Source of the DNA: Rhodobacterales bacterium
GTDB taxonomy: Bacteria; Pseudomonadota; Alphaproteobacteria; Rhodobacterales; Rhodobacteraceae
Reading direction: 5' to 3'
Assembly (NCBI GenBank): GCA_002747035.1
Contig: PDRZ01000020.1
Location: forward strand, 62,001 to 126,000
DNA: 64,000 nucleotides
Within the stretch, counting starts at the first letter, position 1. Every line of letters begins with the position of its first letter. Of the stretch, positions 1 to 64,000 are shown one piece after another. A model generated the notes under the pieces. The model was not told the DNA's origin. It made no database searches and saw only the letters and a program-made list of their open reading frames with translations. The position numbers and the translations under genes were made by a program.

Positions 1-545
1 GGGTCGGTTGCCAGCGCGTCGCGCAGGGCGCGGGCCACCGATTTGAACGCGGCTTCGGCGATGTGGTGCGAATTCAGCCCATGCAGTTGGTCCACATGCA
101 GGGTGATCCCGCCATGGGTGGAAAACGCCTGAAAGAACTCGCGCACCAGTTCGGTATCGAAGGTGCCGATTTTCGCCGTGGGCAGGTCGACATTCCACAC
201 AAGGAAGGGCCGCGCCGACAGGTCCAGTGCCGCGCGCACCAATGCGTCGTCCATGGGCAAAAGGCAGGAGCCATAGCGCACGATCCCCTTCTTGTCGCCC
301 ATGGCGGTGGTCAGCGCCTGACCCAGCGCGATGCCCACGTCTTCGACCGTGTGGTGATCGTCGATATGCAGATCGCCCGAACAGCGCACGGTCATGTCGA
401 TCAGCGAATGGCGCGCCAGCTGGTCCAGCATGTGGTCAAAGAACCCCACGCCGGTCTGGTTGTCATAGGTCCCGGTCCCATCAAGATTGATCTCGACCCG
501 GATATCGGTTTCGGCGGTTTTGCGGGTGACGTTGGCCTTGCGCAT
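1..545 (-). CDS. hisB: Imidazoleglycerol-phosphate dehydratase HisB (3' end outside window)
   Basis: Catalyses dehydration of imidazole glycerol phosphate in histidine biosynthesis, in the cytoplasm. About 181 codons are visible; the last 15 or so residues are cut by the window edge. The protein starts [19 protein letters not shown] and carries the family's two His-rich metal-binding segments, [13 protein letters not shown] and [12 protein letters not shown], followed by [13 protein letters not shown] near the end, all typical of the Mn-dependent enzyme. The start is the ATG at 545; a second ATG five bases upstream is out of frame. This is the single-domain form, not the E. coli phosphatase fusion. 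The rest of a his operon would lie to the left of the window. Confidence 0.95.
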
Positions 546-652
546 GTCATGTCCCCTGGATTGGTGCTGCGTGGATGCCGTGTTGATGCGGGGCCGTTAT
601 AGGGCGGGTGCGCGCGGGTTCCAAGCGTGCGTTGCGCCACCATTGAAAAAGC

Positions 653-682
653 GCCGTGTTGTGACATGCCGTGTTGTGACAT
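653..682. repeat. Two perfect 15-bp tandem repeats between hisB and the lipoprotein gene
   Basis: The unit GCCGTGTTGTGACAT occurs twice head to tail in the divergent intergenic region. It may be a regulator site for either gene or simple slippage. No regulator is identified. Confidence 0.7.
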
Positions 683-755
683 TTTGAAAATGCGCGTTAC
701 GGGTGTTTAATGGGGGCAGTTTCAATTTTTAATAGATTCGTTTTAGGGATGGATC

Positions 756-2987
756 ATGGGGATTTTCATGCGGCCGGGCAAGGATCGGCACGGGAGAAAG
801 CACGGGAAAAGCTATGGGCGCGCGGCGCGATGGGCGGTTGTGGCAAGCTGTCTTGCGCTTGCGGGGTGCGGTGGCCAAAAGGCCAAGCCGCCGTATCGTG
901 TCCTTGCGGCGTCGGACGCGACCTGTGCCGCTCCCTTTTCGCTGGGTGCCAGTAATCGTGAAAAAGAGGCGTTGGTGAAAAACCCCGAGCGATATAAATG
1001 CGCCCTCCAGACCCATCTGCTTCCTGGTGCAGAGCGGGCGCGGGCCGCTGTGGTGGAAGAGATAGAGCGGGCGCGCGCCTTGGTGGCGGCGACAGAGGCG
1101 ACAGGCGAGGCCGGGGGGCAAGGCGTGCAAGGCGTACGGGCGGGAGAGACTGGCGCAGGGCCGACAGCGGGCGCGCCCGAGCTTGCCCGCGCACGGGCGT
1201 TGATCGAACGGGGCGGGGTGCCCGACACCCCGTGGATCCGGGCGGCACGGGTCGCGGGGCAGCGGCTTTTCCATTCGGATCAATACCATCTTGCCTATGT
1301 GGAGATGAACGACGCTGGCGTGTTGGATGTCAAAGCGTCCGGGGGCGGCGGGCAAGGCGGGCAAAAGGGCACGTTTCAGCTTGATCAGCTTCTCAGCCAC
1401 CTTGACGCCAACAGACGGCAGGGGGTGCAGAATTACGTGATCGTCTATGTTCATGGCTGGCGACATGATGCGGCGATCCGGGACGGGGATGCGTTGAAAT
1501 TCCGCCGGATGCTGGGATACACGCGGGCGGCGTTGAACACCCGTTGCGTGGAGCAGGGCCGGTATTGCAACGCCGCACTGACCGGCGTTTTTCTGAGCTG
1601 GCAGGGCCGCGTGGTCGATGAGGGGGCGTCTGACGCGAACACCGGGCAGGGTATGAATACCGGATTTGGGGCCGCGGCGGCGCTGGCCACTTTCGAAAAC
1701 CGTTGGCACAAATCCTGTGAACTGGGCGGAAGCGCGCATCACTGTAACGCGGCGCGGCCGGGCCGTGTGGCGCCGGTGGCCCGGGTGCTGCGCCGGGTTC
1801 AGGGCAAGCTGTCGTTGAAACCCGGGGATGCGACGCGCGACAAGATGATGGTGGTGGGGCATTCCATGGGCGGCAACATGTTGGCCACGATGCTTGAGCC
1901 CGAGGCGGTGAAGGCGGTTCAGCGGCGCAGAACCACGACACAAAAGCGGCGCGAGATGGGGCCGCTTCTGGGGGATCTGGTTGTTTTGCTGAACCCGGCG
2001 GCGCGGGCGCGCACATGGACCAGCATTCAGGCCGCAGAGCGCAAAGAGGCGGGGCTGCAGAACACCAATCAGATCACCTGTCAGCGGATCCGAGAGGAGG
2101 CGGGCCAGACGCCCGGATGCAAACAGGCCTACCAGAAGCGGCTGGACCAATGGCAGCGGCTTTACCCCGTGACCCAGCGCCCGGTTTATGTATCGCTGAC
2201 CTCGACCGGGGACTGGGGCACTCTGCGCCGGGCAAGGCGCAAGGTGAACAGCGACAGCGCCACGGGCAGCGTTTTTCCCATCGCCGCCATCTTTGGGGGG
2301 GCCAGCAAGCGGACTGATTTCATCGCCCCCGGACATATGGTGCCGCAATACGCCAACCCTTACCGGTTGACCGGCAGGGCGGAAGGCGCGTCCCATGAAA
2401 TGGCGGTTCTGTCCGGAGCAACGGTGGGGGCCGACAGGTATCCATCGGTTTACCGCAATGCCACCAAGCCGCAGCTGTCGTGGTGTGCGCCTGCCGATGG
2501 CTGGCTGTGGCGCATTCGCACCGGCGAGGGGAAGCACCCCCGGGGCCGACGGGACAAGTGGGATTACGGTCAGATTTCTGCGCCCAAACCCGGGAGCGAC
2601 GACACAGGTCGCATCGGTGGCCGCAATGTGGGCGGGGCCAATAACAAGGCTGCGGTCCAATGGCGGCAGGTGATCAATACCAACCGCGTCAAGGAGGCGC
2701 GTTCGGTCAGCCCGGCGCATAGCCCATTCTGGAACGCCCGCACGCTGGATACCGCGATCCGGGGCCATGCGGGCTGGGCCAACTATGCCACGTGGTGTGC
2801 GATGAACCAACTGGTGCTGGACGACGTGACCGCCCCCAACAGTCCCCCGCCCGAGGTGGAGACCCGTTTGCGACAGGGGCAGAGCATCGACGACCTGACC
2901 CTTGAGGCACGCAGCAACCAACAGGCCATGGAACAAAGCGCCGTTGCGGCGCTGGACGGGCTGGCCCGCGAAACCGGCGGAAACTGA
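756..2987 (+). CDS. Large lipoprotein with alpha/beta-hydrolase core, function unknown
   Basis: 743 residues. A basic N-terminus and hydrophobic stretch end in a lipobox (LALAGC, Cys38), so it is probably lipid-anchored in the envelope. The middle has alpha/beta-hydrolase features: a strand with YVHGW near residue 234 and the nucleophile elbow GHSMGG with Ser370. The region before the core (residues 90-200) is charged and low in complexity; the C-terminal 250 residues match no family I recognise. It may be an esterase or lipase acting on envelope or extracellular lipids; the substrate cannot be read from sequence. It is monocistronic, with hisB divergent and tRNA-Gly downstream on the other strand. 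An in-frame ATG at 768 (Met5) is an alternative start. Confidence 0.72.
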   Translation: MGIFMRPGKDRHGRKHGKSYGRAARWAVVASCLALAGCGGQKAKPPYRVLAASDATCAAPFSLGASNREKEALVKNPERYKCALQTHLLPGAERARAAVVEEIERARALVAATEATGEAGGQGVQGVRAGETGAGPTAGAPELARARALIERGGVPDTPWIRAARVAGQRLFHSDQYHLAYVEMNDAGVLDVKASGGGGQGGQKGTFQLDQLLSHLDANRRQGVQNYVIVYVHGWRHDAAIRDGDALKFRRMLGYTRAALNTRCVEQGRYCNAALTGVFLSWQGRVVDEGASDANTGQGMNTGFGAAAALATFENRWHKSCELGGSAHHCNAARPGRVAPVARVLRRVQGKLSLKPGDATRDKMMVVGHSMGGNMLATMLEPEAVKAVQRRRTTTQKRREMGPLLGDLVVLLNPAARARTWTSIQAAERKEAGLQNTNQITCQRIREEAGQTPGCKQAYQKRLDQWQRLYPVTQRPVYVSLTSTGDWGTLRRARRKVNSDSATGSVFPIAAIFGGASKRTDFIAPGHMVPQYANPYRLTGRAEGASHEMAVLSGATVGADRYPSVYRNATKPQLSWCAPADGWLWRIRTGEGKHPRGRRDKWDYGQISAPKPGSDDTGRIGGRNVGGANNKAAVQWRQVINTNRVKEARSVSPAHSPFWNARTLDTAIRGHAGWANYATWCAMNQLVLDDVTAPNSPPPEVETRLRQGQSIDDLTLEARSNQQAMEQSAVAALDGLARETGGN

Positions 2988-3030
2988 AGAGACGCTGAAT
3001 GCAGTGCGACACGGGTTTTTCCATGTTTGA

Positions 3031-3058
3031 CTTTCAGTGTGTGGCTTTCAGTGTGTGA
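3031..3058. repeat. Two 14-bp tandem repeats
   Basis: CTTTCAGTGTGTGG is followed directly by CTTTCAGTGTGTGA, differing only in the last base. No role is apparent. Confidence 0.65.
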
Positions 3059-3226
3059 CAGGGATTTTTTGCAGAAGCAGGATTCGTGGTTGGCCGCTTG
3101 GCCCATACGGAACTGAGTCGCGACGTGGCGTTCAAATGAAGAGGCGATCCAGCCGCACAACCGGATCGCCCCGGCAATGTTGCGCGCGCCAGGCACGTAG
3201 CACCTGCACCCCCTTCCACTCACAGG

Positions 3227-3271
3227 TCCATTTCCACAACACGCTGAGTCAACATCATGCGGAAACGCTTC
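3227..3271. repeat. Family C palindromic repeat, degenerate copy
   Basis: TTTCCACAACACGCTGAG and GCGGAAACGCTT match the copy at 6615-6659 and the interrupted copy at 38616-38728. The left AAGCG end is eroded. It preserves the uninterrupted centre (GCATGATGTTGAC on the minus strand) that identifies the target of the family B insertion at 38.6 kb. Confidence 0.7.
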
Positions 3272-3383
3272 AGATGACGTGGGTGCGTCAGGCTTTACCT
3301 TCGCCGGTCCAGCCCTGCCAATCGTACTCGGCCAGAGTCGCGCGGAAATCACCGGATGAAGCGGGAAGACCCCGGACATAACA

Positions 3384-3405
3384 AAGGCCGCCCTAAGGCG
3401 ACCTT
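3384..3405 (-). terminator. Hairpin terminator downstream of tRNA-Gly
   Basis: Read on the minus strand, AAGGTCGCC and GGCGGCCTT form a 9-bp stem (one G-U pair) with a TTAG loop, followed by TGTTAT. It lies 33 nt after the tRNA 3' end. Confidence 0.65.
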
Positions 3406-3437
3406 GATGTTGTCCACAAGGGGTAATATGGTCCCAT

Positions 3438-3512
3438 TGGAGCGGGCGATGAGATTCGAACTCACGACCCTAACCTTGGCAAGGTTATGCTCTACCCCTG
3501 AGCTACGCCCGC
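3438..3512 (-). tRNA. tRNA-Gly(GCC)
   Basis: On the minus strand a 75-nt cloverleaf can be drawn. The acceptor 5' strand GCGGGCG pairs with CGCCCGC; the anticodon arm CCTTGCCAAGG carries GCC; the T-arm has GTTCGAATC; the CCA end is encoded. The tRNA stands alone. Confidence 0.97.
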
Positions 3513-3745
3513 GTCCTTGGGTGAGGCGGTATTTAGGATTTCCCGACCCGGGCCGCAAGAGGAAAATGCATCGACCTGAAAATTTATTTGATGGACCCTC
3601 AGACCGGATGCCGAGGGGAGGGACAGCCGTGTTCTTCGCGGCTTCTTTCATTCGCGTGTAACAGGACGCGCGAACCAACAAACAAAAGGCGGCTCCTGCT
3701 GGCAGATCGGGCCAGAAGACCGGTCCAGCAGATCGGGCCAGCCGA

Positions 3746-4507
3746 TCAGTCGGCGATGACGATTTCCGTGTCCCAGCCCTCGCAGTGCTGTTGAAAGTCG
3801 GGCGGGGGCGGGCGATCGGTGAAAAACGTCCCGACCGTGGCGACCGAGGCGATACAGGCCGGGGCCTTGCGGGCGAATTTCGACTGATCCGCCACAAGGT
3901 GGACGTGATCGGCCCGGGTGATGATGCTCTGGCTTACCCCGACCTCCAGAATGTCGAAATCGCGCAGGTCGCCGTCGCGGTCCAGCGCCGAACACCCGAT
4001 CACGGCGTGGTCGAATTTGAACCGCGCAATCGAGGCCGCGGCCAGTGTGCCCACCAGCCCGCCATCGGCGCGGCGCAGAGTGCCACCGGTCACGATCACT
4101 TCGCAATCGGGATTGGCGGCCAGGATATTGGCCACGTTCAGGTTGTTGGTGAATGCCATCAGCCCGGTATGATGCAGCAGGGCGCGGGCCACTGCCTCGG
4201 TTGTGGTGCCAATGTTGAGAAACACCGCGCAGTCATTGGGGATACGCGCGGCACAGGCGCGGGCGATCCGTGCCTTGGCCCCGGCATTCATCGCCTGGCG
4301 GTGATCATAGCCAATATTGCGCGTCCCCGATGGCAGGATGGCCCCGCCATGCACCCGCTCCAGTTTGCCCGCGCGGGTCAGGTCGCGCAGGTCGCGGCGG
4401 ATGGTTTGCAAGGTGACATCGAAATGCCGGGCCAGCCCATCCACGGTGACGGTCCCGTCGCGACGGGCAAGATCAAGGATTTCGGGGTGGCGCAGGGTTT
4501 GGGACAT
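3746..4507 (-). CDS. glpR: DeoR-family repressor, probably GlpR of glycerol-3-phosphate metabolism
   Basis: 253 residues. The N-terminal DeoR-type winged helix (residues 1-57) contains DGLARHFDVTLQTIRRDLRDL. The C-terminal sugar-phosphate sensor domain has the family's NIGTTTEAVARAL phosphate-loop segment, FTNNLNVANIL, VTGGTLRRADGGLVG and VADQSKFAR. The gene is divergent from glpD across 168 bp, which supports control of glycerol-3-phosphate catabolism rather than another sugar phosphate. The effector is probably glycerol 3-phosphate, by analogy with GlpR. The identification rests on context plus family resemblance. Confidence 0.85.
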   Translation of the reverse strand: MSQTLRHPEILDLARRDGTVTVDGLARHFDVTLQTIRRDLRDLTRAGKLERVHGGAILPSGTRNIGYDHRQAMNAGAKARIARACAARIPNDCAVFLNIGTTTEAVARALLHHTGLMAFTNNLNVANILAANPDCEVIVTGGTLRRADGGLVGTLAAASIARFKFDHAVIGCSALDRDGDLRDFDILEVGVSQSIITRADHVHLVADQSKFARKAPACIASVATVGTFFTDRPPPPDFQQHCEGWDTEIVIAD

Positions 4508-4600
4508 GGGGTCGAGCTGTGTTCGTTTGGGTCCGGGTTTGCGCGGTTATGGAAGGGTATTGGGAAAAAATCCACCGAAAAAGCGAAATTAAGACCCAAA

Positions 4601-4634
4601 AACGAAAATATACGAATGCAAAGGGGTTTCGTAT
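4601..4634. promoter_or_regulatory. Candidate GlpR operator in the glpR-glpD intergenic region
   Basis: ATACGAA (4610-4616) and TTCGTAT (4628-4634) form a 7-bp inverted repeat, preceded by a further AACGAAA half-site at 4601. CGAA/TTCG half-sites are typical of DeoR/GlpR operators. The position between the divergent genes fits autoregulation plus glpD control. Confidence 0.5.
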
Positions 4635-4675
4635 TTACGCGATTTTGTGCAGGGAGGAGGGGTAAGGAGACCGGG

Positions 4676-6289
4676 ATGCAGGACGATTCGAAATTCGGTG
4701 GGCAGGGTAAGGATCAGGACGGGCCACAGGTCAGCGATCTTTTCATCATTGGTGGCGGTATCAATGGCTGTGGTATTGCCCGGGATGCGGCCGGGCGGGG
4801 GTTGAGTGTTACGCTGGCCGAGATGGGGGATCTGGCCTCGGCGACCTCGTCGGCCTCGACCAAGCTGTTCCACGGGGGGCTGCGCTATCTCGAATATCTT
4901 GAGCTGCGGCTGGTGCGCGAAGCGTTGATAGAGCGCGAAGTGCTGTTGCGCGCGATGCCTCATATCAGTTGGCCCATGCGGTTCGTGCTGCCCTATCACA
5001 AGGATATGCGGTTCGAGAGCGATACGCCGGTGTCGCGGATGCTTGCGCGGGTTCTGCCCTGGATGAAGGGGCGGCGTCCGGCCTGGATGATCCGGGCGGC
5101 GCTGTTTCTGTATGACCGGCTTGGGGGGCGCGGGATCCTGCCCGCGACACGGCGGGTGGATTTACGCCACGATCCGGCGGGTGCGCCGTTACAGGACAGG
5201 TTCGAAAAGGCGTTCGAGTATTCCGATTGCTGGGTGGATGATGCGCGGCTGGTTGTGCTGAATGCCCGGGACGCGGCGGCGCGGGGGGCGCGGATCCTGA
5301 CACGGCACAAGGTTGTGGCCACCACCCGCCACGCCGATCATTGGGAGGTGGTGTTGCAGGATGCGCAAGGCCGCACGCATCTGTATCGGGCACGGGTTCT
5401 GGTCAATGCGGCGGGTCCCTGGGCGGGGCAGGTTCTGGACGCCATCGCCGGGGTGCCGGGCCGGGCGCGTGTGCGATTGGTGCGTGGCAGCCATATCGTG
5501 GTGCCACGGCTTTATGATCACGACCGGTGCTATTTCTTTCAGGGCGAAGATGGCCGGATCATCTTTGCCATCCCTTATGAGGGGGCGTTCACGTTAATCG
5601 GCACCACCGATCAGGAACATGGGGACGCGGAGGAGAGGCCCGAGTGTAGTGCGGAGGAGGTTGACTATCTCTGTGCCTTTGCATCGCGCTATTTCAAGGT
5701 ACCGGTTGAACCTGCGGACGTGGTGTGGACCTATTCCGGGGTGCGACCGCTTTATGATGATGGGGCGGGGTCGGCCACGGCGGCGACGCGGGACTATGTG
5801 CTTGACCTTGTTGAAGAGGGCGGCGCGCCGGTGCTGAACGTGTTCGGCGGCAAGATCACCACATACCGGCGGCTGGCAGAGGCGGCCCTGGCGCGCCTGT
5901 CCGGGGTGCTCGCCGGGACGGGGGGCGCATGGACGGCGGGAGTTGCCTTGCCGGGGGGAGATTTCCCGGTTGAAGGGCGCGCCGCGCTGGTGGCCGAGCT
6001 TGAGCGCGATTATCCCTTTCTGGGGACGGATTGGGCGGAGCGGTTGGTACGGATTCACGGGACACAGGCGCGCGACATCCTGGGATTGGCGCAGTCTGGT
6101 GCTGATCTGGGGCAGTCTTTTGGCGCCACGCTGAGTGAGGCCGAGGTCAGTTGGATGATGCGCCACGAATATGCCCGGACGGCTGAGGATGTGGTGTGGC
6201 GACGCACCAAGCTTGGCCTGCGGATGAGCGCGGAGGAGATCGCGGCGCTGGAGGCCTGGATGGCGGGGGCGAACACCCGATCCACTTGA
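4676..6289 (+). CDS. glpD: Aerobic glycerol-3-phosphate dehydrogenase
   Basis: FAD-dependent enzyme oxidising glycerol 3-phosphate to dihydroxyacetone phosphate and passing electrons to quinone at the inner membrane. It is 537 residues, near the usual length. The FAD-binding motif DLFIIGGGINGCGIARDAA is at residues 21-39, followed by SSASTKLFHGGLRYLE, then RVRLVRGSHIVVP and the late FGGKITTYRRLAE typical of GlpD. The frame is open far upstream, but the ATG at 4676 is chosen because AAGGAGA sits 7 nt before it and the FAD motif should be near the N-terminus. The leader also holds GGGAGGAGG (4652-4660), exactly complementary to the CcsR loop motif encoded at 6.7-7.0 kb. Confidence 0.95.
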   Translation: MQDDSKFGGQGKDQDGPQVSDLFIIGGGINGCGIARDAAGRGLSVTLAEMGDLASATSSASTKLFHGGLRYLEYLELRLVREALIEREVLLRAMPHISWPMRFVLPYHKDMRFESDTPVSRMLARVLPWMKGRRPAWMIRAALFLYDRLGGRGILPATRRVDLRHDPAGAPLQDRFEKAFEYSDCWVDDARLVVLNARDAAARGARILTRHKVVATTRHADHWEVVLQDAQGRTHLYRARVLVNAAGPWAGQVLDAIAGVPGRARVRLVRGSHIVVPRLYDHDRCYFFQGEDGRIIFAIPYEGAFTLIGTTDQEHGDAEERPECSAEEVDYLCAFASRYFKVPVEPADVVWTYSGVRPLYDDGAGSATAATRDYVLDLVEEGGAPVLNVFGGKITTYRRLAEAALARLSGVLAGTGGAWTAGVALPGGDFPVEGRAALVAELERDYPFLGTDWAERLVRIHGTQARDILGLAQSGADLGQSFGATLSEAEVSWMMRHEYARTAEDVVWRRTKLGLRMSAEEIAALEAWMAGANTRST

Positions 6290-6505
6290 TACGTCTGAAC
6301 CAAAGCCGCAGCAGTGCCGCGCAGGAGGGACCGTGTAGGTGGGTTTGCGTTCGAGTCACGCAGGCCCACGCGCACGCCGGGACAGTATTGGTCAGGTCAA
6401 AGCGGCTGGTGTGATGTGTGATGCCACGCATGGGGGCATGGCGCGGTGTTGGACTGTGTTCAGAAAATGCCTCTTGCGGGCAGGTCGTGGCGGGGGGACG
6501 TTTTT

Positions 6506-6610
6506 TATCGCCAAACGACCAATTCTGAGTGTGCCTTTTGGCGATAAGTTTTTGATTTTACGATGATGTTTCGTGGGTTTTGGAGTCAAAATCCACTTCC
6601 GTCAGATATA
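6506..6610. repeat. Family B interspersed repeat, about 101 bp
   Basis: It starts TATCGCCAAACGACC and ends CACTTCCGTCAGATATA, with an internal hairpin (ATCGCCAAA/TTTTGGCGAT). It is similar to 60821-60926 and, reversed, to 32873-32978. TA lies at both edges. It abuts a family C copy on its right. Confidence 0.75.
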
Positions 6611-6612
6611 GT

Positions 6613-6661
6613 TAAAGCGTTTCCACATCACGCTAAGTCAACCTAGGCGGAAACGCTTTTA
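6613..6661. repeat. Family C palindromic repeat
   Basis: AAGCGTTTCC and GGAAACGCTT form 10-bp terminal inverted repeats around a CACATCACGCTAAGTCAACC-type centre. TA flanks the left end and a TA follows the right end. Its termini are the same as those of families A and D. Confidence 0.75.
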
Positions 6662-6696
6662 AAAATCGTGTGTCGCGTATGGGCGGTGGGGCATGG

Positions 6697-6733
6697 AAAA
6701 ACGGCGGCGCATGGGAGGATGCGCCGCCGTTTC
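6697..6733 (-). terminator. Strong terminator of the DUF1127-CcsR transcript, with CCTCCC loop
   Basis: On the minus strand ACGGCGGCGCAT and ATGCGCCGCCGT pair perfectly (12 bp) around a CCTCCC loop and are followed by TTTT. The loop repeats the core of the upstream sRNA motif, so the terminator hairpin may be a sixth, truncated unit. Confidence 0.85.
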
Positions 6734-6736
6734 TGG

Positions 6737-6774
6737 ATGCGGGCCGGTCAGGGAGGAGGAGAGACCGGGCGCAC
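6737..6774 (-). ncRNA. CcsR/cuckoo-type sRNA unit 5
   Basis: The motif CTCTCCTCCTCCC (complement of 6751-6763) is the loop of a hairpin with a stem GACCGG/CCGGTC. It is the last unit before the terminator. Confidence 0.75.
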
Positions 6775-6789
6775 TTTCTCTTGCAAGAG

Positions 6790-6830
6790 GTGCGACGGGG
6801 TCCGGGAGGAGGAGAGATCCCGCCGCGCTC
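6790..6830 (-). ncRNA. CcsR/cuckoo-type sRNA unit 4
   Basis: Motif at 6804-6816 on the complement. The stem is formed by GCGCGGCGGGATC and GGACCCCGTCGC, with mismatches and G-U pairs; the loop is C/U-only. Confidence 0.75.
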
Positions 6831-6838
6831 TTGCATGC

Positions 6839-6870
6839 ACCGAAGTCAGGGAGGAGGAGAGACCCCGGGG
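6839..6870 (-). ncRNA. CcsR/cuckoo-type sRNA unit 3
   Basis: Motif at 6849-6861 on the complement. CCGGGGTC pairs with GACTTCGG (two G-U pairs). The stem sequence differs from its neighbours while the loop motif is identical, indicating selection on loop and fold. Confidence 0.75.
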
Positions 6871-6887
6871 CAATTCGAATTTTATGT

Positions 6888-6924
6888 GCGGCGACATCCA
6901 GGGAGGAGGAGAGGATGTCGCCGC
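6888..6924 (-). ncRNA. CcsR/cuckoo-type sRNA unit 2
   Basis: The clearest unit. GCGGCGACATCC and GGATGTCGCCGC form a perfect 12-bp stem around the CTCTCCTCCTCCCT-type loop (complement of 6901-6913). Confidence 0.82.
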
Positions 6925-6930
6925 GATTTT

Positions 6931-6966
6931 ACAGGACCCCCAGGGAGGAGGAGAGGAGATCCTGAT
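6931..6966 (-). ncRNA. CcsR/cuckoo-type sRNA unit 1
   Basis: First unit after the DUF1127 gene and the family D repeat. CAGGATCTCC pairs imperfectly with GGGGTCCTG around the motif (complement of 6943-6955). The five loop motifs are 42-53 nt apart. Confidence 0.75.
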
Positions 6967-6977
6967 CCGTATTTCTT

Positions 6978-7028
6978 TAAAGCGGCTCCAGTTGCTGCCG
7001 GATCACAGCAATAGCTGGAAACACTTTA
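6978..7028. repeat. Family D 47-bp palindromic repeat on the DUF1127 stop codon
   Basis: The element spans 6980-7026, with AAGCGGCTCCAGTTGC and AGCTGGAAACACTT as partly diverged terminal repeats. TA at 6978-6979 and at 7027-7028 are the apparent target duplication. The DUF1127 stop TAA (7028-7026) is made of this TA plus the element's terminal A. It lies between the gene and its sRNAs, so it is transcribed as part of their precursor. Confidence 0.75.
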
Positions 7029-7259
7029 GTCGCGATTGCCATAGACGGCTTCGAAAGCCGCCATCCGCAGGTTGGTCCGGGACAGGCCGAGGTCGTCCAG
7101 CTCGCGTGTCGGAACACTGGCAAGTTCGGCCAGGGTCCGGCGATAGAGCCGGTATTTCGCGAACCGTTCGACCAGACCGTGGATGGCTTGGGTCAGGGCT
7201 GTAAATCCGTGGGCCGCTCCGTGGGCCGTGTCGTGCCGGGTGGTGCTTGCATAGGCCAT
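7026..7259 (-). CDS. Small DUF1127 protein, CcaF1-like, leading the CcsR transcript
   Basis: 77 residues. The C-terminal half is a DUF1127 domain: YRLYRRTLAELASVPTRELD, then DLGLSRTNLRMAAFE. In Rhodobacter sphaeroides the DUF1127 protein CcaF1 is cotranscribed with sRNAs CcsR1-4 carrying CCUCCUCCC loops and acts as an RNA-binding protein in their maturation. Here the gene is followed on the same strand by five such hairpins and a terminator, so the same locus is inferred. It is probably stress-induced (RpoH-type in Rhodobacter); I could not fix a promoter. The start is the ATG at 7259. Confidence 0.88.
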   Translation of the reverse strand: MAYASTTRHDTAHGAAHGFTALTQAIHGLVERFAKYRLYRRTLAELASVPTRELDDLGLSRTNLRMAAFEAVYGNRD

Positions 7260-7322
7260 GTGCGTGGTCCTTTGTGAATGGTGTCAGCGTTGCCGCCGTG
7301 TTTGTTGATGCCAATGTAGGGA

Positions 7323-7373
7323 AATGCTGCAGATGCACAATCCCCTCTGAAATCAATGCTGCCATGCAGCATT
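7323..7373. promoter_or_regulatory. AATGCTGC half-sites and perfect palindrome upstream of the DUF1127 gene
   Basis: AATGCTGC (7355-7362) and GCAGCATT (7366-7373) form a perfect 8-bp inverted repeat with a 3-nt spacer; a third AATGCTGC is at 7323-7330. It lies 60-115 bp upstream of the start codon and is a candidate operator. Confidence 0.45.
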
Positions 7374-7469
7374 TGCATGTCTTACCTTGGGGAAAGCTAT
7401 TGTTTACCAATATCTTACAACTTGACCTTGCGGTTAACTGTAAAAACTGCCTTTCCGGCGTATCTTTTG

Positions 7470-7562
7470 AAGCGTTCGGGCTTTAACCTGAGACAGGGAA
7501 AGGGGCGAAGGCAGCGCGACATTTATGTGTTTTTCGTGGTTCAGGTTTTTGGCAGGACGCTT
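7470..7562. repeat. Family A repeat, internally deleted copy (about 93 bp)
   Basis: It begins AAGCGTTCGGGCTTTAACCT and ends GGCAGGACGCTT, matching the copies at 26.9, 38.8, 51.2 and 56.3 kb. About 20 bp of the right-hand hairpin arm (CGCGTCCTGCC segment) is missing. Flanking TA is not preserved, so this is an older or decayed copy. Confidence 0.8.
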
Positions 7563-7690
7563 GAGGCGGGATGTAAACGGGGGCTGTGATTGAAGGTGGG
7601 GGGCGGGTCGCGTATGTCAGAGGTTCAGGCGTCTCCCGCAAATCCCGGGAATCGGGGTTTTCGTGAAACGCTTTTTGAAAGGCCAAGATC

Positions 7691-8764
7691 ATGACTGTGT
7701 CTCGCGACGATATTCTGGAGCAACTCAGCCGGCTGGAGTTGCCCGATGGGGGCAATATCGTGTCTCGTGACATGGTGCGCGCATTGATGGTTGAACCTGA
7801 CGGTGTGGTGCGGTTCGTGATCGAAGCCCCCAGCGCCGATATGGCGCGCAATATGGAACCTTTGAGGCTGGCTGCGGAACGGATTGTCGGGGGGATGCCG
7901 GGCGTTGGATCGGTGTCGGCGATTCTGACAGCCCATGGACCGACCGAACAACAGCAGCCGCCTCAATTGAAGGTGGGCCGCCATCCGACACCGCAACAGG
8001 GCAAGAGCAAGCCTGATGGGGTCAGGCGGATCCTCGCTGTGGGATCCGGCAAGGGCGGGGTGGGGAAGTCCACCGTGTCCGCCAACCTGGCCGTGGCTTT
8101 GGCGCGGGCGGGGAAAAAGGTGGGGTTGCTGGACGCAGATATTTATGGCCCCAGCCAGCCGCGCATGATGGGAGCCCATGATCGCCCCGGGATCAGCGGC
8201 GACAAGACCATTCTTCCGCCGGTGGCCCATGGGGTGACGATGATGTCCATGGGGCTGATGCTGGAGGAGGGGCAGTCCGTGGTCTGGCGCGGACCCATGT
8301 TGATGGGCGCGTTGCAGCAGATGATGGGCGAGGTGGCCTGGGGCGAACTGGACGTGTTGATCATTGATCTGCCGCCGGGCACCGGGGATGTTCAACTGAC
8401 CCTGGGTCAGAAGTTCGAGGTTGATGGGGCCATCATGGTGTCCACGCCCCAGGACGTGGCGTTGATTGATGCGCGCAAGGGGATCGACATGTTCAACAAG
8501 CTGAGCGTGCCGATCATCGGGCTGATTGAAAACATGTCGACATATATATGTCCCAACTGTGGTCACGAGGCGCATCTGTTCGGCCATGGGGGCGTGGCCG
8601 AAGAGGCGCGCAAGATCGGGGTGCCGTTGCTGGCGGAACTGCCCGTGGATCTTGAGACCCGGTTGGCCGGAGATGGAGGCACCCCGATTGCCGCGGGCGA
8701 AAGCGACGCGGCGCGGGCCTATGCGGTGCTGGCCGCGCGACTTGTGGACGCCGGGGTGGTATGA
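7691..8764 (+). CDS. apbC: Mrp/ApbC-family Fe-S cluster carrier ATPase
   Basis: Cytoplasmic P-loop ATPase of the Mrp/Nbp35 group, which carries and hands over Fe-S clusters. It is 357 residues. The N-terminal part (1-85) is a MIP18/DUF59-like domain, followed by a flexible linker to about residue 110. The deviant Walker A GSGKGGVGKS is at 118-127, and LIIDLPPGTGDVQLT is the Walker B region. CPNC (Cys287, Cys290) in MSTYICPNCGHEAHLFG is the cluster-binding motif at the dimer interface. It is monocistronic and precedes the dcw cluster by 900 bp. Confidence 0.93.
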   Translation: MTVSRDDILEQLSRLELPDGGNIVSRDMVRALMVEPDGVVRFVIEAPSADMARNMEPLRLAAERIVGGMPGVGSVSAILTAHGPTEQQQPPQLKVGRHPTPQQGKSKPDGVRRILAVGSGKGGVGKSTVSANLAVALARAGKKVGLLDADIYGPSQPRMMGAHDRPGISGDKTILPPVAHGVTMMSMGLMLEEGQSVVWRGPMLMGALQQMMGEVAWGELDVLIIDLPPGTGDVQLTLGQKFEVDGAIMVSTPQDVALIDARKGIDMFNKLSVPIIGLIENMSTYICPNCGHEAHLFGHGGVAEEARKIGVPLLAELPVDLETRLAGDGGTPIAAGESDAARAYAVLAARLVDAGVV

Positions 8765-9043
8765 CGGCCCGGAGGGGACCGCCCTGCGCCCCTGAGACAT
8801 ATGTCTGACCCAGAGGCGGCGGAGACTTCATTGCGCCCTGAAAGGGACCGCAGAGGGTTCGGTAGAGGCGTCTGTCGCGGTTCTGGTCCTTGTGCCATTG
8901 CCCGGGAGGGTGGAAACCGGAGGGCGTACGCGCCATTGGGGCTGGCTCCCGGGTTTGCGGGCATTTGAAGAAAGGTGCGGGGCAGGGGGCGTAGGGGAAA
9001 CCGTGGGACGCGGCATGGGAAATGATGGGACTTGATTGGGAGA
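8765..9043. other. Spacer without recognisable genes
   Basis: GC-rich sequence between apbC and the terminator at 9044. No frame with recognisable product, and no repeat family member, was seen. Confidence 0.55.
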
Positions 9044-9066
9044 GGGCACCGGGCGGTGCCCTTTTT
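9044..9066 (+). terminator. Rho-independent terminator after apbC
   Basis: GGGCACC and GGTGCCC form a 7-bp perfect stem with a GGGC loop, followed by TTTTT. It lies 280 bp after the apbC stop, so either apbC has a long 3' UTR or an unannotated short transcript ends here. Confidence 0.8.
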
Positions 9067-9183
9067 CATGCGAATCACATAGGGAATATGGCGGGGATAT
9101 AGGCGATTTGCCGCTGAATTCGTCAGTTTTTCTGGAAATTTTACGGCTGGGGACTTAGATACTCAGGGAATTCCCGGATTTTT

Positions 9184-9198
9184 TGGGAAATCGTGGGA
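9184..9198 (+). promoter_or_regulatory. Candidate MraZ box upstream of the dcw cluster
   Basis: TGGGA-AATCG-TGGGA: two TGGGN units separated by 5 nt, the spacing known for MraZ operators in other bacteria. It lies in an AT-rich stretch 460 bp upstream of mraZ, implying a long leader if the promoter is here. Confidence 0.5.
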
Positions 9199-9557
9199 TA
9201 TTTTTTCACCCTGTCGCGGGCTACTAAATGTAGGGGATATTGTTTCCTTTTCCACTGAGTTTGGTGCCGAATTGGCAAAAATTACCCCGATATCTTGTTT
9301 TTCAGGGGTGTGGGAAACAAGATGATGTGCATATTTCCCGTAATTTTATCTTGATTGCCATGAATTCCCATGTCATCCCTATATTCAAGATGAAGACGGG
9401 AACACAATACGGGGCACCAAACGACCCCAAACCTAAAAAATAATAAGGTTTCATACAGGCACCCTCCTTCATCGAACCAAGAGATCCGGCGCGCGGGCGA
9501 GCAGACATCCCCCCAGGTGGCGCGCGCAGCTGGACACCCCGCAACGCGGGACGAGGG
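9199..9557. other. AT-rich mraZ leader region
   Basis: Unusually AT-rich compared with the surroundings (9100-9450). It holds only short open frames without recognisable product. It probably contains the dcw promoter and 5' UTR. Confidence 0.5.
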
Positions 9558-9591
9558 CGGCGGTTGATCAGTGGCAGCAGATCAACCGCCG
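9558..9591 (+). promoter_or_regulatory. Hairpin in the mraZ leader, possible attenuator
   Basis: CGGCGGTTGATC and GATCAACCGCCG are perfect 12-bp arms with a 10-nt loop, followed by TTTCCTTTTC. It sits 70 nt before mraZ and resembles an intrinsic terminator with an interrupted T tract. Confidence 0.55.
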
Positions 9592-9661
9592 TTTCCTTTT
9601 CAAACCCCCGGGACACCAGGTGGGGCACCCGGGGCAGTAAAGTAGAGAGGGCTGCGGGACA

Positions 9662-10168
9662 GTGGCACGCAGGTTCAGAGGCGAAAGCCACCATAAGGTG
9701 GACACGAAGGGCAGGGTGAGTATCCCGGCCTCTTTTCGCCGTGTGCTTGAGGCCGGAGATCCCGACTGGACCGAAGGGTTGAACCCCAATCTGGTGATCG
9801 TTTACGGGGATCGCCGCCGCAATTTCCTTGAATGTTATACCATCGAAGCGATTGACGAGGTGGACGATCAGATCGCCGCCCTGCCGCGCGGGTCGATGGA
9901 ACGCAAGATGCTGCAACGGCTGTTTCACGGTCAATCCTTTCCCACCAACGTGGATGAAACCGGGCGGCTGGTCCTGCCGGCCAAGCTGCGCCAGAAGATT
10001 GACCTGGAGAACGAGGCGTTTTTCATCGCTGCGGGTGACACGTTCCAGATATGGAAACCCGAGACCTATGAAACCGAAGAACTGGCCCATACTGAAGAGT
10101 GGCTGGATGACCTGCCCGATGATTTTGACCCGCTGATCTATCTGGATGGCGTGAAGAAGGGGGAATGA
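9662..10168 (+). CDS. mraZ: Transcriptional regulator MraZ
   Basis: 168 residues with two SpoVT/AbrB-like repeats: HKVDTKGRVSIPASFR (residues about 11-26) and NVDETGRLVLPAKLR (about 97-111), each with the family's D-x-(K/T)GR core. It is a ring-forming DNA-binding regulator that autoregulates the dcw operon in E. coli. The start is GTG at 9662, because the first repeat begins only 10 residues in and no ATG lies nearby in frame. The stop is 4 nt before rsmH, so they are cotranscribed. Confidence 0.95.
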   Translation: MARRFRGESHHKVDTKGRVSIPASFRRVLEAGDPDWTEGLNPNLVIVYGDRRRNFLECYTIEAIDEVDDQIAALPRGSMERKMLQRLFHGQSFPTNVDETGRLVLPAKLRQKIDLENEAFFIAAGDTFQIWKPETYETEELAHTEEWLDDLPDDFDPLIYLDGVKKGE

Positions 10169-10171
10169 CTC

Positions 10172-11158
10172 ATGGCAGACATGGCCAAAGCCCCCGATGA
10201 ACGACCCCATATCCCTGTTCTTTTGCGCCCGCTTTTGCGGGCGGTTGCGCCTGTGGGGGGTGTCTGGCTGGATGGTACCTTCGGGGCGGGGGGGTATAGC
10301 CGCGCCTTGTTGGAGGCGGGGGCGGACAAGGTCATTGGCGTGGATCGCGATCCAATGGTGTTTGAGATGGCGGCAAGCTGGGCCGGGGGGTATGGCAGCC
10401 GGTTGGAATTGGTGCAGGGCACGTTTTCGCGGCTGGATGACTATGCCAGCGATCTGGATGGGGTGGTGTTGGACCTTGGGGTCAGTTCGATGCAGCTGGA
10501 CATGGCCGAGCGGGGATTTTCCTTCATGAAGGACGGGCCGCTTGATATGCGGATGAGCCAGGATGGGCCATCGGCAGCGGATATCGTGAACGGGGCGGAT
10601 GAGGGGGATATCGCGGATATTCTGTTCCGTTATGGTGAGGAGCGCGCCAGTCGCCGGATTGCACGCAATATTGTCCGGGCCCGGGAACAGGCCCCGATCA
10701 CCACCACGCTGCATCTGGCCGAGATCATCGAAAAGTCGCTGCCGCGGTCCAAGCCGGGGCAGAGCCATCCGGCGACGCGCAGTTTTCAGGCGCTGCGCAT
10801 CGCGGTGAATGACGAATATGGCGAGTTGGTGGCCGGGCTGGAGGCTGCGGAGCGGGCCCTGAAACCGGGGGGGCAGCTGGCCGTTGTCACCTTCCACTCG
10901 GTGGAAGACCGGATGGTGAAACGATTTTTCGTCGAAAAATCGGGTGGCACCGGGGGCAGCCGGTACGCGCCGGTTCAGGACCGGGTTGCGCAATTCGAGG
11001 TCAAGACCCGCAAGGCAATTGGCCCGGATGACGACGAATTGGCAGAAAACCCGCGCAGCCGGTCGGCCCGGTTGCGGGTTGGCATACGCACCGCATCCCC
11101 GGCCACGCCGGTGGATCGCAAGAAAATCGGGATGCCACAGTTGGGGGGCAAGAGGTAA
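10172..11158 (+). CDS. rsmH: 16S rRNA (cytosine1402-N4)-methyltransferase RsmH
   Basis: SAM-dependent methylation of 16S rRNA C1402 (N4). 328 residues. The SAM-binding motif I region is [20 protein letters not shown], followed by [30 protein letters not shown] and the late [14 protein letters not shown] are diagnostic of the MraW/RsmH family. It is the second gene of the dcw operon, 4 nt after mraZ. Confidence 0.97.
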
Positions 11159-11164
11159 AGGGTC

Positions 11165-11524
11165 ATGAGAAACCTGCTTTATATCGTAACATCCATGGTG
11201 GTGATCGGGCTGGCCTTCTGGGCCTATCACGAAAACTACAAGACCCAGGAAGCGGTGAGCGAGGCCGAGCGGCTGGAACGCGAGATCACCCGCGCCCGGG
11301 CGCGGCTTGCCGTTTTGAATGCGGAGTGGGCCTATCTCAACCGGCCTGACCGGTTGCGCGATCTGGCCGAAATCAACTTTCCCCGGCTGGAGCTTGGTCC
11401 CTTGAGTCCCGATCAGTTCGGGCGCGTGGACGAGGTGAGCTATCCTGTTGAAAAACCTCTTGATGTCAACGGAGCGGTGGATGTGTCGGCGCTTCCGAAC
11501 CCGCAAGAGGAGGCAGGCCAATGA
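11165..11524 (+). CDS. ftsL: Cell division protein FtsL
   Basis: 119 residues: a short cytoplasmic tail, one membrane span (LLYIVTSMVVIGLAFWAY, residues 4-21), then a periplasmic coiled coil rich in E/R/A (about 28-55). This is the usual architecture of FtsL, which forms the FtsQLB division complex. Sequence conservation in this family is low; the placement between rsmH and ftsI is decisive. Its stop overlaps the ftsI start by 4 nt (ATGA). Confidence 0.92.
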   Translation: MRNLLYIVTSMVVIGLAFWAYHENYKTQEAVSEAERLEREITRARARLAVLNAEWAYLNRPDRLRDLAEINFPRLELGPLSPDQFGRVDEVSYPVEKPLDVNGAVDVSALPNPQEEAGQ

Positions 11525-13302
11525 CCCGGATCCCGCTGCGCCCGCTGGCGCGTGTTCTTGAGGCGCGCAACAAGGGGGAAAACCCCGACGCGATCGAACG
11601 CGAAAACACCAAGCTGCGCCATGAAGACATGCGCGACAAAGCCCGCAACCGGGCCGAGGGCCGTCTTCTGGTTCTGGGCGTCATGTTCTTTTGCGCCTAC
11701 GCGGTGATCGGCGTGCGCATGGGCGTGATGGCGGGGACCGAACCGGCCGAGCCTCGCGCCCGTGCCAACGGTGCCCAGATCGTGGCGCAACGGGCCGATA
11801 TCGTGGATCGGCGGGGCCGCATTCTGGCCACCAACCTGGAAACCCACAGTCTTTATGCCCAGCCGCCCCATATGATCGACCGCGAGCATGTGGCGGACGA
11901 GTTGGTCAGAATTTTCCCCGATCTGGATCGCGCGCGGTTGATCAGGGATTTCACTGGTAAGCGCAAGTTCCTGTGGATCAAGAAGAAAATCAGCCCGGAA
12001 CAGAAACAGGCGGTGCATGACATCGGCGATCCTGGCCTGTTGTTTGGTCCCCGTGAAATGCGGCTTTATCCCAACGGCAGGCTGGCGGCACATATTCTTG
12101 GCGGGGCCTCGTTTGGCCGCGAAGGGGTGGACGCGGCCGAAGTGGTGGGCGTGGCCGGGGTGGAAAAGGTGTTTGACAGCTATCTGCGTGACCCGGCCAA
12201 AGGCGGCAAGCCGCTGCAGCTTTCGCTTGACCTGACGGTACAGGCGGCTTCCGAGCGGGTGCTTTACGGCGGAATGCGATTGATGAAGGCCAAGGGCGCG
12301 GCCAGCGTGTTGATGGACGTGCATACGGGCGAGGTGATCAGCGTCGTGAGCCTGCCCGACTTTGACCCCAACGACCGTCCCCGCCCCCCAACCGAGGGTG
12401 CCCCCGATGACAGCCCTCTGTTTAATCGCGCGGCCCAGGGGGTGTACGAGCTTGGCTCGACGTTCAAGATTTTCACTGCCGCCCAGGCGATGGAGCTTGG
12501 CCTGGTCAATGCCAATACCATGATCAACACCAAGGGGCCGTTGCGCTGGGGCAAACACAAGATCCGGGATTTTCACAATTACGGCAAAGAGTTGAGTGTT
12601 CACAAGGTGATTGTGAAATCCTCCAACATCGGCACCGCACGGATGGCGCAGATGATTGGCAGCAAACGCCAGCGCGAGTTTCTGGATTCCATGGGGCTGC
12701 TGGAACGCACCCCGCTTGAAATCCTGGAATCGCGCGGCTCGACCCCGTTGCTGCCGAAAAACTGGTCCGAGATTTCGACCATGACCATCTCTTACGGTCA
12801 CGGGATCAGCGTCAGCCCGCTGCATCTTGCCGCCGGGTATGCGGCGATCGCCAATGGCGGCACACGGATCAATCCGACGCTGATCAAGCAGGATGGGCCG
12901 CAATACGGGCCGCGGGTGATGCGGGCCGAAGTTGCCGCCGCATCACGCGCCATGTTGCGTGCGGTTGTGACCGAAGGCACGGCCAGCTTTGGCGAGGTCA
13001 AGGGATACGCGGTGGGCGGCAAAACCGGCACAGCAGACAAGCCCAAGCCGCGCGGTGGCTATTACAAGGACAAGGTCATTGCCACCTTTGCCAGCATGTT
13101 CCCGGCCTATGACCCGAAATACGTGCTGATCGTGACGCTGGATGAGCCCGAAACCTTTATCGCCGGGGAAACCCGGCGCACGGCGGGGTGGACGGCGGTG
13201 CCGGTGGCCGCCGAGATGATCCATCGCGTTGCGCCCCTGCTGGGCCTGCGTCCACAAGTTGAACCCGGGCAATTGGCTGGTATAACGCTGACATCGAACT
13301 GA
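11521..13302 (+). CDS. ftsI: Septal peptidoglycan transpeptidase FtsI (PBP3)
   Basis: 593-residue bitopic penicillin-binding protein that cross-links septal peptidoglycan. A membrane span lies near residues 50-68 (LVLGVMFFCAYAVIGVRMG) after a charged cytoplasmic tail. The dimerisation domain starts with QRADIVDRRGRILATNLE. Transpeptidase motifs: STFK with catalytic Ser313, SSN at 367-369 and KTGT at 501-504. It overlaps ftsL by ATGA and is spaced 29 bp from murE. Confidence 0.97.
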   Translation: MTRIPLRPLARVLEARNKGENPDAIERENTKLRHEDMRDKARNRAEGRLLVLGVMFFCAYAVIGVRMGVMAGTEPAEPRARANGAQIVAQRADIVDRRGRILATNLETHSLYAQPPHMIDREHVADELVRIFPDLDRARLIRDFTGKRKFLWIKKKISPEQKQAVHDIGDPGLLFGPREMRLYPNGRLAAHILGGASFGREGVDAAEVVGVAGVEKVFDSYLRDPAKGGKPLQLSLDLTVQAASERVLYGGMRLMKAKGAASVLMDVHTGEVISVVSLPDFDPNDRPRPPTEGAPDDSPLFNRAAQGVYELGSTFKIFTAAQAMELGLVNANTMINTKGPLRWGKHKIRDFHNYGKELSVHKVIVKSSNIGTARMAQMIGSKRQREFLDSMGLLERTPLEILESRGSTPLLPKNWSEISTMTISYGHGISVSPLHLAAGYAAIANGGTRINPTLIKQDGPQYGPRVMRAEVAAASRAMLRAVVTEGTASFGEVKGYAVGGKTGTADKPKPRGGYYKDKVIATFASMFPAYDPKYVLIVTLDEPETFIAGETRRTAGWTAVPVAAEMIHRVAPLLGLRPQVEPGQLAGITLTSN

Positions 13303-13331
13303 CAACAGTGACAACAAGGTGAGCGTATTCC

Positions 13332-14813
13332 GTGGGGCAGGCAAAGAGTTTGAAGGAGCTGGGCCTGACCGCCCGGGAGGGTCGTGAGGCACAGGTCACC
13401 GGGTTGGCCGTGGACAGCCGCGAGGTCAGGGACGGGTTTCTGTTCGCGGCCTTGCCCGGTACGCGGGTGCATGGGGGGGAGTTCATCCAATATGCGTTGC
13501 GCATGGGGGCGGGGGCGATCCTGACGGACCACGTGGGGGCTGAAATCGCCCGGGCCGAGCTTGGCGCATCGAACGCGGCCGTCATCCTGTCGGACGATCC
13601 GCGCCAGACGCTGGCCTATACCGCCGCCCTGTGGTTCGGGGCACAGCCCGCGACCATGGTGGCCGTCACCGGCACCAATGGCAAAACATCGGTCAGCAGC
13701 TTTGCCCGCCAGATCTGGAACGAGCTTGAGCTTGAGGCGATCAGCGTCGGCACCACGGGGGTCGAGGGAAGCTGGACCACGCCGCTGGCCCATACCACGC
13801 CCGAGCCGATCACGCTGCACCGGGTTTTGAGCGAGGCGGCAGCGGCGGGCGTGACCCATGCGGCCATGGAAGCGTCCAGCCACGGGTTGGCGCAACGGCG
13901 GTTGGACGGGGTGCATCTGTGCGCTGCGGGCTTTACCAATTTCACCCAGGATCATTTGGACTATCACAAGGATTTCGACGATTATTTCGACGCCAAAGCC
14001 GGGTTGTTTTCCCGCGTTCTGGCCCCCGGCGGGGTGGCGGTGATCAATATCGACGACCCGCGCGGCCCCGACATGGCGGCGGTGGCGCAGGGGGCGGGGC
14101 AACAGGTGATGGCCGTGGGCCGGACCGAAGGGGCCGATCTTTACCTCACGGCACAGCGGTTTGACGCCACCGGGCAAGAAGTGTTTTTCACGTGGAAATC
14201 CAAAGGGTTCCGGGCGCGTCTGCCGTTGATTGGAGGGTTTCAGGCGGATAATGTTCTGTTGGCTGCCGGGCTGGTCGTGGCCGCCGGTGCCGAGCCGGAG
14301 CGGGTGTTTGAAACGCTGGATCACCTGGGCACCGTGCGGGGCCGTATGCAGTTGGCGGCGACGCGGGACAACGGCGCGGCGATCTTCGTGGATTATGCCC
14401 ATACGCCCGACGCGGTGGCCACGGCATTAAAGGCCATGCGCCCCCATGTGGCGGGGCGGATCGTGGCCATTATCGGCGCAGGCGGCGACCGCGATCCGGG
14501 CAAACGCCCGTTGATGGGGGCGGCGGCGGCGGCACATGCCGATGTGGTGTTCGTCACCGATGACAACCCGCGCAGCGAAGACCCGGCCACCATTCGCGCC
14601 GCGGTGATGGAAGGCTGTCCCGAGGCCACCGAGGTGGGGGACCGGGCCGAAGCGATCCTGCGCGGGGTCGATGCGTTGGGGCCGGGGGATACATTGCTGA
14701 TCACCGGCAAGGGGCACGAAACCGGGCAGATCGTCGGGGACGATGTGCTGCCCTTTGACGATGCGGAACAGGCCAGCGTGGCGGTGGCCGCGTTGGAAGG
14801 GGGATTGGCATGA
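13332..14813 (+). CDS. murE: UDP-MurNAc-L-Ala-D-Glu:meso-diaminopimelate ligase
   Basis: ATP-dependent addition of the third amino acid to the peptidoglycan precursor. 493 residues. The P-loop GTNGKTS is at 114-120. The DNPR motif (residues 411-414) marks meso-diaminopimelate rather than lysine as substrate. The GTG at 13332 is taken as start: AGGTGAG sits 8 nt upstream and the protein then has the normal N-terminal length. It overlaps murF by ATGA. Confidence 0.97.
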   Translation: MGQAKSLKELGLTAREGREAQVTGLAVDSREVRDGFLFAALPGTRVHGGEFIQYALRMGAGAILTDHVGAEIARAELGASNAAVILSDDPRQTLAYTAALWFGAQPATMVAVTGTNGKTSVSSFARQIWNELELEAISVGTTGVEGSWTTPLAHTTPEPITLHRVLSEAAAAGVTHAAMEASSHGLAQRRLDGVHLCAAGFTNFTQDHLDYHKDFDDYFDAKAGLFSRVLAPGGVAVINIDDPRGPDMAAVAQGAGQQVMAVGRTEGADLYLTAQRFDATGQEVFFTWKSKGFRARLPLIGGFQADNVLLAAGLVVAAGAEPERVFETLDHLGTVRGRMQLAATRDNGAAIFVDYAHTPDAVATALKAMRPHVAGRIVAIIGAGGDRDPGKRPLMGAAAAAHADVVFVTDDNPRSEDPATIRAAVMEGCPEATEVGDRAEAILRGVDALGPGDTLLITGKGHETGQIVGDDVLPFDDAEQASVAVAALEGGLA

Positions 14814-16237
14814 GCTTGTGGACCAGCGCCGAGGCAGCAGCGGCAACCGGGGGCTGCGCGGTTGGGGATTGGGTGGTAAACGGTGTGTCGATCGACACCC
14901 GCACGATTGCGCCGGGGGATTTGTTCGTGGCGCTCACGGCGGCGCGGGATGGTCACGATTTTGTGGCACAGGCGCTGGCGGCGGGGGCCGGGGCGGCGCT
15001 TGTGTCGCGCGTGCCCGAGGGGGTGGCCGGGGACGCGCCGTTGTTGATTGTGGACGATGTGCTGCCCGCGCTGGAGGCAATGGGCCGCGCGGCCCGCGCC
15101 CGCACGAACGCGCGTGTGGCGGCGGTGACCGGGTCGGTTGGCAAAACCTCGACCAAGGAAATGCTGCGCGAGGTGTTGAAACGTCAGGGCCGGTGCCATG
15201 TGGCCGAGGCGTCTTATAACAACCACTGGGGCGTGCCCTTGACGCTGGCGCGGATGCCGGTGGACACGGAATTCGCCGTGATCGAGATCGGGATGAACCA
15301 CCCCGGTGAAATCAAGCCTTTGGCCCAAATGGCGCGGCCCCATGTGGCGATGATCACCACCGTGGCACCAGCCCATATGGAAGCCTTTGAAAATATTGAA
15401 GGGATCGCACGGGAAAAGGCTGCGATCCTCGAAGGGCTGGAACCCGGGGGCGTGGCCGTGTTGAACGGGGATATCGCGACCACGGGGATATTACAGGACA
15501 AGGCCCGTGCGATGGGCGCAGAGGCGGTTTTGTTCGGGGAAAGCGCAAGCGATTACCGGCTGGTCCATGTGGAACTGACCGATGGAACCACCGTGGTCGA
15601 GGCGGAAATCGCCGGCGATCCGGTGATGTTCAAAATCTCCAGCGCGGGGCGGCATTTCGCCATGAACGGGCTTGGCGTGCTGGCCGTGGTCGATGCCATG
15701 GGCGCGGATCGGGGGCGGGCGGCGGTGGATCTGGCCCATTGGACACCGCCCGCAGGGCGGGGGACACGGGAACAGATCATTCTGGACGATATGATCGAGG
15801 GGGCCGAGCTGGCGCTGATCGACGATGCGTTCAATGCCAACCCGACCTCTATGGCCGCCTCTCTGGAGGTGCTGGCCTCGGCAACCCCACCCGACCCGCG
15901 CGCCGGGCGGCGGATCGCGGTTCTGGGCGATATGCTGGAGCTTGGCCCGACCGAGGCCAGGGACCATGCGGGGCTTGCCGGGTTGAAATGGATCGCCGCG
16001 CTGGACGAGGTGCATTGTGTCGGGCCACGGATGAAGCATTTGTACGAGGCCCTGGACGGGGCACAGCGCGGGGCGTGGTATGAAACCGCGCCCGAGATGG
16101 TTGCCCAGGTGCGTGGTCTTGTGGGCCAGGGCGATATCGTGCTGATCAAGGGGTCCAAGGGCAGCCGGGTCAGCCTTGTTGTTGACGCGATCCGTAAAAT
16201 GAGCCATCCCGCCCGTCAAAGCAAAGGGGACAAGTAA
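14810..16237 (+). CDS. murF: UDP-MurNAc-tripeptide:D-Ala-D-Ala ligase
   Basis: Completes the UDP-MurNAc-pentapeptide. 475 residues. P-loop GSVGKTS at 108-114, then EASYNNHWGVPLTLARMP and VIEIGMNHPGEI, the family's substrate segments. DDAFNANPTSMAASLE lies in the C-terminal domain. It overlaps murE at its start, and its stop is directly followed by the mraY ATG (zero spacing), so translation is probably coupled. Confidence 0.97.
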   Translation: MSLWTSAEAAAATGGCAVGDWVVNGVSIDTRTIAPGDLFVALTAARDGHDFVAQALAAGAGAALVSRVPEGVAGDAPLLIVDDVLPALEAMGRAARARTNARVAAVTGSVGKTSTKEMLREVLKRQGRCHVAEASYNNHWGVPLTLARMPVDTEFAVIEIGMNHPGEIKPLAQMARPHVAMITTVAPAHMEAFENIEGIAREKAAILEGLEPGGVAVLNGDIATTGILQDKARAMGAEAVLFGESASDYRLVHVELTDGTTVVEAEIAGDPVMFKISSAGRHFAMNGLGVLAVVDAMGADRGRAAVDLAHWTPPAGRGTREQIILDDMIEGAELALIDDAFNANPTSMAASLEVLASATPPDPRAGRRIAVLGDMLELGPTEARDHAGLAGLKWIAALDEVHCVGPRMKHLYEALDGAQRGAWYETAPEMVAQVRGLVGQGDIVLIKGSKGSRVSLVVDAIRKMSHPARQSKGDK

Positions 16238-17320
16238 ATGCTGTATTGGTTGACCGCCCTGTCGGATGGCGGTGATTTCTTCAACCTGTTTCGTTATATC
16301 ACGTTCCGCGCGGGGGGGGCCTTTATGACCGCCCTGTTGTTCGGATTCGTGTTCGGCCCGCCGTTGATCAACGTGCTGCGCCGCAAACAGGGCAAGGGTC
16401 AGCCGATCCGGGACGATGGTCCCGAAAGCCATTTCGAAAAGGCGGGCACCCCGACCATGGGCGGGCTGCTGATTGTCGGGGCGTTGTTGACCTCGACTTT
16501 GATGTGGGCGCGACTGGACAACCCGTTCGTGTGGCTGGTTCTGTTCGTGACCATGAGCTTTGCTGCCATCGGGTTTGCCGATGATTTCTCCAAGGTCAGC
16601 AAGCAGAATACGGCGGGTGTATCCGGGCGGATCAGGCTGTTGCTTGGGTTCATCATTTCGGCCATCGCTGCCGTCTGGGCAACGGCCTATCACCCCGAGG
16701 GGCTGCAATACCAGGTGGCGCTGCCGATCTTCAAGGATACGTTGATCAACCTTGGCTATCTGTTTATTCCCTTTGCGATTATCGTGATCGTCGGGGCGGC
16801 GAATGCGGTCAACCTGACCGATGGGCTGGACGGGTTGGCGATTATGCCGGTGATGATCGCGTCGGGTACGCTGGGGATGATTGCCTATGCGGTAGGCCGG
16901 GTTGATTTTACCGAATACCTGGATGTGCATTACGTGCCGGGGACCGGGGAGATTTTGATTTTCGTGGCCGGTCTGATTGGCGGTGGGCTTGGCTTCCTGT
17001 GGTATAACGCGCCGCCTGCGGCGGTGTTCATGGGGGATACCGGGTCGCTGGCGCTTGGGGGCGCGCTGGGTGCCATTTCCGTTGCCACGAAACACGAGAT
17101 CGTCCTGGCCATTGTTGGCGGTATTTTCGTCATGGAAGCGCTGTCGGTGATCATTCAGGTGCTGTATTACAAACGTACGGGAAAGCGCGTGTTCCTGATG
17201 GCGCCTATCCATCACCATTATGAAAAGAAGGGCTGGGCCGAGCCGCAGATCGTGATCCGGTTCTGGATCATTTCTCTGATCCTTGCCATGATCGGGCTGG
17301 CCACGTTGAAGGTCAGGTAA
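16238..17320 (+). CDS. mraY: Phospho-MurNAc-pentapeptide translocase MraY
   Basis: Polytopic inner-membrane enzyme making lipid I from UDP-MurNAc-pentapeptide and undecaprenyl phosphate. 360 residues with about ten membrane segments. Conserved loops: [22 protein letters not shown] (the DD Mg-binding pair), [10 protein letters not shown] and [13 protein letters not shown] very stable hairpin separates it from murD. Confidence 0.97.
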
Positions 17321-17322
17321 GG

Positions 17323-17375
17323 CCGGGGCCCTGTTGGGCGTCCCACCCACCCGCCCCCGCCCAACAGGGCCCCGG
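17323..17375. promoter_or_regulatory. Perfect 18-bp inverted repeat between mraY and murD with a C-rich loop
   Basis: CCGGGGCCCTGTTGGGCG (17323-17340) pairs exactly with 17358-17375; the 17-nt loop TCCCACCCACCCGCCCC reads as four G-runs on the other strand. There is no T tract, so it is not a classical terminator. It may be a processing or partial-termination site inside the operon. Confidence 0.75.
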
Positions 17376-17398
17376 GGTGGCAATGAGGAGGAGTGGCA

Positions 17399-18796
17399 AT
17401 GATCCCAGTGCGAGGATACGAGGGCCGCAAGGTGGCCGTTTTGGGGCTTGGCCGGTCCGGGTTGGCCTCCGCACGCAGCCTGCGTGAAGGTGGTGCCGAG
17501 GCGCTGTGTTGGGATGACAATGCCGCCGCGCGCGCGGTGGCCGAGGGCGAGGGATTCTCTTGCGTCGACCTCATGCGTCAGGGCGCGTTTGACGACGTGG
17601 CCGCATTGGTTGTTTCCCCCGGTATCCCACATCTCTATCCCAGCCCCAACCGCGTGGTGGCCGCCGCGTTGCAGGCTGGGGTGCCGGTGGACAATGATAT
17701 CGGGTTGTTCTTCCGCTCGGTCGCTGTGCCGGAATGGAGCAACATGGACCTGCTGCCCAAGGTGGTGGCTGTCACCGGATCGAACGGCAAGTCGACGACC
17801 TGCGCCTTGATCCACCATCTTCTTGAATCTGTTGGAAAAGACAGCCAGTTGGCCGGTAATATCGGGCGCGGTGTGCTGGACATTGATCCGCCCGGCGACG
17901 GGGGGGTGGTGGTGTTGGAGCTGTCCTCGTACCAGACAGATCTGGCGCGTGCGCTGACGCCGGACATCGCCGTTCTGACCAATATCTCTCCCGACCATCT
18001 GGATCGCCATGCCGGGATGGGGGGGTATTTTGCGGCCAAGCGCCGGTTGTTTGCCGAAGGTGGGCCGGATCGGGCCATCATCGGAGTGGACGAGGATGAG
18101 GGGCTGTACCTGGCCGGACAACTGTCGGAAGGTGCCGCGGATGACCGGGTGATCCGGGTATCCGTTGATCGCAAGCTGACCGGTCCGGGGTGGCAGGTCT
18201 TTGCCCGCAAGGGATTTTTGTCGGAGTACCGCAAGGGGCGTCAGGTGGCCTCGGTGGACCTGCGTGATGTGGCCGGGTTGCCGGGGGCGCATAACCATCA
18301 AAACGCCTGTGCTGCCTATGCGGTGTGCCGGTCTCTGGGGCTGGCCCCCAAGGTTATTTCCCAAGGATTTCAAAGTTTTGGCGGTTTGCCCCATCGCTCG
18401 CAACGGATCGCAGAGGCGAACGGCGTGGCCTATGTCAACGACAGCAAGGCGACCAATGTGGATTCGGCAGCCAAGGCGTTGAAAGCCTTCGAAAACATCC
18501 GCTGGATTTGTGGCGGATTGGAGAAGGAGGGCGGGCTGTCCGGGCTTGAAGAGGCCCTTGGGTCGGTGGTCAAAGCCTATGTGATCGGTCGGGAAGCTGC
18601 GAATTTTGCTATGCAATTACAGGGGGTTGACGCCGAAGTCTGTGGCACGATGGAGGCCGCGGTAGAGCGCGCCATGGCCGAGGCTCAGCCCGGCGAAACC
18701 GTGTTGCTGGCCCCGGCGGCGGCGTCCTTTGACCAGTATGACAGCTTTGAAAAACGCGGCGAGGATTTCGCGATGCAGGTGCGTAAGCGGTTGTAA
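17399..18796 (+). CDS. murD: UDP-MurNAc-L-alanine:D-glutamate ligase
   Basis: Adds D-glutamate to UDP-MurNAc-L-Ala. 465 residues. P-loop GSNGKST at 127-133; SPDHLDRH and YVNDSKATN in the central and C-terminal domains are typical of MurD. I use the ATG at 17399 because GAGGAGGAG lies just upstream at normal spacing; the in-frame GTG at 17393 is inside that ribosome-binding site. The next dcw genes usually found here in relatives (ftsW, murG, murC) are absent. Confidence 0.96.
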
Positions 18797-19471
18797 TTAC
18801 CGGCAAATCCCCTGCACCCTGGCCCCGGCCCACGGGATGCGGATTTCCGGCGAAATCCGCAGAGTCTGCATCGGAATTTCCGATTTTATCAACCTTTCCA
18901 AACGCTTGGTGCGGGGGGCCCCAGGGTCGAGCGCGGCGCAACAGACATATTCTTCGACAATGCTGGCCTGTTGTTCGTACCCATAGTCCAAAAATGCTGT
19001 TTTTGTATTTATATCAAAGAGATACGGGTCGTCCGAGTAGGTATGCTCACGGGCTGCGCGCAGGGGGGAATATCCGGTCTTGTGGCGGTTTTGCCACTGC
19101 CAGACATGGGTGATTTCATGGGCGAAAAGCATGGCCTGAAACAGTGGCAGGCGTGCGGGGTAGGTATCAAGAAAATCCTTTGAAAAGTAGGGTTTAGCAA
19201 AGAACACCCGGTTGTGCAGCGCCACGGCGGCGGGGCCGACTGTGACCATTTCGCTGGTGGGTTCGGGCCAGATCCGTTCCCGACAGGTCAGGCGCGGGCG
19301 TTTTTGGCGCCTGTACGTAACTTCGCCGACCAGCGCACCATTGTGAAAACGAATGCGGTCGAGGTCAAGGGACTCTCCATGTAATTGAGATGCAAAGGCT
19401 TTTTCATGCTCGCTGAGGGGGCGCGCGCAGGATGACAGAAGCGTCAGGGAGAGAAGAAGAAACAGTCGCAT
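18797..19471 (-). CDS. Lipoprotein with HExxH zinc-metallopeptidase motif
   Basis: 224 residues. The signal peptide ends in the lipobox LLSSC (Cys15). HEITH at 118-122 in FAHEITHVWQWQNRH is an HExxH zincin motif. A third ligand is not clear; Glu or His in the following helical region is possible. The family resembles short DUF4157-type envelope metallopeptidases, but I do not assign a name. Its stop codon abuts that of murD with no gap (tail to tail). It may act on envelope proteins or simply retain the fold. Confidence 0.7.
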   Translation of the reverse strand: MRLFLLLSLTLLSSCARPLSEHEKAFASQLHGESLDLDRIRFHNGALVGEVTYRRQKRPRLTCRERIWPEPTSEMVTVGPAAVALHNRVFFAKPYFSKDFLDTYPARLPLFQAMLFAHEITHVWQWQNRHKTGYSPLRAAREHTYSDDPYLFDINTKTAFLDYGYEQQASIVEEYVCCAALDPGAPRTKRLERLIKSEIPMQTLRISPEIRIPWAGARVQGICR

Positions 19472-19891
19472 GGGGGGAGTTTAGCGGTTTGGTCACCTTC
19501 GTAAACGGGGGGCATGGCGAGGACGGGCCGGGGGTGACATTTGCGCATCCTTGCGGCACCAGGCCGGCACCGCCGCGCTGCGGCATGTGTTAAGGATTGG
19601 TTAGGTTAATCGGGCGTGCGGTGGGGTGATACGGCGCCGGTGCGCGCCAGATGCGGGGCATCTGGCAGTTGGTGAGGCGGCGCGCAACAGCGGGGCGTGC
19701 CCGACCCCGAGGGGGTATCTTTCGGGGATTGCTTTGCAAGCACCTGTTGATCAATGGCGAGCGACCCGGACCGCAAGTGGTCCGGGGAAAACCAAGGGAT
19801 GCGTGATAGCGTCACTCTTGTTCAGGATGTGTTGAGTGGGGGATCAATTATTGATAGGCGGCTACCGATAGCAAGTTCTGGGGAACGCTTT
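19472..19891. other. Spacer with two small hairpins
   Basis: No recognisable gene. GCCAGATGC/GCATCTGGC (19646-19666) and CCGGACC/GGTCCGG near 19773 form short hairpins. The frame of the next gene is open from 19754, but this part does not look coding. Confidence 0.5.
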
Positions 19892-20506
19892 ATGGAAATA
19901 CTGTTGTTTATCGGATTGATCGTGGGGGCCGCGTTTTTTGTAAACAGCTTTGCCGGTAGCAATCAGGGAAAACCGACACCCCGCGTAAGCAACCGGGGGA
20001 CGACAGGGGTAGGCAAAAAAACACCGGCAAAAAACGGCCCCCACAACAACTGGGGACTTTCAAATCCTTCGAATCAAATTGAAGCTATATCAAAGGTGAA
20101 CTTTGAACGGGTGAGGATTCTTAACAAATCTGAATACCGGGTTTTTGTCGCTTTGGAGAAGATTGTCGAAAACCTCGGCGATGGGCACCGGGTGTTGGCG
20201 CAAACCAGTTTGGGGGAGTTGATTAAACCAGATAGCAAATCCGGTGATTGGAAGGAGCGGAAAGCGGCCTTTGCGTCGATCAATTCAAAACGTTTGGATT
20301 TCGCAGTGATCGACAAGTTTGGGTTGCTCACCGTTGCAGTCGAATATCAAGGCAAAGGACATCATCAGGATAAAGCCTTCGCCAGAGATGCAGTCAAGCG
20401 AGAGGCTTTGAGACGGGCCGGGGTTCCAATGATTGAAGTGGCCAAAGGAACGATGCCGAGTGAGTTGAGGGCGGAGATTGCAAAATACATTGATCCGCAG
20501 GGCTAA
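19892..20506 (+). CDS. DUF2726 membrane-anchored nuclease-like protein
   Basis: 204 residues from the ATG at 19892. A membrane span (EILLFIGLIVGAAFFVNSF) is followed by a basic, polar linker (25-70) and a C-terminal DUF2726 domain. Features of the restriction-endonuclease-like fold are visible: RLDFAVIDKFG, AVEYQGKGHH and KREALRRAGVPMIEV. The function is not known. Base composition is clearly less GC-rich than the neighbours, suggesting horizontal acquisition. The stop codon TAA coincides with the left edge of a family D repeat. Confidence 0.75.
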   Translation: MEILLFIGLIVGAAFFVNSFAGSNQGKPTPRVSNRGTTGVGKKTPAKNGPHNNWGLSNPSNQIEAISKVNFERVRILNKSEYRVFVALEKIVENLGDGHRVLAQTSLGELIKPDSKSGDWKERKAAFASINSKRLDFAVIDKFGLLTVAVEYQGKGHHQDKAFARDAVKREALRRAGVPMIEVAKGTMPSELRAEIAKYIDPQG

Positions 20507-20554
20507 AGCGTTTCCAGTTCTTGCCGTGATCCAACAATAACTGGAAACGCTTTA
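20504..20554. repeat. Family D 47-bp palindromic repeat on the DUF2726 gene stop codon
   Basis: The element spans 20506-20552. AAGCGTTTCCAGTT and AACTGGAAACGCTT are perfect 14-bp terminal inverted repeats. TA at 20504-20505 and 20553-20554 flanks it. The stop TAA is TA plus the first A of the element; excision with one TA leaves GGC-TAA-GAT, again a stop. Confidence 0.85.
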
Positions 20555-20610
20555 AGATGGGCGGCGAAACACTTTGTCAAAGCGTCGCAATCATGAACGT
20601 GCTTTGCGGC

Positions 20611-20820
20611 TCATTCGGCTTCTTCTTCAACGCGCTCGCAGAAAAACCAAAGCAAAAGCGCGGCCAAGAACGGATTGATAAACAACGCAGAGATTTGCCA
20701 CAGCAAGCGATCCTGACCACGCCGTTCGGCTATGTCACCGACCCATGTAAACAGTATCCAGATAAACCCAAGGCTGATCAAGATGTACAAAAGGGTGAGA
20801 ATGACACGGATTTCATCCAT
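20611..20820 (-). CDS. Small two-span membrane protein downstream of parE
   Basis: 69 residues, two hydrophobic segments (about 5-27 and 44-62: ISALFINPFLAALLLWFFC) and an acidic tail ERVEEEAE. It lies 30 bp after the parE stop on the same strand with a GGAGAG site upstream. I do not recognise the family; resemblance to phospholipase-D-nuclease-N-like or YuzD-type small membrane proteins is too weak to name it. Confidence 0.55.
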   Translation of the reverse strand: MDEIRVILTLLYILISLGFIWILFTWVGDIAERRGQDRLLWQISALFINPFLAALLLWFFCERVEEEAE

Positions 20821-20850
20821 TACGGCTTCGCTCTCCAGCTTGAGTTGTCC

Positions 20851-22806
20851 TCACACATCCAGTTCCTCAACAAACCGGGCGTTTTCCTGGATATACTGGA
20901 ACCGCAATTCCGGTTTCTTGCCCATCAGACGTTCCACGAGGTCGCCGGTTTCGCCGGGTTCGTCTTCGTCGATGGTGACTCGGATCAGGGTGCGGGTTTT
21001 GGGGTCCATGGTGGTTTCTTTCAAATCCTTGGCGTCCATTTCGCCAAGGCCCTTGAACCGCTGTACGTCGATTTTTCCCTTGCCACCCAGACCGTTGGCC
21101 AGAACTTCTTCTTTCGCGCGATCGTCGGCGACATAGACGCGTCTGGCACCTTGGGTGAGGCGATAGAGCGGCGGGCAGGCGAGGTAGAGATGCCCGTTGT
21201 CGATCAGCGGGCGCATTTGCGTGAAGAAAAAGGTCATCAGGAGCGAGGCGATATGCGCCCCGTCGACATCGGCGTCGGTCATGATGATGATCTTGTCATA
21301 GCGCAGGTCATCGAGGTTGAATTTGGAGCCAAGCCCCACCCCCAGCGCCTCGCACAGATCGCGGATTTCGGCGTTGCTGCCCAGCTTGGACGAGGCGGCA
21401 CCCAGCACGTTGAGGATCTTGCCCTTGAGCGGCAACAGCGCCTGGGTTTCGCGGTTGCGCGCGCCTTTGCCGGACCCGCCCGCGGAATCGCCCTCGACGA
21501 TGAACAATTCGGTGCCTTCGCGGGTTTTGGAGGAACAATCGGTCAGCTTGCCGGGCAGGCGCAGCTTTTTGGTGGCGGATTTGCGTGCGGTTTCCTTTTC
21601 CTGACGTCGGCGCAGGCGTTCTTCGGCGCGCAGGACCAGGAAATCAAGAATTGCGCCTGCGGATTTGGTATCCGAGGCCAGCCAGTTGTCAAAATGGTCC
21701 CGCACCGAGTTTTCAACCATGCGTTGGGCTTCGACCGTGGCGAGCCGGTCCTTGGTCTGGCCCACGAATTCCGGTTCGCGGATAAAGCAGGAGACCAGCG
21801 CCCCGGCCCCGGTGGAGAGGTCGTCGCGGGTGATTTGCGCCGCCTTTTTATTGCCGACCAGTTCGCCGTAAGCCTTGATGCCCTTGAGGATCGCGGCCCA
21901 GAACCCGGCCTCGTGGGTGCCGCCTTCGGGGGTGGGGACGGTGTTACAGTAGGAATGGATGAACCCGTCGCGCGAAGGCGTCCAGTTGATCGCCCATTCC
22001 ACCTTGCCCGGGGCGTTGAATTTTTCAAAGCTGACCGTGCCGGCAAAGGGCGTTTCGGAATAGGTGGTCGCGCCGCCCATGGTTTCGGTCAGGTAATCGG
22101 CCAGCCCGCCGGGGAAGTGGAATTTCGCTTCTCTGGGGGTGTCGCCGTCTTCGATCGCGGTTTTCCAGCGGATTTCGACGCCGGAGAACAGGTACGCCTT
22201 GGACCGCGCCATTTTGAAAAGCCGCGCGGGTTTGAGTTTGAGCGAGCCAAAGATTTCGGGATCGGGGTGGAAGGTCACGGTGGTGCCGCGCCGGTTGGGG
22301 GCGGCGCCGACCTTTTCCAGTTTTGTCTGTGGGATGCCGCGAGAGAACTCCATGGCAAAGAGTTCCTTGTTCCGCGCCACCTCCACGCGAAGATGGTCGG
22401 ACAGCGCGTTCACGACAGACGAGCCAACCCCGTGCAGGCCGCCCGAGGTTTCATAGGAATCGCCGGAAAACTTGCCGCCCGCATTGAGGGTGCAGAAGAT
22501 GATTTCCAGCGCCGATTTTTCCGGGTCCGAGGGGTGGGGGCCGGTGGGGATGCCGCGCCCGTTGTCGCGGACCGAGACATGGCCGTTCTCGTGCAGTTCA
22601 ACTTCGATCCATGTGGCATGTCCGGCAACGGCTTCGTCCATCGAGTTGTCGATGATTTCGGCCACCATGTGATGCAACGCGCGATCGTCCTTGCCGCCGA
22701 TATACATGCCGGGGCGCAGGCGGACGTGTTCCATATCGTCCAGAACCTGAATGGACGAGGCGTCATATTCGTTGGTTTTCTGCGTGGACAGAAGGTCGTC
22801 GGCCAT
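20851..22806 (-). CDS. parE: DNA topoisomerase IV subunit B (ParE)
   Basis: ATPase subunit of topoisomerase IV, which decatenates replicated chromosomes. 651 residues, the ParE length, clearly shorter than GyrB. GHKL ATPase motifs: EIIDNSMDEA, DNGRGIP and GLHGVGSSVVNALS. The Toprim domain includes LFIVEGDSAGGSGKGARNRE and IIMTDADVDGAHI; RFKGLGEMD lies near the C-terminus. The start is the ATG at 22806. Confidence 0.95.
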   Translation of the reverse strand: MADDLLSTQKTNEYDASSIQVLDDMEHVRLRPGMYIGGKDDRALHHMVAEIIDNSMDEAVAGHATWIEVELHENGHVSVRDNGRGIPTGPHPSDPEKSALEIIFCTLNAGGKFSGDSYETSGGLHGVGSSVVNALSDHLRVEVARNKELFAMEFSRGIPQTKLEKVGAAPNRRGTTVTFHPDPEIFGSLKLKPARLFKMARSKAYLFSGVEIRWKTAIEDGDTPREAKFHFPGGLADYLTETMGGATTYSETPFAGTVSFEKFNAPGKVEWAINWTPSRDGFIHSYCNTVPTPEGGTHEAGFWAAILKGIKAYGELVGNKKAAQITRDDLSTGAGALVSCFIREPEFVGQTKDRLATVEAQRMVENSVRDHFDNWLASDTKSAGAILDFLVLRAEERLRRRQEKETARKSATKKLRLPGKLTDCSSKTREGTELFIVEGDSAGGSGKGARNRETQALLPLKGKILNVLGAASSKLGSNAEIRDLCEALGVGLGSKFNLDDLRYDKIIIMTDADVDGAHIASLLMTFFFTQMRPLIDNGHLYLACPPLYRLTQGARRVYVADDRAKEEVLANGLGGKGKIDVQRFKGLGEMDAKDLKETTMDPKTRTLIRVTIDEDEPGETGDLVERLMGKKPELRFQYIQENARFVEELDV

Positions 22807-23014
22807 GGTTGCTGCTCTTTTTCTATCTTTGATTGGAGCGCATTATGACAGAGCGCGCGCGCGGGGGAAAGGTGTTCGTGGGGGGTGACGGTGGCGTGAT
22901 GGTGACGGGGCACAGGCCGCGTCGACAGCAATCTGACGTGGCGGAACATGTGACCCGGTTGCGCGCCCGTGCCAGATTTGTCCGGCCCAAAGGGGGCAAG
23001 GAAGGGAGAGGCAT

Positions 23015-23692
23015 ATGGATCTGGAACAGGCGATGCGTGAACGGCGCAGCATAAGGGGATTTACCGACAAACCGGTGCCGCGCGAGGTGATCGAGGAGAT
23101 CATTGACCTGGCCAATTGTGCGCCTTCGTCAATGAACACCCAGCCGTGGCATTTTCACGTTTTGACCGGGGCACCGTTGGAGGCGGTGCGCAAGGGCAAT
23201 TCCGAACGGATGCTGGCGGGCAATCCGCCGCAACGCGAGATCCCGGATCACGGAACCTATGACGGGGTGCATCGCGAGCGCCAGATCGAGATCGCCAAGC
23301 AGTTATTCGCGGCCATGGATATTGCGCGCGATGACATGGAGGCAAGGCAGGGCTGGGTGATGCGCGGGTTTCGCCAGTTCGATGCTCCGGTGTCGGTGGT
23401 GGTCACATTTGACCGATCATTGATGGACAACGGCACGATTGCCCATTTCGATCTGGGCGCGGCGACCTATGGGCTTGTCCTTGCGGCATGGGCGCGCGGG
23501 TTGGGCACGGTGATCAACGGGCAGGGGATCATGCAGTCTCCGGTGGTGCGCGAACAGGCCGCTATCCCCGAGGATCAGGTGATTCTGACCTGTGTGGCGC
23601 TGGGATGGCCCGATGAGGATTTTCCGGCCAACAGGGTCAAATCCCACCGCCGGTCGGTCGAAGAGACGGCGCGGTTCATCGGGTTCGAATGA
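23015..23692 (+). CDS. Nitroreductase-family FMN oxidoreductase
   Basis: 225 residues. The FMN-binding segments are RRSIRGFTDKPVP (10-22), CAPSSMNTQPWHF (about 36-48) and GLGTVINGQG (about 165-174). The fold is the NfsB/BluB-like nitroreductase superfamily. The substrate is unknown; members reduce nitroaromatics, quinones or enones with NAD(P)H. GGGAAGGGAGAGG precedes the ATG. The gene is divergent from parE and monocistronic. Confidence 0.88.
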   Translation: MDLEQAMRERRSIRGFTDKPVPREVIEEIIDLANCAPSSMNTQPWHFHVLTGAPLEAVRKGNSERMLAGNPPQREIPDHGTYDGVHRERQIEIAKQLFAAMDIARDDMEARQGWVMRGFRQFDAPVSVVVTFDRSLMDNGTIAHFDLGAATYGLVLAAWARGLGTVINGQGIMQSPVVREQAAIPEDQVILTCVALGWPDEDFPANRVKSHRRSVEETARFIGFE

Positions 23693-24076
23693 TCGTGGTT
23701 GGTTTTGAAACAGCGCCAAGCCGCAAGGCAATCCGCGCCGTTTCATGTTGTTTGGGCGGTCGCGGACCGGGTTTGGTTTGGCGGGAAGGTTGAATCCTTG
23801 CACAGGGTGGACAAGGTGGCCGCAACGGGTGTTGTGGCTGTGGGGGGAGGGGGGCAAACGCCCGAACCCCGGCAAAAGGCCGGTCAGGTCGCGCAGGAGG
23901 CCGGGTAAGGGACGCGTGGCGGAGGGCGACCGGGCGTTCAGCCAGCCCGCACCACAGAGTCACAAACCGTCGGGGCGGTTTTCGAACCAGATCCCGCCCG
24001 CCAGATCCCACCTGCCAGATCCCGCCTGAAGCGGGAGTCACAGTGATGGACCGGCGACGGACCGGCCATGCCGGGA
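23693..24076. other. Spacer with a short tandem repeat
   Basis: No recognisable coding frame between the nitroreductase and gatB (tail to tail). The only structure is the 14-bp repeat at 23987-24028. Confidence 0.5.
23987..24028. repeat. Three 14-bp tandem repeats
   Basis: CCAGATCCCGCCCG, CCAGATCCCACCTG and CCAGATCCCGCCTG follow one another directly in the convergent spacer. Confidence 0.75.
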
Positions 24077-25591
24077 TCACCCGCCCAGTTTTTTCGCCAC
24101 CAGCTCGTTCACCGCCTTGGGGTTGGCCTTGCCGCCCGTGGCTTTCATCACTTGACCCACGAACCAGCCGGCGAGTTTTGGGTTTACCTTGGCTTTTTCG
24201 ACCTGGGCCGGGTTGTCGGCGATGATCTGGTCCAGCGCGGTTTCGATGGCACCGGTATCCGTGACCTGTTTCAGGCCTTCGGTTTCCACGATCTCTTGCG
24301 GGTCGCGGCCCGAGGTATAGGCGATTTCGAACACGTTCTTGGCGATCTTGCCGGAAATGGTATCGGATTTGATCAGCCTGATGATCCCGCCCAGTTGCAC
24401 GGGCGACAGGGGGCTGTCGGTGATGTCTTTCTCATCTGCCTTGAGACGACCGAAGAGTTCGTTCAGCACCCAGTTTGCCGCAACCTTGCCGTCGTCACAG
24501 GCGGCCACGACCTCTTCGAAATACCCGGCCGAGGTGGTGTCGGCGGTCAGCACCGAGGCATCGTAATCGGTCAGGCCGTAATCGCCCATGAACCGCGCCT
24601 TTTTCGCATCCGGCAGTTCGGGCAGGGAGGCGCGGATGTCATCGACCCAGGCCTGTTCGATTTCAAGCGGCAACAGGTCGGGACAGGGGAAATAGCGGTA
24701 ATCATGCGCCTCTTCCTTGGAGCGCATGGAGCGGGTTTCGTTCTTGTCCGGGTCGTAAAGGCGGGTTTCCTGTTCGACCTCGCCGCCGCCTTCGACGATC
24801 TTGATCTGGCGGTTGGCCTCGACCAGAATCGCGGCCTGAATGAACCGCATGGAGTTCATGTTCTTGATTTCGCAGCGGGTGCCGAGATGAGAGAAATCCT
24901 GGGTCTCCATGTATTTCTCATAGGCGCCGGGACGACAGATCGACACGTTCACATCCGCGCGCAGGTTGCCGTTCTGCATATTGCCGTCGCAGGTGCCCAG
25001 ATAGCGCAGGATCTGGCGCAGCTTGGTGACATAGGCCGCCGCCTCTTCGGGGCCGCGGATGTCGGGGCGGGAGACGATCTCCATCAGCGCCACGCCGGTG
25101 CGGTTGAGGTCGACAAAGGACATGTTGGGGTCCATGTCGTGGATCGACTTGCCCGCGTCCTGTTCCAAATGGATGCGTTCCACACGCACAAGCCGGGCCA
25201 CGCCGGGACCCATTTCCACAAGGATTTCGCCTTCGCCCACAATGGGTTCGTAAAGCTGGGAAATCTGATAGCCCTGTGGCAGGTCGGGATAGAAGTAATT
25301 CTTGCGGTCAAAGGCCGATTTCAGGTGGATTTCGGCGTTGAGGCCCAGCCCGGTGCGCACCGCCTGTTCCACGCAGTATTCGTTGATCACCGGCAACATG
25401 CCGGGCATGGCACAGTCCACGAAAGCCACGTTGGAATTGGGCTCCGCGCCGAATTGGGTCGAGGCCCCGGAGAAGAGCTTGGCATTGGACGAGACCTGGG
25501 CGTGGACCTCCATCCCGATCACGAGTTCCCAGTCGTGTTTCGCGCCCGCGATGGTTTTGACCCTGGGGGCTTCATAGGTGAGATCGAGCAT
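24077..25591 (-). CDS. gatB: Asp-tRNA(Asn)/Glu-tRNA(Gln) amidotransferase subunit B
   Basis: tRNA-binding kinase-like subunit of GatCAB, which amidates Glu-tRNA(Gln) (and Asp-tRNA(Asn)) where GlnRS or AsnRS is missing. 504 residues. [13 protein letters not shown] at the N-terminus, [28 protein letters not shown] and the [10 protein letters not shown] segment are diagnostic; the C-terminus is the YqeY-like helical tail. A lone AAGCGTTTCC repeat end sits upstream at 25615-25629. gatA and gatC are not nearby. Confidence 0.97.
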
Positions 25592-25822
25592 CGCTCACGG
25601 CTCCTTATCCATGTTGGAAACGCTTCTAGGGCAGGGGCGCGGGCGGGGCAAGGGGGCGGGGTTGGGCGAAATGCGCGTTTGTGATAGGATGGGGTCTGTT
25701 CAGACAAAAAAGTCGGGCAAGAAACCGGTGATCCAATTCAGGCGGGTTCAGGCAGGCAGGCGGTCCCCCGGGCAGGGGTAATTATTTTACCGGGGGAAAT
25801 ATATTAACGGAGTGCCACAGCC

Positions 25823-26755
25823 ATGCCCACTGTTCGAATTGCCACGTTCAATTGTGAAAACCTGTTTGCCCGATACAGATTCCGCGACGCCCCGCCGGTG
25901 CCGGGGGATGGGTTTTCGATTAACGATACGTCGTTTGACATCTACGACACCCGCGCCAAGCGGATCACCGCGAAGGCATTAAAGGAGATTGATGCGGATA
26001 TCGTCTGTCTTCAGGAAGTGGAGAACCAGCCCGTTCTGGACCGGTTCAACAGCGAATTTCTGGCGAGGCGGCGGGACAAGCGGTATCGTCACCGGGTTCT
26101 GCTGGATGGCAATGATCCGCGCCGGATCGACGTGGCGTTCCTGTCGCGCTATCCCATCCGGGCGGTGCGGTCCTATCGCCATGAACGTAACGCCAAGAAC
26201 AGCGCACCGTTGTTTTCGCGCGACTGCCTGCGGGTCGAGATTGAAATCGCGGGCAGCGTTCTGACCCTTTATGGCAACCATTTCAAATCCATGATGGGCG
26301 GGCGCAAGAAGACCCGGGCGCGGCGCGTGGAACAGGCCGAGGGGGTGCATCGCATTCTGGTTTCGGACTGGGGTCCCGGGATGGACGGGGATTTCGCCGT
26401 TCTGGGCGATCTGAACGATTACCCCCAGCGGGGCAGCGGCAGCAGTACCGCGCTGAACGCGCTGCTGGACGAACCGGGGCTTGTGAACCCCATTGACCGG
26501 CTGCCACGACAGGACCGCTGGACCCATTATTGGAAACGCGAACGGGCCTATCGCCAGCTGGATTATATTTTCCTGTCCAGTCGGCTGGATGCCGCGTCGG
26601 GCGCGCCGGTGCCCGGGCGCAATCTGCGCGGATTGCCATGGCGTGCCGATGAGGTGGAGGTGGACCGCTATGACGATGTGGGGGAACACGCGCCCAAGGC
26701 ATCAGATCACGTGCCCTATTTCGTGGATGTGTCGGTCGGGGCGGCGATTGTGTGA
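25823..26755 (+). CDS. Endonuclease/exonuclease/phosphatase-family protein
   Basis: 310 residues of the EEP (DNase I-like) superfamily. The metal site motif ATFNCENLFAR is at the N-terminus, followed by CLQEVEN (catalytic Glu), GNHFKS, VLGDLNDYP (Asp/Asn pair) and the terminal SDHVPYFVDVS with the catalytic His. No signal peptide is seen, so it is probably cytoplasmic. It could be a nuclease or a phosphodiesterase; sequence does not decide. An AACGGAG site precedes the ATG. Confidence 0.87.
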   Translation: MPTVRIATFNCENLFARYRFRDAPPVPGDGFSINDTSFDIYDTRAKRITAKALKEIDADIVCLQEVENQPVLDRFNSEFLARRRDKRYRHRVLLDGNDPRRIDVAFLSRYPIRAVRSYRHERNAKNSAPLFSRDCLRVEIEIAGSVLTLYGNHFKSMMGGRKKTRARRVEQAEGVHRILVSDWGPGMDGDFAVLGDLNDYPQRGSGSSTALNALLDEPGLVNPIDRLPRQDRWTHYWKRERAYRQLDYIFLSSRLDAASGAPVPGRNLRGLPWRADEVEVDRYDDVGEHAPKASDHVPYFVDVSVGAAIV

Positions 26756-26802
26756 GGGATTGACCGGTTTTTAACGGGATCAGGCCCAAAAGGTGGGGAA
26801 AT

Positions 26803-26826
26803 CCTGACCCCGGATTCGGGGTCAGG
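26803..26826 (+). terminator. Hairpin after the EEP gene
   Basis: CCTGACCCCG and CGGGGTCAGG, a perfect 10-bp stem with a GATT loop, lie 48 bp after the stop. The tail TTGGGTATT is only weakly T-rich. Confidence 0.55.
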
Positions 26827-26871
26827 TTGGGTATTCCAGACTATGGCCAAAGCCACGGGTATGGGAAGATG

Positions 26872-26982
26872 AAGCGTTCGCGCTTTAACCTGAGACAGGG
26901 AAAAGGGCGAAGGTCGCGCGACATTTATGTGTTGCGCGCATCCTGCCAACACCCCGTGAGTCAGGTTTTTGGCAGGATGCTT
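26872..26982. repeat. Family A 111-bp repeat
   Basis: AAGCGTTCGCGCTTTAACCT at the left; GGCAGGATGCTT at the right. Same layout as the other family A copies. The flanking TA is lost on both sides (GA left, TG right). Confidence 0.8.
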
Positions 26983-27010
26983 TGGGTCACGTTGGGACGG
27001 GAGAGATGTC

Positions 27011-27238
27011 ATGAAGATCAAGTTGAAATTTCACGTGAAGATCATGCTGGCCGCGCTGCTTCTGGCCGCGATTGGCGCGGGCGCGCATGCTGTGACCTCG
27101 CCCCGCAATGCCGGAGAGGTGGCGGGCACTCTGAGTGAGAGGGTAGCCGACGCACCGCTGGCCGATATGGGGTGGTGGATGGCCATGGGTCAGGGATTGA
27201 TCGGTGCCGGTGAAAACGGGTGGTGCAGTTGCCTGTGA
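27011..27238 (+). CDS. Small secreted protein candidate
   Basis: 75 residues from the ATG at 27011, with GGGAGAG 5-8 nt upstream. A typical signal peptide KFHVKIMLAALLLAAIGAGAHA is followed by about 50 residues ending GENGWCSCL. No family is recognised. The support is a good signal peptide and ribosome site only; it could be spurious. Confidence 0.4.
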   Translation: MKIKLKFHVKIMLAALLLAAIGAGAHAVTSPRNAGEVAGTLSERVADAPLADMGWWMAMGQGLIGAGENGWCSCL

Positions 27239-27313
27239 GGGGCTGCCGGGTCCGTTTGGAGTGCCGGGGCTGTCGCCGGGATTGTCAGGACTGACAGGTC
27301 TGGGGCACCCTGC

Positions 27314-28723
27314 TCAGGTCTGTGGGCCGGATGGATAAAGCCGCAGGCCGTGGCGCGAAAAGGCGACTGTGGCTCCGGCGCGCAGATCCTGTTCGAAATG
27401 CCGGGCAATGGACAGGCGTGCGGCGTCAACCCCCTTGCGGATCAGCGCCTTGCGCTGTGGGATCACACCGGACAGGCCGGGGCCAAGCGAGGCTTCGGCC
27501 CAGACCAGCGGGTGCAGTTCGTGCAGGTATTCGCCAAGTACCCAGTCAAGACAGTCGTGGATCGTGGCGCGGGTGGCGCGCAGCATGTCAGGCGCGTTCA
27601 GCGGGGTGCGGTCCGGCCCCATGGTGATCGCCGCATAGGCGGCAAACAGGTTCGCGATATGCTGATCCGGGCGCGCGGCGAGAATGTCGCGCATCCCGTC
27701 GGTGAAAAACTCCACATCCAGCATCCTTGTGGCACCGAGATCCACCGCCAGCGCATCGAAATAGACCCAGGCATAGGCCCCGTTGCCCCATTGATCCCGG
27801 GTGCGCGCCGCCGTACGGCGGGCTTCCAGTTCCAGTGCATCATAGCTTCCGAACCAGCGGGGCAACAGGTGATTGCCCAAGGCGCGCATGTGGCGCGGGT
27901 TCAGCGGATCAAGGTCGATCAGCCGGGCATAGTCATCGGCAAGGCGGGCAGGGGGCGAGACCTGGCCCGTGGCGTCGGTCGCGGTGGCCAGAAGGCAGCG
28001 TGTGGCGGCAATCAGCGGCGAGTCATCGGGGATTTCCCCGCGCCGTTGCAGTTGATTCAGAATCTGTTCGGCACGGGCGAAATGCGCGTGAAACAGCGCC
28101 AGGTTGCGTTCGGGAATTTCGTGGGACCAGTCGTGCCCGCGCCAGGCCCAGCCGATATCCGCATGGGCCTGGGCCACGATGGCGGCGATCACGTAATCGT
28201 CGGGATATTCACAAATCAGCTCTTCAAGCGCCTCGATCCCGGCGAGCGAGGGGTTCACCCCGTCTTCGATCGCCTGTGCCGTCGCGCTGACCACATCAGC
28301 GCGGGCGCCGGTGGCCAGAAGCGTGGCATGAGACATGCCACAGGGGGTCAGGGCACGGGTGGAATCGGCGGCGCGGATCAGGTCGGAAATCTCGTCCCAC
28401 CTGTCCTGACGGGCCAGGAACTGTCCTTTGTCCATCAACCCCGCACGGGTGATTTCGGCCTCGGGGTCTTCGATCAGGGGAAGGATCAGGTGTGTGTCCA
28501 GAAGGCTGGACAGGTGTTCGGTCAGGCCTTGGGACAGGTCCCAGTCCGCGGTCCCGGTGCCAGCCCGTTTTGCGCGGCCCTTGACGCGCGTGGTCATGGG
28601 GTCCTCGGCCAGAGCGTTGGCGGCGGATGTGCCGGGCTGGCCCTTGTGCCGGACCTTTTGGGTCAGAACCGATTGGGCACGCGTGGCAGTGATCGCCAGA
28701 GGCAGATTGGCGAGAAACTTCAT
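27314..28723 (-). CDS. Conserved-looking helical protein of unknown function
   Basis: 469 residues, no signal peptide or membrane span. The sequence is alpha-helical with TPR-like spacing of A/L/Y residues (for example residues 195-330), DLDPLNPRHMRALGNHLLPRW and WGNGAYAWVYFDAL. I do not recognise a family. GGAGAT precedes the ATG at 28723; a second ATG at codon 43 is possible. It is divergent from the transglycosylase gene. It may be a scaffold-type repeat protein. Confidence 0.6.
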   Translation of the reverse strand: MKFLANLPLAITATRAQSVLTQKVRHKGQPGTSAANALAEDPMTTRVKGRAKRAGTGTADWDLSQGLTEHLSSLLDTHLILPLIEDPEAEITRAGLMDKGQFLARQDRWDEISDLIRAADSTRALTPCGMSHATLLATGARADVVSATAQAIEDGVNPSLAGIEALEELICEYPDDYVIAAIVAQAHADIGWAWRGHDWSHEIPERNLALFHAHFARAEQILNQLQRRGEIPDDSPLIAATRCLLATATDATGQVSPPARLADDYARLIDLDPLNPRHMRALGNHLLPRWFGSYDALELEARRTAARTRDQWGNGAYAWVYFDALAVDLGATRMLDVEFFTDGMRDILAARPDQHIANLFAAYAAITMGPDRTPLNAPDMLRATRATIHDCLDWVLGEYLHELHPLVWAEASLGPGLSGVIPQRKALIRKGVDAARLSIARHFEQDLRAGATVAFSRHGLRLYPSGPQT

Positions 28724-28914
28724 TAAGATCTCCGAACAGATGTTGCCGGGGAATGTGCAGCCGCAATCGGGCCAAAAAGCGGCAAGGGCGGGGAGGTTTC
28801 GAGAATTCTTTGCCGTGAGGTTGGAAGAGATGGACGGTGGCCTGTGGGGCGTGTGGCGGTGGAACTTTGGGGTAAGCTATTGCTAATGCGCTTCGTTTCC
28901 GGTTGGATTGGGGC

Positions 28915-29901
28915 ATGAGACCTGCTGCCCCCCGTCTGTTATCCTGTCCGTCATCGCCCGCTTTGCGCGGGGCTGTTGCCGCGTTCCTGTTTGGCTGCGC
29001 CGGTGTGGTTCCGGTTTGGGCACAAAGCGCCGGGCAAACGGTGGAGGGGGCGGCGCCGATCGAAGCGGTGGCGGAGGCTGGCGTGGTCGCCACGGTCCCT
29101 GCTGTGTCAATGCCTGTAAGCAAACCCGGGCCTGTGAGCAAACCCGGGCGGGCGGCCGAGGCGGGTTCTGATCCTGCCAAGGAAGACCACAGCGCAGAGC
29201 CAGGCACCGGGAAGGAAGACACCGGGAAGGAAGACAAAGAGAGCGGGGCGTCGGTTGTCGCCAGCGCGCCGCCGGGTTCAGGTGCGCAGGTGGAGGCCGA
29301 TCTGCGCACTCTCACCCCAACCCTGCGCCCCGTGGCGCGGTCCGAGATCATTCCCCATGCGCGCTGGTCCCACCGGCCCGAGGCGCTGCTTTGGACCCGC
29401 GCCACCATGTCGGCGTTGAAAACCCATGGCCGCCCGTTGACCCGGATGGTGCCGCGCGACATCGCAACCTGGTGCCCGGCCTATCCAAATGCGGACGAGG
29501 CGGCGCGCGGGGCGTTCTGGGTCGGGTTCATGTCGGCGCTGACCAAACATGAAAGCACCTATCGCCCGGATGCGGTTGGGGGGGGTGGCAAATGGTATGG
29601 GCTGTTGCAGATCCTGCCCGCCACAGCGCGTGGATATAAATGCCTCGCCCGAACCGGGGAGGCGTTGAAGGACGGCGCCGCGAACCTGTCCTGTGCCGTG
29701 CGGATCATGGCGGTGACCGTACCGCGCGACGGTGTGGTGCATGGCAAGGACCGCAAATGGCGCGGCGTATCCGCCGATTGGGGACCTATGCGCAGCGCCA
29801 GGAAACGCGCGGATATGGCCGCTTGGCTGCGCCAGCAAAGCTATTGCCGTCCGATTTCGTCGATCCGCCCAAGGCAGCGCCCCAAGGGGCTTGGAAGTTA
29901 G
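28915..29901 (+). CDS. Periplasmic lytic-transglycosylase-like (SLT) protein
   Basis: 328 residues from the ATG at 28915. A signal peptide ends near VPVWAQS; residues 40-115 are a low-complexity Pro/Ala/Glu/Lys linker with GKEDTGKEDK and SKPG repeats. The C-terminal domain has the SLT pattern: KHESTYRPDAVG with the catalytic Glu, KWYGLLQILPATARGY, and a late AVRIM helix. It probably cleaves peptidoglycan glycan strands. The linker suggests it reaches across the periplasm. Confidence 0.8.
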   Translation: MRPAAPRLLSCPSSPALRGAVAAFLFGCAGVVPVWAQSAGQTVEGAAPIEAVAEAGVVATVPAVSMPVSKPGPVSKPGRAAEAGSDPAKEDHSAEPGTGKEDTGKEDKESGASVVASAPPGSGAQVEADLRTLTPTLRPVARSEIIPHARWSHRPEALLWTRATMSALKTHGRPLTRMVPRDIATWCPAYPNADEAARGAFWVGFMSALTKHESTYRPDAVGGGGKWYGLLQILPATARGYKCLARTGEALKDGAANLSCAVRIMAVTVPRDGVVHGKDRKWRGVSADWGPMRSARKRADMAAWLRQQSYCRPISSIRPRQRPKGLGS

Positions 29902-29925
29902 ACCTCGGTAATTTGCAAGTAATCT

Positions 29926-29948
29926 GCACCGCCCTTTGGGGGCGGTGC
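29926..29948. terminator. Hairpin after the transglycosylase gene
   Basis: GCACCGCCC and GGGCGGTGC, 9-bp arms with a TTTGG loop. No T tract follows; possible Rho-assisted end. Confidence 0.4.
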
Positions 29949-29965
29949 CGCCTGCGGCGCGCGGG

Positions 29966-30010
29966 GGCGGTTGCCCGTCCGTGTGCAAAGCACACGGACG
30001 GGCAACCGCC
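29966..30010. repeat. Perfect 21-bp inverted repeat with AAA loop in a convergent gap
   Basis: Arms at 29966-29986 and 29990-30010 (core TTGCCCGTCCGTGTGC) pair without mismatch. It lies between the transglycosylase and pepN stops. It could end both transcripts, but neither side has a T tract. Confidence 0.75.
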
Positions 30011-30075
30011 GGGCCCAACCGGCGAGGATCGCATCTTTGATGCGACCGCAGGGGGCGGGAGCCGCTCTGGCCGGT

Positions 30076-32670
30076 TTACCCGAGACTGTCGGTTTGCCCG
30101 AGAATCCGGGTGATCATTTCCATCGTATCGCGGCTGAGGTTTTCCGTTGACCTGATCCGCTCCAGCTGGGCCCGGATCAGCGATTGGCGCGCGGGGTCAT
30201 AGCGTTTCCACGTTTCAAACGCCGTGGACATACGCGCGGTGGTCTGAGGGTTCAGCGCATCCAGCCGGATCAGCCAATCTGCCAACAGCGCATAGCCCTT
30301 GCCGCTGGCATGGTGGAAGCCCGCCGGGGACGCGGCCAGCGCACCCAGCGTGGCCCGGAACCTGTTGGGGTTTTTCATGTCGAAATCCGCATGTCCGGTC
30401 AGTCTTTCGGCCACGTCGGCGGCATCGTCCGGATGGGCGCAGGCGATCTGCATCATGAACCATTTGTCGATCACCAACCGGTCGTGTTTCCATTGCTCAT
30501 AGAAGGCAGGCGTTGCCGTGTCGGCCTTGCCCGCGCGGAGCAGACAGCCATAGGCGGCAAGTTGCTGGGTCATGTTTGTGGCCGCGTCATATTGCGCCTG
30601 GGCCGCCGCGCCGCCATCGAGCCGTGAGCCAAGGGCGAGTACGGCATTTGCAAGGCTGCGCGCCCCTGATTGCGTGGCATCGGGCGCATAGGGGCCTTCG
30701 ACCTGGTATTGCGCATAAAGGCGGGGCAACAGGTCCTGCATATGCCGGGCCATCGCGGTTTTCAGCGTTTCCACCGCGTCATAAATCGCCGCCGGGTCGG
30801 GCGTTTCGCCTGCGTCAAACAGGTGTTGGGCCAGATCGTCCTGGGACGGCAGCCCCATCACCAGCGCGCGGAATGCCGGGTCCAGCGTGTCATCGCGCAA
30901 CAGGGTGGCCAGCGCCTCAAGATAGGCCATGTCCGGCCCCGCACCGGTGCGGATCATGTTCAGCAACCCGTTACGGGCCAGGTCGCGCCCGGCCTCCCAC
31001 CGATTGAACGGGTCGGTGTCATGGGCCAGCAGGAAGGCGCGTTCTTCGTTGCTTGTCTCGCGCTCAAGGATCACCGGGGCGGAAAACCCGCGCAGGATCG
31101 AGGGCACGGGTCTGGCCGACAGACCTTCGAAGGTGAAGCTCTGTTGGCGTTTGTGCATCTCACAGATGGTCGTGGGCACGACTTCGTCGCCATTGGGGTT
31201 CAATAGACCCACCGCAATCGGGATCACCCGGGGCTTTTTATGCGGCTGGCCGGGGGTGGGGGGCGTGTTCTGTTTGAAGGTCAGCGTATAGGTGCCGTCG
31301 CGGAATTTCTCTTTCACCTTCACCCGGGGCGTGCCTGCCTCTTCGTACCAGCGTTTGAACCGCTTGAGTTTGCGCCCGGTCACATCGCGGAACACCGCCA
31401 GCCAGTCTTCGATTGTGGCGGCGTCGCCATCGTGGCGTTCGAAATAAAGGTCAAGCGCCCGTGCATAGGCGTCATCCCCCACCAGGGTTTTGAGCATCCC
31501 GATCAGTTCGGCCCCTTTTTCATACACCGTCGCGGTGTAAAAGTTGTTGATTTCCACGAAGGAGTCCGGGCGCACCGGGTGGGCCAGCGGGCCGTTATCT
31601 TCGCGAAACTGCCGCCCGCGCAGGGCGATCACGTCTTCGATCCGCTTGACCGGGGCGCTGCGCATATCGGCGGTGAACTGGGCGTCGCGGAACACGGTCA
31701 GCCCCTCTTTCAGACACAGCTGGAACCAGTCGCGACAGGTAATGCGGTTGCCGGTCCAGTTGTGGAAATATTCGTGCGCGATGATCGCTTCGATCCGTTC
31801 GAAATTGGCATCGGTCGAGGTTTCGGGCGAGGCGAGGACACAGGAAGAGTTGAAGATGTTCAGCCCCTTGTTTTCCATCGCGCCCATGTTGAAATCATCC
31901 ACCGCGACGATGTTGAATTCGTCCAGATCATATTCGCGGCCATAGACCTCTTCGTCCCATGTCATGGATTTCTTCAGCGCCTCCATGCCGAAGGCGCATT
32001 TGTCTTCGTCGCCCGGGCGCACCCAGATCGACAGGCGCACCTGTTTGCCCGACATGGTGGTGAACGTATCCTCATGGGCGATCAGATCCCCGGCGACCAG
32101 CGCAAAGAGATAGGCGGGTTTGGGCCACGGGTCGTCCCAGATCGCGTAGTGTTGCACCGGATCGGTGGTCAGATCCGCGCCAAAGTCGGTGCCATTGCCG
32201 TTAGAGAGCAGTTTGGGCGCGTGGTCCTGTGTGCTTTCGATACGCACCCGGAACCGGGCCATCACGTCGGGGCGGTCGGGATAGAAGGTGATCTTGCGGA
32301 ACCCTTCCGCCTCGCATTGGGTGCAATACATGCCGTTTGACATGTAGAGCCCCTCAAGCGCGGTGTTGGTGGCGGGAGAGATTTCAACCTCGGCTTCAAA
32401 GGTGAAGGGCGCGTCGGGCACATCGGCTTCGATCCCGCCGGGCACGGCGCGCGGGGTGATGTCGGCACCGTCGATGGCGGCGCGAATCAGGGTGAGGTCT
32501 TCGCCATGCAGGAAAAACCGTTTATCCGAGGCATCCGGGTTGGGGCGGAAGCGGATTTTCGACAGCACCCGCGTGGCGGTGGGATCAAGGCGGAAGGTCA
32601 GTTCGACCCCGTCAACGAGATAGCCGAAGGGGGTGTAGTCCTTGAGATAAATGGTTTGGGTATCGGTCAT
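30076..32670 (-). CDS. pepN: Aminopeptidase N (M1 family)
   Basis: Zinc aminopeptidase for cytoplasmic peptide turnover. 864 residues. The substrate motif GAMEN lies in FNMGAMENKGLNIF; the zinc site is HEYFHN (His299, Glu300, His303) with Glu322 in CLKEGLTVFRD. The four-domain PepN of E. coli type is of similar length. The start MTDTQTIYLKDYTPFGY at 32670 fits the family; the open frame upstream runs into repeat DNA and is not coding. Confidence 0.95.
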   Translation of the reverse strand: MTDTQTIYLKDYTPFGYLVDGVELTFRLDPTATRVLSKIRFRPNPDASDKRFFLHGEDLTLIRAAIDGADITPRAVPGGIEADVPDAPFTFEAEVEISPATNTALEGLYMSNGMYCTQCEAEGFRKITFYPDRPDVMARFRVRIESTQDHAPKLLSNGNGTDFGADLTTDPVQHYAIWDDPWPKPAYLFALVAGDLIAHEDTFTTMSGKQVRLSIWVRPGDEDKCAFGMEALKKSMTWDEEVYGREYDLDEFNIVAVDDFNMGAMENKGLNIFNSSCVLASPETSTDANFERIEAIIAHEYFHNWTGNRITCRDWFQLCLKEGLTVFRDAQFTADMRSAPVKRIEDVIALRGRQFREDNGPLAHPVRPDSFVEINNFYTATVYEKGAELIGMLKTLVGDDAYARALDLYFERHDGDAATIEDWLAVFRDVTGRKLKRFKRWYEEAGTPRVKVKEKFRDGTYTLTFKQNTPPTPGQPHKKPRVIPIAVGLLNPNGDEVVPTTICEMHKRQQSFTFEGLSARPVPSILRGFSAPVILERETSNEERAFLLAHDTDPFNRWEAGRDLARNGLLNMIRTGAGPDMAYLEALATLLRDDTLDPAFRALVMGLPSQDDLAQHLFDAGETPDPAAIYDAVETLKTAMARHMQDLLPRLYAQYQVEGPYAPDATQSGARSLANAVLALGSRLDGGAAAQAQYDAATNMTQQLAAYGCLLRAGKADTATPAFYEQWKHDRLVIDKWFMMQIACAHPDDAADVAERLTGHADFDMKNPNRFRATLGALAASPAGFHHASGKGYALLADWLIRLDALNPQTTARMSTAFETWKRYDPARQSLIRAQLERIRSTENLSRDTMEMITRILGQTDSLG

Positions 32671-32872
32671 CTTTGGTGCCTTTGATTGCGAGTTTGACCC
32701 CAGGTGTAGCGGATGGGGCGGGGGTCGCAAGGGGGCAGGGGGCGCAAGGGGGCGGGGGACGCAAAGGGGTGCGCGCGAAAGCCGGGCCGAAGGCCGCCGC
32801 GCATTGCCGGGCCGGGCTGTCCCTGCGCCGCGCTGTTTTTGGCAGCTCACGTCACGTCGGTATTGGTAGAGG

Positions 32873-32978
32873 TATCGCTGACGGGAGTGGATTTTGATCC
32901 CAAAACCCATGAAACATCAGGGTAAAATCAGAGGCTTATAGTCAAAAGACACAATCAGAATTGTGTCTTTTGGCCATA
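32873..32978. repeat. Family B repeat, about 102 bp, reversed orientation
   Basis: TATCGCTGACGGGAGTGG at the left; the right end is TTTTGGCCATA. A strong internal palindrome, AAAAGACACAAT and ATTGTGTCTTTT, sits near the right end. It matches 60821-60926 in reverse complement. Confidence 0.8.
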
Positions 32979-33047
32979 TTTTACCAATCATGTTGCCTAT
33001 AGGAAACTTCTGTTCTAATCCGATCATGAGACAGCGGGAGAAAGCGC

Positions 33048-35174
33048 ATGACGGATCGGATCGAAAAACACGGGCTTGGCGTGGATCGGGTGTTGGCAGA
33101 GTTCATTGAGGGCCAGGCATTGCCGGGAACCGGGGTGGGTGCGGACGCATTCTGGGCCGGGCTGAGTGACATGGTGCATGAGCTGGGGCCAGAGAACCGC
33201 GCCTTGCTGGCCCGGCGCGAAGAGATGCAGGCCCGCATCGACGCCTGGCACGTGGAACGCCGGGGAAGCGCCATGGATGCCGGGGCGTATCGCGCCTTTC
33301 TGGAAGAGATCGGTTATCTGCTGCCCGAGGGCGCACCGTTTGAAATTGACACGGTTGGGGTGGACCCGGAGATTGCAGATGTGCCGGGGCCACAGCTGGT
33401 GGTGCCGATCACCAATGCGCGCTTTGCATTGAACGCGGCCAATGCGCGTTGGGGGTCGCTTTATGATGCGCTTTACGGCACCGATGCCATGGGGGATCTG
33501 CCCGACAGCAGCGGATATGATGCGGCGCGGGGCGCACGGGTGATTGCCTGGGGGCGGGCGTTTCTGGACCGGGCGGTGCCGTTGGCCGACGGGTCCTGGA
33601 CCGATATTGACGCGGTGTCGGTTGAGGGCGGGGCGTTGGTGCCTGCCCTGGCGGACGGGGCGGCGTTTGCGGGCTTTACCGGCGCTGCCGGAAAGCCCGA
33701 CATGGTTCTGTTGAAACACAACGGGTTGCATATCATTCTTGACGTGGACCCCAGCCACCGGATCGGCGCGGCCGACAAGGCAGGGATCGCCGATATCCGG
33801 CTTGAAAGCGCGCTTTCGACCATCATGGATTGCGAGGACAGCGTGGCCTGTGTCGATGGTGCGGACAAGGTGGTGGCCTATGGCAACTGGCTTGGCCTGA
33901 TGAAGGGCGATCTGGCTGAAGAGGTCAAAAAGGGCGGCACGGTGTTCACCCGGCGGTTGGCCGGGGATATCGAGTTCACCACGCCGGATGGCGGCACCGG
34001 AACGCTCAAGGGGCGGTCGCTTATGCTGATCCGCAACGTGGGGCATCTGATGACCAACCCGGCCATTCTGGACCGCGACGGCAACGAGATTGGTGAAGGG
34101 ATCATGGATGCGCTGATCACCGTGTTGATTGCCATGCATGACAAGGGCGCGAATTCGGTGCATGGGTCGGTTTACGTGGTCAAACCCAAGATGCACGGGC
34201 CACGGGAGGTTGCCTTTGCTGACGAGATATTCACCCGGGTCGAGGGCATCCTTGGGCTTGCGCCCAACACCGTGAAAATGGGGATCATGGACGAGGAGCG
34301 GCGCACCAGTGCCAATTTGGCCGAATGTATCCGCGCCGCGCGCCATCGGGTGGCGTTCATCAATACCGGGTTTCTGGACCGCACCGGCGACGAAATCCAC
34401 ACCAGCATGGAAGCCGGGCCAATGTTGCCCAAGGGCGAGATGAAATCCACGCCCTGGATCACTTCTTATGAAGATCGCAACGTGGATATCGGGTTGGCCT
34501 GTGGGTTGCGCGGGCGGGCCCAGATCGGCAAGGGCATGTGGGCCATGCCGGATCGGATGGGCGAGATGCTGGAGGCCAAGATCGGCCATCCGATGTCGGG
34601 GGCGACCTGTGCCTGGGTGCCATCGCCCACCGCCGCGACCCTGCATGCGACGCATTACCATGACGTTGATGTTCTGGCGCGTCAGGACGAGATTGCGGCG
34701 GGGGGCGCGCGCGGGTCGCTTGGGGATCTGCTCACCATTCCGGTGATGGCGGAGGGGCGCACCCTGTCGGACCAGGAGCTGCGCCGTGAGGTCGAGAACA
34801 ATGCCCAGGGCATTCTTGGCTATGTCGTGCGTTGGGTGGATGCCGGGGTGGGTTGTTCCAAGGTGCCCGATATAAACGATGTGGGATTGATGGAGGACCG
34901 CGCCACCTGTCGGATTTCGTCGCAGGCGTTGGCGAATTGGTTGCATCACGGTGTGGTGGACGCGTCCTTTGTCATGGCCGCGATGCGGCGCATGGCCGAG
35001 GTGGTGGACCGCCAGAACGCGGGAGACCCGGGATATCGCCCCATGGCACCGGGGTTTGACGGGATCGCGTTTCAGGCCGCCTGTGACCTTGTGTTCCGCG
35101 GGCGGATACAGCCGTCGGGCTATACCGAACCGGTGCTGCATCGCCGGCGGCTGGAGTTGAAGGCGGCGCGGTGA
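33048..35174 (+). CDS. glcB: Malate synthase G
   Basis: Condenses glyoxylate with acetyl-CoA to malate, the second step of the glyoxylate route. 708 residues, the usual length for isoform G. It contains [49 protein letters not shown] (catalytic Arg and Glu region) and [15 protein letters not shown]. Isocitrate lyase is not in the window. It is monocistronic, 48 bp after the family B repeat zone. Confidence 0.97.
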
Positions 35175-35422
35175 TGGCCGGGGCGGTGAAGGCCGTGGGG
35201 CTGCAGGGCGGGGCAGAGCGCGCCGCCTGACACAACCGCGCAATAGGCCGCCCGGAAATCCGCCCGGAAATCCGCCCGCAAAACCATCCGGAAAACTGGC
35301 GGGAAAACCGGTCCTGGCGCCGGATTTGCCGCGAACGGCACGGTGTCAGTCGCGCTTTGGTATTTCCTTAATGTGCCGCGCGTATTAATGAAGGGGGATT
35401 TTGCGAAAACAGGACCCTCTTC

Positions 35423-36208
35423 ATGCGCCCCGTTGTTGGTATCATTGGCAACTCCTATCTTCTGAACGATCAGTATCCGGTTCATGCCGGGGGCGAAATG
35501 AACTCAGAGGCGGTGTCGGACGTGGCCGGCTGTATGCCCGTGGTGATTCCGACGGATCCGCGATACGTGTCGGTCGAGGAATTGCTGGAACGCTGTGACG
35601 GGTTCCTGCTGACTGGCGGGCGGCCCAATGTACACCCCGAGGAATATGGCGAGGCGGCCACGGCGGCCCATGGCGAGTTTGACCGGGGCCGGGATGCCAT
35701 CACGCTCCCGCTTGTGCGGGCCTGTGTGGAGCGGGGACAGCCGTTTCTTGGGATTTGCCGGGGGTTTCAGGAGGTGAACGTGGCCATGGGCGGCACGCTG
35801 CATCCCGAGATTCGCGACCTGCCCGGGCGGGACAATCACCGGATGCCCCCCGATGGCACGCTGGAAGAAAAATTCGCACTGCGCCACGTGGTCAGCTTTA
35901 CCGCAGGCGGACCATTCGAAAAGTTGATGGGCGCGCGGGAGGTGATGACCAATACTCTGCATGGTCAGGGGATTAGCCGCGCAGGCGCGCGGATCGTGAT
36001 CGACGGCCATGCGCCGGACGGCACCCCGGAAGCGATCTATGTCAAGGACGCGCCGGGGTTCACCATGTCCGTTCAGTGGCACCCGGAATGGGACGCGGCA
36101 AGCGACCCGGTTTCGCGTCCGTTGTTCGCCGCCTTTGGCGATGCCGTGCGTGCCTGGGCCACCGGGCGGGCCGGGCGGACCGGGCAGCCGGTTCTCAAAT
36201 CCGCCTGA
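35423..36208 (+). CDS. Class I glutamine-amidotransferase-like hydrolase (PuuD type)
   Basis: 261 residues. The GATase1 nucleophile is Cys112 in FLGICRGFQEVNVAMGG, with the catalytic His-Glu pair in VQWHPEWD. GFLLTGGRPNVHPEEYG is typical of the gamma-glutamyl-GABA hydrolase branch (PuuD, peptidase C26), which releases GABA in putrescine breakdown. No other puu genes are adjacent, so the physiological substrate remains open. Mutually close start: ATG at 35423. Confidence 0.85.
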   Translation: MRPVVGIIGNSYLLNDQYPVHAGGEMNSEAVSDVAGCMPVVIPTDPRYVSVEELLERCDGFLLTGGRPNVHPEEYGEAATAAHGEFDRGRDAITLPLVRACVERGQPFLGICRGFQEVNVAMGGTLHPEIRDLPGRDNHRMPPDGTLEEKFALRHVVSFTAGGPFEKLMGAREVMTNTLHGQGISRAGARIVIDGHAPDGTPEAIYVKDAPGFTMSVQWHPEWDAASDPVSRPLFAAFGDAVRAWATGRAGRTGQPVLKSA

Positions 36209-36465
36209 AGCTCTGCCGGAAGCTCTGTTCGAAAATCCACCTGTGCAGGGGAGATCGTCGGGGACGGGAGCCGCCCCCGGATATGCGGCGTAGGCGCGCA
36301 CCGATTGACCAAGGGTCAACTTTTCATTGCAGTTTGCATGGGTTTGGGGGATAGAGGCCCCGCTGTGCTCTGGTACAGCCGCGGGATCGGGCGAAGTCAT
36401 GGCGCCGATGGTCCATCATCAGGCGCGGTCATGGCCCAATCGCCCCATATGCAGGGCATTAACCC

Positions 36466-37263
36466 GTGAGAGCCTTACCCGTGACCCAGCCCGCTGAGCC
36501 GCAGGAGCGTTCCGACGCGCCCCTCGATCCCATGCCCGTCCGGGTGGTGAAACGTACTGTCCTGATCGTTCTTGGGCCGCTCTATTTCCTGTTCATTGCC
36601 TTTGTGCCGCTGCTGTGCAGGAGGCGCGCAGGGTTTCGTGGCTGGTATTGGCGACGGGTCAAGCGGGCCTGTTCGCGCCTGTTGTGGTTGCTGAGCATCC
36701 GGGCCGAGATGACACCAGACCAACAGGCCGAGATGGCCGAAGACGAAAACAGCGTGATCGTGATCAACCACCGCAGCCATTTGGACGGGTTCACGTTGAT
36801 GCATGTGGTGCCGGACCGGAAGTGGTTTACATGGGCGGCCAAGAAGGAACTGTGTGACGCGGCGCTGTTGCGGGTGGGGTTCAGGGGGGCCGGGTTGGTG
36901 GAAATCGACCGCAGCAGCGGCAAGATCGCCATGCAGACGCTAAGCCAGGCTGTGCGCGACATGCCGGCGCGCCGGTCGGTGGTTCTGTTCCCCGAGGGGA
37001 CCCGGACTGGTGGCGAGCTTCTTGGCCCGTTCAAGGCCGGCGCGGTGGTGGTCGCGCGCGAAAGCGGGCGGGTGATCCGCCCCATTGTGATCCACGGATC
37101 GGACCGATTGCTGCCACGCGGCAGGTTTGTGCCCAAAAGCGGGATCATCCGGGTCGAGGCCCTGCCGGTTTTCCGGTGTGATCCACAGGCCAGCGTGGAA
37201 GAGGATGTCGCCCGGCTGCATCTTCAGATGAAACAGGCGCTTGAGGCGGGCAGCGCCGCATAA
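36466..37263 (+). CDS. PlsC-type 1-acyl-glycerol-phosphate acyltransferase
   Basis: Membrane-associated acyltransferase of phospholipid synthesis. 265 residues from a GTG start; later starts (GTG 36481, ATG 36532) are possible. A hydrophobic span VLIVLGPLYFLFIAFVPLL lies near residues 33-51. The catalytic HX4D is His102-Asp107 in NHRSHLDG; LFPEGTRTGG is the second conserved block. It could be the main PlsC or a paralogue. Confidence 0.85.
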   Translation: MRALPVTQPAEPQERSDAPLDPMPVRVVKRTVLIVLGPLYFLFIAFVPLLCRRRAGFRGWYWRRVKRACSRLLWLLSIRAEMTPDQQAEMAEDENSVIVINHRSHLDGFTLMHVVPDRKWFTWAAKKELCDAALLRVGFRGAGLVEIDRSSGKIAMQTLSQAVRDMPARRSVVLFPEGTRTGGELLGPFKAGAVVVARESGRVIRPIVIHGSDRLLPRGRFVPKSGIIRVEALPVFRCDPQASVEEDVARLHLQMKQALEAGSAA

Positions 37264-37380
37264 TTCCGCCGCGTCACCCGTAGGATGCGGGTGAAATGCA
37301 GCAATTTGTTGATACGGATCAAAGCGGTTTTGCGGTGAAAGATGTAAAGTATTGGTGAACCCAAGGATAAGGAGATGCCA

Positions 37381-38361
37381 ATGACTACTTCCCGTGCCAG
37401 GCAACGCACAGGTTCCGCCGCCAAAACCGCCCCAGCGACTTCGACCGCGCCCGCAGGTGGTGCGATTAAAGCCGCGCCAGAGGCCGAGGAGGCGGGCCGG
37501 GTCAAAACGCCTTCGGCTGATGAGGTGCGGCGCGCATTCGAAAGCGGGGAGTATCCTTATTCCGAAAAGATGCCGCGCAGTGATTACGAAAAGCAGAAAG
37601 CCCTGTTACAGGCTGAGTTGCTGAAGGTTCAGATCTGGGCGCAGGAGACCGGCCAGAAGTTTGTCATGTTGTTCGAAGGCCGCGACGCTGCGGGTAAGGG
37701 CGGCACGATCAAACGGTTTACCGAGCACCTGAACCCGCGGCTGGCCCGCGTGGTGGCGTTGAACAAACCCACCGACGAAGAGCGCGGCCAGTGGTATTTC
37801 CAACGTTACATCAGCCACATGCCCACCGCCGGTGAAATCGTTCTTTATGACCGCAGCTGGTATAACCGCGCCGGGGTTGAGCGGGTGATGGGTTTCTGCG
37901 AACCCAACGAATACCTGGAGTTCATGCGCCAGACACCCGATCTTGAACGTATGCTGGTGCGGTCGGGGATCCGGCTTTACAAATACTGGTTCTCGGTCAC
38001 TCAGGAAGAACAGCGCCGCCGGTTCAAGAGCCGCGAAACCGATCCGTTGAAACAGTGGAAGCTGAGCCCGATCGACAAGGCGTCGCTGGACAGGTGGGAT
38101 GATTATACCGAGGCAAAAGAGGCGATGTTCTTTTACACCGACACCGCCGATGCGCCTTGGACTGTTGTGAAATCCAACGACAAGAAACGCGCGCGGCTTG
38201 CCTGTATGCGCCATTTCCTGGCCAGTCTGGATTATCCGGGCAAGGATCACGACATCGTGGGTCAGCCTGACCCGTTGCTGGTCAGCAGCGCCAACCATGT
38301 GATTCATCGTTCCGAACATATTCTGGGCACGGCGCTGCACCCCGATCAGCGCCGCAAATAA
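37381..38361 (+). CDS. ppk2: Polyphosphate kinase 2 (PPK2)
   Basis: Uses polyphosphate to phosphorylate nucleotides (usually GDP or ADP). 326 residues. Walker A FEGRDAAGKGGTIKRFTEHL, lid segment RGQWYFQRYI, and Walker B EIVLYDRSWYNRAGVERVMGFC are the PPK2 signature. The ATG at 37381 has GGAG at a 6-nt distance; an ATG two codons earlier is too close to it. The first 45 residues are Ala/Pro/Lys-rich and probably disordered. Strong terminator downstream. Confidence 0.95.
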   Translation: MTTSRARQRTGSAAKTAPATSTAPAGGAIKAAPEAEEAGRVKTPSADEVRRAFESGEYPYSEKMPRSDYEKQKALLQAELLKVQIWAQETGQKFVMLFEGRDAAGKGGTIKRFTEHLNPRLARVVALNKPTDEERGQWYFQRYISHMPTAGEIVLYDRSWYNRAGVERVMGFCEPNEYLEFMRQTPDLERMLVRSGIRLYKYWFSVTQEEQRRRFKSRETDPLKQWKLSPIDKASLDRWDDYTEAKEAMFFYTDTADAPWTVVKSNDKKRARLACMRHFLASLDYPGKDHDIVGQPDPLLVSSANHVIHRSEHILGTALHPDQRRK

Positions 38362-38406
38362 CCCCCCCATAATTCCCCGGCGGTCTGTTTTGACCGGCAG
38401 GAAAAG

Positions 38407-38441
38407 CGCCGCCCCCGATTGTGTCGGGGGCGGCGTTTCTG
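38407..38441 (+). terminator. Rho-independent terminator of ppk2
   Basis: CGCCGCCCCCGA and TCGGGGGCGGCG, a perfect 12-bp stem with a TTGTG loop, followed by TTTCTGTTT. It lies 45 nt after the stop. Confidence 0.87.
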
Positions 38442-38613
38442 TTTGGGGGCGTGCCTGTTTTGCTGGGGGCGGTGTGGGTGGCGGGATCAGAGCGGGTGCA
38501 TGAGGGTTTGCCGCAGGGGCCGGAAAAAGGCCGGAAAAGGGCCGGAGCCGGGGGAAACCGGCGCTGATGCGTGGGGCGGGTGTGGGCCGGGGCAGGAGGG
38601 GCTACACCCCCCT

Positions 38614-38728
38614 AAAGCGTTTCCGCATTATAGCTGACGAGAGTGGATTGTGATCCCGAAATCCGCGAAGTATCAGCGTAAAATCAGAGACTTATGGCTA
38701 TACGTTGACCAGCGTGATGTGGAAACGC
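38614..38728. repeat. Family C palindrome split by a family B insertion
   Basis: Left part AAAGCGTTTCCGCAT (38614-38628), right part CGTTGACCAGCGTGATGTGG onward (38703-38728). With the 70-bp insert and one TA removed the parts join to GCATTACGTTGACC, matching GCATGATGTTGAC of the uninterrupted copy at 3227-3271. Confidence 0.85.
38631..38700. mobile_element. Family B element, 70-bp short form, inserted with TA duplication
   Basis: TAGCTGACGAGAGTGGATTG to ACTTATGGCTA. TA at 38629-38630 and 38701-38702 is the duplicated target. The internal hairpin of the full-length copies (about 32 bp) is missing. Confidence 0.8.
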
Positions 38729-38751
38729 CGCGCAACACAGTAGGGAGATGG

Positions 38752-38912
38752 GCGTTTCCAGTTCTTGCTGTGATTTAAAGCGTTCGACCTTTCACCTGAG
38801 ACAGGGAAAAGGGCGAAGGCAGCGCGACATCTATGTGTTTCGCGCGTCCTGCCGAAAACCCGTGAGTCAGGTTTTGGGCAGGACGCTTTAACAATAACCG
38901 GAAATGCTTTAG
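38752..38912. repeat. Family D palindrome split by a family A insertion
   Basis: Left GCGTTTCCAGTTCTTGCTG to GATT (38752-38775), right ACAATAACCGGAAATGCTTT (38891-38910). Removing the insert and one TA gives GATTTAACAATAACC against GATCCAACAATAACT in the intact copy at 20506-20552. Confidence 0.85.
38778..38888. mobile_element. Family A element, 111 bp, inserted with TA duplication
   Basis: AAGCGTTCGACCTTTCACCT to GGCAGGACGCTT. TA at 38776-38777 and 38889-38890. The right half can fold as GCGTCCTGCC paired with GGCAGGACGC; the left half folds less perfectly through GCGTTCG and CGAAGGC. No coding capacity. Confidence 0.85.
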
Positions 38913-39006
38913 CCTCCCGCCTGATCCCTGAGACAGCCAAGCATTTTTTCGCCACCCGCGCCATGTCGCCATTGTGGGGCGGGTGGGGATTTCCTATGCC
39001 TGTGCC

Positions 39007-39633
39007 ATGAGATACGCCGCCTTTCTTGCGTTTGCGCTGAGTTCAGCGCCGCTGAATGCTCACCCCCATGTGTTCATCTCGACGGGGTTGAAGTTTCACA
39101 TGGACCCGTCCGGCATTTTGACCGGGGTCGAGGTGCGGTGGCAGTATGATGAATTCTATTCCCTGTTGTTGCTTGAGGATATGGCGCTTGATCCCGACCG
39201 CGATGGGAAATTGACCAGGGCCGAGTTGAAACGGCTGGATGGGTTCGACCTGAACTGGGTCAAGGGGTTCCAAGGTGATCTGGTTGCGCATCAGGACGGG
39301 CGGGCGGTGACGCTTGGCGCGCCGCGCTCGCTTGGCACGTCGATGGAAGATGGTCGCATCACCACCAGCCATTACCGTGCGATAAGCGGCGCAGATGCGG
39401 GTGCGGTGGTGTTCAAGGCCTATGATCCGACCTATTACACCGCCTATGACCTTGGGCTTGGGCTTGACCTGCCATCCGGGTGCAAGGCCGAGATTGCGGT
39501 GGCTGACCTGAGCGACGCGCAAAAGGCGCTTCAGGCCGAGCTTGCCAGGCTTTCGGGGGATGCCGAGGTGGATTTCCCCGAAGTTGGCGCAATTTTTGCA
39601 GATGAGATCGTGGTCAGATGCGCGCCGCATTGA
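39007..39633 (+). CDS. Periplasmic DUF1007 protein paired with a NicO-type exporter
   Basis: 208 residues from the ATG at 39007. Signal peptide MRYAAFLAFALSSAPLNA followed by HPHVFIST, the usual start of mature DUF1007 proteins, whose N-terminal His may bind metal. Acidic loop LDPDRDGKLTRAEL resembles an EF-hand. The family accompanies NicO/RcnA-type permeases, and here the stop overlaps the next gene by 16 bp. It probably delivers or senses a divalent metal for the permease; the metal is not known. Confidence 0.82.
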   Translation: MRYAAFLAFALSSAPLNAHPHVFISTGLKFHMDPSGILTGVEVRWQYDEFYSLLLLEDMALDPDRDGKLTRAELKRLDGFDLNWVKGFQGDLVAHQDGRAVTLGAPRSLGTSMEDGRITTSHYRAISGADAGAVVFKAYDPTYYTAYDLGLGLDLPSGCKAEIAVADLSDAQKALQAELARLSGDAEVDFPEVGAIFADEIVVRCAPH

Positions 39634-40595
39634 GCATGGCGGCACTGGCGGCGATTGCCGTGGTGGTCTGGTGGCTCTGGGGCGCGGGCGGGGTGCATGA
39701 TCTGCGCGGCTGGGCCACAGAGGGGCAGCGCGAGGCACAGAATGCCATGGCCGGGATGCTGCGCCGTCTGCGCGCGGGTGAGGCCGGGGCGCTGATCGGG
39801 CTTTGGGCCGTTTGTTTTTCCTATGGGTTTTTCCACGCGGCGGGGCCGGGGCATGGCAAGCTGTTGATCGGCGGTTATGGGGTTGCGCGCCGGGTTGCCA
39901 TGCGCCGACTGGCGGGGCTGGCCGTGGCGTCCAGCCTGGCGCAGGCGGCGACGGCGGTGGTGTTGGTTTATGCCGGGGTCTTTGCGTTGAACCTGACCCG
40001 CACGGCGATGGTTGGGATGGCCGAAGACTGGCTGGCCCCGGCGTCCTATATTGCGATTGCGATGGTTGGCGGCTGGCTTGCCCTGCGCGGAGCAGGCAAG
40101 CTGTGGCGCGCCCGTGTTGCGGGGCAGGGCCATCATGGGCACGCGCATGGTCATGATCACGGGCATGGCCACGACCATGATCCCGGGCATCACGGCGGGC
40201 ACATGGCCCATCACACCCATGACGACGGGACTTGTAGCTGTGGCCACACACACGGGCCAACCCCGGAAGAGGCTGCGGCCATCAGCACTTGGCGCGAGGC
40301 GGCGGTGTTGGTCGCCAGTATCGCCATACGCCCCTGTACGGGGGCCGTGTTCCTGTTGATCCTGACCTGGCGCATGGGAATTGAAATGGCGGGGATCGCC
40401 GGGGCCTTTGTCATGGGGCTTGGCACTGCCAGTGTGACCGTGGTGGTGGCGCTGCTGTCGGTTGTGATGCGCGAAAGCGCCTGGGCCGGGCGGGTGCAGG
40501 GCACGGGGGCTGCGCGGCTTGCCTCGCTGATGGAGCTTGGTGTTGGTGTGGTGATCGCAGTGGTCGCGATGCAATTGGCGCTTGGGGGGATCTGA
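39618..40595 (+). CDS. NicO/RcnA-family nickel/cobalt-type metal permease
   Basis: 325 residues, about six membrane spans. FFHAAGPGHGKLLIGGYG is the family's conserved His/Gly loop; a cytoplasmic loop around residues 172-215 is very rich in His, Asp and Gly (HGHAHGHDHGHGHDHDPGHH, then CSCGHTHG), typical of Ni/Co exporters. ASIAIRPCTGAVFLL is the second conserved segment. It overlaps the DUF1007 gene, so they form a unit for divalent metal export (Ni, Co or Zn). Confidence 0.87.
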   Translation: MRAALSMAALAAIAVVVWWLWGAGGVHDLRGWATEGQREAQNAMAGMLRRLRAGEAGALIGLWAVCFSYGFFHAAGPGHGKLLIGGYGVARRVAMRRLAGLAVASSLAQAATAVVLVYAGVFALNLTRTAMVGMAEDWLAPASYIAIAMVGGWLALRGAGKLWRARVAGQGHHGHAHGHDHGHGHDHDPGHHGGHMAHHTHDDGTCSCGHTHGPTPEEAAAISTWREAAVLVASIAIRPCTGAVFLLILTWRMGIEMAGIAGAFVMGLGTASVTVVVALLSVVMRESAWAGRVQGTGAARLASLMELGVGVVIAVVAMQLALGGI

Positions 40596-40700
40596 GCCCG
40601 GCTCTGCCCCACTCTGCGCTGCGCGCTCTGCTGCCTCTCCGGGTCGCCGCCACATCATCCCGCCTTGCCCCGCCGTGATGTCGCGCGTAAGGCTTGGCGT

Positions 40701-42086
40701 ATGGAGACCGCCCCCCCACCGAGCGCCCCGCAAGGGTCGCCTATGCCCGCCATGTCCCATGGCGCGCATATGCGCGCGATCCTGACGCTTGGTCTGCCTT
40801 TGATCGGCAGCCATGTGGCGCAGTTTGCCATCACGCTGACCGATTCGATCATGTTGGGCTGGTATGATGTCGAGGCGCTGGCCGGGCAGGTTCTGGGCGG
40901 GATGCTGTTCTTTGTCCTGTTCATCATGGGGTCGGGATTTGCCTTTGCCGTCATGCCCGCCGTGGCCAAGGCGGAAAGCAGCGGTGACCTGCCACAGGTC
41001 CGGCGGATCACGCGCATGGGAATCTGGGCCTCGCTTCTGTTCGCGGTGGCCGCCCTTCCCATATTCATCTTTTCCGGCCCGATCCTCGGGCTATTGGGGC
41101 AGGACGCCGATCTGGCGGGGATTGCCAGCGAATATCTTGTCGTCGCAGGGATCGGGATCATACCGGCCTTGGTGGTCATGGTACTCAAAAGCTATCTCGC
41201 CGCGTTGGAACGGACCCAGGTGGTGCTGTGGATCACGCTGCTGGGCGTCGCGGTGAACGCGCTGGTCAACTATGCGCTGATCTTTGGCAATTGGGGCGCG
41301 CCCGAGATGGGTGTGCGCGGGGCGGCGGTTGCTTCGCTGGTGGTTCAGGCGATGTCGGTGCTGGGCCTTGCGGTTTATGTGGCGCGGGTCACGCCGGAAC
41401 ACGATCTGTTCGCCCGGTTCTGGCGCCCGGACTGGGAAGCGTTTGGCCATGTTTTCACGCTGGGCTGGCCCATCGGATTGACCAGTCTGGCCGAGGTCGG
41501 GCTGTTTGCCGCCTCGTCCATCATGATGGGCTGGTTTGGGGCGGTGCCGCTGGCGGCGCATGGGATTGCGCTTCAGATCACATCGCTGACCTTCATGATC
41601 CATCTGGGCCTGAGCAACGCCGCAACCGTGCGCGCCGGGCGGGCGGTGGGGCAGGACGACACCGGTGGGTTGCGCCGGGGCGCGGCGGTGATTATCGCCA
41701 TGTCGCTTTCGGTTGCGGTGCTGGCTATGGTTGCGTTTCTTGTCATCCCGGAACAGTTGATCGGCCTGTTCCTTGACCCGGAGGATCCGCGCAAGGACGC
41801 GGTTCTGGCCATTGGCGTGGGTCTGATGGCGGCGGCGGCCCTGTTTCAGCTGGCCGATGCGGCCCAGGTGATGGCGCTGGGTCTGTTGCGCGGGATACAG
41901 GATACAAAGGTGCCGATGATCATGGCCGCAGTGGCCTATTGGGTCATCGGCGTGCCGGTCAGTTATGTTTTGGGTGTCCCCCTGGGCTGGGGCGGCGTGG
42001 GCATATGGCTTGGGCTTGCGGTTGGCCTTGCGGTCGCAGCCGTGCTGCTGATGTGGCGGTTCTGGGTCCGCGCGGGCCGGGGGTGA
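40701..42086 (+). CDS. MATE-family multidrug/cation antiporter
   Basis: 461 residues from the ATG at 40701 (ATGs at 40743 and 40752 are also possible). Twelve predicted spans in two related halves. LTLGLPLIGSHVAQFAITLT and TLGWPIGLTSLAEVGLF mark the starts of the two halves, as in NorM proteins. It is a Na+ or H+ coupled exporter of cationic compounds; substrates cannot be inferred. Confidence 0.9.
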   Translation: METAPPPSAPQGSPMPAMSHGAHMRAILTLGLPLIGSHVAQFAITLTDSIMLGWYDVEALAGQVLGGMLFFVLFIMGSGFAFAVMPAVAKAESSGDLPQVRRITRMGIWASLLFAVAALPIFIFSGPILGLLGQDADLAGIASEYLVVAGIGIIPALVVMVLKSYLAALERTQVVLWITLLGVAVNALVNYALIFGNWGAPEMGVRGAAVASLVVQAMSVLGLAVYVARVTPEHDLFARFWRPDWEAFGHVFTLGWPIGLTSLAEVGLFAASSIMMGWFGAVPLAAHGIALQITSLTFMIHLGLSNAATVRAGRAVGQDDTGGLRRGAAVIIAMSLSVAVLAMVAFLVIPEQLIGLFLDPEDPRKDAVLAIGVGLMAAAALFQLADAAQVMALGLLRGIQDTKVPMIMAAVAYWVIGVPVSYVLGVPLGWGGVGIWLGLAVGLAVAAVLLMWRFWVRAGRG

Positions 42087-42159
42087 TGCCTGATTGGGTC
42101 TGCTGTTTGCCCGAGGCCGGGTGAGACCCGGGGCCGAGCGTAGCGAGGCCCCCCCAGCG

Positions 42160-42276
42160 ACGCCGCAGGCGGCGCAAAACCTTGGAATGCTGACGCCGCA
42201 GGCGGCGCAAAACCCTGGAATGCTGACGCCGCAGGCGGCGCAAAATCCGAAAACGTTGATCCCGCAGGCGGCAAAG
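42160..42276. repeat. 33-bp tandem repeat, about 3.5 units, each with a palindrome
   Basis: Units start at 42160, 42193, 42226 and 42259. Each holds CGCCGCAGGCGGCG followed by CAAAACC and, in the first two, TGGAATGCTG. The array fills the convergent gap between the MATE gene and 42283. It is open in several frames but does not look coding. Confidence 0.85.
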
Positions 42277-42282
42277 TGTTTC

Positions 42283-42687
42283 TCAATCTTCGCGCAGCAA
42301 CCGATCCGCCTTCTTGCGCACAAGCACCGTGCGCAGGTCGTGCATCGCCAACAACAACGCGTCGGTGACATTTTCCAGTTGCTCGTCGGTGGCGCGGGAA
42401 TTGGCCCAATGGGTGGTCTGGTTCAGGTAATCCACCGCCCGGTGAATGTCGTCGATATCGCGCTCGGCCAACAGCGCCATGCGCTGCTCCATCCACTCGC
42501 GGATGGCTTTTACATCTTCATCGCTCAACTTCCGGTCGCCATGGGGTTTGATTTCCCCATTGCGTATATTGACCACGGCGATCTGGTCCATTTCAATCCG
42601 GCGCTGGCGGTTTTCAGTGTCGACCCGAAACACGAAGGCACCGTTTTCACGGACCCTGAAATAATAGTCTGGAAGCTCTCCGGCCAC
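42283..42687 (-). CDS. Conserved hypothetical protein downstream of aspartate aminotransferase
   Basis: 134 residues, soluble. N-terminal part is beta-rich (YYFRVRENGAFVFRVDTENRQRR, EMDQIAVVNIRNGEIKPHG); the C-terminal half is helical (EQLENVTDALLLAMHDLRTVLVR). I know no function. It follows the aminotransferase on the same strand with a 23-bp gap and may be cotranscribed with it. Confidence 0.7.
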   Translation of the reverse strand: MAGELPDYYFRVRENGAFVFRVDTENRQRRIEMDQIAVVNIRNGEIKPHGDRKLSDEDVKAIREWMEQRMALLAERDIDDIHRAVDYLNQTTHWANSRATDEQLENVTDALLLAMHDLRTVLVRKKADRLLRED

Positions 42688-42710
42688 GTTATGCTCCTAA
42701 CACCGCCGCC

Positions 42711-43973
<1,263 letters not shown>

Positions 43974-44016
43974 TCAAGCGGGATCAGGCGGAATTCAGGC
44001 TGATCGAGGGATGGAT

Positions 44017-44421
44017 ATGGGCGAAGACGCATTGGAAGACTGGTACGACCCCGCGATGGCCACGTTCGGCGACCGCGTGGCGGGCGCGCGCGAAGCGGCG
44101 GGGATGGATCAGAAGACCCTGGCCAAACGGCTTGGGGTCAAGCTGTCCACGCTTCAGGCCTGGGAAAATGACATGTCCGAACCCCGCGCCAACAGGTTGT
44201 CGATTTTGTCCGGGCTGCTCAACGTGTCGCTGTCCTGGCTGCTGGATGGGGTGGGCGAAGGCGCGCCGGTGCCCGGAGAGGCGCAGCCGACGCGCGAGGA
44301 TATTATAGATGTCCTGACCGAAATCGCCGACCTCAAGGCACGGGCCAGCCGGACCGCCAACCGGCTTGGCGCTTTGGAAAAACGATTGCGCGTCATGTTG
44401 CAGAACGAAGGGGTGTTGTGA
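44017..44421 (+). CDS. XRE-family helix-turn-helix regulator upstream of sdhE
   Basis: 134 residues. Residues about 15-70 form the HTH_3 domain: FGDRVAGAREAAGMDQKTLA, RLGVKLSTLQAWENDMSEPR, then LSILSGLLNVSLSWLL. The C-terminal third is a charged helix (ADLKARASRTANRLGALEKR). I prefer the ATG at 44017 over 44011 because GAGGG is then 7 nt away. Its stop overlaps the sdhE start (TGATG), so they are cotranscribed. Target unknown. Confidence 0.85.
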   Translation: MGEDALEDWYDPAMATFGDRVAGAREAAGMDQKTLAKRLGVKLSTLQAWENDMSEPRANRLSILSGLLNVSLSWLLDGVGEGAPVPGEAQPTREDIIDVLTEIADLKARASRTANRLGALEKRLRVMLQNEGVL

Positions 44422-44681
44422 TGGCCGAAAGCCCGGAACACCGGCTGAAGCGGTTGAAAATGCGGTCAATGCGGCGGGGGATCAAGGAGATGGATATCAT
44501 CTTTGCCCGCTATACCGATGCACACCTTGCGAAGATGACCGCCGATGAGCTTGATCTTTTCGAGGCGCTTTTGGCGGAGAATGATCAGGATCTCTATCAA
44601 TGGGTGTCGGGGCAGGCGTCTCCACCGGCCCGTTTTGACGCGCTGATCACCCGGATTTCCGAGGAAATCGGCGCGGTTTGA
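44421..44681 (+). CDS. sdhE: Succinate dehydrogenase flavinylation factor SdhE
   Basis: 86-residue member of the SdhE/Sdh5 family, which helps FAD attach covalently to SdhA. The conserved motif RRGIKEMDIIFARYTD (RGxxE) is near residues 18-33, followed by the acidic LDLFEALLAENDQDLYQWV. The sdh genes are not adjacent. Start ATG 44421 overlaps the stop of the XRE gene. Confidence 0.92.
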   Translation: MAESPEHRLKRLKMRSMRRGIKEMDIIFARYTDAHLAKMTADELDLFEALLAENDQDLYQWVSGQASPPARFDALITRISEEIGAV

Positions 44682-44779
44682 ACCGTTTAGATCAGATTTT
44701 ACGAACATACCCCCGGATTTAACGGATTTTTCGGTTTTTTAGCTCAGTTTCTCTCCAAGCGGTATCGACGGAGACGAGA

Positions 44780-45292
44780 ATGAGTATTCAAATGCCGATG
44801 AGTGCAGATGCGATGAAGACCGGTGATGATGCCGGGTTCATGGCTGGCTATCTGGAGGCGCTGGCGCTGGTTGAGCGGTTGCACCGGTTGCTTCTGGACG
44901 TCATCAAGGATGAGTTCGAGCGGGTCAATGTGTTGGAAATCAACGCGGTACAGGCGCTTTTGCTGTTCAATATCGGGGATAACGAGGTGACGGCGGGCGA
45001 ATTGAAAACGCGCGGCTATTACCAGGGCTCGAATGTCAGCTACAATCTGAAAAAGCTGGTCGAGATGGGGTATATGCACCATCAGCGTTGCGAAGTTGAC
45101 CGGCGGTCGGTGCGTGTCCGGCTAACCCAGAAGGGGCGGGAGATCCGCGACGTGGTGGCCGGTTTGTTTTCCCGCCACGCGGACGGGTTGATGTCCAAAG
45201 GTGTTCTGGGCGCGGAGGGGATTGATGATATTACCAATTCCCTGCGCCGTGTGGAACGGTATTGGACCGATCAGATCCGGTATATCTATTGA
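44780..45292 (+). CDS. MarR-family regulator, LdtR-like
   Basis: 170 residues. Winged helix: VNVLEINAVQALLLFNI, ELKTRGYYQGSNVSYNLKKL as recognition segment, and CEVDRRSVRVRLTQKGREIR as wing. Similar in layout to LdtR of Rhizobiales, which controls L,D-transpeptidase genes; the name is an inference from length and the YYQGSNVSYN segment. GAGACGAGA precedes the ATG. Confidence 0.8.
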   Translation: MSIQMPMSADAMKTGDDAGFMAGYLEALALVERLHRLLLDVIKDEFERVNVLEINAVQALLLFNIGDNEVTAGELKTRGYYQGSNVSYNLKKLVEMGYMHHQRCEVDRRSVRVRLTQKGREIRDVVAGLFSRHADGLMSKGVLGAEGIDDITNSLRRVERYWTDQIRYIY

Positions 45293-45370
45293 GCAGGTGA
45301 TCCCCCTACGGGGCGGGGCAGGGCGCTCCGTAGGGCGTGATCCAGGGTATTCCGTGGCGAGAGGCCGGTT

Positions 45371-45799
45371 TTACCAGTGACCGGTATTGCCCATGCTGGC
45401 CCAGGGTTCCTGAGCGGGCAGGGGATCACCTTTTTGCAGGAATTCAACCGACACATTGTCGGGAGAGCGTACAAAGGCCATGCGCCCGTCGCGGGGCGGG
45501 CGGTTGATCACCACGCCGTTGTCCTGCAAATGCTGGCACATGGCATAGATGTCGTCGACCTCATAGGCCAGATGCCCGAAATGGCGACTGTCCGAGGGCA
45601 GGCCGTCATCGCCATCCCAGTTATAGGTCAGTTCCACAGGGCATTCCGGCTGTTCGGGCGGGGCCATGAAGACCAGCGAAAACCGCCCCTCTTCGCTGTC
45701 GTAATGCCGGGTTTTTTCAAGCCCCAGCAATTCAAAAAATGCGATGGATGCGTCCAGATCCTTTACCCGGACCATGGTGTGCAGATATTTGATCGGCAT
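45371..45799 (-). CDS. gloA: Lactoylglutathione lyase (glyoxalase I)
   Basis: Isomerises the methylglyoxal-glutathione hemithioacetal to S-lactoylglutathione. 142 residues, two VOC repeats. Likely metal ligands: His7 in YLHTMVRV, Glu in VELTYNWD, His in FGHLAYEVDD and Glu in SVEFLQKG. The start MPIKYLHTMV at 45799 gives the typical N-terminus. Confidence 0.92.
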   Translation of the reverse strand: MPIKYLHTMVRVKDLDASIAFFELLGLEKTRHYDSEEGRFSLVFMAPPEQPECPVELTYNWDGDDGLPSDSRHFGHLAYEVDDIYAMCQHLQDNGVVINRPPRDGRMAFVRSPDNVSVEFLQKGDPLPAQEPWASMGNTGHW

Positions 45800-45839
45800 G
45801 TGTGGCTTTCCCTTCTCGCTCGTGTCGGGGCGCAGAAGA

Positions 45840-47210
45840 TCAGAAAGACGAGCGGATGCCAACACTGAGCCCGATATTGTCCACGTCAAACCGATCCGCA
45901 TTGGAAGTCTTGCGGCTGGCCGACAGGGTCATGGTGGGATGGAACCCGAAATAGTCCAGCTTGTCGAAGGTCATGGTCATGCTGGCCGTCACTTCGCGAT
46001 CATTCCGCGCCCCGCCACCGGGCACATGGGGGGATGTCGGGTAATGGCGCTGGCGCAGGGACAGGCCAAAGCTGGTTTGTGTTCCCAACACGGGCTTTGG
46101 GGGCGCGTAACGCAGACCGGCCGAAGCCTCGCGGAAATCGGCGGAGGTAATGTCGGAATCGCTTTTCGCCACACGCGCGGACAGAGACAGAAACCCGCCA
46201 TTGCCAAGCCGCGTACCATACCCAAGATTCGCCTGAACCACATCCGCATGGGGCGCGCGGGGACCGGTGACACGTTCGGCCGCCGCGCCATAGCTGACCC
46301 GCGCAACGCGCGATACCGGTTTGGATTGGGTAAAGGACAGGCGCAGCAGGTTGGAATAATGCTGTTCCCCGTACCACGTCATGCCGCCCTGAAAGGACAA
46401 TGTGGTTTCGCGCAGGGATTTGGGCGACATGAACCGGCGGGTGAGGCCCACGGTGCTGCGCGCAAAGGTGAATTCCGAGGCGCTGACCCCTGGCGCGCGC
46501 TGCTTTGCCTCGGAAGACAGCACATAGTCGTTGCGCGAGGCGGCGAAAGTCAGGTCGGTGGCCGCGGTCGACGTCTGGGCCACGCGATAGCGCAGGTCGA
46601 TGCCGGACGAGATCTTGAGCCCCGACAGGGGCAGGGCGGACCCGGCGAGACGCACGGGCAGGACAATGCCAGGCAGGGCCTCGATCTCGACCACCTCGTG
46701 GGCGCTGCCATCATTGATATTGGATTCGGGCGCAATGCCAAAGGACAGGTGAACCGACAGCGGATTGACCTTGCGCAGATACCGATAGTCGCGCGCCACA
46801 AGTGCGCGGGCGCGGTCATCGGGCGCGACCTGTGCGGCACGGCGCAGCCAGACCTGTGCGGCGGTGCGACGCCCCGCGGATGACTGGGCCTGAGCCATGG
46901 CCATGGCGGCGGCAAATTTGCGTTCCGGCAGTCTGGCCAGCTTCCACGCCTGCCGGGCCGAGGCCAGCGCCGGTTTGTATTCGCCCAAATCGCGGTTGGC
47001 GCGGGAATCGATCAACAGCGCCTCAACATCGCCGGGGTCGCGCTGTAACAGCGCGCGGGTCATGTCGCGGGCGGTGCGGGGAGAGCCGGAAACGACCGCC
47101 TGACCCGCCAGCGCACGCAGCTGGTCAGGGGTCACCGTGGTGGTTTCAGCGGCCCGGCCCGGCCCGACGCCAAGGGCGAAAGGAACCGCAAGAAGCAGGG
47201 AACGCAACAT
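45840..47210 (-). CDS. Slam (DUF560) outer-membrane protein, type XI secretion translocator
   Basis: 456 residues. Signal peptide MLRSLLLAVPFALGVGPGRA, a periplasmic TPR-like helical domain (about 25-150: GSPRTARDMTRALLQRDPGD, EYKPALASARQAWKLARLPE), then a beta-barrel of alternating strands to the final Phe (SVGIRSSF). LSFGIAPESNINDGS at the domain junction is typical of Slam/DUF560. Slams move surface lipoproteins to the outside of the outer membrane. The gene lies 3 nt after the lipoprotein gene on the same strand, so its cargo is probably that protein. Confidence 0.83.
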   Translation of the reverse strand: MLRSLLLAVPFALGVGPGRAAETTTVTPDQLRALAGQAVVSGSPRTARDMTRALLQRDPGDVEALLIDSRANRDLGEYKPALASARQAWKLARLPERKFAAAMAMAQAQSSAGRRTAAQVWLRRAAQVAPDDRARALVARDYRYLRKVNPLSVHLSFGIAPESNINDGSAHEVVEIEALPGIVLPVRLAGSALPLSGLKISSGIDLRYRVAQTSTAATDLTFAASRNDYVLSSEAKQRAPGVSASEFTFARSTVGLTRRFMSPKSLRETTLSFQGGMTWYGEQHYSNLLRLSFTQSKPVSRVARVSYGAAAERVTGPRAPHADVVQANLGYGTRLGNGGFLSLSARVAKSDSDITSADFREASAGLRYAPPKPVLGTQTSFGLSLRQRHYPTSPHVPGGGARNDREVTASMTMTFDKLDYFGFHPTMTLSASRKTSNADRFDVDNIGLSVGIRSSF

Positions 47211-47213
47211 GGA

Positions 47214-48311
47214 TCAGTTGCGGTAAATAATGAAACCACCGGTTTCCTGGGTGTTGAAGGCGGAGGGATCGCCGCGCGGATCATTCTGTTCCATCACCAG
47301 AACGCCCACGATCTCTTCCGCATTCTGGCCGGACATGATCGCATAATAGCTACCGGTATCCAGGTTGAGCAAACTGCCATCCGAGTATCGGATATTGCTG
47401 TAAATTTCGCCAATCAGTTCCCCATTCCCATCGGCGATCCCAGGCGAAAGCCTGGATCTGATTTCGGGCATCACATTGTTTCCGGCGCCATCGGTGTTAT
47501 GCACCGCCGTTTTGTTGGTGTCCAAACCCTCGATCGCCGTGAGATAAGTGTTGGTGATGTCGGTGCCATTGGCATCGAACAGGCGGCGGTTATAGACGCG
47601 CAGCAGCACACCATTTCTGCCTTCGTTGAAGTCCTTGAAGTCGATGGTCATACGGGCTTGTCCGGTGACAAATTCCAGTCCACTGCGCCCGTTGAAAACC
47701 CGGGTTCCGGCATAATCACCGTTATACTGCGCATCCCCGTTGTCAGGAAGCACAAGCGACACGGGGTCGCCGTTGTCGTCCGTCTGGTTACGCTGGTAGA
47801 TGAAACCGCCAAAGCCATAGCCGCCATAGTCGCCACTCCGCACGATGGCAAATTCGGTCTGACCCGACGTTGATACGCCATAGATGGCGCGATAATCCAG
47901 CGTTCCAATGGAATTGCCGGTCAGCGGATCAACCACGCTGCTGTCCGATTCATATACGGCGAAGGGTCCCAGGCTTGAGACCAGTGTGCCGCGCGAATAG
48001 GTGTTGTCGCCGTCAAAGGCGATGCCATCGACGGTAAATTCGTCTTGGCCCGCATCGTTGTTATAGCTGACCGTCGAAACATAGCCCCCGCCGATGTCGT
48101 TCACGTCTTCGTAACGCACGATCTTTGTGTTCGGGGTGGGGCTTGTCGTGCCGGGGGGCAGGCCGCGTCCCTCAATCCCGGTGCCCGAACCGCCGCCGGA
48201 GCCACCCGAGCCATCGGTGCCGGTATCTTCTTCCACTGTGAAAGGATTGCTGTTTCCGCAGGCTGAAAGGCCCACACCAAGGCAAAGCGCTGCAATCGCC
48301 AACCGTTTCAT
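47214..48311 (-). CDS. Probable Slam-dependent surface lipoprotein
   Basis: 365 residues from the ATG at 48311 (GAGG 13 nt upstream). Lipobox LSAC, Cys18, followed by a Gly/Ser/Thr/Pro-rich tether (about 25-55), as in surface-exposed lipoproteins. The rest is beta-rich with many Gly/Asn/Asp turns; the C-terminal half (YNGDYAGTRVFNGRSGLEFV, ARMTIDFKDFN, GSYYAIMSGQNAEEIVGVLV, ETGGFIIYRN) resembles the TbpB-like barrel that Slam cargos use for recognition. Ligand unknown. In an operon with the Slam gene. Confidence 0.75.
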   Translation of the reverse strand: MKRLAIAALCLGVGLSACGNSNPFTVEEDTGTDGSGGSGGGSGTGIEGRGLPPGTTSPTPNTKIVRYEDVNDIGGGYVSTVSYNNDAGQDEFTVDGIAFDGDNTYSRGTLVSSLGPFAVYESDSSVVDPLTGNSIGTLDYRAIYGVSTSGQTEFAIVRSGDYGGYGFGGFIYQRNQTDDNGDPVSLVLPDNGDAQYNGDYAGTRVFNGRSGLEFVTGQARMTIDFKDFNEGRNGVLLRVYNRRLFDANGTDITNTYLTAIEGLDTNKTAVHNTDGAGNNVMPEIRSRLSPGIADGNGELIGEIYSNIRYSDGSLLNLDTGSYYAIMSGQNAEEIVGVLVMEQNDPRGDPSAFNTQETGGFIIYRN

Positions 48312-48430
48312 ATTCACTGCCTCGTGCAATTGTTTGTGTATTCGTATTGCGGTTGAAAATCCGGGAGAAAGGTTAAAAAGTCAATGAGAGATGGCGGTTG
48401 TTTCCAATTCGCGACAGGCCTGTTGCAATT

Positions 48431-48480
48431 GGTTCACGGCTGTTGGTTCACGGCTGTTGGTTTACGGCTGGTTTACGGCT
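48431..48480. repeat. Short tandem repeats upstream of thyX
   Basis: Two units GGTTCACGGCTGTT followed by two units GGTTTACGGCT, head to tail, between the divergent lipoprotein and thyX genes, 95-145 bp before the thyX ATG. Confidence 0.8.
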
Positions 48481-48574
48481 GCGCCCATGTGGCGGTTTCG
48501 CGCGGCGCAGAGACTAGATATAGTCGCGGTGAATCGCTTTTATTGCCCGAAAAACCGCCCAGAGGAGCCCGTGC

Positions 48575-49477
48575 ATGACCCTGACCCCTGAACAGCAGGC
48601 CGAAATTGATGATTTGCGCGCGGCACCGGCCGAAACTCTGCGTGTTGTGGCCCCCGGAATGGAGCAGCATCTTTACAAGGCGGTGCCGGTTTTGGACCAC
48701 GGGTTTGTACGGGTTGTCGATTACATGGGCGACGATGCTGCGATTTGTCAGGCGGCGCGGGTCAGTTATGGCAAGGGCACCAAAAGCGTTCAGAATGACG
48801 AGGGGCTGATCCGCTATCTGATGCGTCACTGGCATTCGACTCCGTTTGAAATGTGCGAAGTGAAGCTGCATGTGAAGCTGCCGGTCTTCGTCGCCCGTCA
48901 GTGGATTCGCCACCGCACGGCCAATGTGAACGAATATTCGGCGCGCTATTCCATTCTGGACCGGGAGTTTTATATCCCCGATCCGGCCCATATCAACGCC
49001 CAGTCCGTCGTGAACAATCAGGGCCGGGGCGAGTTGTTGAGCGCCGAACACACGGCCCGGGTTCTGGAATTGCTCAAGGTGGATTCGGCGCGGTGTTATG
49101 ACACCTACCAGACGATGATCGACGAGGACGGGATCGGGCTGGCGCGGGAACTGGCGCGGATGAATCTGCCATCCAATATCTATACGCAATGGTATTGGAA
49201 GGTGGATCTTCACAACCTGCTGCATTTCCTGCGCCTGCGCGCGGATGCCCATGCGCAATATGAAATCCGGGTCTATGCGGATGCGATTTGCGCCATGGTC
49301 GCGGATTGGGTGCCGTTCGCCTACAAGGCGTTCGAAGATTACCGCATGGGTGCGGTGACGATGAGTGCCCAGATGATGGCCGCCCTGCGCCGGATGTTAA
49401 AAGGCGAAGAGGTCACAGCGGACAACAGCGGCATGTCGGCACGGGAGTGGCGGGAATTTCAGGAGTTTCTGGAGTAA
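48575..49477 (+). CDS. thyX: FAD-dependent thymidylate synthase ThyX
   Basis: Makes dTMP from dUMP with methylenetetrahydrofolate and NADPH, using FAD. 300 residues. The ThyX motif is at 112-126: [15 protein letters not shown] (family RHRxxSxNExSxRY, with Ala in place of the first Ser). [19 protein letters not shown] and [15 protein letters not shown] are further conserved blocks. AGAGGAG precedes the ATG. Confidence 0.97.
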
Positions 49478-49611
49478 ACGAACGGGGTGTTTCCACTGTT
49501 GTTTCCTTATTGGAAACAATGCGGGCACGCCAAATCATTTGACCCTGTGCGCCCGGGCCACTAACCTGTTGGTTAAGTATAAAAGACCTTTTCCGATATT
49601 GGGGGACTGTT

Positions 49612-49911
49612 ATGAAGACGAAACTTATCCTTGGCGCGGCGATGGTGGCCATGTGGGCGATTCCGGCGCAGGCTCAGCCCAAGATTTATGCCTATGGCGG
49701 CACTGCGAATTATTGCCCGTCGGGGCTTCAGCCGATCACATTGGACGGCGTCATCTGCTGTGGCACGCCCAACCAGTCCATGAGCTATCAACAGGTCAAG
49801 GCGCATCCGGTGACGAAGCGGAAAGTTGTGAGACGCGAGACTGTGCATTACATGGCGGCCCCGGCAACCGTGTACTGCCCGGAAGGCAGCAAGGGGTGTT
49901 ACACCCAGTAA
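49612..49911 (+). CDS. Small secreted cysteine-containing protein
   Basis: 99 residues. A clear signal peptide (MKTKLILGAAMVAMWAIPAQA) is followed by about 78 residues with five Cys (YCPSG, ICCGTP, VYCPEG, KGCYTQ). The CCG and CP motifs suggest disulfides or metal binding in the periplasm. Family not recognised. A good terminator follows, so it is a single-gene unit. Confidence 0.7.
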   Translation: MKTKLILGAAMVAMWAIPAQAQPKIYAYGGTANYCPSGLQPITLDGVICCGTPNQSMSYQQVKAHPVTKRKVVRRETVHYMAAPATVYCPEGSKGCYTQ

Positions 49912-49938
49912 GCGTTTCAAACGCCAGACATGTCAAAC

Positions 49939-49978
49939 GGGGCGGCACAGGCATGTGGCGCCCCTTTTGTTTGTTTTA
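49939..49978 (+). terminator. Terminator of the secreted Cys-protein gene
   Basis: GGGGCGGCACA and TGTGGCGCCCC (one mismatch) with a GGCA loop, followed by TTTTGTTTGTTTT. Confidence 0.87.
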
Positions 49979-49992
49979 TGGCTGTACCCGGC

Positions 49993-50199
49993 TCAGACCG
50001 GTTTGATTTCCCCGGCCATCTGACGCCCATCGCGGCCTTCGGTCAGTTCGAAGGTAACCTTCTGGTTATCGGCCAACCCGGTCAGGCCCGAGCGTTCCAG
50101 TGCTGAAATATGTACAAAAACGTCCTTGCCGCCATCTTCGGGTTCGATGAAGCCGTAGCCTTTGGTGGTGTTGAACCATTTCACGGTGCCGTTGGGCAT
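49993..50199 (-). CDS. cspA: Cold-shock-domain protein
   Basis: 68-residue CSD protein with RNP1 KGYGFIEPE and RNP2 VFVHIS, binding single-stranded RNA or DNA. MPNGTVKWFNTTKGYGF is the typical N-terminus. It faces the terminator of the preceding gene. Whether it is cold-induced cannot be told from this sequence. Confidence 0.95.
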   Translation of the reverse strand: MPNGTVKWFNTTKGYGFIEPEDGGKDVFVHISALERSGLTGLADNQKVTFELTEGRDGRQMAGEIKPV

Positions 50200-50419
50200 G
50201 CCGCTTCTCCTTCTGCGCTAATGTGACCCATAATATTGTCGGGTCGGTACTGAATTGTTGTCACTTGCGGATCTCAGGGCGTCGGCAAATGCGTCGGCGG
50301 AGTTCTGAAATGCAAAGTCACGGGGGAATGATTGCACGGGTTTTGTAAAAAGCAAGAGAAACAGCGTGGTTTCGGTGGTGCCCGGCCTGTGGTTAAGTGC
50401 GCAAAATATGGGGGTAAAG

Positions 50420-50737
50420 ATGATCCTTTATGGGCTGAAAAACTGTGACACCTGCCGTAAGGCATTGAAAGTGCTTGATAAGGTTGATTTTGCGGACGTC
50501 CGGGCCGATGGTGTTCCCGCAGATGTCATGGCAAAGGCGTATGACCGATTCGGTGAAGCTTTGCTTAACAAACGCTCAACAACCTGGCGAAATCTGGATG
50601 AGGGCGCGCGGGCGCAGCCGGTGCCTGAACTGCTCAGGACCCATCCCACCCTGATGAAACGCCCGCTGATTGTTGATGGCGATACGCTTTACCTTGGCTG
50701 GGACAAGAGCGTTCAGGCGACGCTTGCGAACGGGTGA
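50420..50737 (+). CDS. ArsC/Spx-family thioredoxin-fold protein (YffB-like)
   Basis: 105 residues. MILYGLKNCDTCRKALKVL has the CX2C (Cys9, Cys12) of the YffB/Spx branch; THPTLMKRPLIVDGDTLYLG is the conserved C-terminal block. True arsenate reductases of this fold normally act with glutaredoxin; no ars genes are near, so arsenate reduction is not claimed. ATG 50420 preferred over 50408. Confidence 0.87.
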   Translation: MILYGLKNCDTCRKALKVLDKVDFADVRADGVPADVMAKAYDRFGEALLNKRSTTWRNLDEGARAQPVPELLRTHPTLMKRPLIVDGDTLYLGWDKSVQATLANG

Positions 50738-50775
50738 TCCTGCCCCCATTTCTGACGGCAGACAGGGAGTGAACC

Positions 50776-51144
50776 ATGCGCAACGCGGCATTGATGTTGG
50801 GAGTGATCGGTGGGCTGATCGCGATGATCGTCGGCTTTTTCAGCTTTGGTTATACCGAGGTGATCGAACGCCATGGCGAAATTCAGGGCGTGGCGGAACA
50901 GGTCGAAAACGTGGGGTTGATCCGCGCGGCGTCGTTCCTTGGGCCTTTGTTGGCGATTGCGGGCGGGGCCATGGCGCGGGCGCGCGCGCTTTGGGGCGGG
51001 CTGTCCATGCTGGGCGCGGCGGCGGTGCTCTATGCCGGGTTCGGGTTCAGCGTGTTCACAATGTTCCCCATCGGGTTCTGCGCGCTTGGCGGAGTGTTGG
51101 CCATTGCTGCGGGCAAACCGGATGAGGAAAAGGCGCATTTCTAA
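50776..51144 (+). CDS. Four-span membrane protein of unknown function
   Basis: 122 residues with four hydrophobic segments (about 5-25, 52-66, 72-90, 94-111), Gly/Ala-rich. A loop EVIERHGEIQGVAEQVENVG lies between spans 1 and 2. Family not recognised. It is 38 bp after the YffB-like gene and could be cotranscribed. Its stop lies 4 bp before a family A element. Confidence 0.65.
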   Translation: MRNAALMLGVIGGLIAMIVGFFSFGYTEVIERHGEIQGVAEQVENVGLIRAASFLGPLLAIAGGAMARARALWGGLSMLGAAAVLYAGFGFSVFTMFPIGFCALGGVLAIAAGKPDEEKAHF

Positions 51145-51148
51145 TCCT

Positions 51149-51263
51149 TAAAGCGTCCTGCCAAAACCCTGAATCACGGGTTTTTGGCAGGATGCGTGAA
51201 ACACATAAATGTCGCGCTGCGTTCGCTCTTTCCCCTGTCTCAGGTTAAAGGGCGAACGCTTTA
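51149..51263. mobile_element. Family A element (111 bp) inserted on the doxX stop codon
   Basis: Element 51151-51261 in reverse orientation: AAGCGTCCTGCC to GGGCGAACGCTT; TA at 51149-51150 and 51262-51263. On the minus strand the doxX stop is TA (target) plus the first A of the element. Removing the element and one TA leaves GGG-TAA-GGA, so the stop existed before the insertion, and the convergent genes were then only a few bases apart. Confidence 0.85.
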
Positions 51264-51821
51264 CCCATTCGGGCTGGTCCGGCGTGACAGGAGGCGGTCA
51301 AGCGACAGAGGCCCTGCGCCCTTGACCACCAGCAGCAACAGAAGAAACACCCAAAACGCCCGTTGATCCAGGAGCAGCGCATCGGAATGGCGGTCAAACC
51401 ACGCGCCCACGGTTTCGATATGGTCCCATCCGCCATGGCCGTAAAGGTCGGTCAGGGATTGCACCATGGTAAAGCCGATCATGCCAAGCGCGGCCAGCCG
51501 GGTGAACAGGCCAAGCGCGATTTGCAGTGGCAAAACAAATTCGGCAATCGTACCGCCCGTGACCACGACCCGGTGGAAAAGTGACAATTGGCTGCTGTCA
51601 TAGCCGACCGCTTCGAACGCTTTTGGGAAAATCTGGGCATAGGCCCCCGTGGAGGGTGAGAGGATGCCGAACACCCCATCGCCAAGCTTGGTCAGGCCCG
51701 AGTTCCAGAAATAGACCATCAACACCGCCGCAAACACGAACCTCGCGAGTGTGGGCAGCAGCGGGGACAGTTTTTCGACCTTTTCGAAGGTCGCATTATG
51801 AAGAGAAATCAGGCTGTTCAT
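51261..51821 (-). CDS. DoxX-family membrane protein of the bufferin operon
   Basis: 186 residues, four spans of the DoxX type: FVFAAVLMVYFWNSGLTKLG, TGGTIAEFVLPLQIALGLFT, LAALGMIGFTMVQSLTDLYG and FWVFLLLLLVVKGAGPLSLD. DoxX proteins often end bufferin (BufABC, also HvfABCD) operons, perhaps supporting maturation or export. The start overlaps the bufC stop by ATGA. Confidence 0.88.
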   Translation of the reverse strand: MNSLISLHNATFEKVEKLSPLLPTLARFVFAAVLMVYFWNSGLTKLGDGVFGILSPSTGAYAQIFPKAFEAVGYDSSQLSLFHRVVVTGGTIAEFVLPLQIALGLFTRLAALGMIGFTMVQSLTDLYGHGGWDHIETVGAWFDRHSDALLLDQRAFWVFLLLLLVVKGAGPLSLDRLLSRRTSPNG

Positions 51822-52573
51822 GTATGTTTCTCATGTAGGGCGTGGGTGATGGCCTGGTCCTGCAACAGCAGGGTCAGCGTGGCCGTCAGATCAAAGTCGG
51901 GGGCAAGCGTGGTGGCTGTGTCGGCCGCGTCTCCCAAGGGTGTGCCGACATTGAGCGCGGTCAGGAAGCTGGCTGCGCCGGGTCCCAGAAGCCGGGGGAT
52001 AGGGTCAAATTCGGGCCGGGTGATCAACACGTTCTGGCCCTCGTTTGGCGGCTGGGGGGCGGTGTCACGGGTGTTGAAGACCCATATGCCATGGATCGGC
52101 CAGCGGGAGCGGATCAGTTGAACACAAGGGGCAAGGGTGAGGCAGAGATGGGGCAGATCCTCGGGGTGGGCGGTCAGGGACGCGGGGTCCACCGTCTTTG
52201 CATCGGCGGCGTGGTAGGATCGGCGCAGGGCCAGCTCCAGCCGCGCGGTATCGGCCAGATAGCCGAGATGGGCCAAGGGGTCGAAATTGGCCAGAAACCC
52301 GGGAAAGGCCGCTCCGTAATGCATCATCAGCGGCGAACTGGGCGGATGCTGACGCAGGAAAACCCCGGCAACGGTGCGAAAATTCTCTTTGCCCAACAGT
52401 TTGGCGATGACGGGAAAGCCGGTTTCCAGGGCTTCGGTCAGGGACACGGCCACGTTGTTGCGATAGACCGAGAACCGCCTGCCGGCAGGAGCACCGTGCC
52501 CGTCCGTCAATCCTTGTGGCACGGGTTGGGAGGCGTCAAGGATCGCGGTGCGAAGAGTGGTCTGGTCGATCAT
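51818..52573 (-). CDS. bufC: BufC/HvfC-type DUF2063 partner protein
   Basis: 251 residues. The N-terminal DUF2063 domain has RRFSVYRNNVAVSLTEALET, GFPVIAKLLGKENF and the family's FLRQHPPSSPLMMHYG. Known BufC proteins bind the MNIO enzyme BufB and present the precursor peptide. Overlaps bufB by ATGA upstream and doxX by ATGA downstream. Confidence 0.9.
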   Translation of the reverse strand: MIDQTTLRTAILDASQPVPQGLTDGHGAPAGRRFSVYRNNVAVSLTEALETGFPVIAKLLGKENFRTVAGVFLRQHPPSSPLMMHYGAAFPGFLANFDPLAHLGYLADTARLELALRRSYHAADAKTVDPASLTAHPEDLPHLCLTLAPCVQLIRSRWPIHGIWVFNTRDTAPQPPNEGQNVLITRPEFDPIPRLLGPGAASFLTALNVGTPLGDAADTATTLAPDFDLTATLTLLLQDQAITHALHEKHT

Positions 52574-53424
52574 GCGGGCACCCGTTCAAGCGCATGTGCC
52601 GCGCGGGTGGCTTCGGCGCAGAGAATGGGCCAGTCGGGCACATCCGTGTCCCATTCAATCAGAATGGGGCGGGGGCCGGATTGGGCCAGCGTGTGGTCCA
52701 GCAGCGCCCAGACCGGGTCCACCACCTCGCGCCCATGGCTGTCGATCAACAGCGGTTTGCCGTGGTCATCTTCGTCCTCGTCATGCCCCCCAAGGTGGAT
52801 TTCCCCGACCTGGGCCAGGGGGAAGGCATCTATATAGCCCTTGGGCGAAAAGTCGAGATTGGTGGCGGAAACAAAAACATTGTTTACATCCAGCAGAAGA
52901 CCACATCCGGTACGCCGGGCGATTTCGCGCAGGAAGTCGGGCTCGTCATAGGTGCTTTCGGCAAAGGCCAGATAGGAGGACGGGTTTTCCAGCAGCATCT
53001 GGCGACCCAGCGTCGTCTGAAGCTGATCTATATGGTCACAGACCCGGGTCAGGCTTTGCGTGGTATAGGGCAGGGGCAGCAGGTCGTTCAGGAACGCGTT
53101 TTCATGGCTGGACCATGCAAGGTGTTCGGAAAATGAGGCGGGATTGAGCCAATGGCACAGGTGTTTCAGGCGGGCAAGATGCGTGGGGTCCAGGGGGCCT
53201 TCTCCGCCGATGGAAAGGCCGACGCCATGGACGGAAATCGGAAAACGTTCGGACAGGTGGCGCAGTTGAGCAAGCGGGCGGCCACCGTCACCCATGTAGT
53301 TTTCGGCGTGGATTTCAAGCCATCCCACGGGCTCGGGAGTCTTCAGGATGTCGTTGAAATGCTGAGGCTTGTACCCGACGCCGGGTGTGGCCGGTAAAGC
53401 GGTGCGAAGGTCTTGATCAAACAT
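52570..53424 (-). CDS. bufB: BufB multinuclear iron oxidase (MNIO, DUF692)
   Basis: 284 residues from the ATG at 53424. TIM-barrel MNIO enzyme: FNDILKTPEPVGWLEIHAEN, SVHGVGLSIGG, SEHLAW, LLLDVNNVFVSATN and GEIHLGGHDED supply His/Asp/Glu/Asn iron ligands. In bufferins it converts precursor cysteines to thiooxazole groups that chelate copper. Located directly after bufA with a hairpin in between. Confidence 0.93.
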   Translation of the reverse strand: MFDQDLRTALPATPGVGYKPQHFNDILKTPEPVGWLEIHAENYMGDGGRPLAQLRHLSERFPISVHGVGLSIGGEGPLDPTHLARLKHLCHWLNPASFSEHLAWSSHENAFLNDLLPLPYTTQSLTRVCDHIDQLQTTLGRQMLLENPSSYLAFAESTYDEPDFLREIARRTGCGLLLDVNNVFVSATNLDFSPKGYIDAFPLAQVGEIHLGGHDEDEDDHGKPLLIDSHGREVVDPVWALLDHTLAQSGPRPILIEWDTDVPDWPILCAEATRAAHALERVPA

Positions 53425-53441
53425 GCGACATCTCCGGTGGT

Positions 53442-53491
53442 CACGATTTTTATGTAAAAATCGTGGGCGATGCGCCAGAAACGCATCGCCC
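53442..53491 (-). terminator. Two adjoining hairpins between bufA and bufB, likely partial terminator
   Basis: On the minus strand GGGCGATGCG and CGCATCGCCC form a 10-bp stem followed by ACGATTTTT; this in turn is the first arm of a second perfect 10-bp stem (CACGATTTTT and AAAAATCGTG, ATGT-type loop). It would let bufA be made in excess over bufB-bufC. Confidence 0.72.
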
Positions 53492-53500
53492 CGTTTTGAA

Positions 53501-53791
53501 TTATGCCGGCAGGTCGCGGTCCAGAGGTTCCAGCGAACCCATACGACCGCCTTCAACTTCCATGCTGGTGCAGGTGCCTTTGTCGACCAGTTTCCAGGCG
53601 TTGCCCTGGAAGTCGATGGTCGAGCTGCCCGCGCAGGTGGTGCCGGGGCCGGCGGCGCAGTCGTTTTTGCCCGCCAGGGCAACACCGAAGCATTTCTCTT
53701 TTTCGGCGGCTGCGGCAGGGACGGTGGCGGCTGCGGTCATCGCGGTTGCGACGGCACCAAACAGCGCGGCGGTTTTGAGTGTTTTGGACAT
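53501..53791 (-). CDS. bufA: Bufferin precursor BufA (DUF2282)
   Basis: 96 residues. Signal peptide to about Ala29, then a core with four Cys (34, 45, 53, 74) in the DUF2282 pattern: [21 protein letters not shown] and DKGTCTSM. The family is a copper-chelating ribosomally made peptide matured by BufB/BufC and exported to the periplasm. The C-terminal 20 residues ([16 protein letters not shown]) are acidic. First gene of the operon. Confidence 0.93.
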
Positions 53792-53821
53792 CGGGAACTC
53801 CCTTGAGGTTGATAATCACGT

Positions 53822-53836
53822 ATCGCGTTTTGCGAT
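53822..53836. promoter_or_regulatory. ATCGC-GTTTT-GCGAT palindrome upstream of bufA
   Basis: A 5-bp perfect inverted repeat with a 5-nt spacer, 31-45 bp before the bufA start codon. It may be part of the leader or an operator. I found no clear ECF sigma-factor promoter. Confidence 0.35.
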
Positions 53837-53971
53837 GTCCCCAGCCTAGCCAGGATTGGCGTTCACGGGCCACTCACGTCGGCGTGTGTCACGGATGCGT
53901 CAGGGCAAACGTTGCGCGCGTGAGGTGGTGTAATAGGGCACAGGCGGTCAACCCGTTGAAAACACATGAAA

Positions 53972-53996
53972 GGGCGCCCGAACAGATCGGACGCCC
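53972..53996 (-). terminator. Terminator downstream of thrS
   Basis: On the minus strand GGGCGTCCGA pairs with TCGGGCGCCC (one G-U), 5-nt loop, followed by TTTCATGTGTTTTC. It lies 43 nt after the thrS stop. Confidence 0.58.
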
Positions 53997-54038
53997 CAAT
54001 GTTTCCCCCAAGGGAATGTTACAGTTTTCGCCGCGATG

Positions 54039-55997
54039 TTACCTGGCAAACCGGGCCAGATCGGGCGGCGTCGCTTCGGCTGTCAGGGATGTTACAACCT
54101 CGGCCAGGGGTTGAACGCTGGTCCGTTTTTCGCCCAGACGCCGTAAGGTTACGGTGCGTTCTTCCACCTCGCGATGCCCGACCGCGAGGATGACCGGCAC
54201 CTTGGTCAGCGAGTGTTCACGGACCTTGTAGTTGATCTTTTCGTTGCGGGTATCCGCCTCGGCCCGCACCCCGGCGGCGCGCAATTGGGCCACTACCTCA
54301 TGCACATAGTCATCGGCGTCCGAGATGATCGAGGCCACGACCACCTGGCGCGGTGCCAGCCAGAAGGGCAGTTTGCCCGCGTGGCTTTCGATCAGGATGC
54401 CGATGAAGCGTTCAAACGATCCCAACGTCGCGCGGTGCAACATCACCGGGCGGTGTTTGTCGCCATCTGCGCCGATATAGGTGGCGTCCAGTCGTTCGGG
54501 CAGGACGAAGTCCACCTGGAACGTGCCGCATTGCCAGACCCGGCCAATGGCATCGGTCAGTGAAAACTCCAGCTTTGGTCCGTAAAACGCGCCTTCGCCC
54601 GGGTTCAGTTCTGGCTCCACCCCGGCGGCGCGGGTGGCGGAGAGCAGGGCGCTTTCCGCCTTGTCCCATACCTCGTCCGATCCGGCGCGTTTTTCGGGGC
54701 GGTCCGAGAACAGCACCTTGAACTCTTCGAAGCCCAGATCCTTGTAGACCGCCGACAGAAATCGGATGAACTCTGCCGTTTCCGCTTCGATCTGATCCTC
54801 GGTCGAGAAAATATGGGCGTCATCCTGAGTAAAGCCGCGCACCCGCATGATCCCGTGCAGCGCGCCCGAGGGTTCATACCGGTTACACGACCCGAATTCG
54901 GCCATGCGCAGCGGCAGGTCGCGATAGGATTTCAGACCTTGTTTGAAAATTTCCACGTGGCAGGGGCAGTTCATGGGTTTGAGCGCATTCACCGCCTTTT
55001 CGCGGGCGTGTTCTTCGTCGACTTCGACGATGAACATGTTTTCCTGGTACTTGTCCCAGTGGCCCGAGCGTTCCCAAAGCTTGCGATCCACCACTTGTGG
55101 CGTGTTCACTTCGACATAGCCGCCCGCAGTCTGCATCCGGCGCATGTAATCCTGAAGCTGGACATAGATATTCCAGCCATTGGGATGCCAGAATACCTGA
55201 CCCGGGGCTTCCTCCTGCATGTGGAACAGGTCCATTTCGCGGCCCAGCTTGCGGTGGTCGCGCTTGGCGGCCTCTTCCAGCATGTGCAGGTGTTTCTTGA
55301 GCTTTTCCTTGCCGGTGAAGGCGACGCCATAGATGCGTTGCAACATGGCGCGGTCGCTGTCCCCGCGCCAATAGGCCCCGGCCACCGACATCAGCTTGAA
55401 CGCGTCGCCCGGCACCTGTCCGGTATGTTGCAGGTGCGGCCCACGGCACAGATCCTGCCAATCCCCGTGCCAATACATGCGCAGCGGTTCGTCGCCCGGG
55501 ATCGCCTGAATCAGCTCAACCTTGTAGGGTTCGTTATTGTCCTCATAGAATTTTATCGCCCGGTCACGATCCCAGACTTCGGTGGTCACCGGGTCACGCT
55601 TGTTGATGATTTCCTTCATCCTGGCTTCGATCTGGCCAAGGTCTTCGGGAGTGAAGGGCTCGTCCCGGTCGAAATCGTAATACCAGCCGTTTTCGATCAC
55701 CGGGCCAATGGTGACTTTGACGTCGGGCCAGATTTCCTGCACTGCGCGGGCCATGATATGGGCGGCGTCGTGGCGGATCAGCTCGTTGGCCTGTTCTTCG
55801 TCTTTCATGGTGAGAATGGCGATCGAGGCATCGGCATCAATGGGCCATTGCAGGTCGAAATGCGCACCGTTCACGGTCGCTGAAATGGCCTTTTTGCCCA
55901 GAGAGGTGGAAATGCTGGCTGCAACCTCGGCAGGGGTGACACCTGCGTCATAGGAACGGGTATTGCCATCGGGAAAGGTAAGGGAAATCTGTGCCAT
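54039..55997 (-). CDS. thrS: Threonyl-tRNA synthetase
   Basis: Class II synthetase charging tRNA-Thr. 652 residues from the ATG at 55997 (GAGGAGC upstream). TGS domain at the N-terminus ([20 protein letters not shown]), editing domain with [16 protein letters not shown] and [19 protein letters not shown], motif 2 region [20 protein letters not shown], motif 3 region [12 protein letters not shown], and a C-terminal anticodon-binding domain. The frame continues 11 codons upstream without family support. Confidence 0.97.
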
Positions 55998-56039
55998 CTG
56001 TGGCAAGCTCCTCGTCAGTTTGGCGCCCACGGAACGCCC

Positions 56040-56254
56040 GGTTGCGGGTATATGGTTCGGGCCGTGTTCTGCGCCTTTGGCCCAGGTAAGTCAAGGCAGG
56101 AGCCGGGGACGTACGGGTTTGAGTACCCCGGGGTTTTGGGCAGGTTGGTGCCGGTTGGTTTCGGGCTGGTTTCAGGGGGGGGATATTGAGAAGGGTAAAG
56201 ACCGGGGGTGCGGGACAAAACAGACCTTCCGGGTTTGCGCAGCAGGTCTGTTTC
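56040..56254. other. Spacer upstream of thrS
   Basis: GC-rich, with no recognisable gene. It probably holds the thrS promoter. Together with the family A repeat and the 110 bp that follow it forms a gap of about 480 bp. Confidence 0.45.
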
Positions 56255-56368
56255 TAAAGCGTTCGACCTTTCACCTGAGACAGGGAAAAGAGCGAAGGCA
56301 GCGCGACATTTATGTGTTTCGCGCGTCCTGCCAAAACCCGTGAGTCAGGTTTTTGGCAGGACGCTTTA
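56255..56368. mobile_element. Family A element, 110 bp, with TA duplication
   Basis: Element 56257-56366: AAGCGTTCGACCTTTCACCT to GGCAGGACGCTT. TA at 56255-56256 and 56367-56368. Nearly identical to the copy at 38778-38888, suggesting recent spread. Confidence 0.85.
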
Positions 56369-56478
56369 GATTTCCACTGTTCGGACTGACCCTCACCGGG
56401 GCGCTTAGTTTGGCTCGCGATACAGAACTTCGGTAAGCGAAGGTGCGTGTGAGGCGATAGGGGGCGCGCGCCCCCAAC

Positions 56479-58104
56479 TCAGATCCGCATACGCGGCACG
56501 TCATGGGGGTCGAGGTGCAGTTCGATCAGCGCAGGACCCGAGGTGTGGCCGCGCAGGGTTTCGATGGCGACCTCAAGATCGGCGTCCGAGCGGACCTCTA
56601 ATCCGATCCCGCCAAGCGCGGTGGCGGCGGCGGCGAAGCTGGGCCACTGAAAGACCGATAGCGAGGGGTCCATCTTGCGGTCCAGAAACTGGATATGCTC
56701 CGCGCCATAGGCCGCGTCATTGGCCACGATCACGGTCAGGTTCAGCCCCATGCGCACGGCGGTGTTGAATTCGTTGATCCCCCCCATCATGAACCCGCCA
56801 TCGCCGGTAAACAGAACCGTGGGGCGGTTGGGGTCGGCGACGGCTGCGCCAATTGCTTCTTGCAGGCCCAGCCCGATAGAGCCGAAATTCACCGTAGGCA
56901 CAAAGCTGTGCGGATCCGGGACCGAGATGCGGCACCAGGCTTCGGTCATGAACCGCCCGCCATCGGTACAGACGATGCGATCCTTGGGAAACAGGGCCTC
57001 CAGCTGTTCCAGCGCATGGACGAAGTTGATGCAGCCTTCGGCCGTCTTGTTGGGGCCAACCGGGTGGGTGGTCAGGTCCGTGCTGTCAATGTCGCGGGTA
57101 AAGCCGCTGGCGGGAATTTCGGCTTCGTTCAGCCAGTAAAGAATGGTTTCGGCGGTCAGCCCGGCATCGGCGATCAGCGCCGCGTCGGGATGCAGCCCGC
57201 CGCCAATGGCCGAGGGTTCGATATCGACCTGGATGATCCGTTTGCCGGTCATCAGCTTGCCATTGTCGGTGGTGAAATCATGCAGCGCCGCGCCGAAACA
57301 GAGGATGCAATCGGTCGCGGCGATCAGGTCATAGGCGGCTGGCGTGGACAGGGTGCCGAATATGTCGATGTTATAGGGGTGGTCATTGAACAGGCCCTTG
57401 GCTTTGAGCGTGGTGGCCAGCGGGGCCTCTAGCCGGTCGGCCAGGCGGATCAGTTGTTCCCGCGCCGCCACGGCCCCAAGCCCGGCAAGGATCAGCGGAC
57501 GGCGGGCCGAGGCGATCATGCCGATGGCATTGTCCAGCGTTTCGCCTTCGGCCACGCCGCCAGGGGTGGTGAAGACGTCCAGCACATGTTTCTCATGTAC
57601 CGTTTTCTCCCACATCATATCGGCGGGCATGTTCAATACGATGGGGCGGCGTTCCACCTGTGCACGGTAAAAGGCGCGGGCCACGTCCGTGGACGCCGAT
57701 GCGGGCGAGCGGAGCTGTTCAAACCCGGCACCGCTGGCCTTGATCACTTCGCGCTGGTCGATGCCCTGAACGTGGCGGGGATTATCGACGGGCGTATCCC
57801 CCGCCAAAAGCACCATGGGCATGTGGCCGCGCACGCCTTCGGTCAGCGCGGTCATGCAATTGGTCAGCGCCGGGCCGTGGGTGACGGTGGCAACGCCCAG
57901 CTTGCCCGACACATGGGTATAGGCCAGAGCCATGAGAACCGAGCTGCCTTCATGGGCCGCCGGGATAAACGTGCCCTCGCAGTCACGCACATAGGAATCA
58001 ACCATGAACAGGTTCGCATCCCCCATCAGGCCAAACAGGGTGTCCACGCCTTGATCGGCAAGGGCGCGGGCAAGGGATTGGTGTACATGGATTTCTTCGG
58101 TCAT
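56479..58104 (-). CDS. Thiamine-pyrophosphate-dependent enzyme of the acetolactate-synthase family
   Basis: 541 residues from the ATG at 58104. The catalytic Glu is in FIPAAHEGSSVLMALAY, the central domain has LILAGLGAVAAREQLIRLAD, and the TPP/Mg motif is VLFTGDGGFMMGGINEFNTA. The overall layout is that of ilvB-like decarboxylases or carboligases. No small regulatory subunit (ilvN) is adjacent, so classical branched-chain synthesis is unlikely. Substrate unknown. Confidence 0.85.
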   Translation of the reverse strand: MTEEIHVHQSLARALADQGVDTLFGLMGDANLFMVDSYVRDCEGTFIPAAHEGSSVLMALAYTHVSGKLGVATVTHGPALTNCMTALTEGVRGHMPMVLLAGDTPVDNPRHVQGIDQREVIKASGAGFEQLRSPASASTDVARAFYRAQVERRPIVLNMPADMMWEKTVHEKHVLDVFTTPGGVAEGETLDNAIGMIASARRPLILAGLGAVAAREQLIRLADRLEAPLATTLKAKGLFNDHPYNIDIFGTLSTPAAYDLIAATDCILCFGAALHDFTTDNGKLMTGKRIIQVDIEPSAIGGGLHPDAALIADAGLTAETILYWLNEAEIPASGFTRDIDSTDLTTHPVGPNKTAEGCINFVHALEQLEALFPKDRIVCTDGGRFMTEAWCRISVPDPHSFVPTVNFGSIGLGLQEAIGAAVADPNRPTVLFTGDGGFMMGGINEFNTAVRMGLNLTVIVANDAAYGAEHIQFLDRKMDPSLSVFQWPSFAAAATALGGIGLEVRSDADLEVAIETLRGHTSGPALIELHLDPHDVPRMRI

Positions 58105-58333
58105 CGGGCAAGGTCCTGTTATTTCACGGTTCAGAGCAGCATAGCGCATACCGGGTGCGGAGGGTGCGTGTTTATTGGGTGGATTGTGGGTGCGTGTGCG
58201 GGAAAATTTAAAAAATACAGGTTTTTGCGCGTAAATTGTGCGTCGCTGGTGTTGGCGCATTGAGGAGTTGTGGTGCCCGGTCAGGCCCGGCATGATGCGG
58301 CGGAATCACTGGCGAGAACGGGGAACACAGAAC

Positions 58334-59080
58334 ATGGGCGCAACCTATCTTGAGACGGAACAGGGCCGGCGGATCGCCTTTCATCAAACCGGGGGCGAGG
58401 GGCCGTGCGTTCTTTTCCTTGGTGGGTTGAAGTCGGATATGGAAGGCACCAAGGCGATTGCGCTGGAAGACTGGGCCAAGGCGCGGGGGCGGGCGTTTTT
58501 GCGCATGGATTATTCCGGGCATGGTATGTCGTCAGGTGCCTTCGAAGAGGGAACGATCGGGGACTGGCACGAAGATGTGCTGGCCGTTGTGGACCGGGTG
58601 ATCACGGGGCCGATCCTGGTGGTCGGGTCGTCCATGGGCGGCTGGCAGGCGCTGTTGCTTGCCCGGGCACGGCCCGAGCGGATCATGGGCATGGTCACCA
58701 TCGCCGCCGCGCCGGATTTCACCGAAGACGGGTATTGGGCCACGTTCACCGATGCGCAAAAGGCGGCGTTGGACAGCGTCGGGCATGTGGAGTTGCCCAG
58801 CGATTACATGGAGCCCTATATCATCACGAAACGGCTGATCGAAGATGGGCGCAGGCGGCTGGTGTTGCGCGATCCGCTGCCCTTGCCGTTCCCGGTGCGG
58901 TTCCTGCAAGGCACCGAGGATACCGCCGTTTCAACAGAAACCGCCATACGTCTGTTGGACCATTGCGCGGGCGAAGACGTGCGGTTGACCCTTGTCAAAG
59001 GGGCGGATCACCGGTTTTCAGACGCGGCCTGTTTGCAGTTGATCGAAAACTCCGTGGAAACGGTATTGAGCCGGGGCTGA
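58334..59080 (+). CDS. Alpha/beta hydrolase (ABHD10-like)
   Basis: 248 residues from the ATG at 58334. Nucleophile elbow GSSMGG (Ser100), acid in LQGTEDTAVS, His in KGADHRFSD. VLFLGGLKSDMEGTKAIALE is typical of ABHD10-like thioesterases and esterases. The first of three alpha/beta hydrolases in 3.5 kb on this strand, but not an evident operon. Confidence 0.85.
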   Translation: MGATYLETEQGRRIAFHQTGGEGPCVLFLGGLKSDMEGTKAIALEDWAKARGRAFLRMDYSGHGMSSGAFEEGTIGDWHEDVLAVVDRVITGPILVVGSSMGGWQALLLARARPERIMGMVTIAAAPDFTEDGYWATFTDAQKAALDSVGHVELPSDYMEPYIITKRLIEDGRRRLVLRDPLPLPFPVRFLQGTEDTAVSTETAIRLLDHCAGEDVRLTLVKGADHRFSDAACLQLIENSVETVLSRG

Positions 59081-59190
59081 ACTCTTTGACCTGCATGGGG
59101 CGGTCTCGGCCCCGCCGCAGGGGCTGAAACGTCGTGTTTCATGCTTTTGGCCGAAGGCCGTAGAAACCCCGGGACAGAGGGAGGCGGGCC

Positions 59191-60171
59191 ATGCGTGCAT
59201 TCGGGAAATGGCTGGGGCGGGGGCTGATCGGGCTGGCGGTGTTGATCAGCCTTGTCTGGTTTTTTGGGCGCGAACCCGTGGACGTGGCGGCGAGGTTCGA
59301 GCCGCGCCGGTTTGGCGAAGGGGTGCAGGTTTATTTCGAAACCGTGGAAGCGCGGTTCGACGATATCACTTCGGGCACCCAAAAGCGGGTGATCTGGGCC
59401 GGGCAGGCCGAAACGCGCACCCCGGTTTCGGTGCTTTATATTCATGGGTTTTCGGCCACGTCCGAGGAAATCCGCCCGGTGCCCGACCGGGTGGCGGCGG
59501 TTTTGGGGGCCAATCTGATCTATACCCGTCTCGCGGGCCATGGGCGGGGCAGCGCGGCGATGGCAGAGCCCCGGGTCAGCGACTGGATGGCGGATGTGGC
59601 CGAGGCGCTGGCGGCGGCGCGCGCGGTGGGAGAGAATGTGATCGTGCTCGCCACCTCGACCGGCGGGACGTTGATGGCCGAGGCGGCGCTGCAACCTGAG
59701 CTGTCAAAGGGGGTGCGCGGCATCGTGTTCCTGTCGCCCAATTTCGGCGTGAATGACCCCAATGCCCATCTGTTGACGCTGCCCGGAATGCGGTATCTGT
59801 TGCCGGTGCTGGTGGGGGCAGAGCACAGTTGGGCCGCGATGAACGAGGCGCAGGCTAAATACTGGACCACACGCTATCCGGTTGCGGCGATGATCCCCAT
59901 GGCGGCGCTGGTCAAACACGCAGTGGCACAGGATTATTCCGGGGTGTCCATCCCGGCGTTGTTCTATTTTTCGGACAGGGATCAGGTGGTGCGGGCCGAG
60001 GCCACGCGGGCCATCGCGGCGCGCTGGGGCGGCGGGGCGCGTGTTGTGCCCCTGCCCGAGGGAGCCGAGGTTGGGGAGACCGCCCACGTGATCGCGGGAG
60101 ACATCGTGGCACCGGGCAATACCGAGGCGGCCATCGCGGTGATTCTGGACTGGGCGGCAGGCGTATTGTAA
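59191..60171 (+). CDS. Membrane-anchored alpha/beta hydrolase
   Basis: 326 residues. An N-terminal membrane anchor (LIGLAVLISLVWFFG) is followed by a long linker; the hydrolase starts at VSVLYIHGFSATSEEIRPVP. Nucleophile ATSTGG with Ser156 (a GxSxG variant, Ala in first place), acid in YFSDRDQVV, His in TAHVIAGD. Envelope-facing esterase or lipase; substrate unknown. 110 bp after the previous hydrolase. Confidence 0.83.
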   Translation: MRAFGKWLGRGLIGLAVLISLVWFFGREPVDVAARFEPRRFGEGVQVYFETVEARFDDITSGTQKRVIWAGQAETRTPVSVLYIHGFSATSEEIRPVPDRVAAVLGANLIYTRLAGHGRGSAAMAEPRVSDWMADVAEALAAARAVGENVIVLATSTGGTLMAEAALQPELSKGVRGIVFLSPNFGVNDPNAHLLTLPGMRYLLPVLVGAEHSWAAMNEAQAKYWTTRYPVAAMIPMAALVKHAVAQDYSGVSIPALFYFSDRDQVVRAEATRAIAARWGGGARVVPLPEGAEVGETAHVIAGDIVAPGNTEAAIAVILDWAAGVL

Positions 60172-60275
60172 TGAGATGCGGTCCGGTGCGGTCCGGTGCG
60201 GGCAGTGCAGGGGTTTTGCGTGACCTGCCATTCCGGCCCGTTGGGCGGCAGTTATCGGTGAAGGAGAAGTAAACC

Positions 60276-60701
60276 ATGGAGCAACGTGTTTCCCTGATCA
60301 CCCTTGGGGTGGCTGACATGGCACGGTCCTCGGGGTTTTACGAGGCGCTGGGGTGGCAACGGGTCGAGTCCCAGGATGGGGTGGTGGCTTTTGATCTGAT
60401 TGGTCAGACGCTTGGTCTTTACCCCCGCGACAAGCTGGCCGAGGATATGGGCGTGCCGGTTGAGGCGCTGGGGCATGGTGGTATGACCCTGTCGTATAAT
60501 GTACGCGACAAGGCGGAGGTGGCCCGTGTGATCGACGCCGCCCGTAGCGCCGGGGCGAGGGTGTTGAAAGAGGCGGCGGATGTGTTCTGGGGCGGGCATC
60601 ACGGGTATTTTGCCGACCCGGACGGACATGTGTGGGAGGTGGCGCATAACCCGTTCTCGGGGCTGCGCGAAGACGGGGCGTTTCGGTGGAACGGGTATTG
60701 A
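60276..60701 (+). CDS. VOC-superfamily (glyoxalase/bleomycin-resistance fold) protein
   Basis: 141 residues, two VOC repeats: SLITLGVADMARSSGFYEAL and GHGGMTLSYNVRDKAEVARV, ending with YFADPDGHVWEVAHNP. The metal-ligand pattern is incomplete (no His at the usual first position), so the enzyme activity is unclear. GGTGAAGGAGAAG precedes the ATG. Confidence 0.83.
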   Translation: MEQRVSLITLGVADMARSSGFYEALGWQRVESQDGVVAFDLIGQTLGLYPRDKLAEDMGVPVEALGHGGMTLSYNVRDKAEVARVIDAARSAGARVLKEAADVFWGGHHGYFADPDGHVWEVAHNPFSGLREDGAFRWNGY

Positions 60702-60820
60702 GGCGGGCGGGAGCTGCTCGCCAGCCCTTACAGGCTGTCTCGCTTGGGCGGTGCCATGCGTAAACTGGTGAGCATGTGGCACCTTGTGACGCTGGGTCGT
60801 GTGCGGTTATCGCGCATTTT
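60702..60820. other. Spacer after the VOC gene
   Basis: No recognisable gene or terminator. With the family B repeat and the 220 bp after it this gap is about 440 bp. Confidence 0.4.
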
Positions 60821-60926
60821 TATAGCCAAACGACACAATTGTGATTGTGCCTTTTGACTATAAGGCTTTGATTTTACGCTGATGCTTTGTGGGTTTTGGG
60901 ATCAAAATCCACTCCCGTCAGCTATA
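60821..60926. repeat. Family B repeat, 102 bp plus flanking TA
   Basis: Element 60823-60924: TAGCCAAACGACACAATTG to CCCGTCAGCTA; TA at 60821-60822 and 60925-60926. The internal palindrome (TAGCCAAACGACACAAT and ATTGTGCCTTTTGACTA, imperfect) and the left-to-right order are as at 6506-6610. Confidence 0.82.
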
Positions 60927-61145
60927 CATGCGCGAGTTGTCCCGCCGCAGGATATCCGCATATATCGCACCGAAAGGCATGTTGCTGCGGGCCGGAGATG
61001 AGCCGGGGGGAAGAAGGCGCGCAGGATTGCGGATTTCCCCCTTTTCGCGGGATAATCCATCCCTGACGTCAAGGCGGTGGTTGACGCCGCCGTGCAAGAT
61101 GCGAAGCTGGGCCAACCCGAGATGCCATAAAGGAATCCCCACGAT

Positions 61146-61856
61146 ATGATCGAACCTCTTGTGTTGATCCCCGGCATGATGTGTGACGCCCGGCTCTACG
61201 CCCCGCAAATCGACGTCATGAGCCGCGAGATGGGGGTCATGGTGGCCCCGGCGACCGTGGGAGAGCGGATCGAGGAGATCGCCTCGAACATCCTGACCAT
61301 GGCCCCTGCCAAATTTGCGCTGGCTGGGTTGAGCATGGGGGGGATCATCGCCATGGAGATCCTGCGCCGCGCCCCCGACCGGGTGACCCGGATCGCGCTT
61401 TTGGATACCAATCCGTTGGCCGAAACGCCACAAAGCGCGGCCGCCTATGAGCCGATGATCGTCGGGGTCAAAGCGGGGCGGCTGGATGATGTGATGCGCG
61501 GGTTCATGAAGCCCGATTACCTTGCCCCCGGACCGCGACGGATGGAGGTTCTGGCGCTGATGTCGCAGATGGCGGCGGATATGGGCGAGGCGGTCTTTCT
61601 GCGCCAGATCAGGGCGTTACAGCGACGCCGGGATCAACAGGTGGTATTGCGCCGTTGCAAGGTGCCGGCGCTGGTGATGTGTGGGGCCTATGACGGGTTG
61701 ACCCCGGTCAAACGGCATCAGTTCATGGCCGAGCTGATCCCCTATGCCCGGCTGGAGGTCATCGAGGACGCGGGCCATGTGCCCACGCTGGAGGCGCCCG
61801 AGGCAACCACGGCGGCGTTGCGCACGTGGATGAAGCAGCCCCTTGTGCTGCAATAA
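61146..61856 (+). CDS. Alpha/beta-fold hydrolase
   Basis: 236 residues. Nucleophile elbow GLSMGG (Ser63), acid in GAYDGLTPV, His in IEDAGHVPTLE. PLVLIPGMMCDARLY is the beginning of the hydrolase core. No lid segment stands out. The next gene starts within its stop codon (TAATG). Confidence 0.87.
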   Translation: MIEPLVLIPGMMCDARLYAPQIDVMSREMGVMVAPATVGERIEEIASNILTMAPAKFALAGLSMGGIIAMEILRRAPDRVTRIALLDTNPLAETPQSAAAYEPMIVGVKAGRLDDVMRGFMKPDYLAPGPRRMEVLALMSQMAADMGEAVFLRQIRALQRRRDQQVVLRRCKVPALVMCGAYDGLTPVKRHQFMAELIPYARLEVIEDAGHVPTLEAPEATTAALRTWMKQPLVLQ

Positions 61857-62089
61857 TGCCGCCCGGGCGTGATCTGAAGCCGCAACTGGCCCGGTTGCAG
61901 GCGTGGAGCCGTCGTCATATTCCCCGGGGGCTTCGGCTTGTGGCCGGGCTTTTGTTGATGATCGGCGGCGTTTTCGGGTTCCTGCCCATTCTGGGGTTCT
62001 GGATGATCCCGTTGGGCGTGGCCGTGGCCGCGTTGGATGTGGTGCCGTTGTGGCGCTGGATCAGGGCGCGTTTTGGGGGGCGCAAATGA
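61856..62089 (+). CDS. Small membrane protein coupled to the hydrolase
   Basis: 77 residues from the ATG at 61856, which shares a base with the preceding stop. One or two spans (LRLVAGLLLMIGGVFGFLPI, LGFWMIPLGVAVAALDVVPL), with basic ends. Family not recognised with confidence. Translational coupling suggests that it is real. Confidence 0.65.
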   Translation: MPPGRDLKPQLARLQAWSRRHIPRGLRLVAGLLLMIGGVFGFLPILGFWMIPLGVAVAALDVVPLWRWIRARFGGRK

Positions 62090-62161
62090 AACGGATCGTG
62101 TTGATCACCCATGAGCTTTGGCCGTGGCAGGACAGGAAATCCAATTGAGGTGAGCGCGCTT

Positions 62162-62193
62162 TAAAGTGTTTCCGCACAACATATCAGCAGTGC
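62162..62193. repeat. Half of a family C repeat
   Basis: TAAAGTGTTTCCGCACAAC matches the family C left end. The right end is missing, where a family D copy begins. Possibly a truncated copy or another junction. Confidence 0.5.
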
Positions 62194-62242
62194 AGGCGTT
62201 TCCAGCTATTGCTGTGATCCAACAATAAATGGAAACGCTTTA
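62194..62242. repeat. Family D 47-bp repeat on the stop codon of the 62240-62797 gene
   Basis: AGGCGTTTCCAGCTATTGC to AATGGAAACGCTT, element 62194-62240, TA at 62241-62242. The left TA is not visible (GC). The stop TAA of the minus-strand gene is this TA plus the terminal A of the element. Confidence 0.78.
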
Positions 62243-62797
62243 GTAAAACGCGGCGCGCGCTTCACGGCTGAGTAGGGTGGGGGGCGCAATTGGGGCATTT
62301 TCCTTGAAAAACGGGCTGTTACGCCAGCGCCCCGAAAGATTTGCGGCGATCATCATTCGCACAACGCGCGCGCCGATCCGGTTGAACCCCTGATGTTTGT
62401 AACTGCCATCGGGTTGTTTCATGAACACCTGGAACCGCGTGGGACCCAGGGCCGCGGGGTCGTCAAAGCGCGCGGCCAGAAACCCGGCGAGGGGCAAACG
62501 GGCAAACCGAAGCGTGGTGGTGAGGGGGGTGTTGCAGCAGCGCGCGTACCAGCGATAGACCCCTTTGGGAGAAAGCTGGAGCGCGGCCAGATGATCCGCG
62601 CCATGGGTGATCCGGATCCGGTCCTGGGTGGTTTGCCATATATCAACACCGTTGGGGGCCGGATCCTGCTGTTGAAAATACAGCATCGCGGCGCGGCAAT
62701 CGGGGCAATGACAGGTGACCCGATGGCCCGCAGACCGCGCCATATCCACGGTGCCCCGCACCGTTCCACATGTGCAGGAAAACCCGTTTTTTCTCAT
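62240..62797 (-). CDS. Zinc-ribbon/GFA-like protein (DUF6151 type)
   Basis: 185 residues. Cys pattern CTCGTVRG, CHCPDCRAAMLYF and RCCNTP resembles glutathione-dependent formaldehyde-activating (GFA/CENP-V) proteins, suggesting a bound zinc. The C-terminal half (about 100-185) is unlike GFA enzymes. Function unknown. Stop codon inside a family D repeat. Confidence 0.75.
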   Translation of the reverse strand: MRKNGFSCTCGTVRGTVDMARSAGHRVTCHCPDCRAAMLYFQQQDPAPNGVDIWQTTQDRIRITHGADHLAALQLSPKGVYRWYARCCNTPLTTTLRFARLPLAGFLAARFDDPAALGPTRFQVFMKQPDGSYKHQGFNRIGARVVRMMIAANLSGRWRNSPFFKENAPIAPPTLLSREARAAFY

Positions 62798-62809
62798 GAT
62801 TTCAAATTC

Positions 62810-64000
62810 TTAGGCCGCAGCGTTCTTGTTTGCGGCTTTCTTCGCGGTTTTCTTGGCGGCCTTTTTCGGCGCGACCTCTCGCGGCCCGGAATTGGCATCG
62901 ATGAAGTCGATGACCAGCGGGCGGATATTGTTGCGCCAGCTTGATCCGGCGAAGATGCCATAGTGACCGGCACCGGGTTCTACGTGGCTTGCCTTCATGC
63001 TGTCATCCAGACCGGTGCATAGGTCCAGCGCGGCGATACATTGGCCGGGGGCGGAAATATCGTCCTTTTCCCCTTCGACCGATTTCACGGCAACATTGGT
63101 GATGGCACCCATGTCGACCTTGTGCCCATCAACCACGAATTCGTTCTTGGCAATTTCACGATTCTTGAAGATGCGTTCGACCGTGGAGAGGTAGAATTCC
63201 GCCGTCATGTCCATGACCGCAAGGTATTCATCATAGAAGCGGTTATGGGGGTCGTGATCGCCCGCCTCGCCCTTCATGACCCGGTTGATTTGATTCTGGA
63301 ACGCATTGGAATGGCGGTCGGCATTCATCGAAATGAAGCTGGAAAGCTGTAGCAGGCCGGGATACACCATGCGGCCCACGCCCTTGTATTTAAAGCCCAC
63401 ACGCTGGATCATCATCTCTTCGAGCTGGCCCATTGTGACGGAAGCGCCGAAATCGGTCACATCCGTGGGGGCGGCACCCGGGTCGATCGGCCCACCGATC
63501 AGGGTGAGCGAGCGGGGCTGCTCTTCGGGGTGCAGTTCGGCCAGATAGGCCGTCGCGGCCAGGGTGAGCGGCGCGGGTTGGCAAACGGCGATCACATGGG
63601 TATCGGGCCCCATCTCGCGCATGAAGTCCATCAGATAGAGGGTATAATCCTCGATATCAAACTTGCCTTCGGAGACTGGGATGTCGCGGGCATTGTGCCA
63701 GTCCGTGATATAGACCTCGCAATCCACCAGCAGCGATTTCACGGTCGAGCGCAGCAGGGTGGCATAGTGACCGGACATCGGCGCAACCAGCAGAACCTTG
63801 CGCGGGTTCGGTTCGCGCCCGACAACGTTGAAATGGATCAGGTCGCCAAAGGGACGTTCCACCACGGTGTCGACATTGACCAGGTGATCCTTGCCATCCG
63901 GGCAGACAAAGGTGCGAATGCCCCAGTCCGGTTTGACCACCATACGCTGGAATGTCCGTTCGGTTACTTCGCCCCATGCGGCCATCCATTGCAGAGCAGG
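62810..64000 (-). CDS. phaZ: Intracellular polyhydroxyalkanoate depolymerase PhaZ (5' end outside window)
   Basis: Hydrolyses stored polyhydroxybutyrate. 397 codons visible; the frame is open to the window edge, and relatives begin earlier. The catalytic Cys of this depolymerase type is in VIAVCQPAPLTLAATAYL (135 residues after the first visible Met), with Asp and His expected in CTGLDDS and GAGHYGIF. The end is unusual: a Lys/Ala tail, KKAAKKTAKKAANKNAAA, which could bind granules, DNA or nucleic acid. Stop is 12 bp from the next gene's ATG. Confidence 0.93.
   Translation of the reverse strand, partial: PALQWMAAWGEVTERTFQRMVVKPDWGIRTFVCPDGKDHLVNVDTVVERPFGDLIHFNVVGREPNPRKVLLVAPMSGHYATLLRSTVKSLLVDCEVYITDWHNARDIPVSEGKFDIEDYTLYLMDFMREMGPDTHVIAVCQPAPLTLAATAYLAELHPEEQPRSLTLIGGPIDPGAAPTDVTDFGASVTMGQLEEMMIQRVGFKYKGVGRMVYPGLLQLSSFISMNADRHSNAFQNQINRVMKGEAGDHDPHNRFYDEYLAVMDMTAEFYLSTVERIFKNREIAKNEFVVDGHKVDMGAITNVAVKSVEGEKDDISAPGQCIAALDLCTGLDDSMKASHVEPGAGHYGIFAGSSWRNNIRPLVIDFIDANSGPREVAPKKAAKKTAKKAANKNAAA

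Follow-up and report, generated by a model that had tools for sequence, protein, structure and literature searches.

Among described systems, the RUP element of Streptococcus pneumoniae, a 107-bp repeat in 108 copies for which IS630-Spn1 is the proposed mover, resembles the repeats analyzed here: it is of similar size, ends in short terminal inverted repeats, inserts at TA, lacks coding capacity, has a copy number of about a hundred and shows mutual insertions (PMC2229807, PMC10969869). Residence exactly on stop codons is, however, unmentioned in the accessible parts of these descriptions (PMC2229807, PMC10969869). Furthermore, no partner insertion sequence was found for the present repeats, their internal sequence and host group are different, and they are built from two hairpins, with arms that fall into several unrelated families. 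Correia/NEMIS elements of Neisseria and ERIC elements of enterobacteria are likewise TA-flanked MITEs, but their terminal repeats differ from the present ones, as do their hosts. Correia transcripts are cleaved by RNase III and ERIC copies occur at gene 3' ends, whereas Correia elements, unlike the present repeats, lie mainly upstream of genes (PMC10969869). Insertion sequences of the IS630/Tc1-mariner type (IS630, ISY100) share the TA target duplication, and the preferential transposition of IS630 to the TA in 5'-CTAG-3', as worded in a title in a reference list, fits the Y-TA-R preference reported below (PMC2170065). In contrast to IS630 and ISY100, the present repeats lack a transposase, and the searches yielded no IS630 copy that shares their ends. 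REP elements, whose defining features include a RAYT transposase gene in the genome, leave no target duplication, whereas the present repeats duplicate a TA. In Coxiella burnetii, the MITE QMITE2 at the 3' end of enhC lengthens the C terminus of the protein by a tail in one strain, a single-gene example as compared to the genome-wide habit described here (PMC5896051). Neither the present repeats nor a general stop-codon residence of any bacterial MITE was found described in titles and abstract openings, with thin coverage of subscription journals.

The window, a 64,000-nucleotide stretch of Rhodobacterales DNA, holds six elements with a TA at both ends (starting at 6978, 20504, 38776, 51149, 56255 and 62162). 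Four of these six lie on stop codons, which replaces the four of about ten copies counted in an earlier, sequence-only reading of this DNA. The features are as follows:

6613..6660, plus strand: B-type single hairpin with one end decayed, left out of the tests
6978..7028, minus strand: D element, one hairpin of 51 bp with a TA at each end, on the DUF1127 gene stop; in-frame TAA after excision
7026..7028, minus strand: TAA that ends the DUF1127 gene (translated as 7026-7241, start unchecked), formed by the target TA and the element's A
20504..20554, plus strand: D element, 51 bp, with 16-bp palindromic arms and TA at both ends
20504..20506, plus strand: TAA stop of the DUF2726 gene (19754-20506)
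38776..38890, plus strand: A element, 115 bp, at a TA within a degraded D element, off stop codons
51149..51263, minus strand: A element, 115 bp, two hairpins and a linker, on the DoxX gene stop
51261..51263, minus strand: TAA stop of the DoxX gene (51261-51821)
56255..56368, plus strand: A element, 114 bp, intergenic, off stop codons
62162..62242, minus strand: 81-bp truncated composite of D hairpin, linker and second-hairpin remnant, on the DUF6151 gene stop
62240..62242, minus strand: TAA stop of the DUF6151 gene (62240-62797)

As the sequence-only reading had noticed, each of the four stops consists of the duplicated target TA and the first A of the element; the elements begin with AAGCG directly after this TA, except for AAGTG at 7028. 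Excision of an element together with one TA restores an in-frame TAA at the three genes for which this had been claimed, and at the fourth as well. The DUF1127 gene matches PF06568 (E = 1.1e-10). In the DUF2726 protein, the Pfam match extends to residue 244 of 250 and profile position 125 of 126, and the C terminus therefore looks natural. All 19 fetched relatives of DoxX stop within 6 residues, and among the DUF6151 relatives, 12 of 13 stop 1 to 5 residues later and one stops 14 later. An Rfam search of the window returned a tRNA at 3441-3512 as its sole match.

We compared filled and empty sites within a species and between congeners. In six of eight Aliiroseovarius crassostreae plasmids, putA ends in ...LLAQAS-TAA and the element is absent, while in the other two a 115-bp element sits on the putA stop with one extra TA and an identical protein end; the final putA residues are therefore the same in all eight, with and without the element. 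In G082, a congener of the related-genus genome G010, two convergent genes share one CTAG that carries no element. The same CTAG is filled in G010, where one gene ends in TAA and the other acquires a YSISGLH tail; through tails of this type, the elements can lead to misannotated protein C termini. A single TA is present when a site is empty and a TA on both sides when it is filled, and nested insertions at TA were also observed. TA duplication, target preference, empty sites and presence or absence within a species are all directly demonstrated. These bare sites confirm insertion, as opposed to ancestral sequence, and uphold the earlier proposals that the repeats are TA-targeting mobile elements and that existing stops were hit in a way that can leave the protein unchanged.

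The sequence TAAAGCGTTTC occurs 151 times in G000, the 2.52-Mb genome to which the window belongs, compared to 4 times for a reversed control, and is thus not a product of chance. From 862 kb of stretches picked around matches, 114 raw end pairs were reduced by hand to 103 elements of 48-127 bp, too short for a transposase, with 11 nested or doubtful pairings dropped and elements with one end lost excluded. This census covers 100 of the 151 places, and the model searches scored the best 150 of 1133 and the best 150 of 554 candidates. Ends of the TAAAGCG...CGCTTTA type, the search criterion, define these 103 elements and 107 others. The element family is present in many Rhodobacterales genera, and the 115-bp end pattern was found in at least 106 stretches of named genomes. 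The exact D/B-type pattern had no match in named genomes, among which records close to the source genome may be absent, and neither of the two elements used to search plasmids, one from G010 and one of D-B type, had a match.

Gene calls were made with our own dicodon caller, independently of annotation. The 96 classified G000 sites comprised 30 stop codons, 64 intergenic positions and 2 coding positions. As the sequence-only reading had proposed, stops were counted genome-wide, and the excess over random sites was borne out: 30 of 94 occupied non-coding TA lay in stops, compared to 8.1 expected for random non-coding TA and to 292 of 3690 unoccupied ones (odds ratio 5.45, P = 4.6e-11). In G010, 40 of 55 analyzable non-coding sites were exactly on stops in a set selected by a perfect left end, which introduces a mild bias toward ends retained as stops. 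In a multi-genome set from named genomes, the proportion was 30 of 96 non-coding sites among the matches listed. Coding insertions numbered 2 in G000 and 1 in G010, as compared to 129.8 and 71.5 expected at the non-coding rate, and 8 of 104 in the multi-genome set, among the matches listed. Full-length copies without a perfect left end also exist in G010, outside the analyzed set.

The bases flanking the target explained much of this distribution. When the three data sets were pooled, Y-TA-R was found at 205 of 245 non-coding sites but at only 1597 of 7574 unoccupied TA, with CTAG, CTAA and TTAA as the favored targets, and C directly 3' of the TA occurred at 1% of sites compared to 21% of unoccupied TA; the third flanking base gave no signal in the pooled non-coding sites. 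TAA and TAG fit Y-TA-R on the 3' side by definition, and in these GC-rich genomes a large fraction of the Y-TA-R sites outside genes belongs to stops. The number of stops expected in G000 rose from 8.1 for random sites to 15.1 with flanks matched and 24.6 with location (within 120 nt 3' of a stop) matched too, compared to 30 observed (P = 0.08; with a 60-nt window, 25.9 expected, P = 0.13). In G010, 40 were observed and 32.5 expected (P = 0.002), and in the multi-genome set, among the matches listed, 30 were observed and 24.3 (60 nt, P = 0.07) or 22.1 (120 nt, P = 0.02) expected. Thus, the Y-TA-R motif together with survival mainly 3' of genes accounts for most of the stop excess, and machinery that senses stops is unnecessary for it; the preference for stop codons as such suggested by the sequence-only reading gives way to one for Y-TA-R.

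An excess nevertheless persists after matching, both pooled (odds ratio 1.65, CI 1.13-2.40, P = 0.01) and in G010 alone (odds ratio 3.75, CI 1.21-11.6, P = 0.02), so motif and location may not explain everything. This residue, together with the orientation lean that G010 elements show both at stops and elsewhere at 3' sites (described below), speaks for machinery that favors stop codons as such, for instance through contact with a termination or 3'-end complex or through a longer motif at gene ends. However, the odds-ratio intervals of G000 and of the multi-genome set, taken singly, include 1, the matched tests in G000 fall short as given above, no flank signal extends to the third base, and our gene calls and the distance bins probably leave some residual confounding; we therefore consider such machinery unlikely. 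That the element is a stop-codon-homing transposon, actively choosing termination sites beyond Y-TA-R and survival and delivering its stop-rebuilding end geneward, also appears improbable.

We also analyzed which end of the element faces the gene. When the end starts with T (TA+T), the stop is lost and the protein gains a short tail; in G010 the LEFT end alone yields TAA as a rule. There, one-sided stop cases had the LEFT end facing the gene in 34 cases and the RIGHT end in 4 (P = 6e-7), with 14 more two-sided cases; this count supersedes a one-gene-per-site count of 35:5. In G000, where both ends yield TAA, the corresponding ratios at stops were 5:4 and 3:3. Moreover, RIGHT ends had regained TAA or TAG in 4 of 18 cases when facing the stop gene compared to 1 of 48 otherwise (P = 0.017). 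This suggests selection to keep the stop in G010. However, a matching lean at 3' sites off stops (8 LEFT, 1 RIGHT, P = 0.04) weakens that case and, being unexplained by stop-keeping, counts against our preferred explanation. Stop-rebuilding and non-rebuilding ends constitute a natural experiment on how strongly bacteria protect the last residues of proteins, and one that is directly testable because the family spans many genera and shows within-species polymorphism.

Genes reaching G010 elements at the LEFT end were in stop phase in 48 of 50 cases, which argues against the elements truncating genes near the 3' end and so creating stops instead of hitting existing ones. Although an insertion in frame, with the T as first codon base, always yields TAA, a purine mostly follows the TA, so in-frame sites were already TAR stops; with the unchanged putA ends and with 31 of 32 fetched DoxX and DUF6151 relatives ending within 6 residues, stop creation is highly improbable.

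In an intrinsic terminator, a T tract lies directly downstream of a GC-rich hairpin. Copies might persist at stops owing to a benefit from their hairpin, which would act as a terminator or protect the mRNA 3' end. Consistent with this, six folded sequences from five elements gave strong RNA hairpins (z -4.1 to -8.0), and the LEFT lean in G010 extends to non-stop 3' sites. Furthermore, the next gene was convergent rather than tandem in a ratio of 38:8 at occupied G010 stops and 30:28 at unoccupied ones (P = 0.0017), with a similar bias in G000 (P = 0.08) and the multi-genome set (P = 0.09). However, no terminator-like site was found at the one element scanned (20450-20620), the orientation bias is absent in G000, and removal of harmful within-operon insertions would predict the convergent bias equally well; we regard retention for hairpin function as doubtful. 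The earlier alternative of "machinery, or selection" therefore survives in part in its selection half, through orientation and convergent-gene bias, while the half invoking stop-preferring machinery is unsupported in the form proposed.

Altogether, the repeats are probably non-autonomous, TA-duplicating MITEs whose residence on stops results from Y-TA-R targeting, survival and a stop-rebuilding end. A transposase acting in trans, likely of the IS630/Tc1-mariner type, would insert them at TA with a strong preference for Y-TA-R and duplicate the TA. TAA and TAG preceded by C or T would serve as target sites and be very common among surviving ones, since insertions in coding and promoter sequence would be lost while those at stops remain. 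As the terminal repeat starts with A, TA+A reads TAA and the gene retains its stop in place; orientations that destroy the stop are rarer at stops, most likely through removal by selection. Thus, elements are frequent on stops because stop codons supply the insertion motif and the element's first base rebuilds the stop, a simple route to a near-harmless mobile element.

A partial search for the parent element, with G000 itself 77.7% complete, yielded no insertion sequence with matching ends. PF13358 had four matches in G000, with nearby ends belonging only to the short repeats themselves, none in G009 or G010, and matches in 3 of 22 genomes of the G010 genus. One of these three copies (G073) showed no inverted repeats at the applied threshold; at the other two loci, the sole end motif was a 7-base CGCTTTA within the L252 gene that PF13358 matches. 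In 2.3 Mb of fetched DNA, long elements with these ends amounted to 4 pairs with no transposase-like translation, as judged by eye. Two candidate partners were rejected: the IS630 fragment at L126 is interrupted by an element and is thus a target and not a source, and at L128 half a B hairpin adjoins IS630 debris. TA duplication and Y-TA-R preference are shared with IS630-moved elements, but as no IS630 element with the same ends was found, we do not claim membership among them.

The basic G000 unit is about 115 bp long, with two hairpins, a linker and ends of TA followed by AAGCGTTTC or close variants. The single hairpins of 49 and 51 bp, to which the two in the window belong, most likely arose by deletion between direct repeats within this unit: deletion inside one copy, between its GGAAACGC or its GCGTTTCC repeats, predicts lengths of 51 or 49 bp, which match the half-units.

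We first examined the four genes whose stop codons had been described, from sequence alone, as lying exactly at small repeats. Direct reading confirmed that each stop consists of a TA followed by the first A of a repeat (gene names were assigned from Pfam matches):

7026-7028, minus strand: DUF1127 gene stop, TA plus first A of repeat
20504-20506, plus strand: DUF2726 gene stop, TA plus first A of repeat
51261-51263, minus strand: DoxX gene stop, TA plus first A of repeat
62240-62242, minus strand: DUF6151 gene stop, TA plus first A of repeat
38776: A element within a degraded D element; off-stop copy with TA at both ends
56255: intergenic element; off-stop copy with TA at both ends

Scripted excision of the repeat and one TA left an in-frame TAA at all four stops, and not solely at the first three as had been proposed. 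The four copies on stops likewise stood, out of six window elements with TA at both ends instead of about ten well-preserved copies. In the DUF2726 protein, residue 244 of 250 aligned to position 125 of the 126-position Pfam profile. Relatives of DUF6151 and DoxX were too distant to serve as exact empty sites; the former stopped past the window's own position, by 1 to 5 residues in 12 of 13 genomes and by 14 in the remaining one, and the latter stopped at most 6 residues away in all 19 fetched from 33 genomes with a match. The profile match and these relatives' stops thus place the window stops near their natural positions.

The sequence-only reading had also suggested comparing empty sites in relatives, and these demonstrated that insertion is real. 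In A. crassostreae, plasmids from two strains (S204 and S056) carried an element of 115 bp, bounded by the same ends, on the putA stop, while strains S128, S212, S202, S044, S051 and S137 (6/8) had the locus without the element and with a single TA; the last PutA residues and the TAA stop were identical in all eight, filled or empty. Furthermore, in G010, a genome of a related genus, an element occupied the TA of a CTAG that is empty in the congener G082, where two convergent genes share it as their TAG stop. At the filled site one gene ended in TAA and its partner gained YSISGLH followed by TGA. The element was absent from this junction in all five congeners compared: in G086 the left gene's TAG was in the same position and the right gene's end lay further off, and in the remaining three the gene ends looked different. 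Nested insertions obeyed the same TA rule. Tandem element pairs at G000:C25:50536-50764 and G000:C34:123041-123209 (G000 being the window's own genome) had one TA common to both, so the terminal TA of one element seems to have served as target for the next. The family has also inserted into IS remnants, as reported for RUP: at L126:1288-1402 (G000:C6:70139-70253) a D-B element lay within an IS630-type transposase gene, which also had an in-frame TAG.

The main G000 unit was about 115 bp, comprising two hairpins joined by a roughly 24-base linker, and the principal sets were the D-B composite (17 copies aligned, including one with different arms, L003:9810-9925) and family A (mean identity 96% across 7 aligned copies). 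Single D (51 bp) and B (49 bp) hairpins were present too. In one D-B copy, loss between the two GGAAACGC repeats would give 51 bp, and loss between the GCGTTTCC pair 49 bp; because these predicted lengths equal those seen, the single-hairpin forms, including the window's two D elements, are probably internal deletions. RNA folding gave strong hairpins in all six sequences folded, from five elements. The G010 family was 93 bp long and distinct, with the same left end as that of G000. Elements from named genomes (n=107, 102 distinct) ranged from 105 to 118 bp, and 85 measured 115 or 116 bp, under a search pattern permitting 102-127. Across genera (L298-L403) this length, near 11 helical turns, was largely maintained despite differing arms; the transposition complex may impose such a constraint.

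In the window's assembly (2.52 Mb, 47 contigs, 77.7% complete), TAAAGCGTTTC occurred 151 times, compared to 4 for the reversed control. Among 60 other genomes of the family, only G010 (70) and G009 (31) were well above their own controls, followed by G061 (10 vs 5). We analyzed 862 kb of the 2524 kb of G000, window included, as stretches around end-motif hits (100 of the 151 TAAAGCGTTTC places) and hits of two covariance models (150/1133 and 150/554 candidates scored). This yielded at least 103 elements from 114 raw end pairs after removal by hand of 11 nested or doubtful pairings, the census covering copies that retain both ends and leaving out those with one end lost. A pattern scan of named genomes matched at least 106 stretches; among the matches listed, all but three of 80 titles named Rhodobacterales taxa, and Roseovarius, Aliiroseovarius, Celeribacter and Pelagivirga, which we take to be Rhodobacterales genera, were frequent. 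The 115-bp element was also present on MAG contigs labelled Planctomycetota and Verrucomicrobia (L327, L329), for which bin contamination is likelier than inter-phylum spread. A plasmid of Roseibium aggregatum, a member of the Hyphomicrobiales and hence outside Rhodobacterales, carried a related element (L405:1501-1611), 71% identical to that of A. crassostreae and separated by 7 bases from an SDR gene's 3' end.

By anatomy and behavior, these repeats are MITEs like RUP and Correia, judged against passages of PMC2229807 and PMC10969869. ISY100 duplicates TA, according to a passage of PMC2170065, and a title in that paper's reference list, on IS630 transposing preferentially to CTAG, fits the Y-TA-R rule of our elements. 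No partner insertion sequence was found by searching for PF13358 in G000, G009, G010 and 22 genomes of the G010 genus, or in a long-element scan of 2.3 Mb, and we therefore do not claim membership of an IS630-driven family. An excerpt of PMC5896051 records a MITE lengthening the C terminus of one Coxiella gene; neither these repeats nor so general a stop habit were described in the titles and abstract openings covered by our literature search.

We next classified insertion sites, using gene calls from our own dicodon model run on virtually excised DNA. In G000, 30 sites were stops (16 TAG, 14 TAA), 64 intergenic and 2 coding (96 classified; 7/103 had a shared TA or lay no more than 300 bases from the end of a piece). 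G010 gave 40, 15 and 1 (n=56, after removing from 70 left ends 4 without a recognized right end and 10 without a right TA), and the named set 30, 66 and 8 among 104 classified from the matches listed, with 5 of its 30 stop sites common to two genes. The stop-codon observation is thus confirmed and extends beyond the window genome. Y-TA-R was present at 205/245 non-coding sites vs 1597/7574 unoccupied TA. If all non-coding TA were equal, 8.1, 12.7 and 8.3 stops would be expected (G000, G010 and named set, respectively); matching the base on either side raised this to 15.1, 25.6 and 14.9, and further limiting the comparison to TA either in a stop or no more than 120 nt 3' of one gave 24.6, 32.5 and 22.1 (P = 0.08, 0.002 and 0.02; with a 60-nt window, 0.13, 0.016 and 0.07). 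Using the full gene set, the matched P for G000 ranged over all windows from 0.02 (250-nt window) to 0.18; stricter gene sets gave 0.09 to 0.44. Logistic regression on the pooled data, with the covariates flank bases, distances and data set, and with intergenic TA 0-59 nt 3' of a stop as reference, put the odds ratio for stops at 1.65 (1.13-2.40, P = 0.01); single-set values were 1.67 (P = 0.10), 3.75 (P = 0.02) and 1.46 (P = 0.21). Thus, motif and location account for most of the stop excess and the residue is modest. The proposal that TA inside stop codons is favored as such is best replaced by the statement that the elements favor Y-TA-R, survive 3' of genes and rebuild the stop with an A-first end.

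Called genes seldom contained insertions: coding sites numbered 2 in G000 vs 129.8 expected at the non-coding rate and 1 in G010 vs 71.5 (named set, 8/104). In G000 none of the 475 intergenic TA lying up to 30 nt upstream of a start was occupied (9.8 expected). The convergent:tandem ratio of the next gene at occupied compared to unoccupied stops was 38:8 vs 30:28 in G010 (P = 0.0017), 11:7 vs 77:123 in G000 (P = 0.08) and 19:13 vs 89:120 in the named set (P = 0.09).

Orientation was even at G000 stops, where both ends rebuild TAA (A 5:4, D-B 3:3, counting long elements that could be oriented and leaving out 15 others). G010 elements rebuild TAA with their LEFT end, and their usual RIGHT end reads TAT, giving a 7-residue tail; among 66 elements with both ends located, stops were faced by LEFT only in 34, RIGHT only in 4 and both in 14. 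RIGHT ends had regained TAA or TAG in 4/18 cases facing a stop gene vs 1/48 otherwise (P = 0.017). However, non-stop 3' sites leaned LEFT too (8:1, P = 0.04), which counts against a pure stop-keeping reading. At 26 loci from other species of the G010 genus, not selected for perfect ends (two without species label), no end was recognizable in 11, three genes ran into elements in non-stop phases, and all eight stop-phase gene-facing ends were TAA or TAG (L194, L196, L203, L205, L208, L213 and, twice, L219). By our ORF scoring, twelve genes at G010 loci L133-L190 (e.g. L151:9614-9706) end alike in YSISGL and one further residue; the repeat's RIGHT end encodes this tail, which annotation could take for a shared C-terminal motif.
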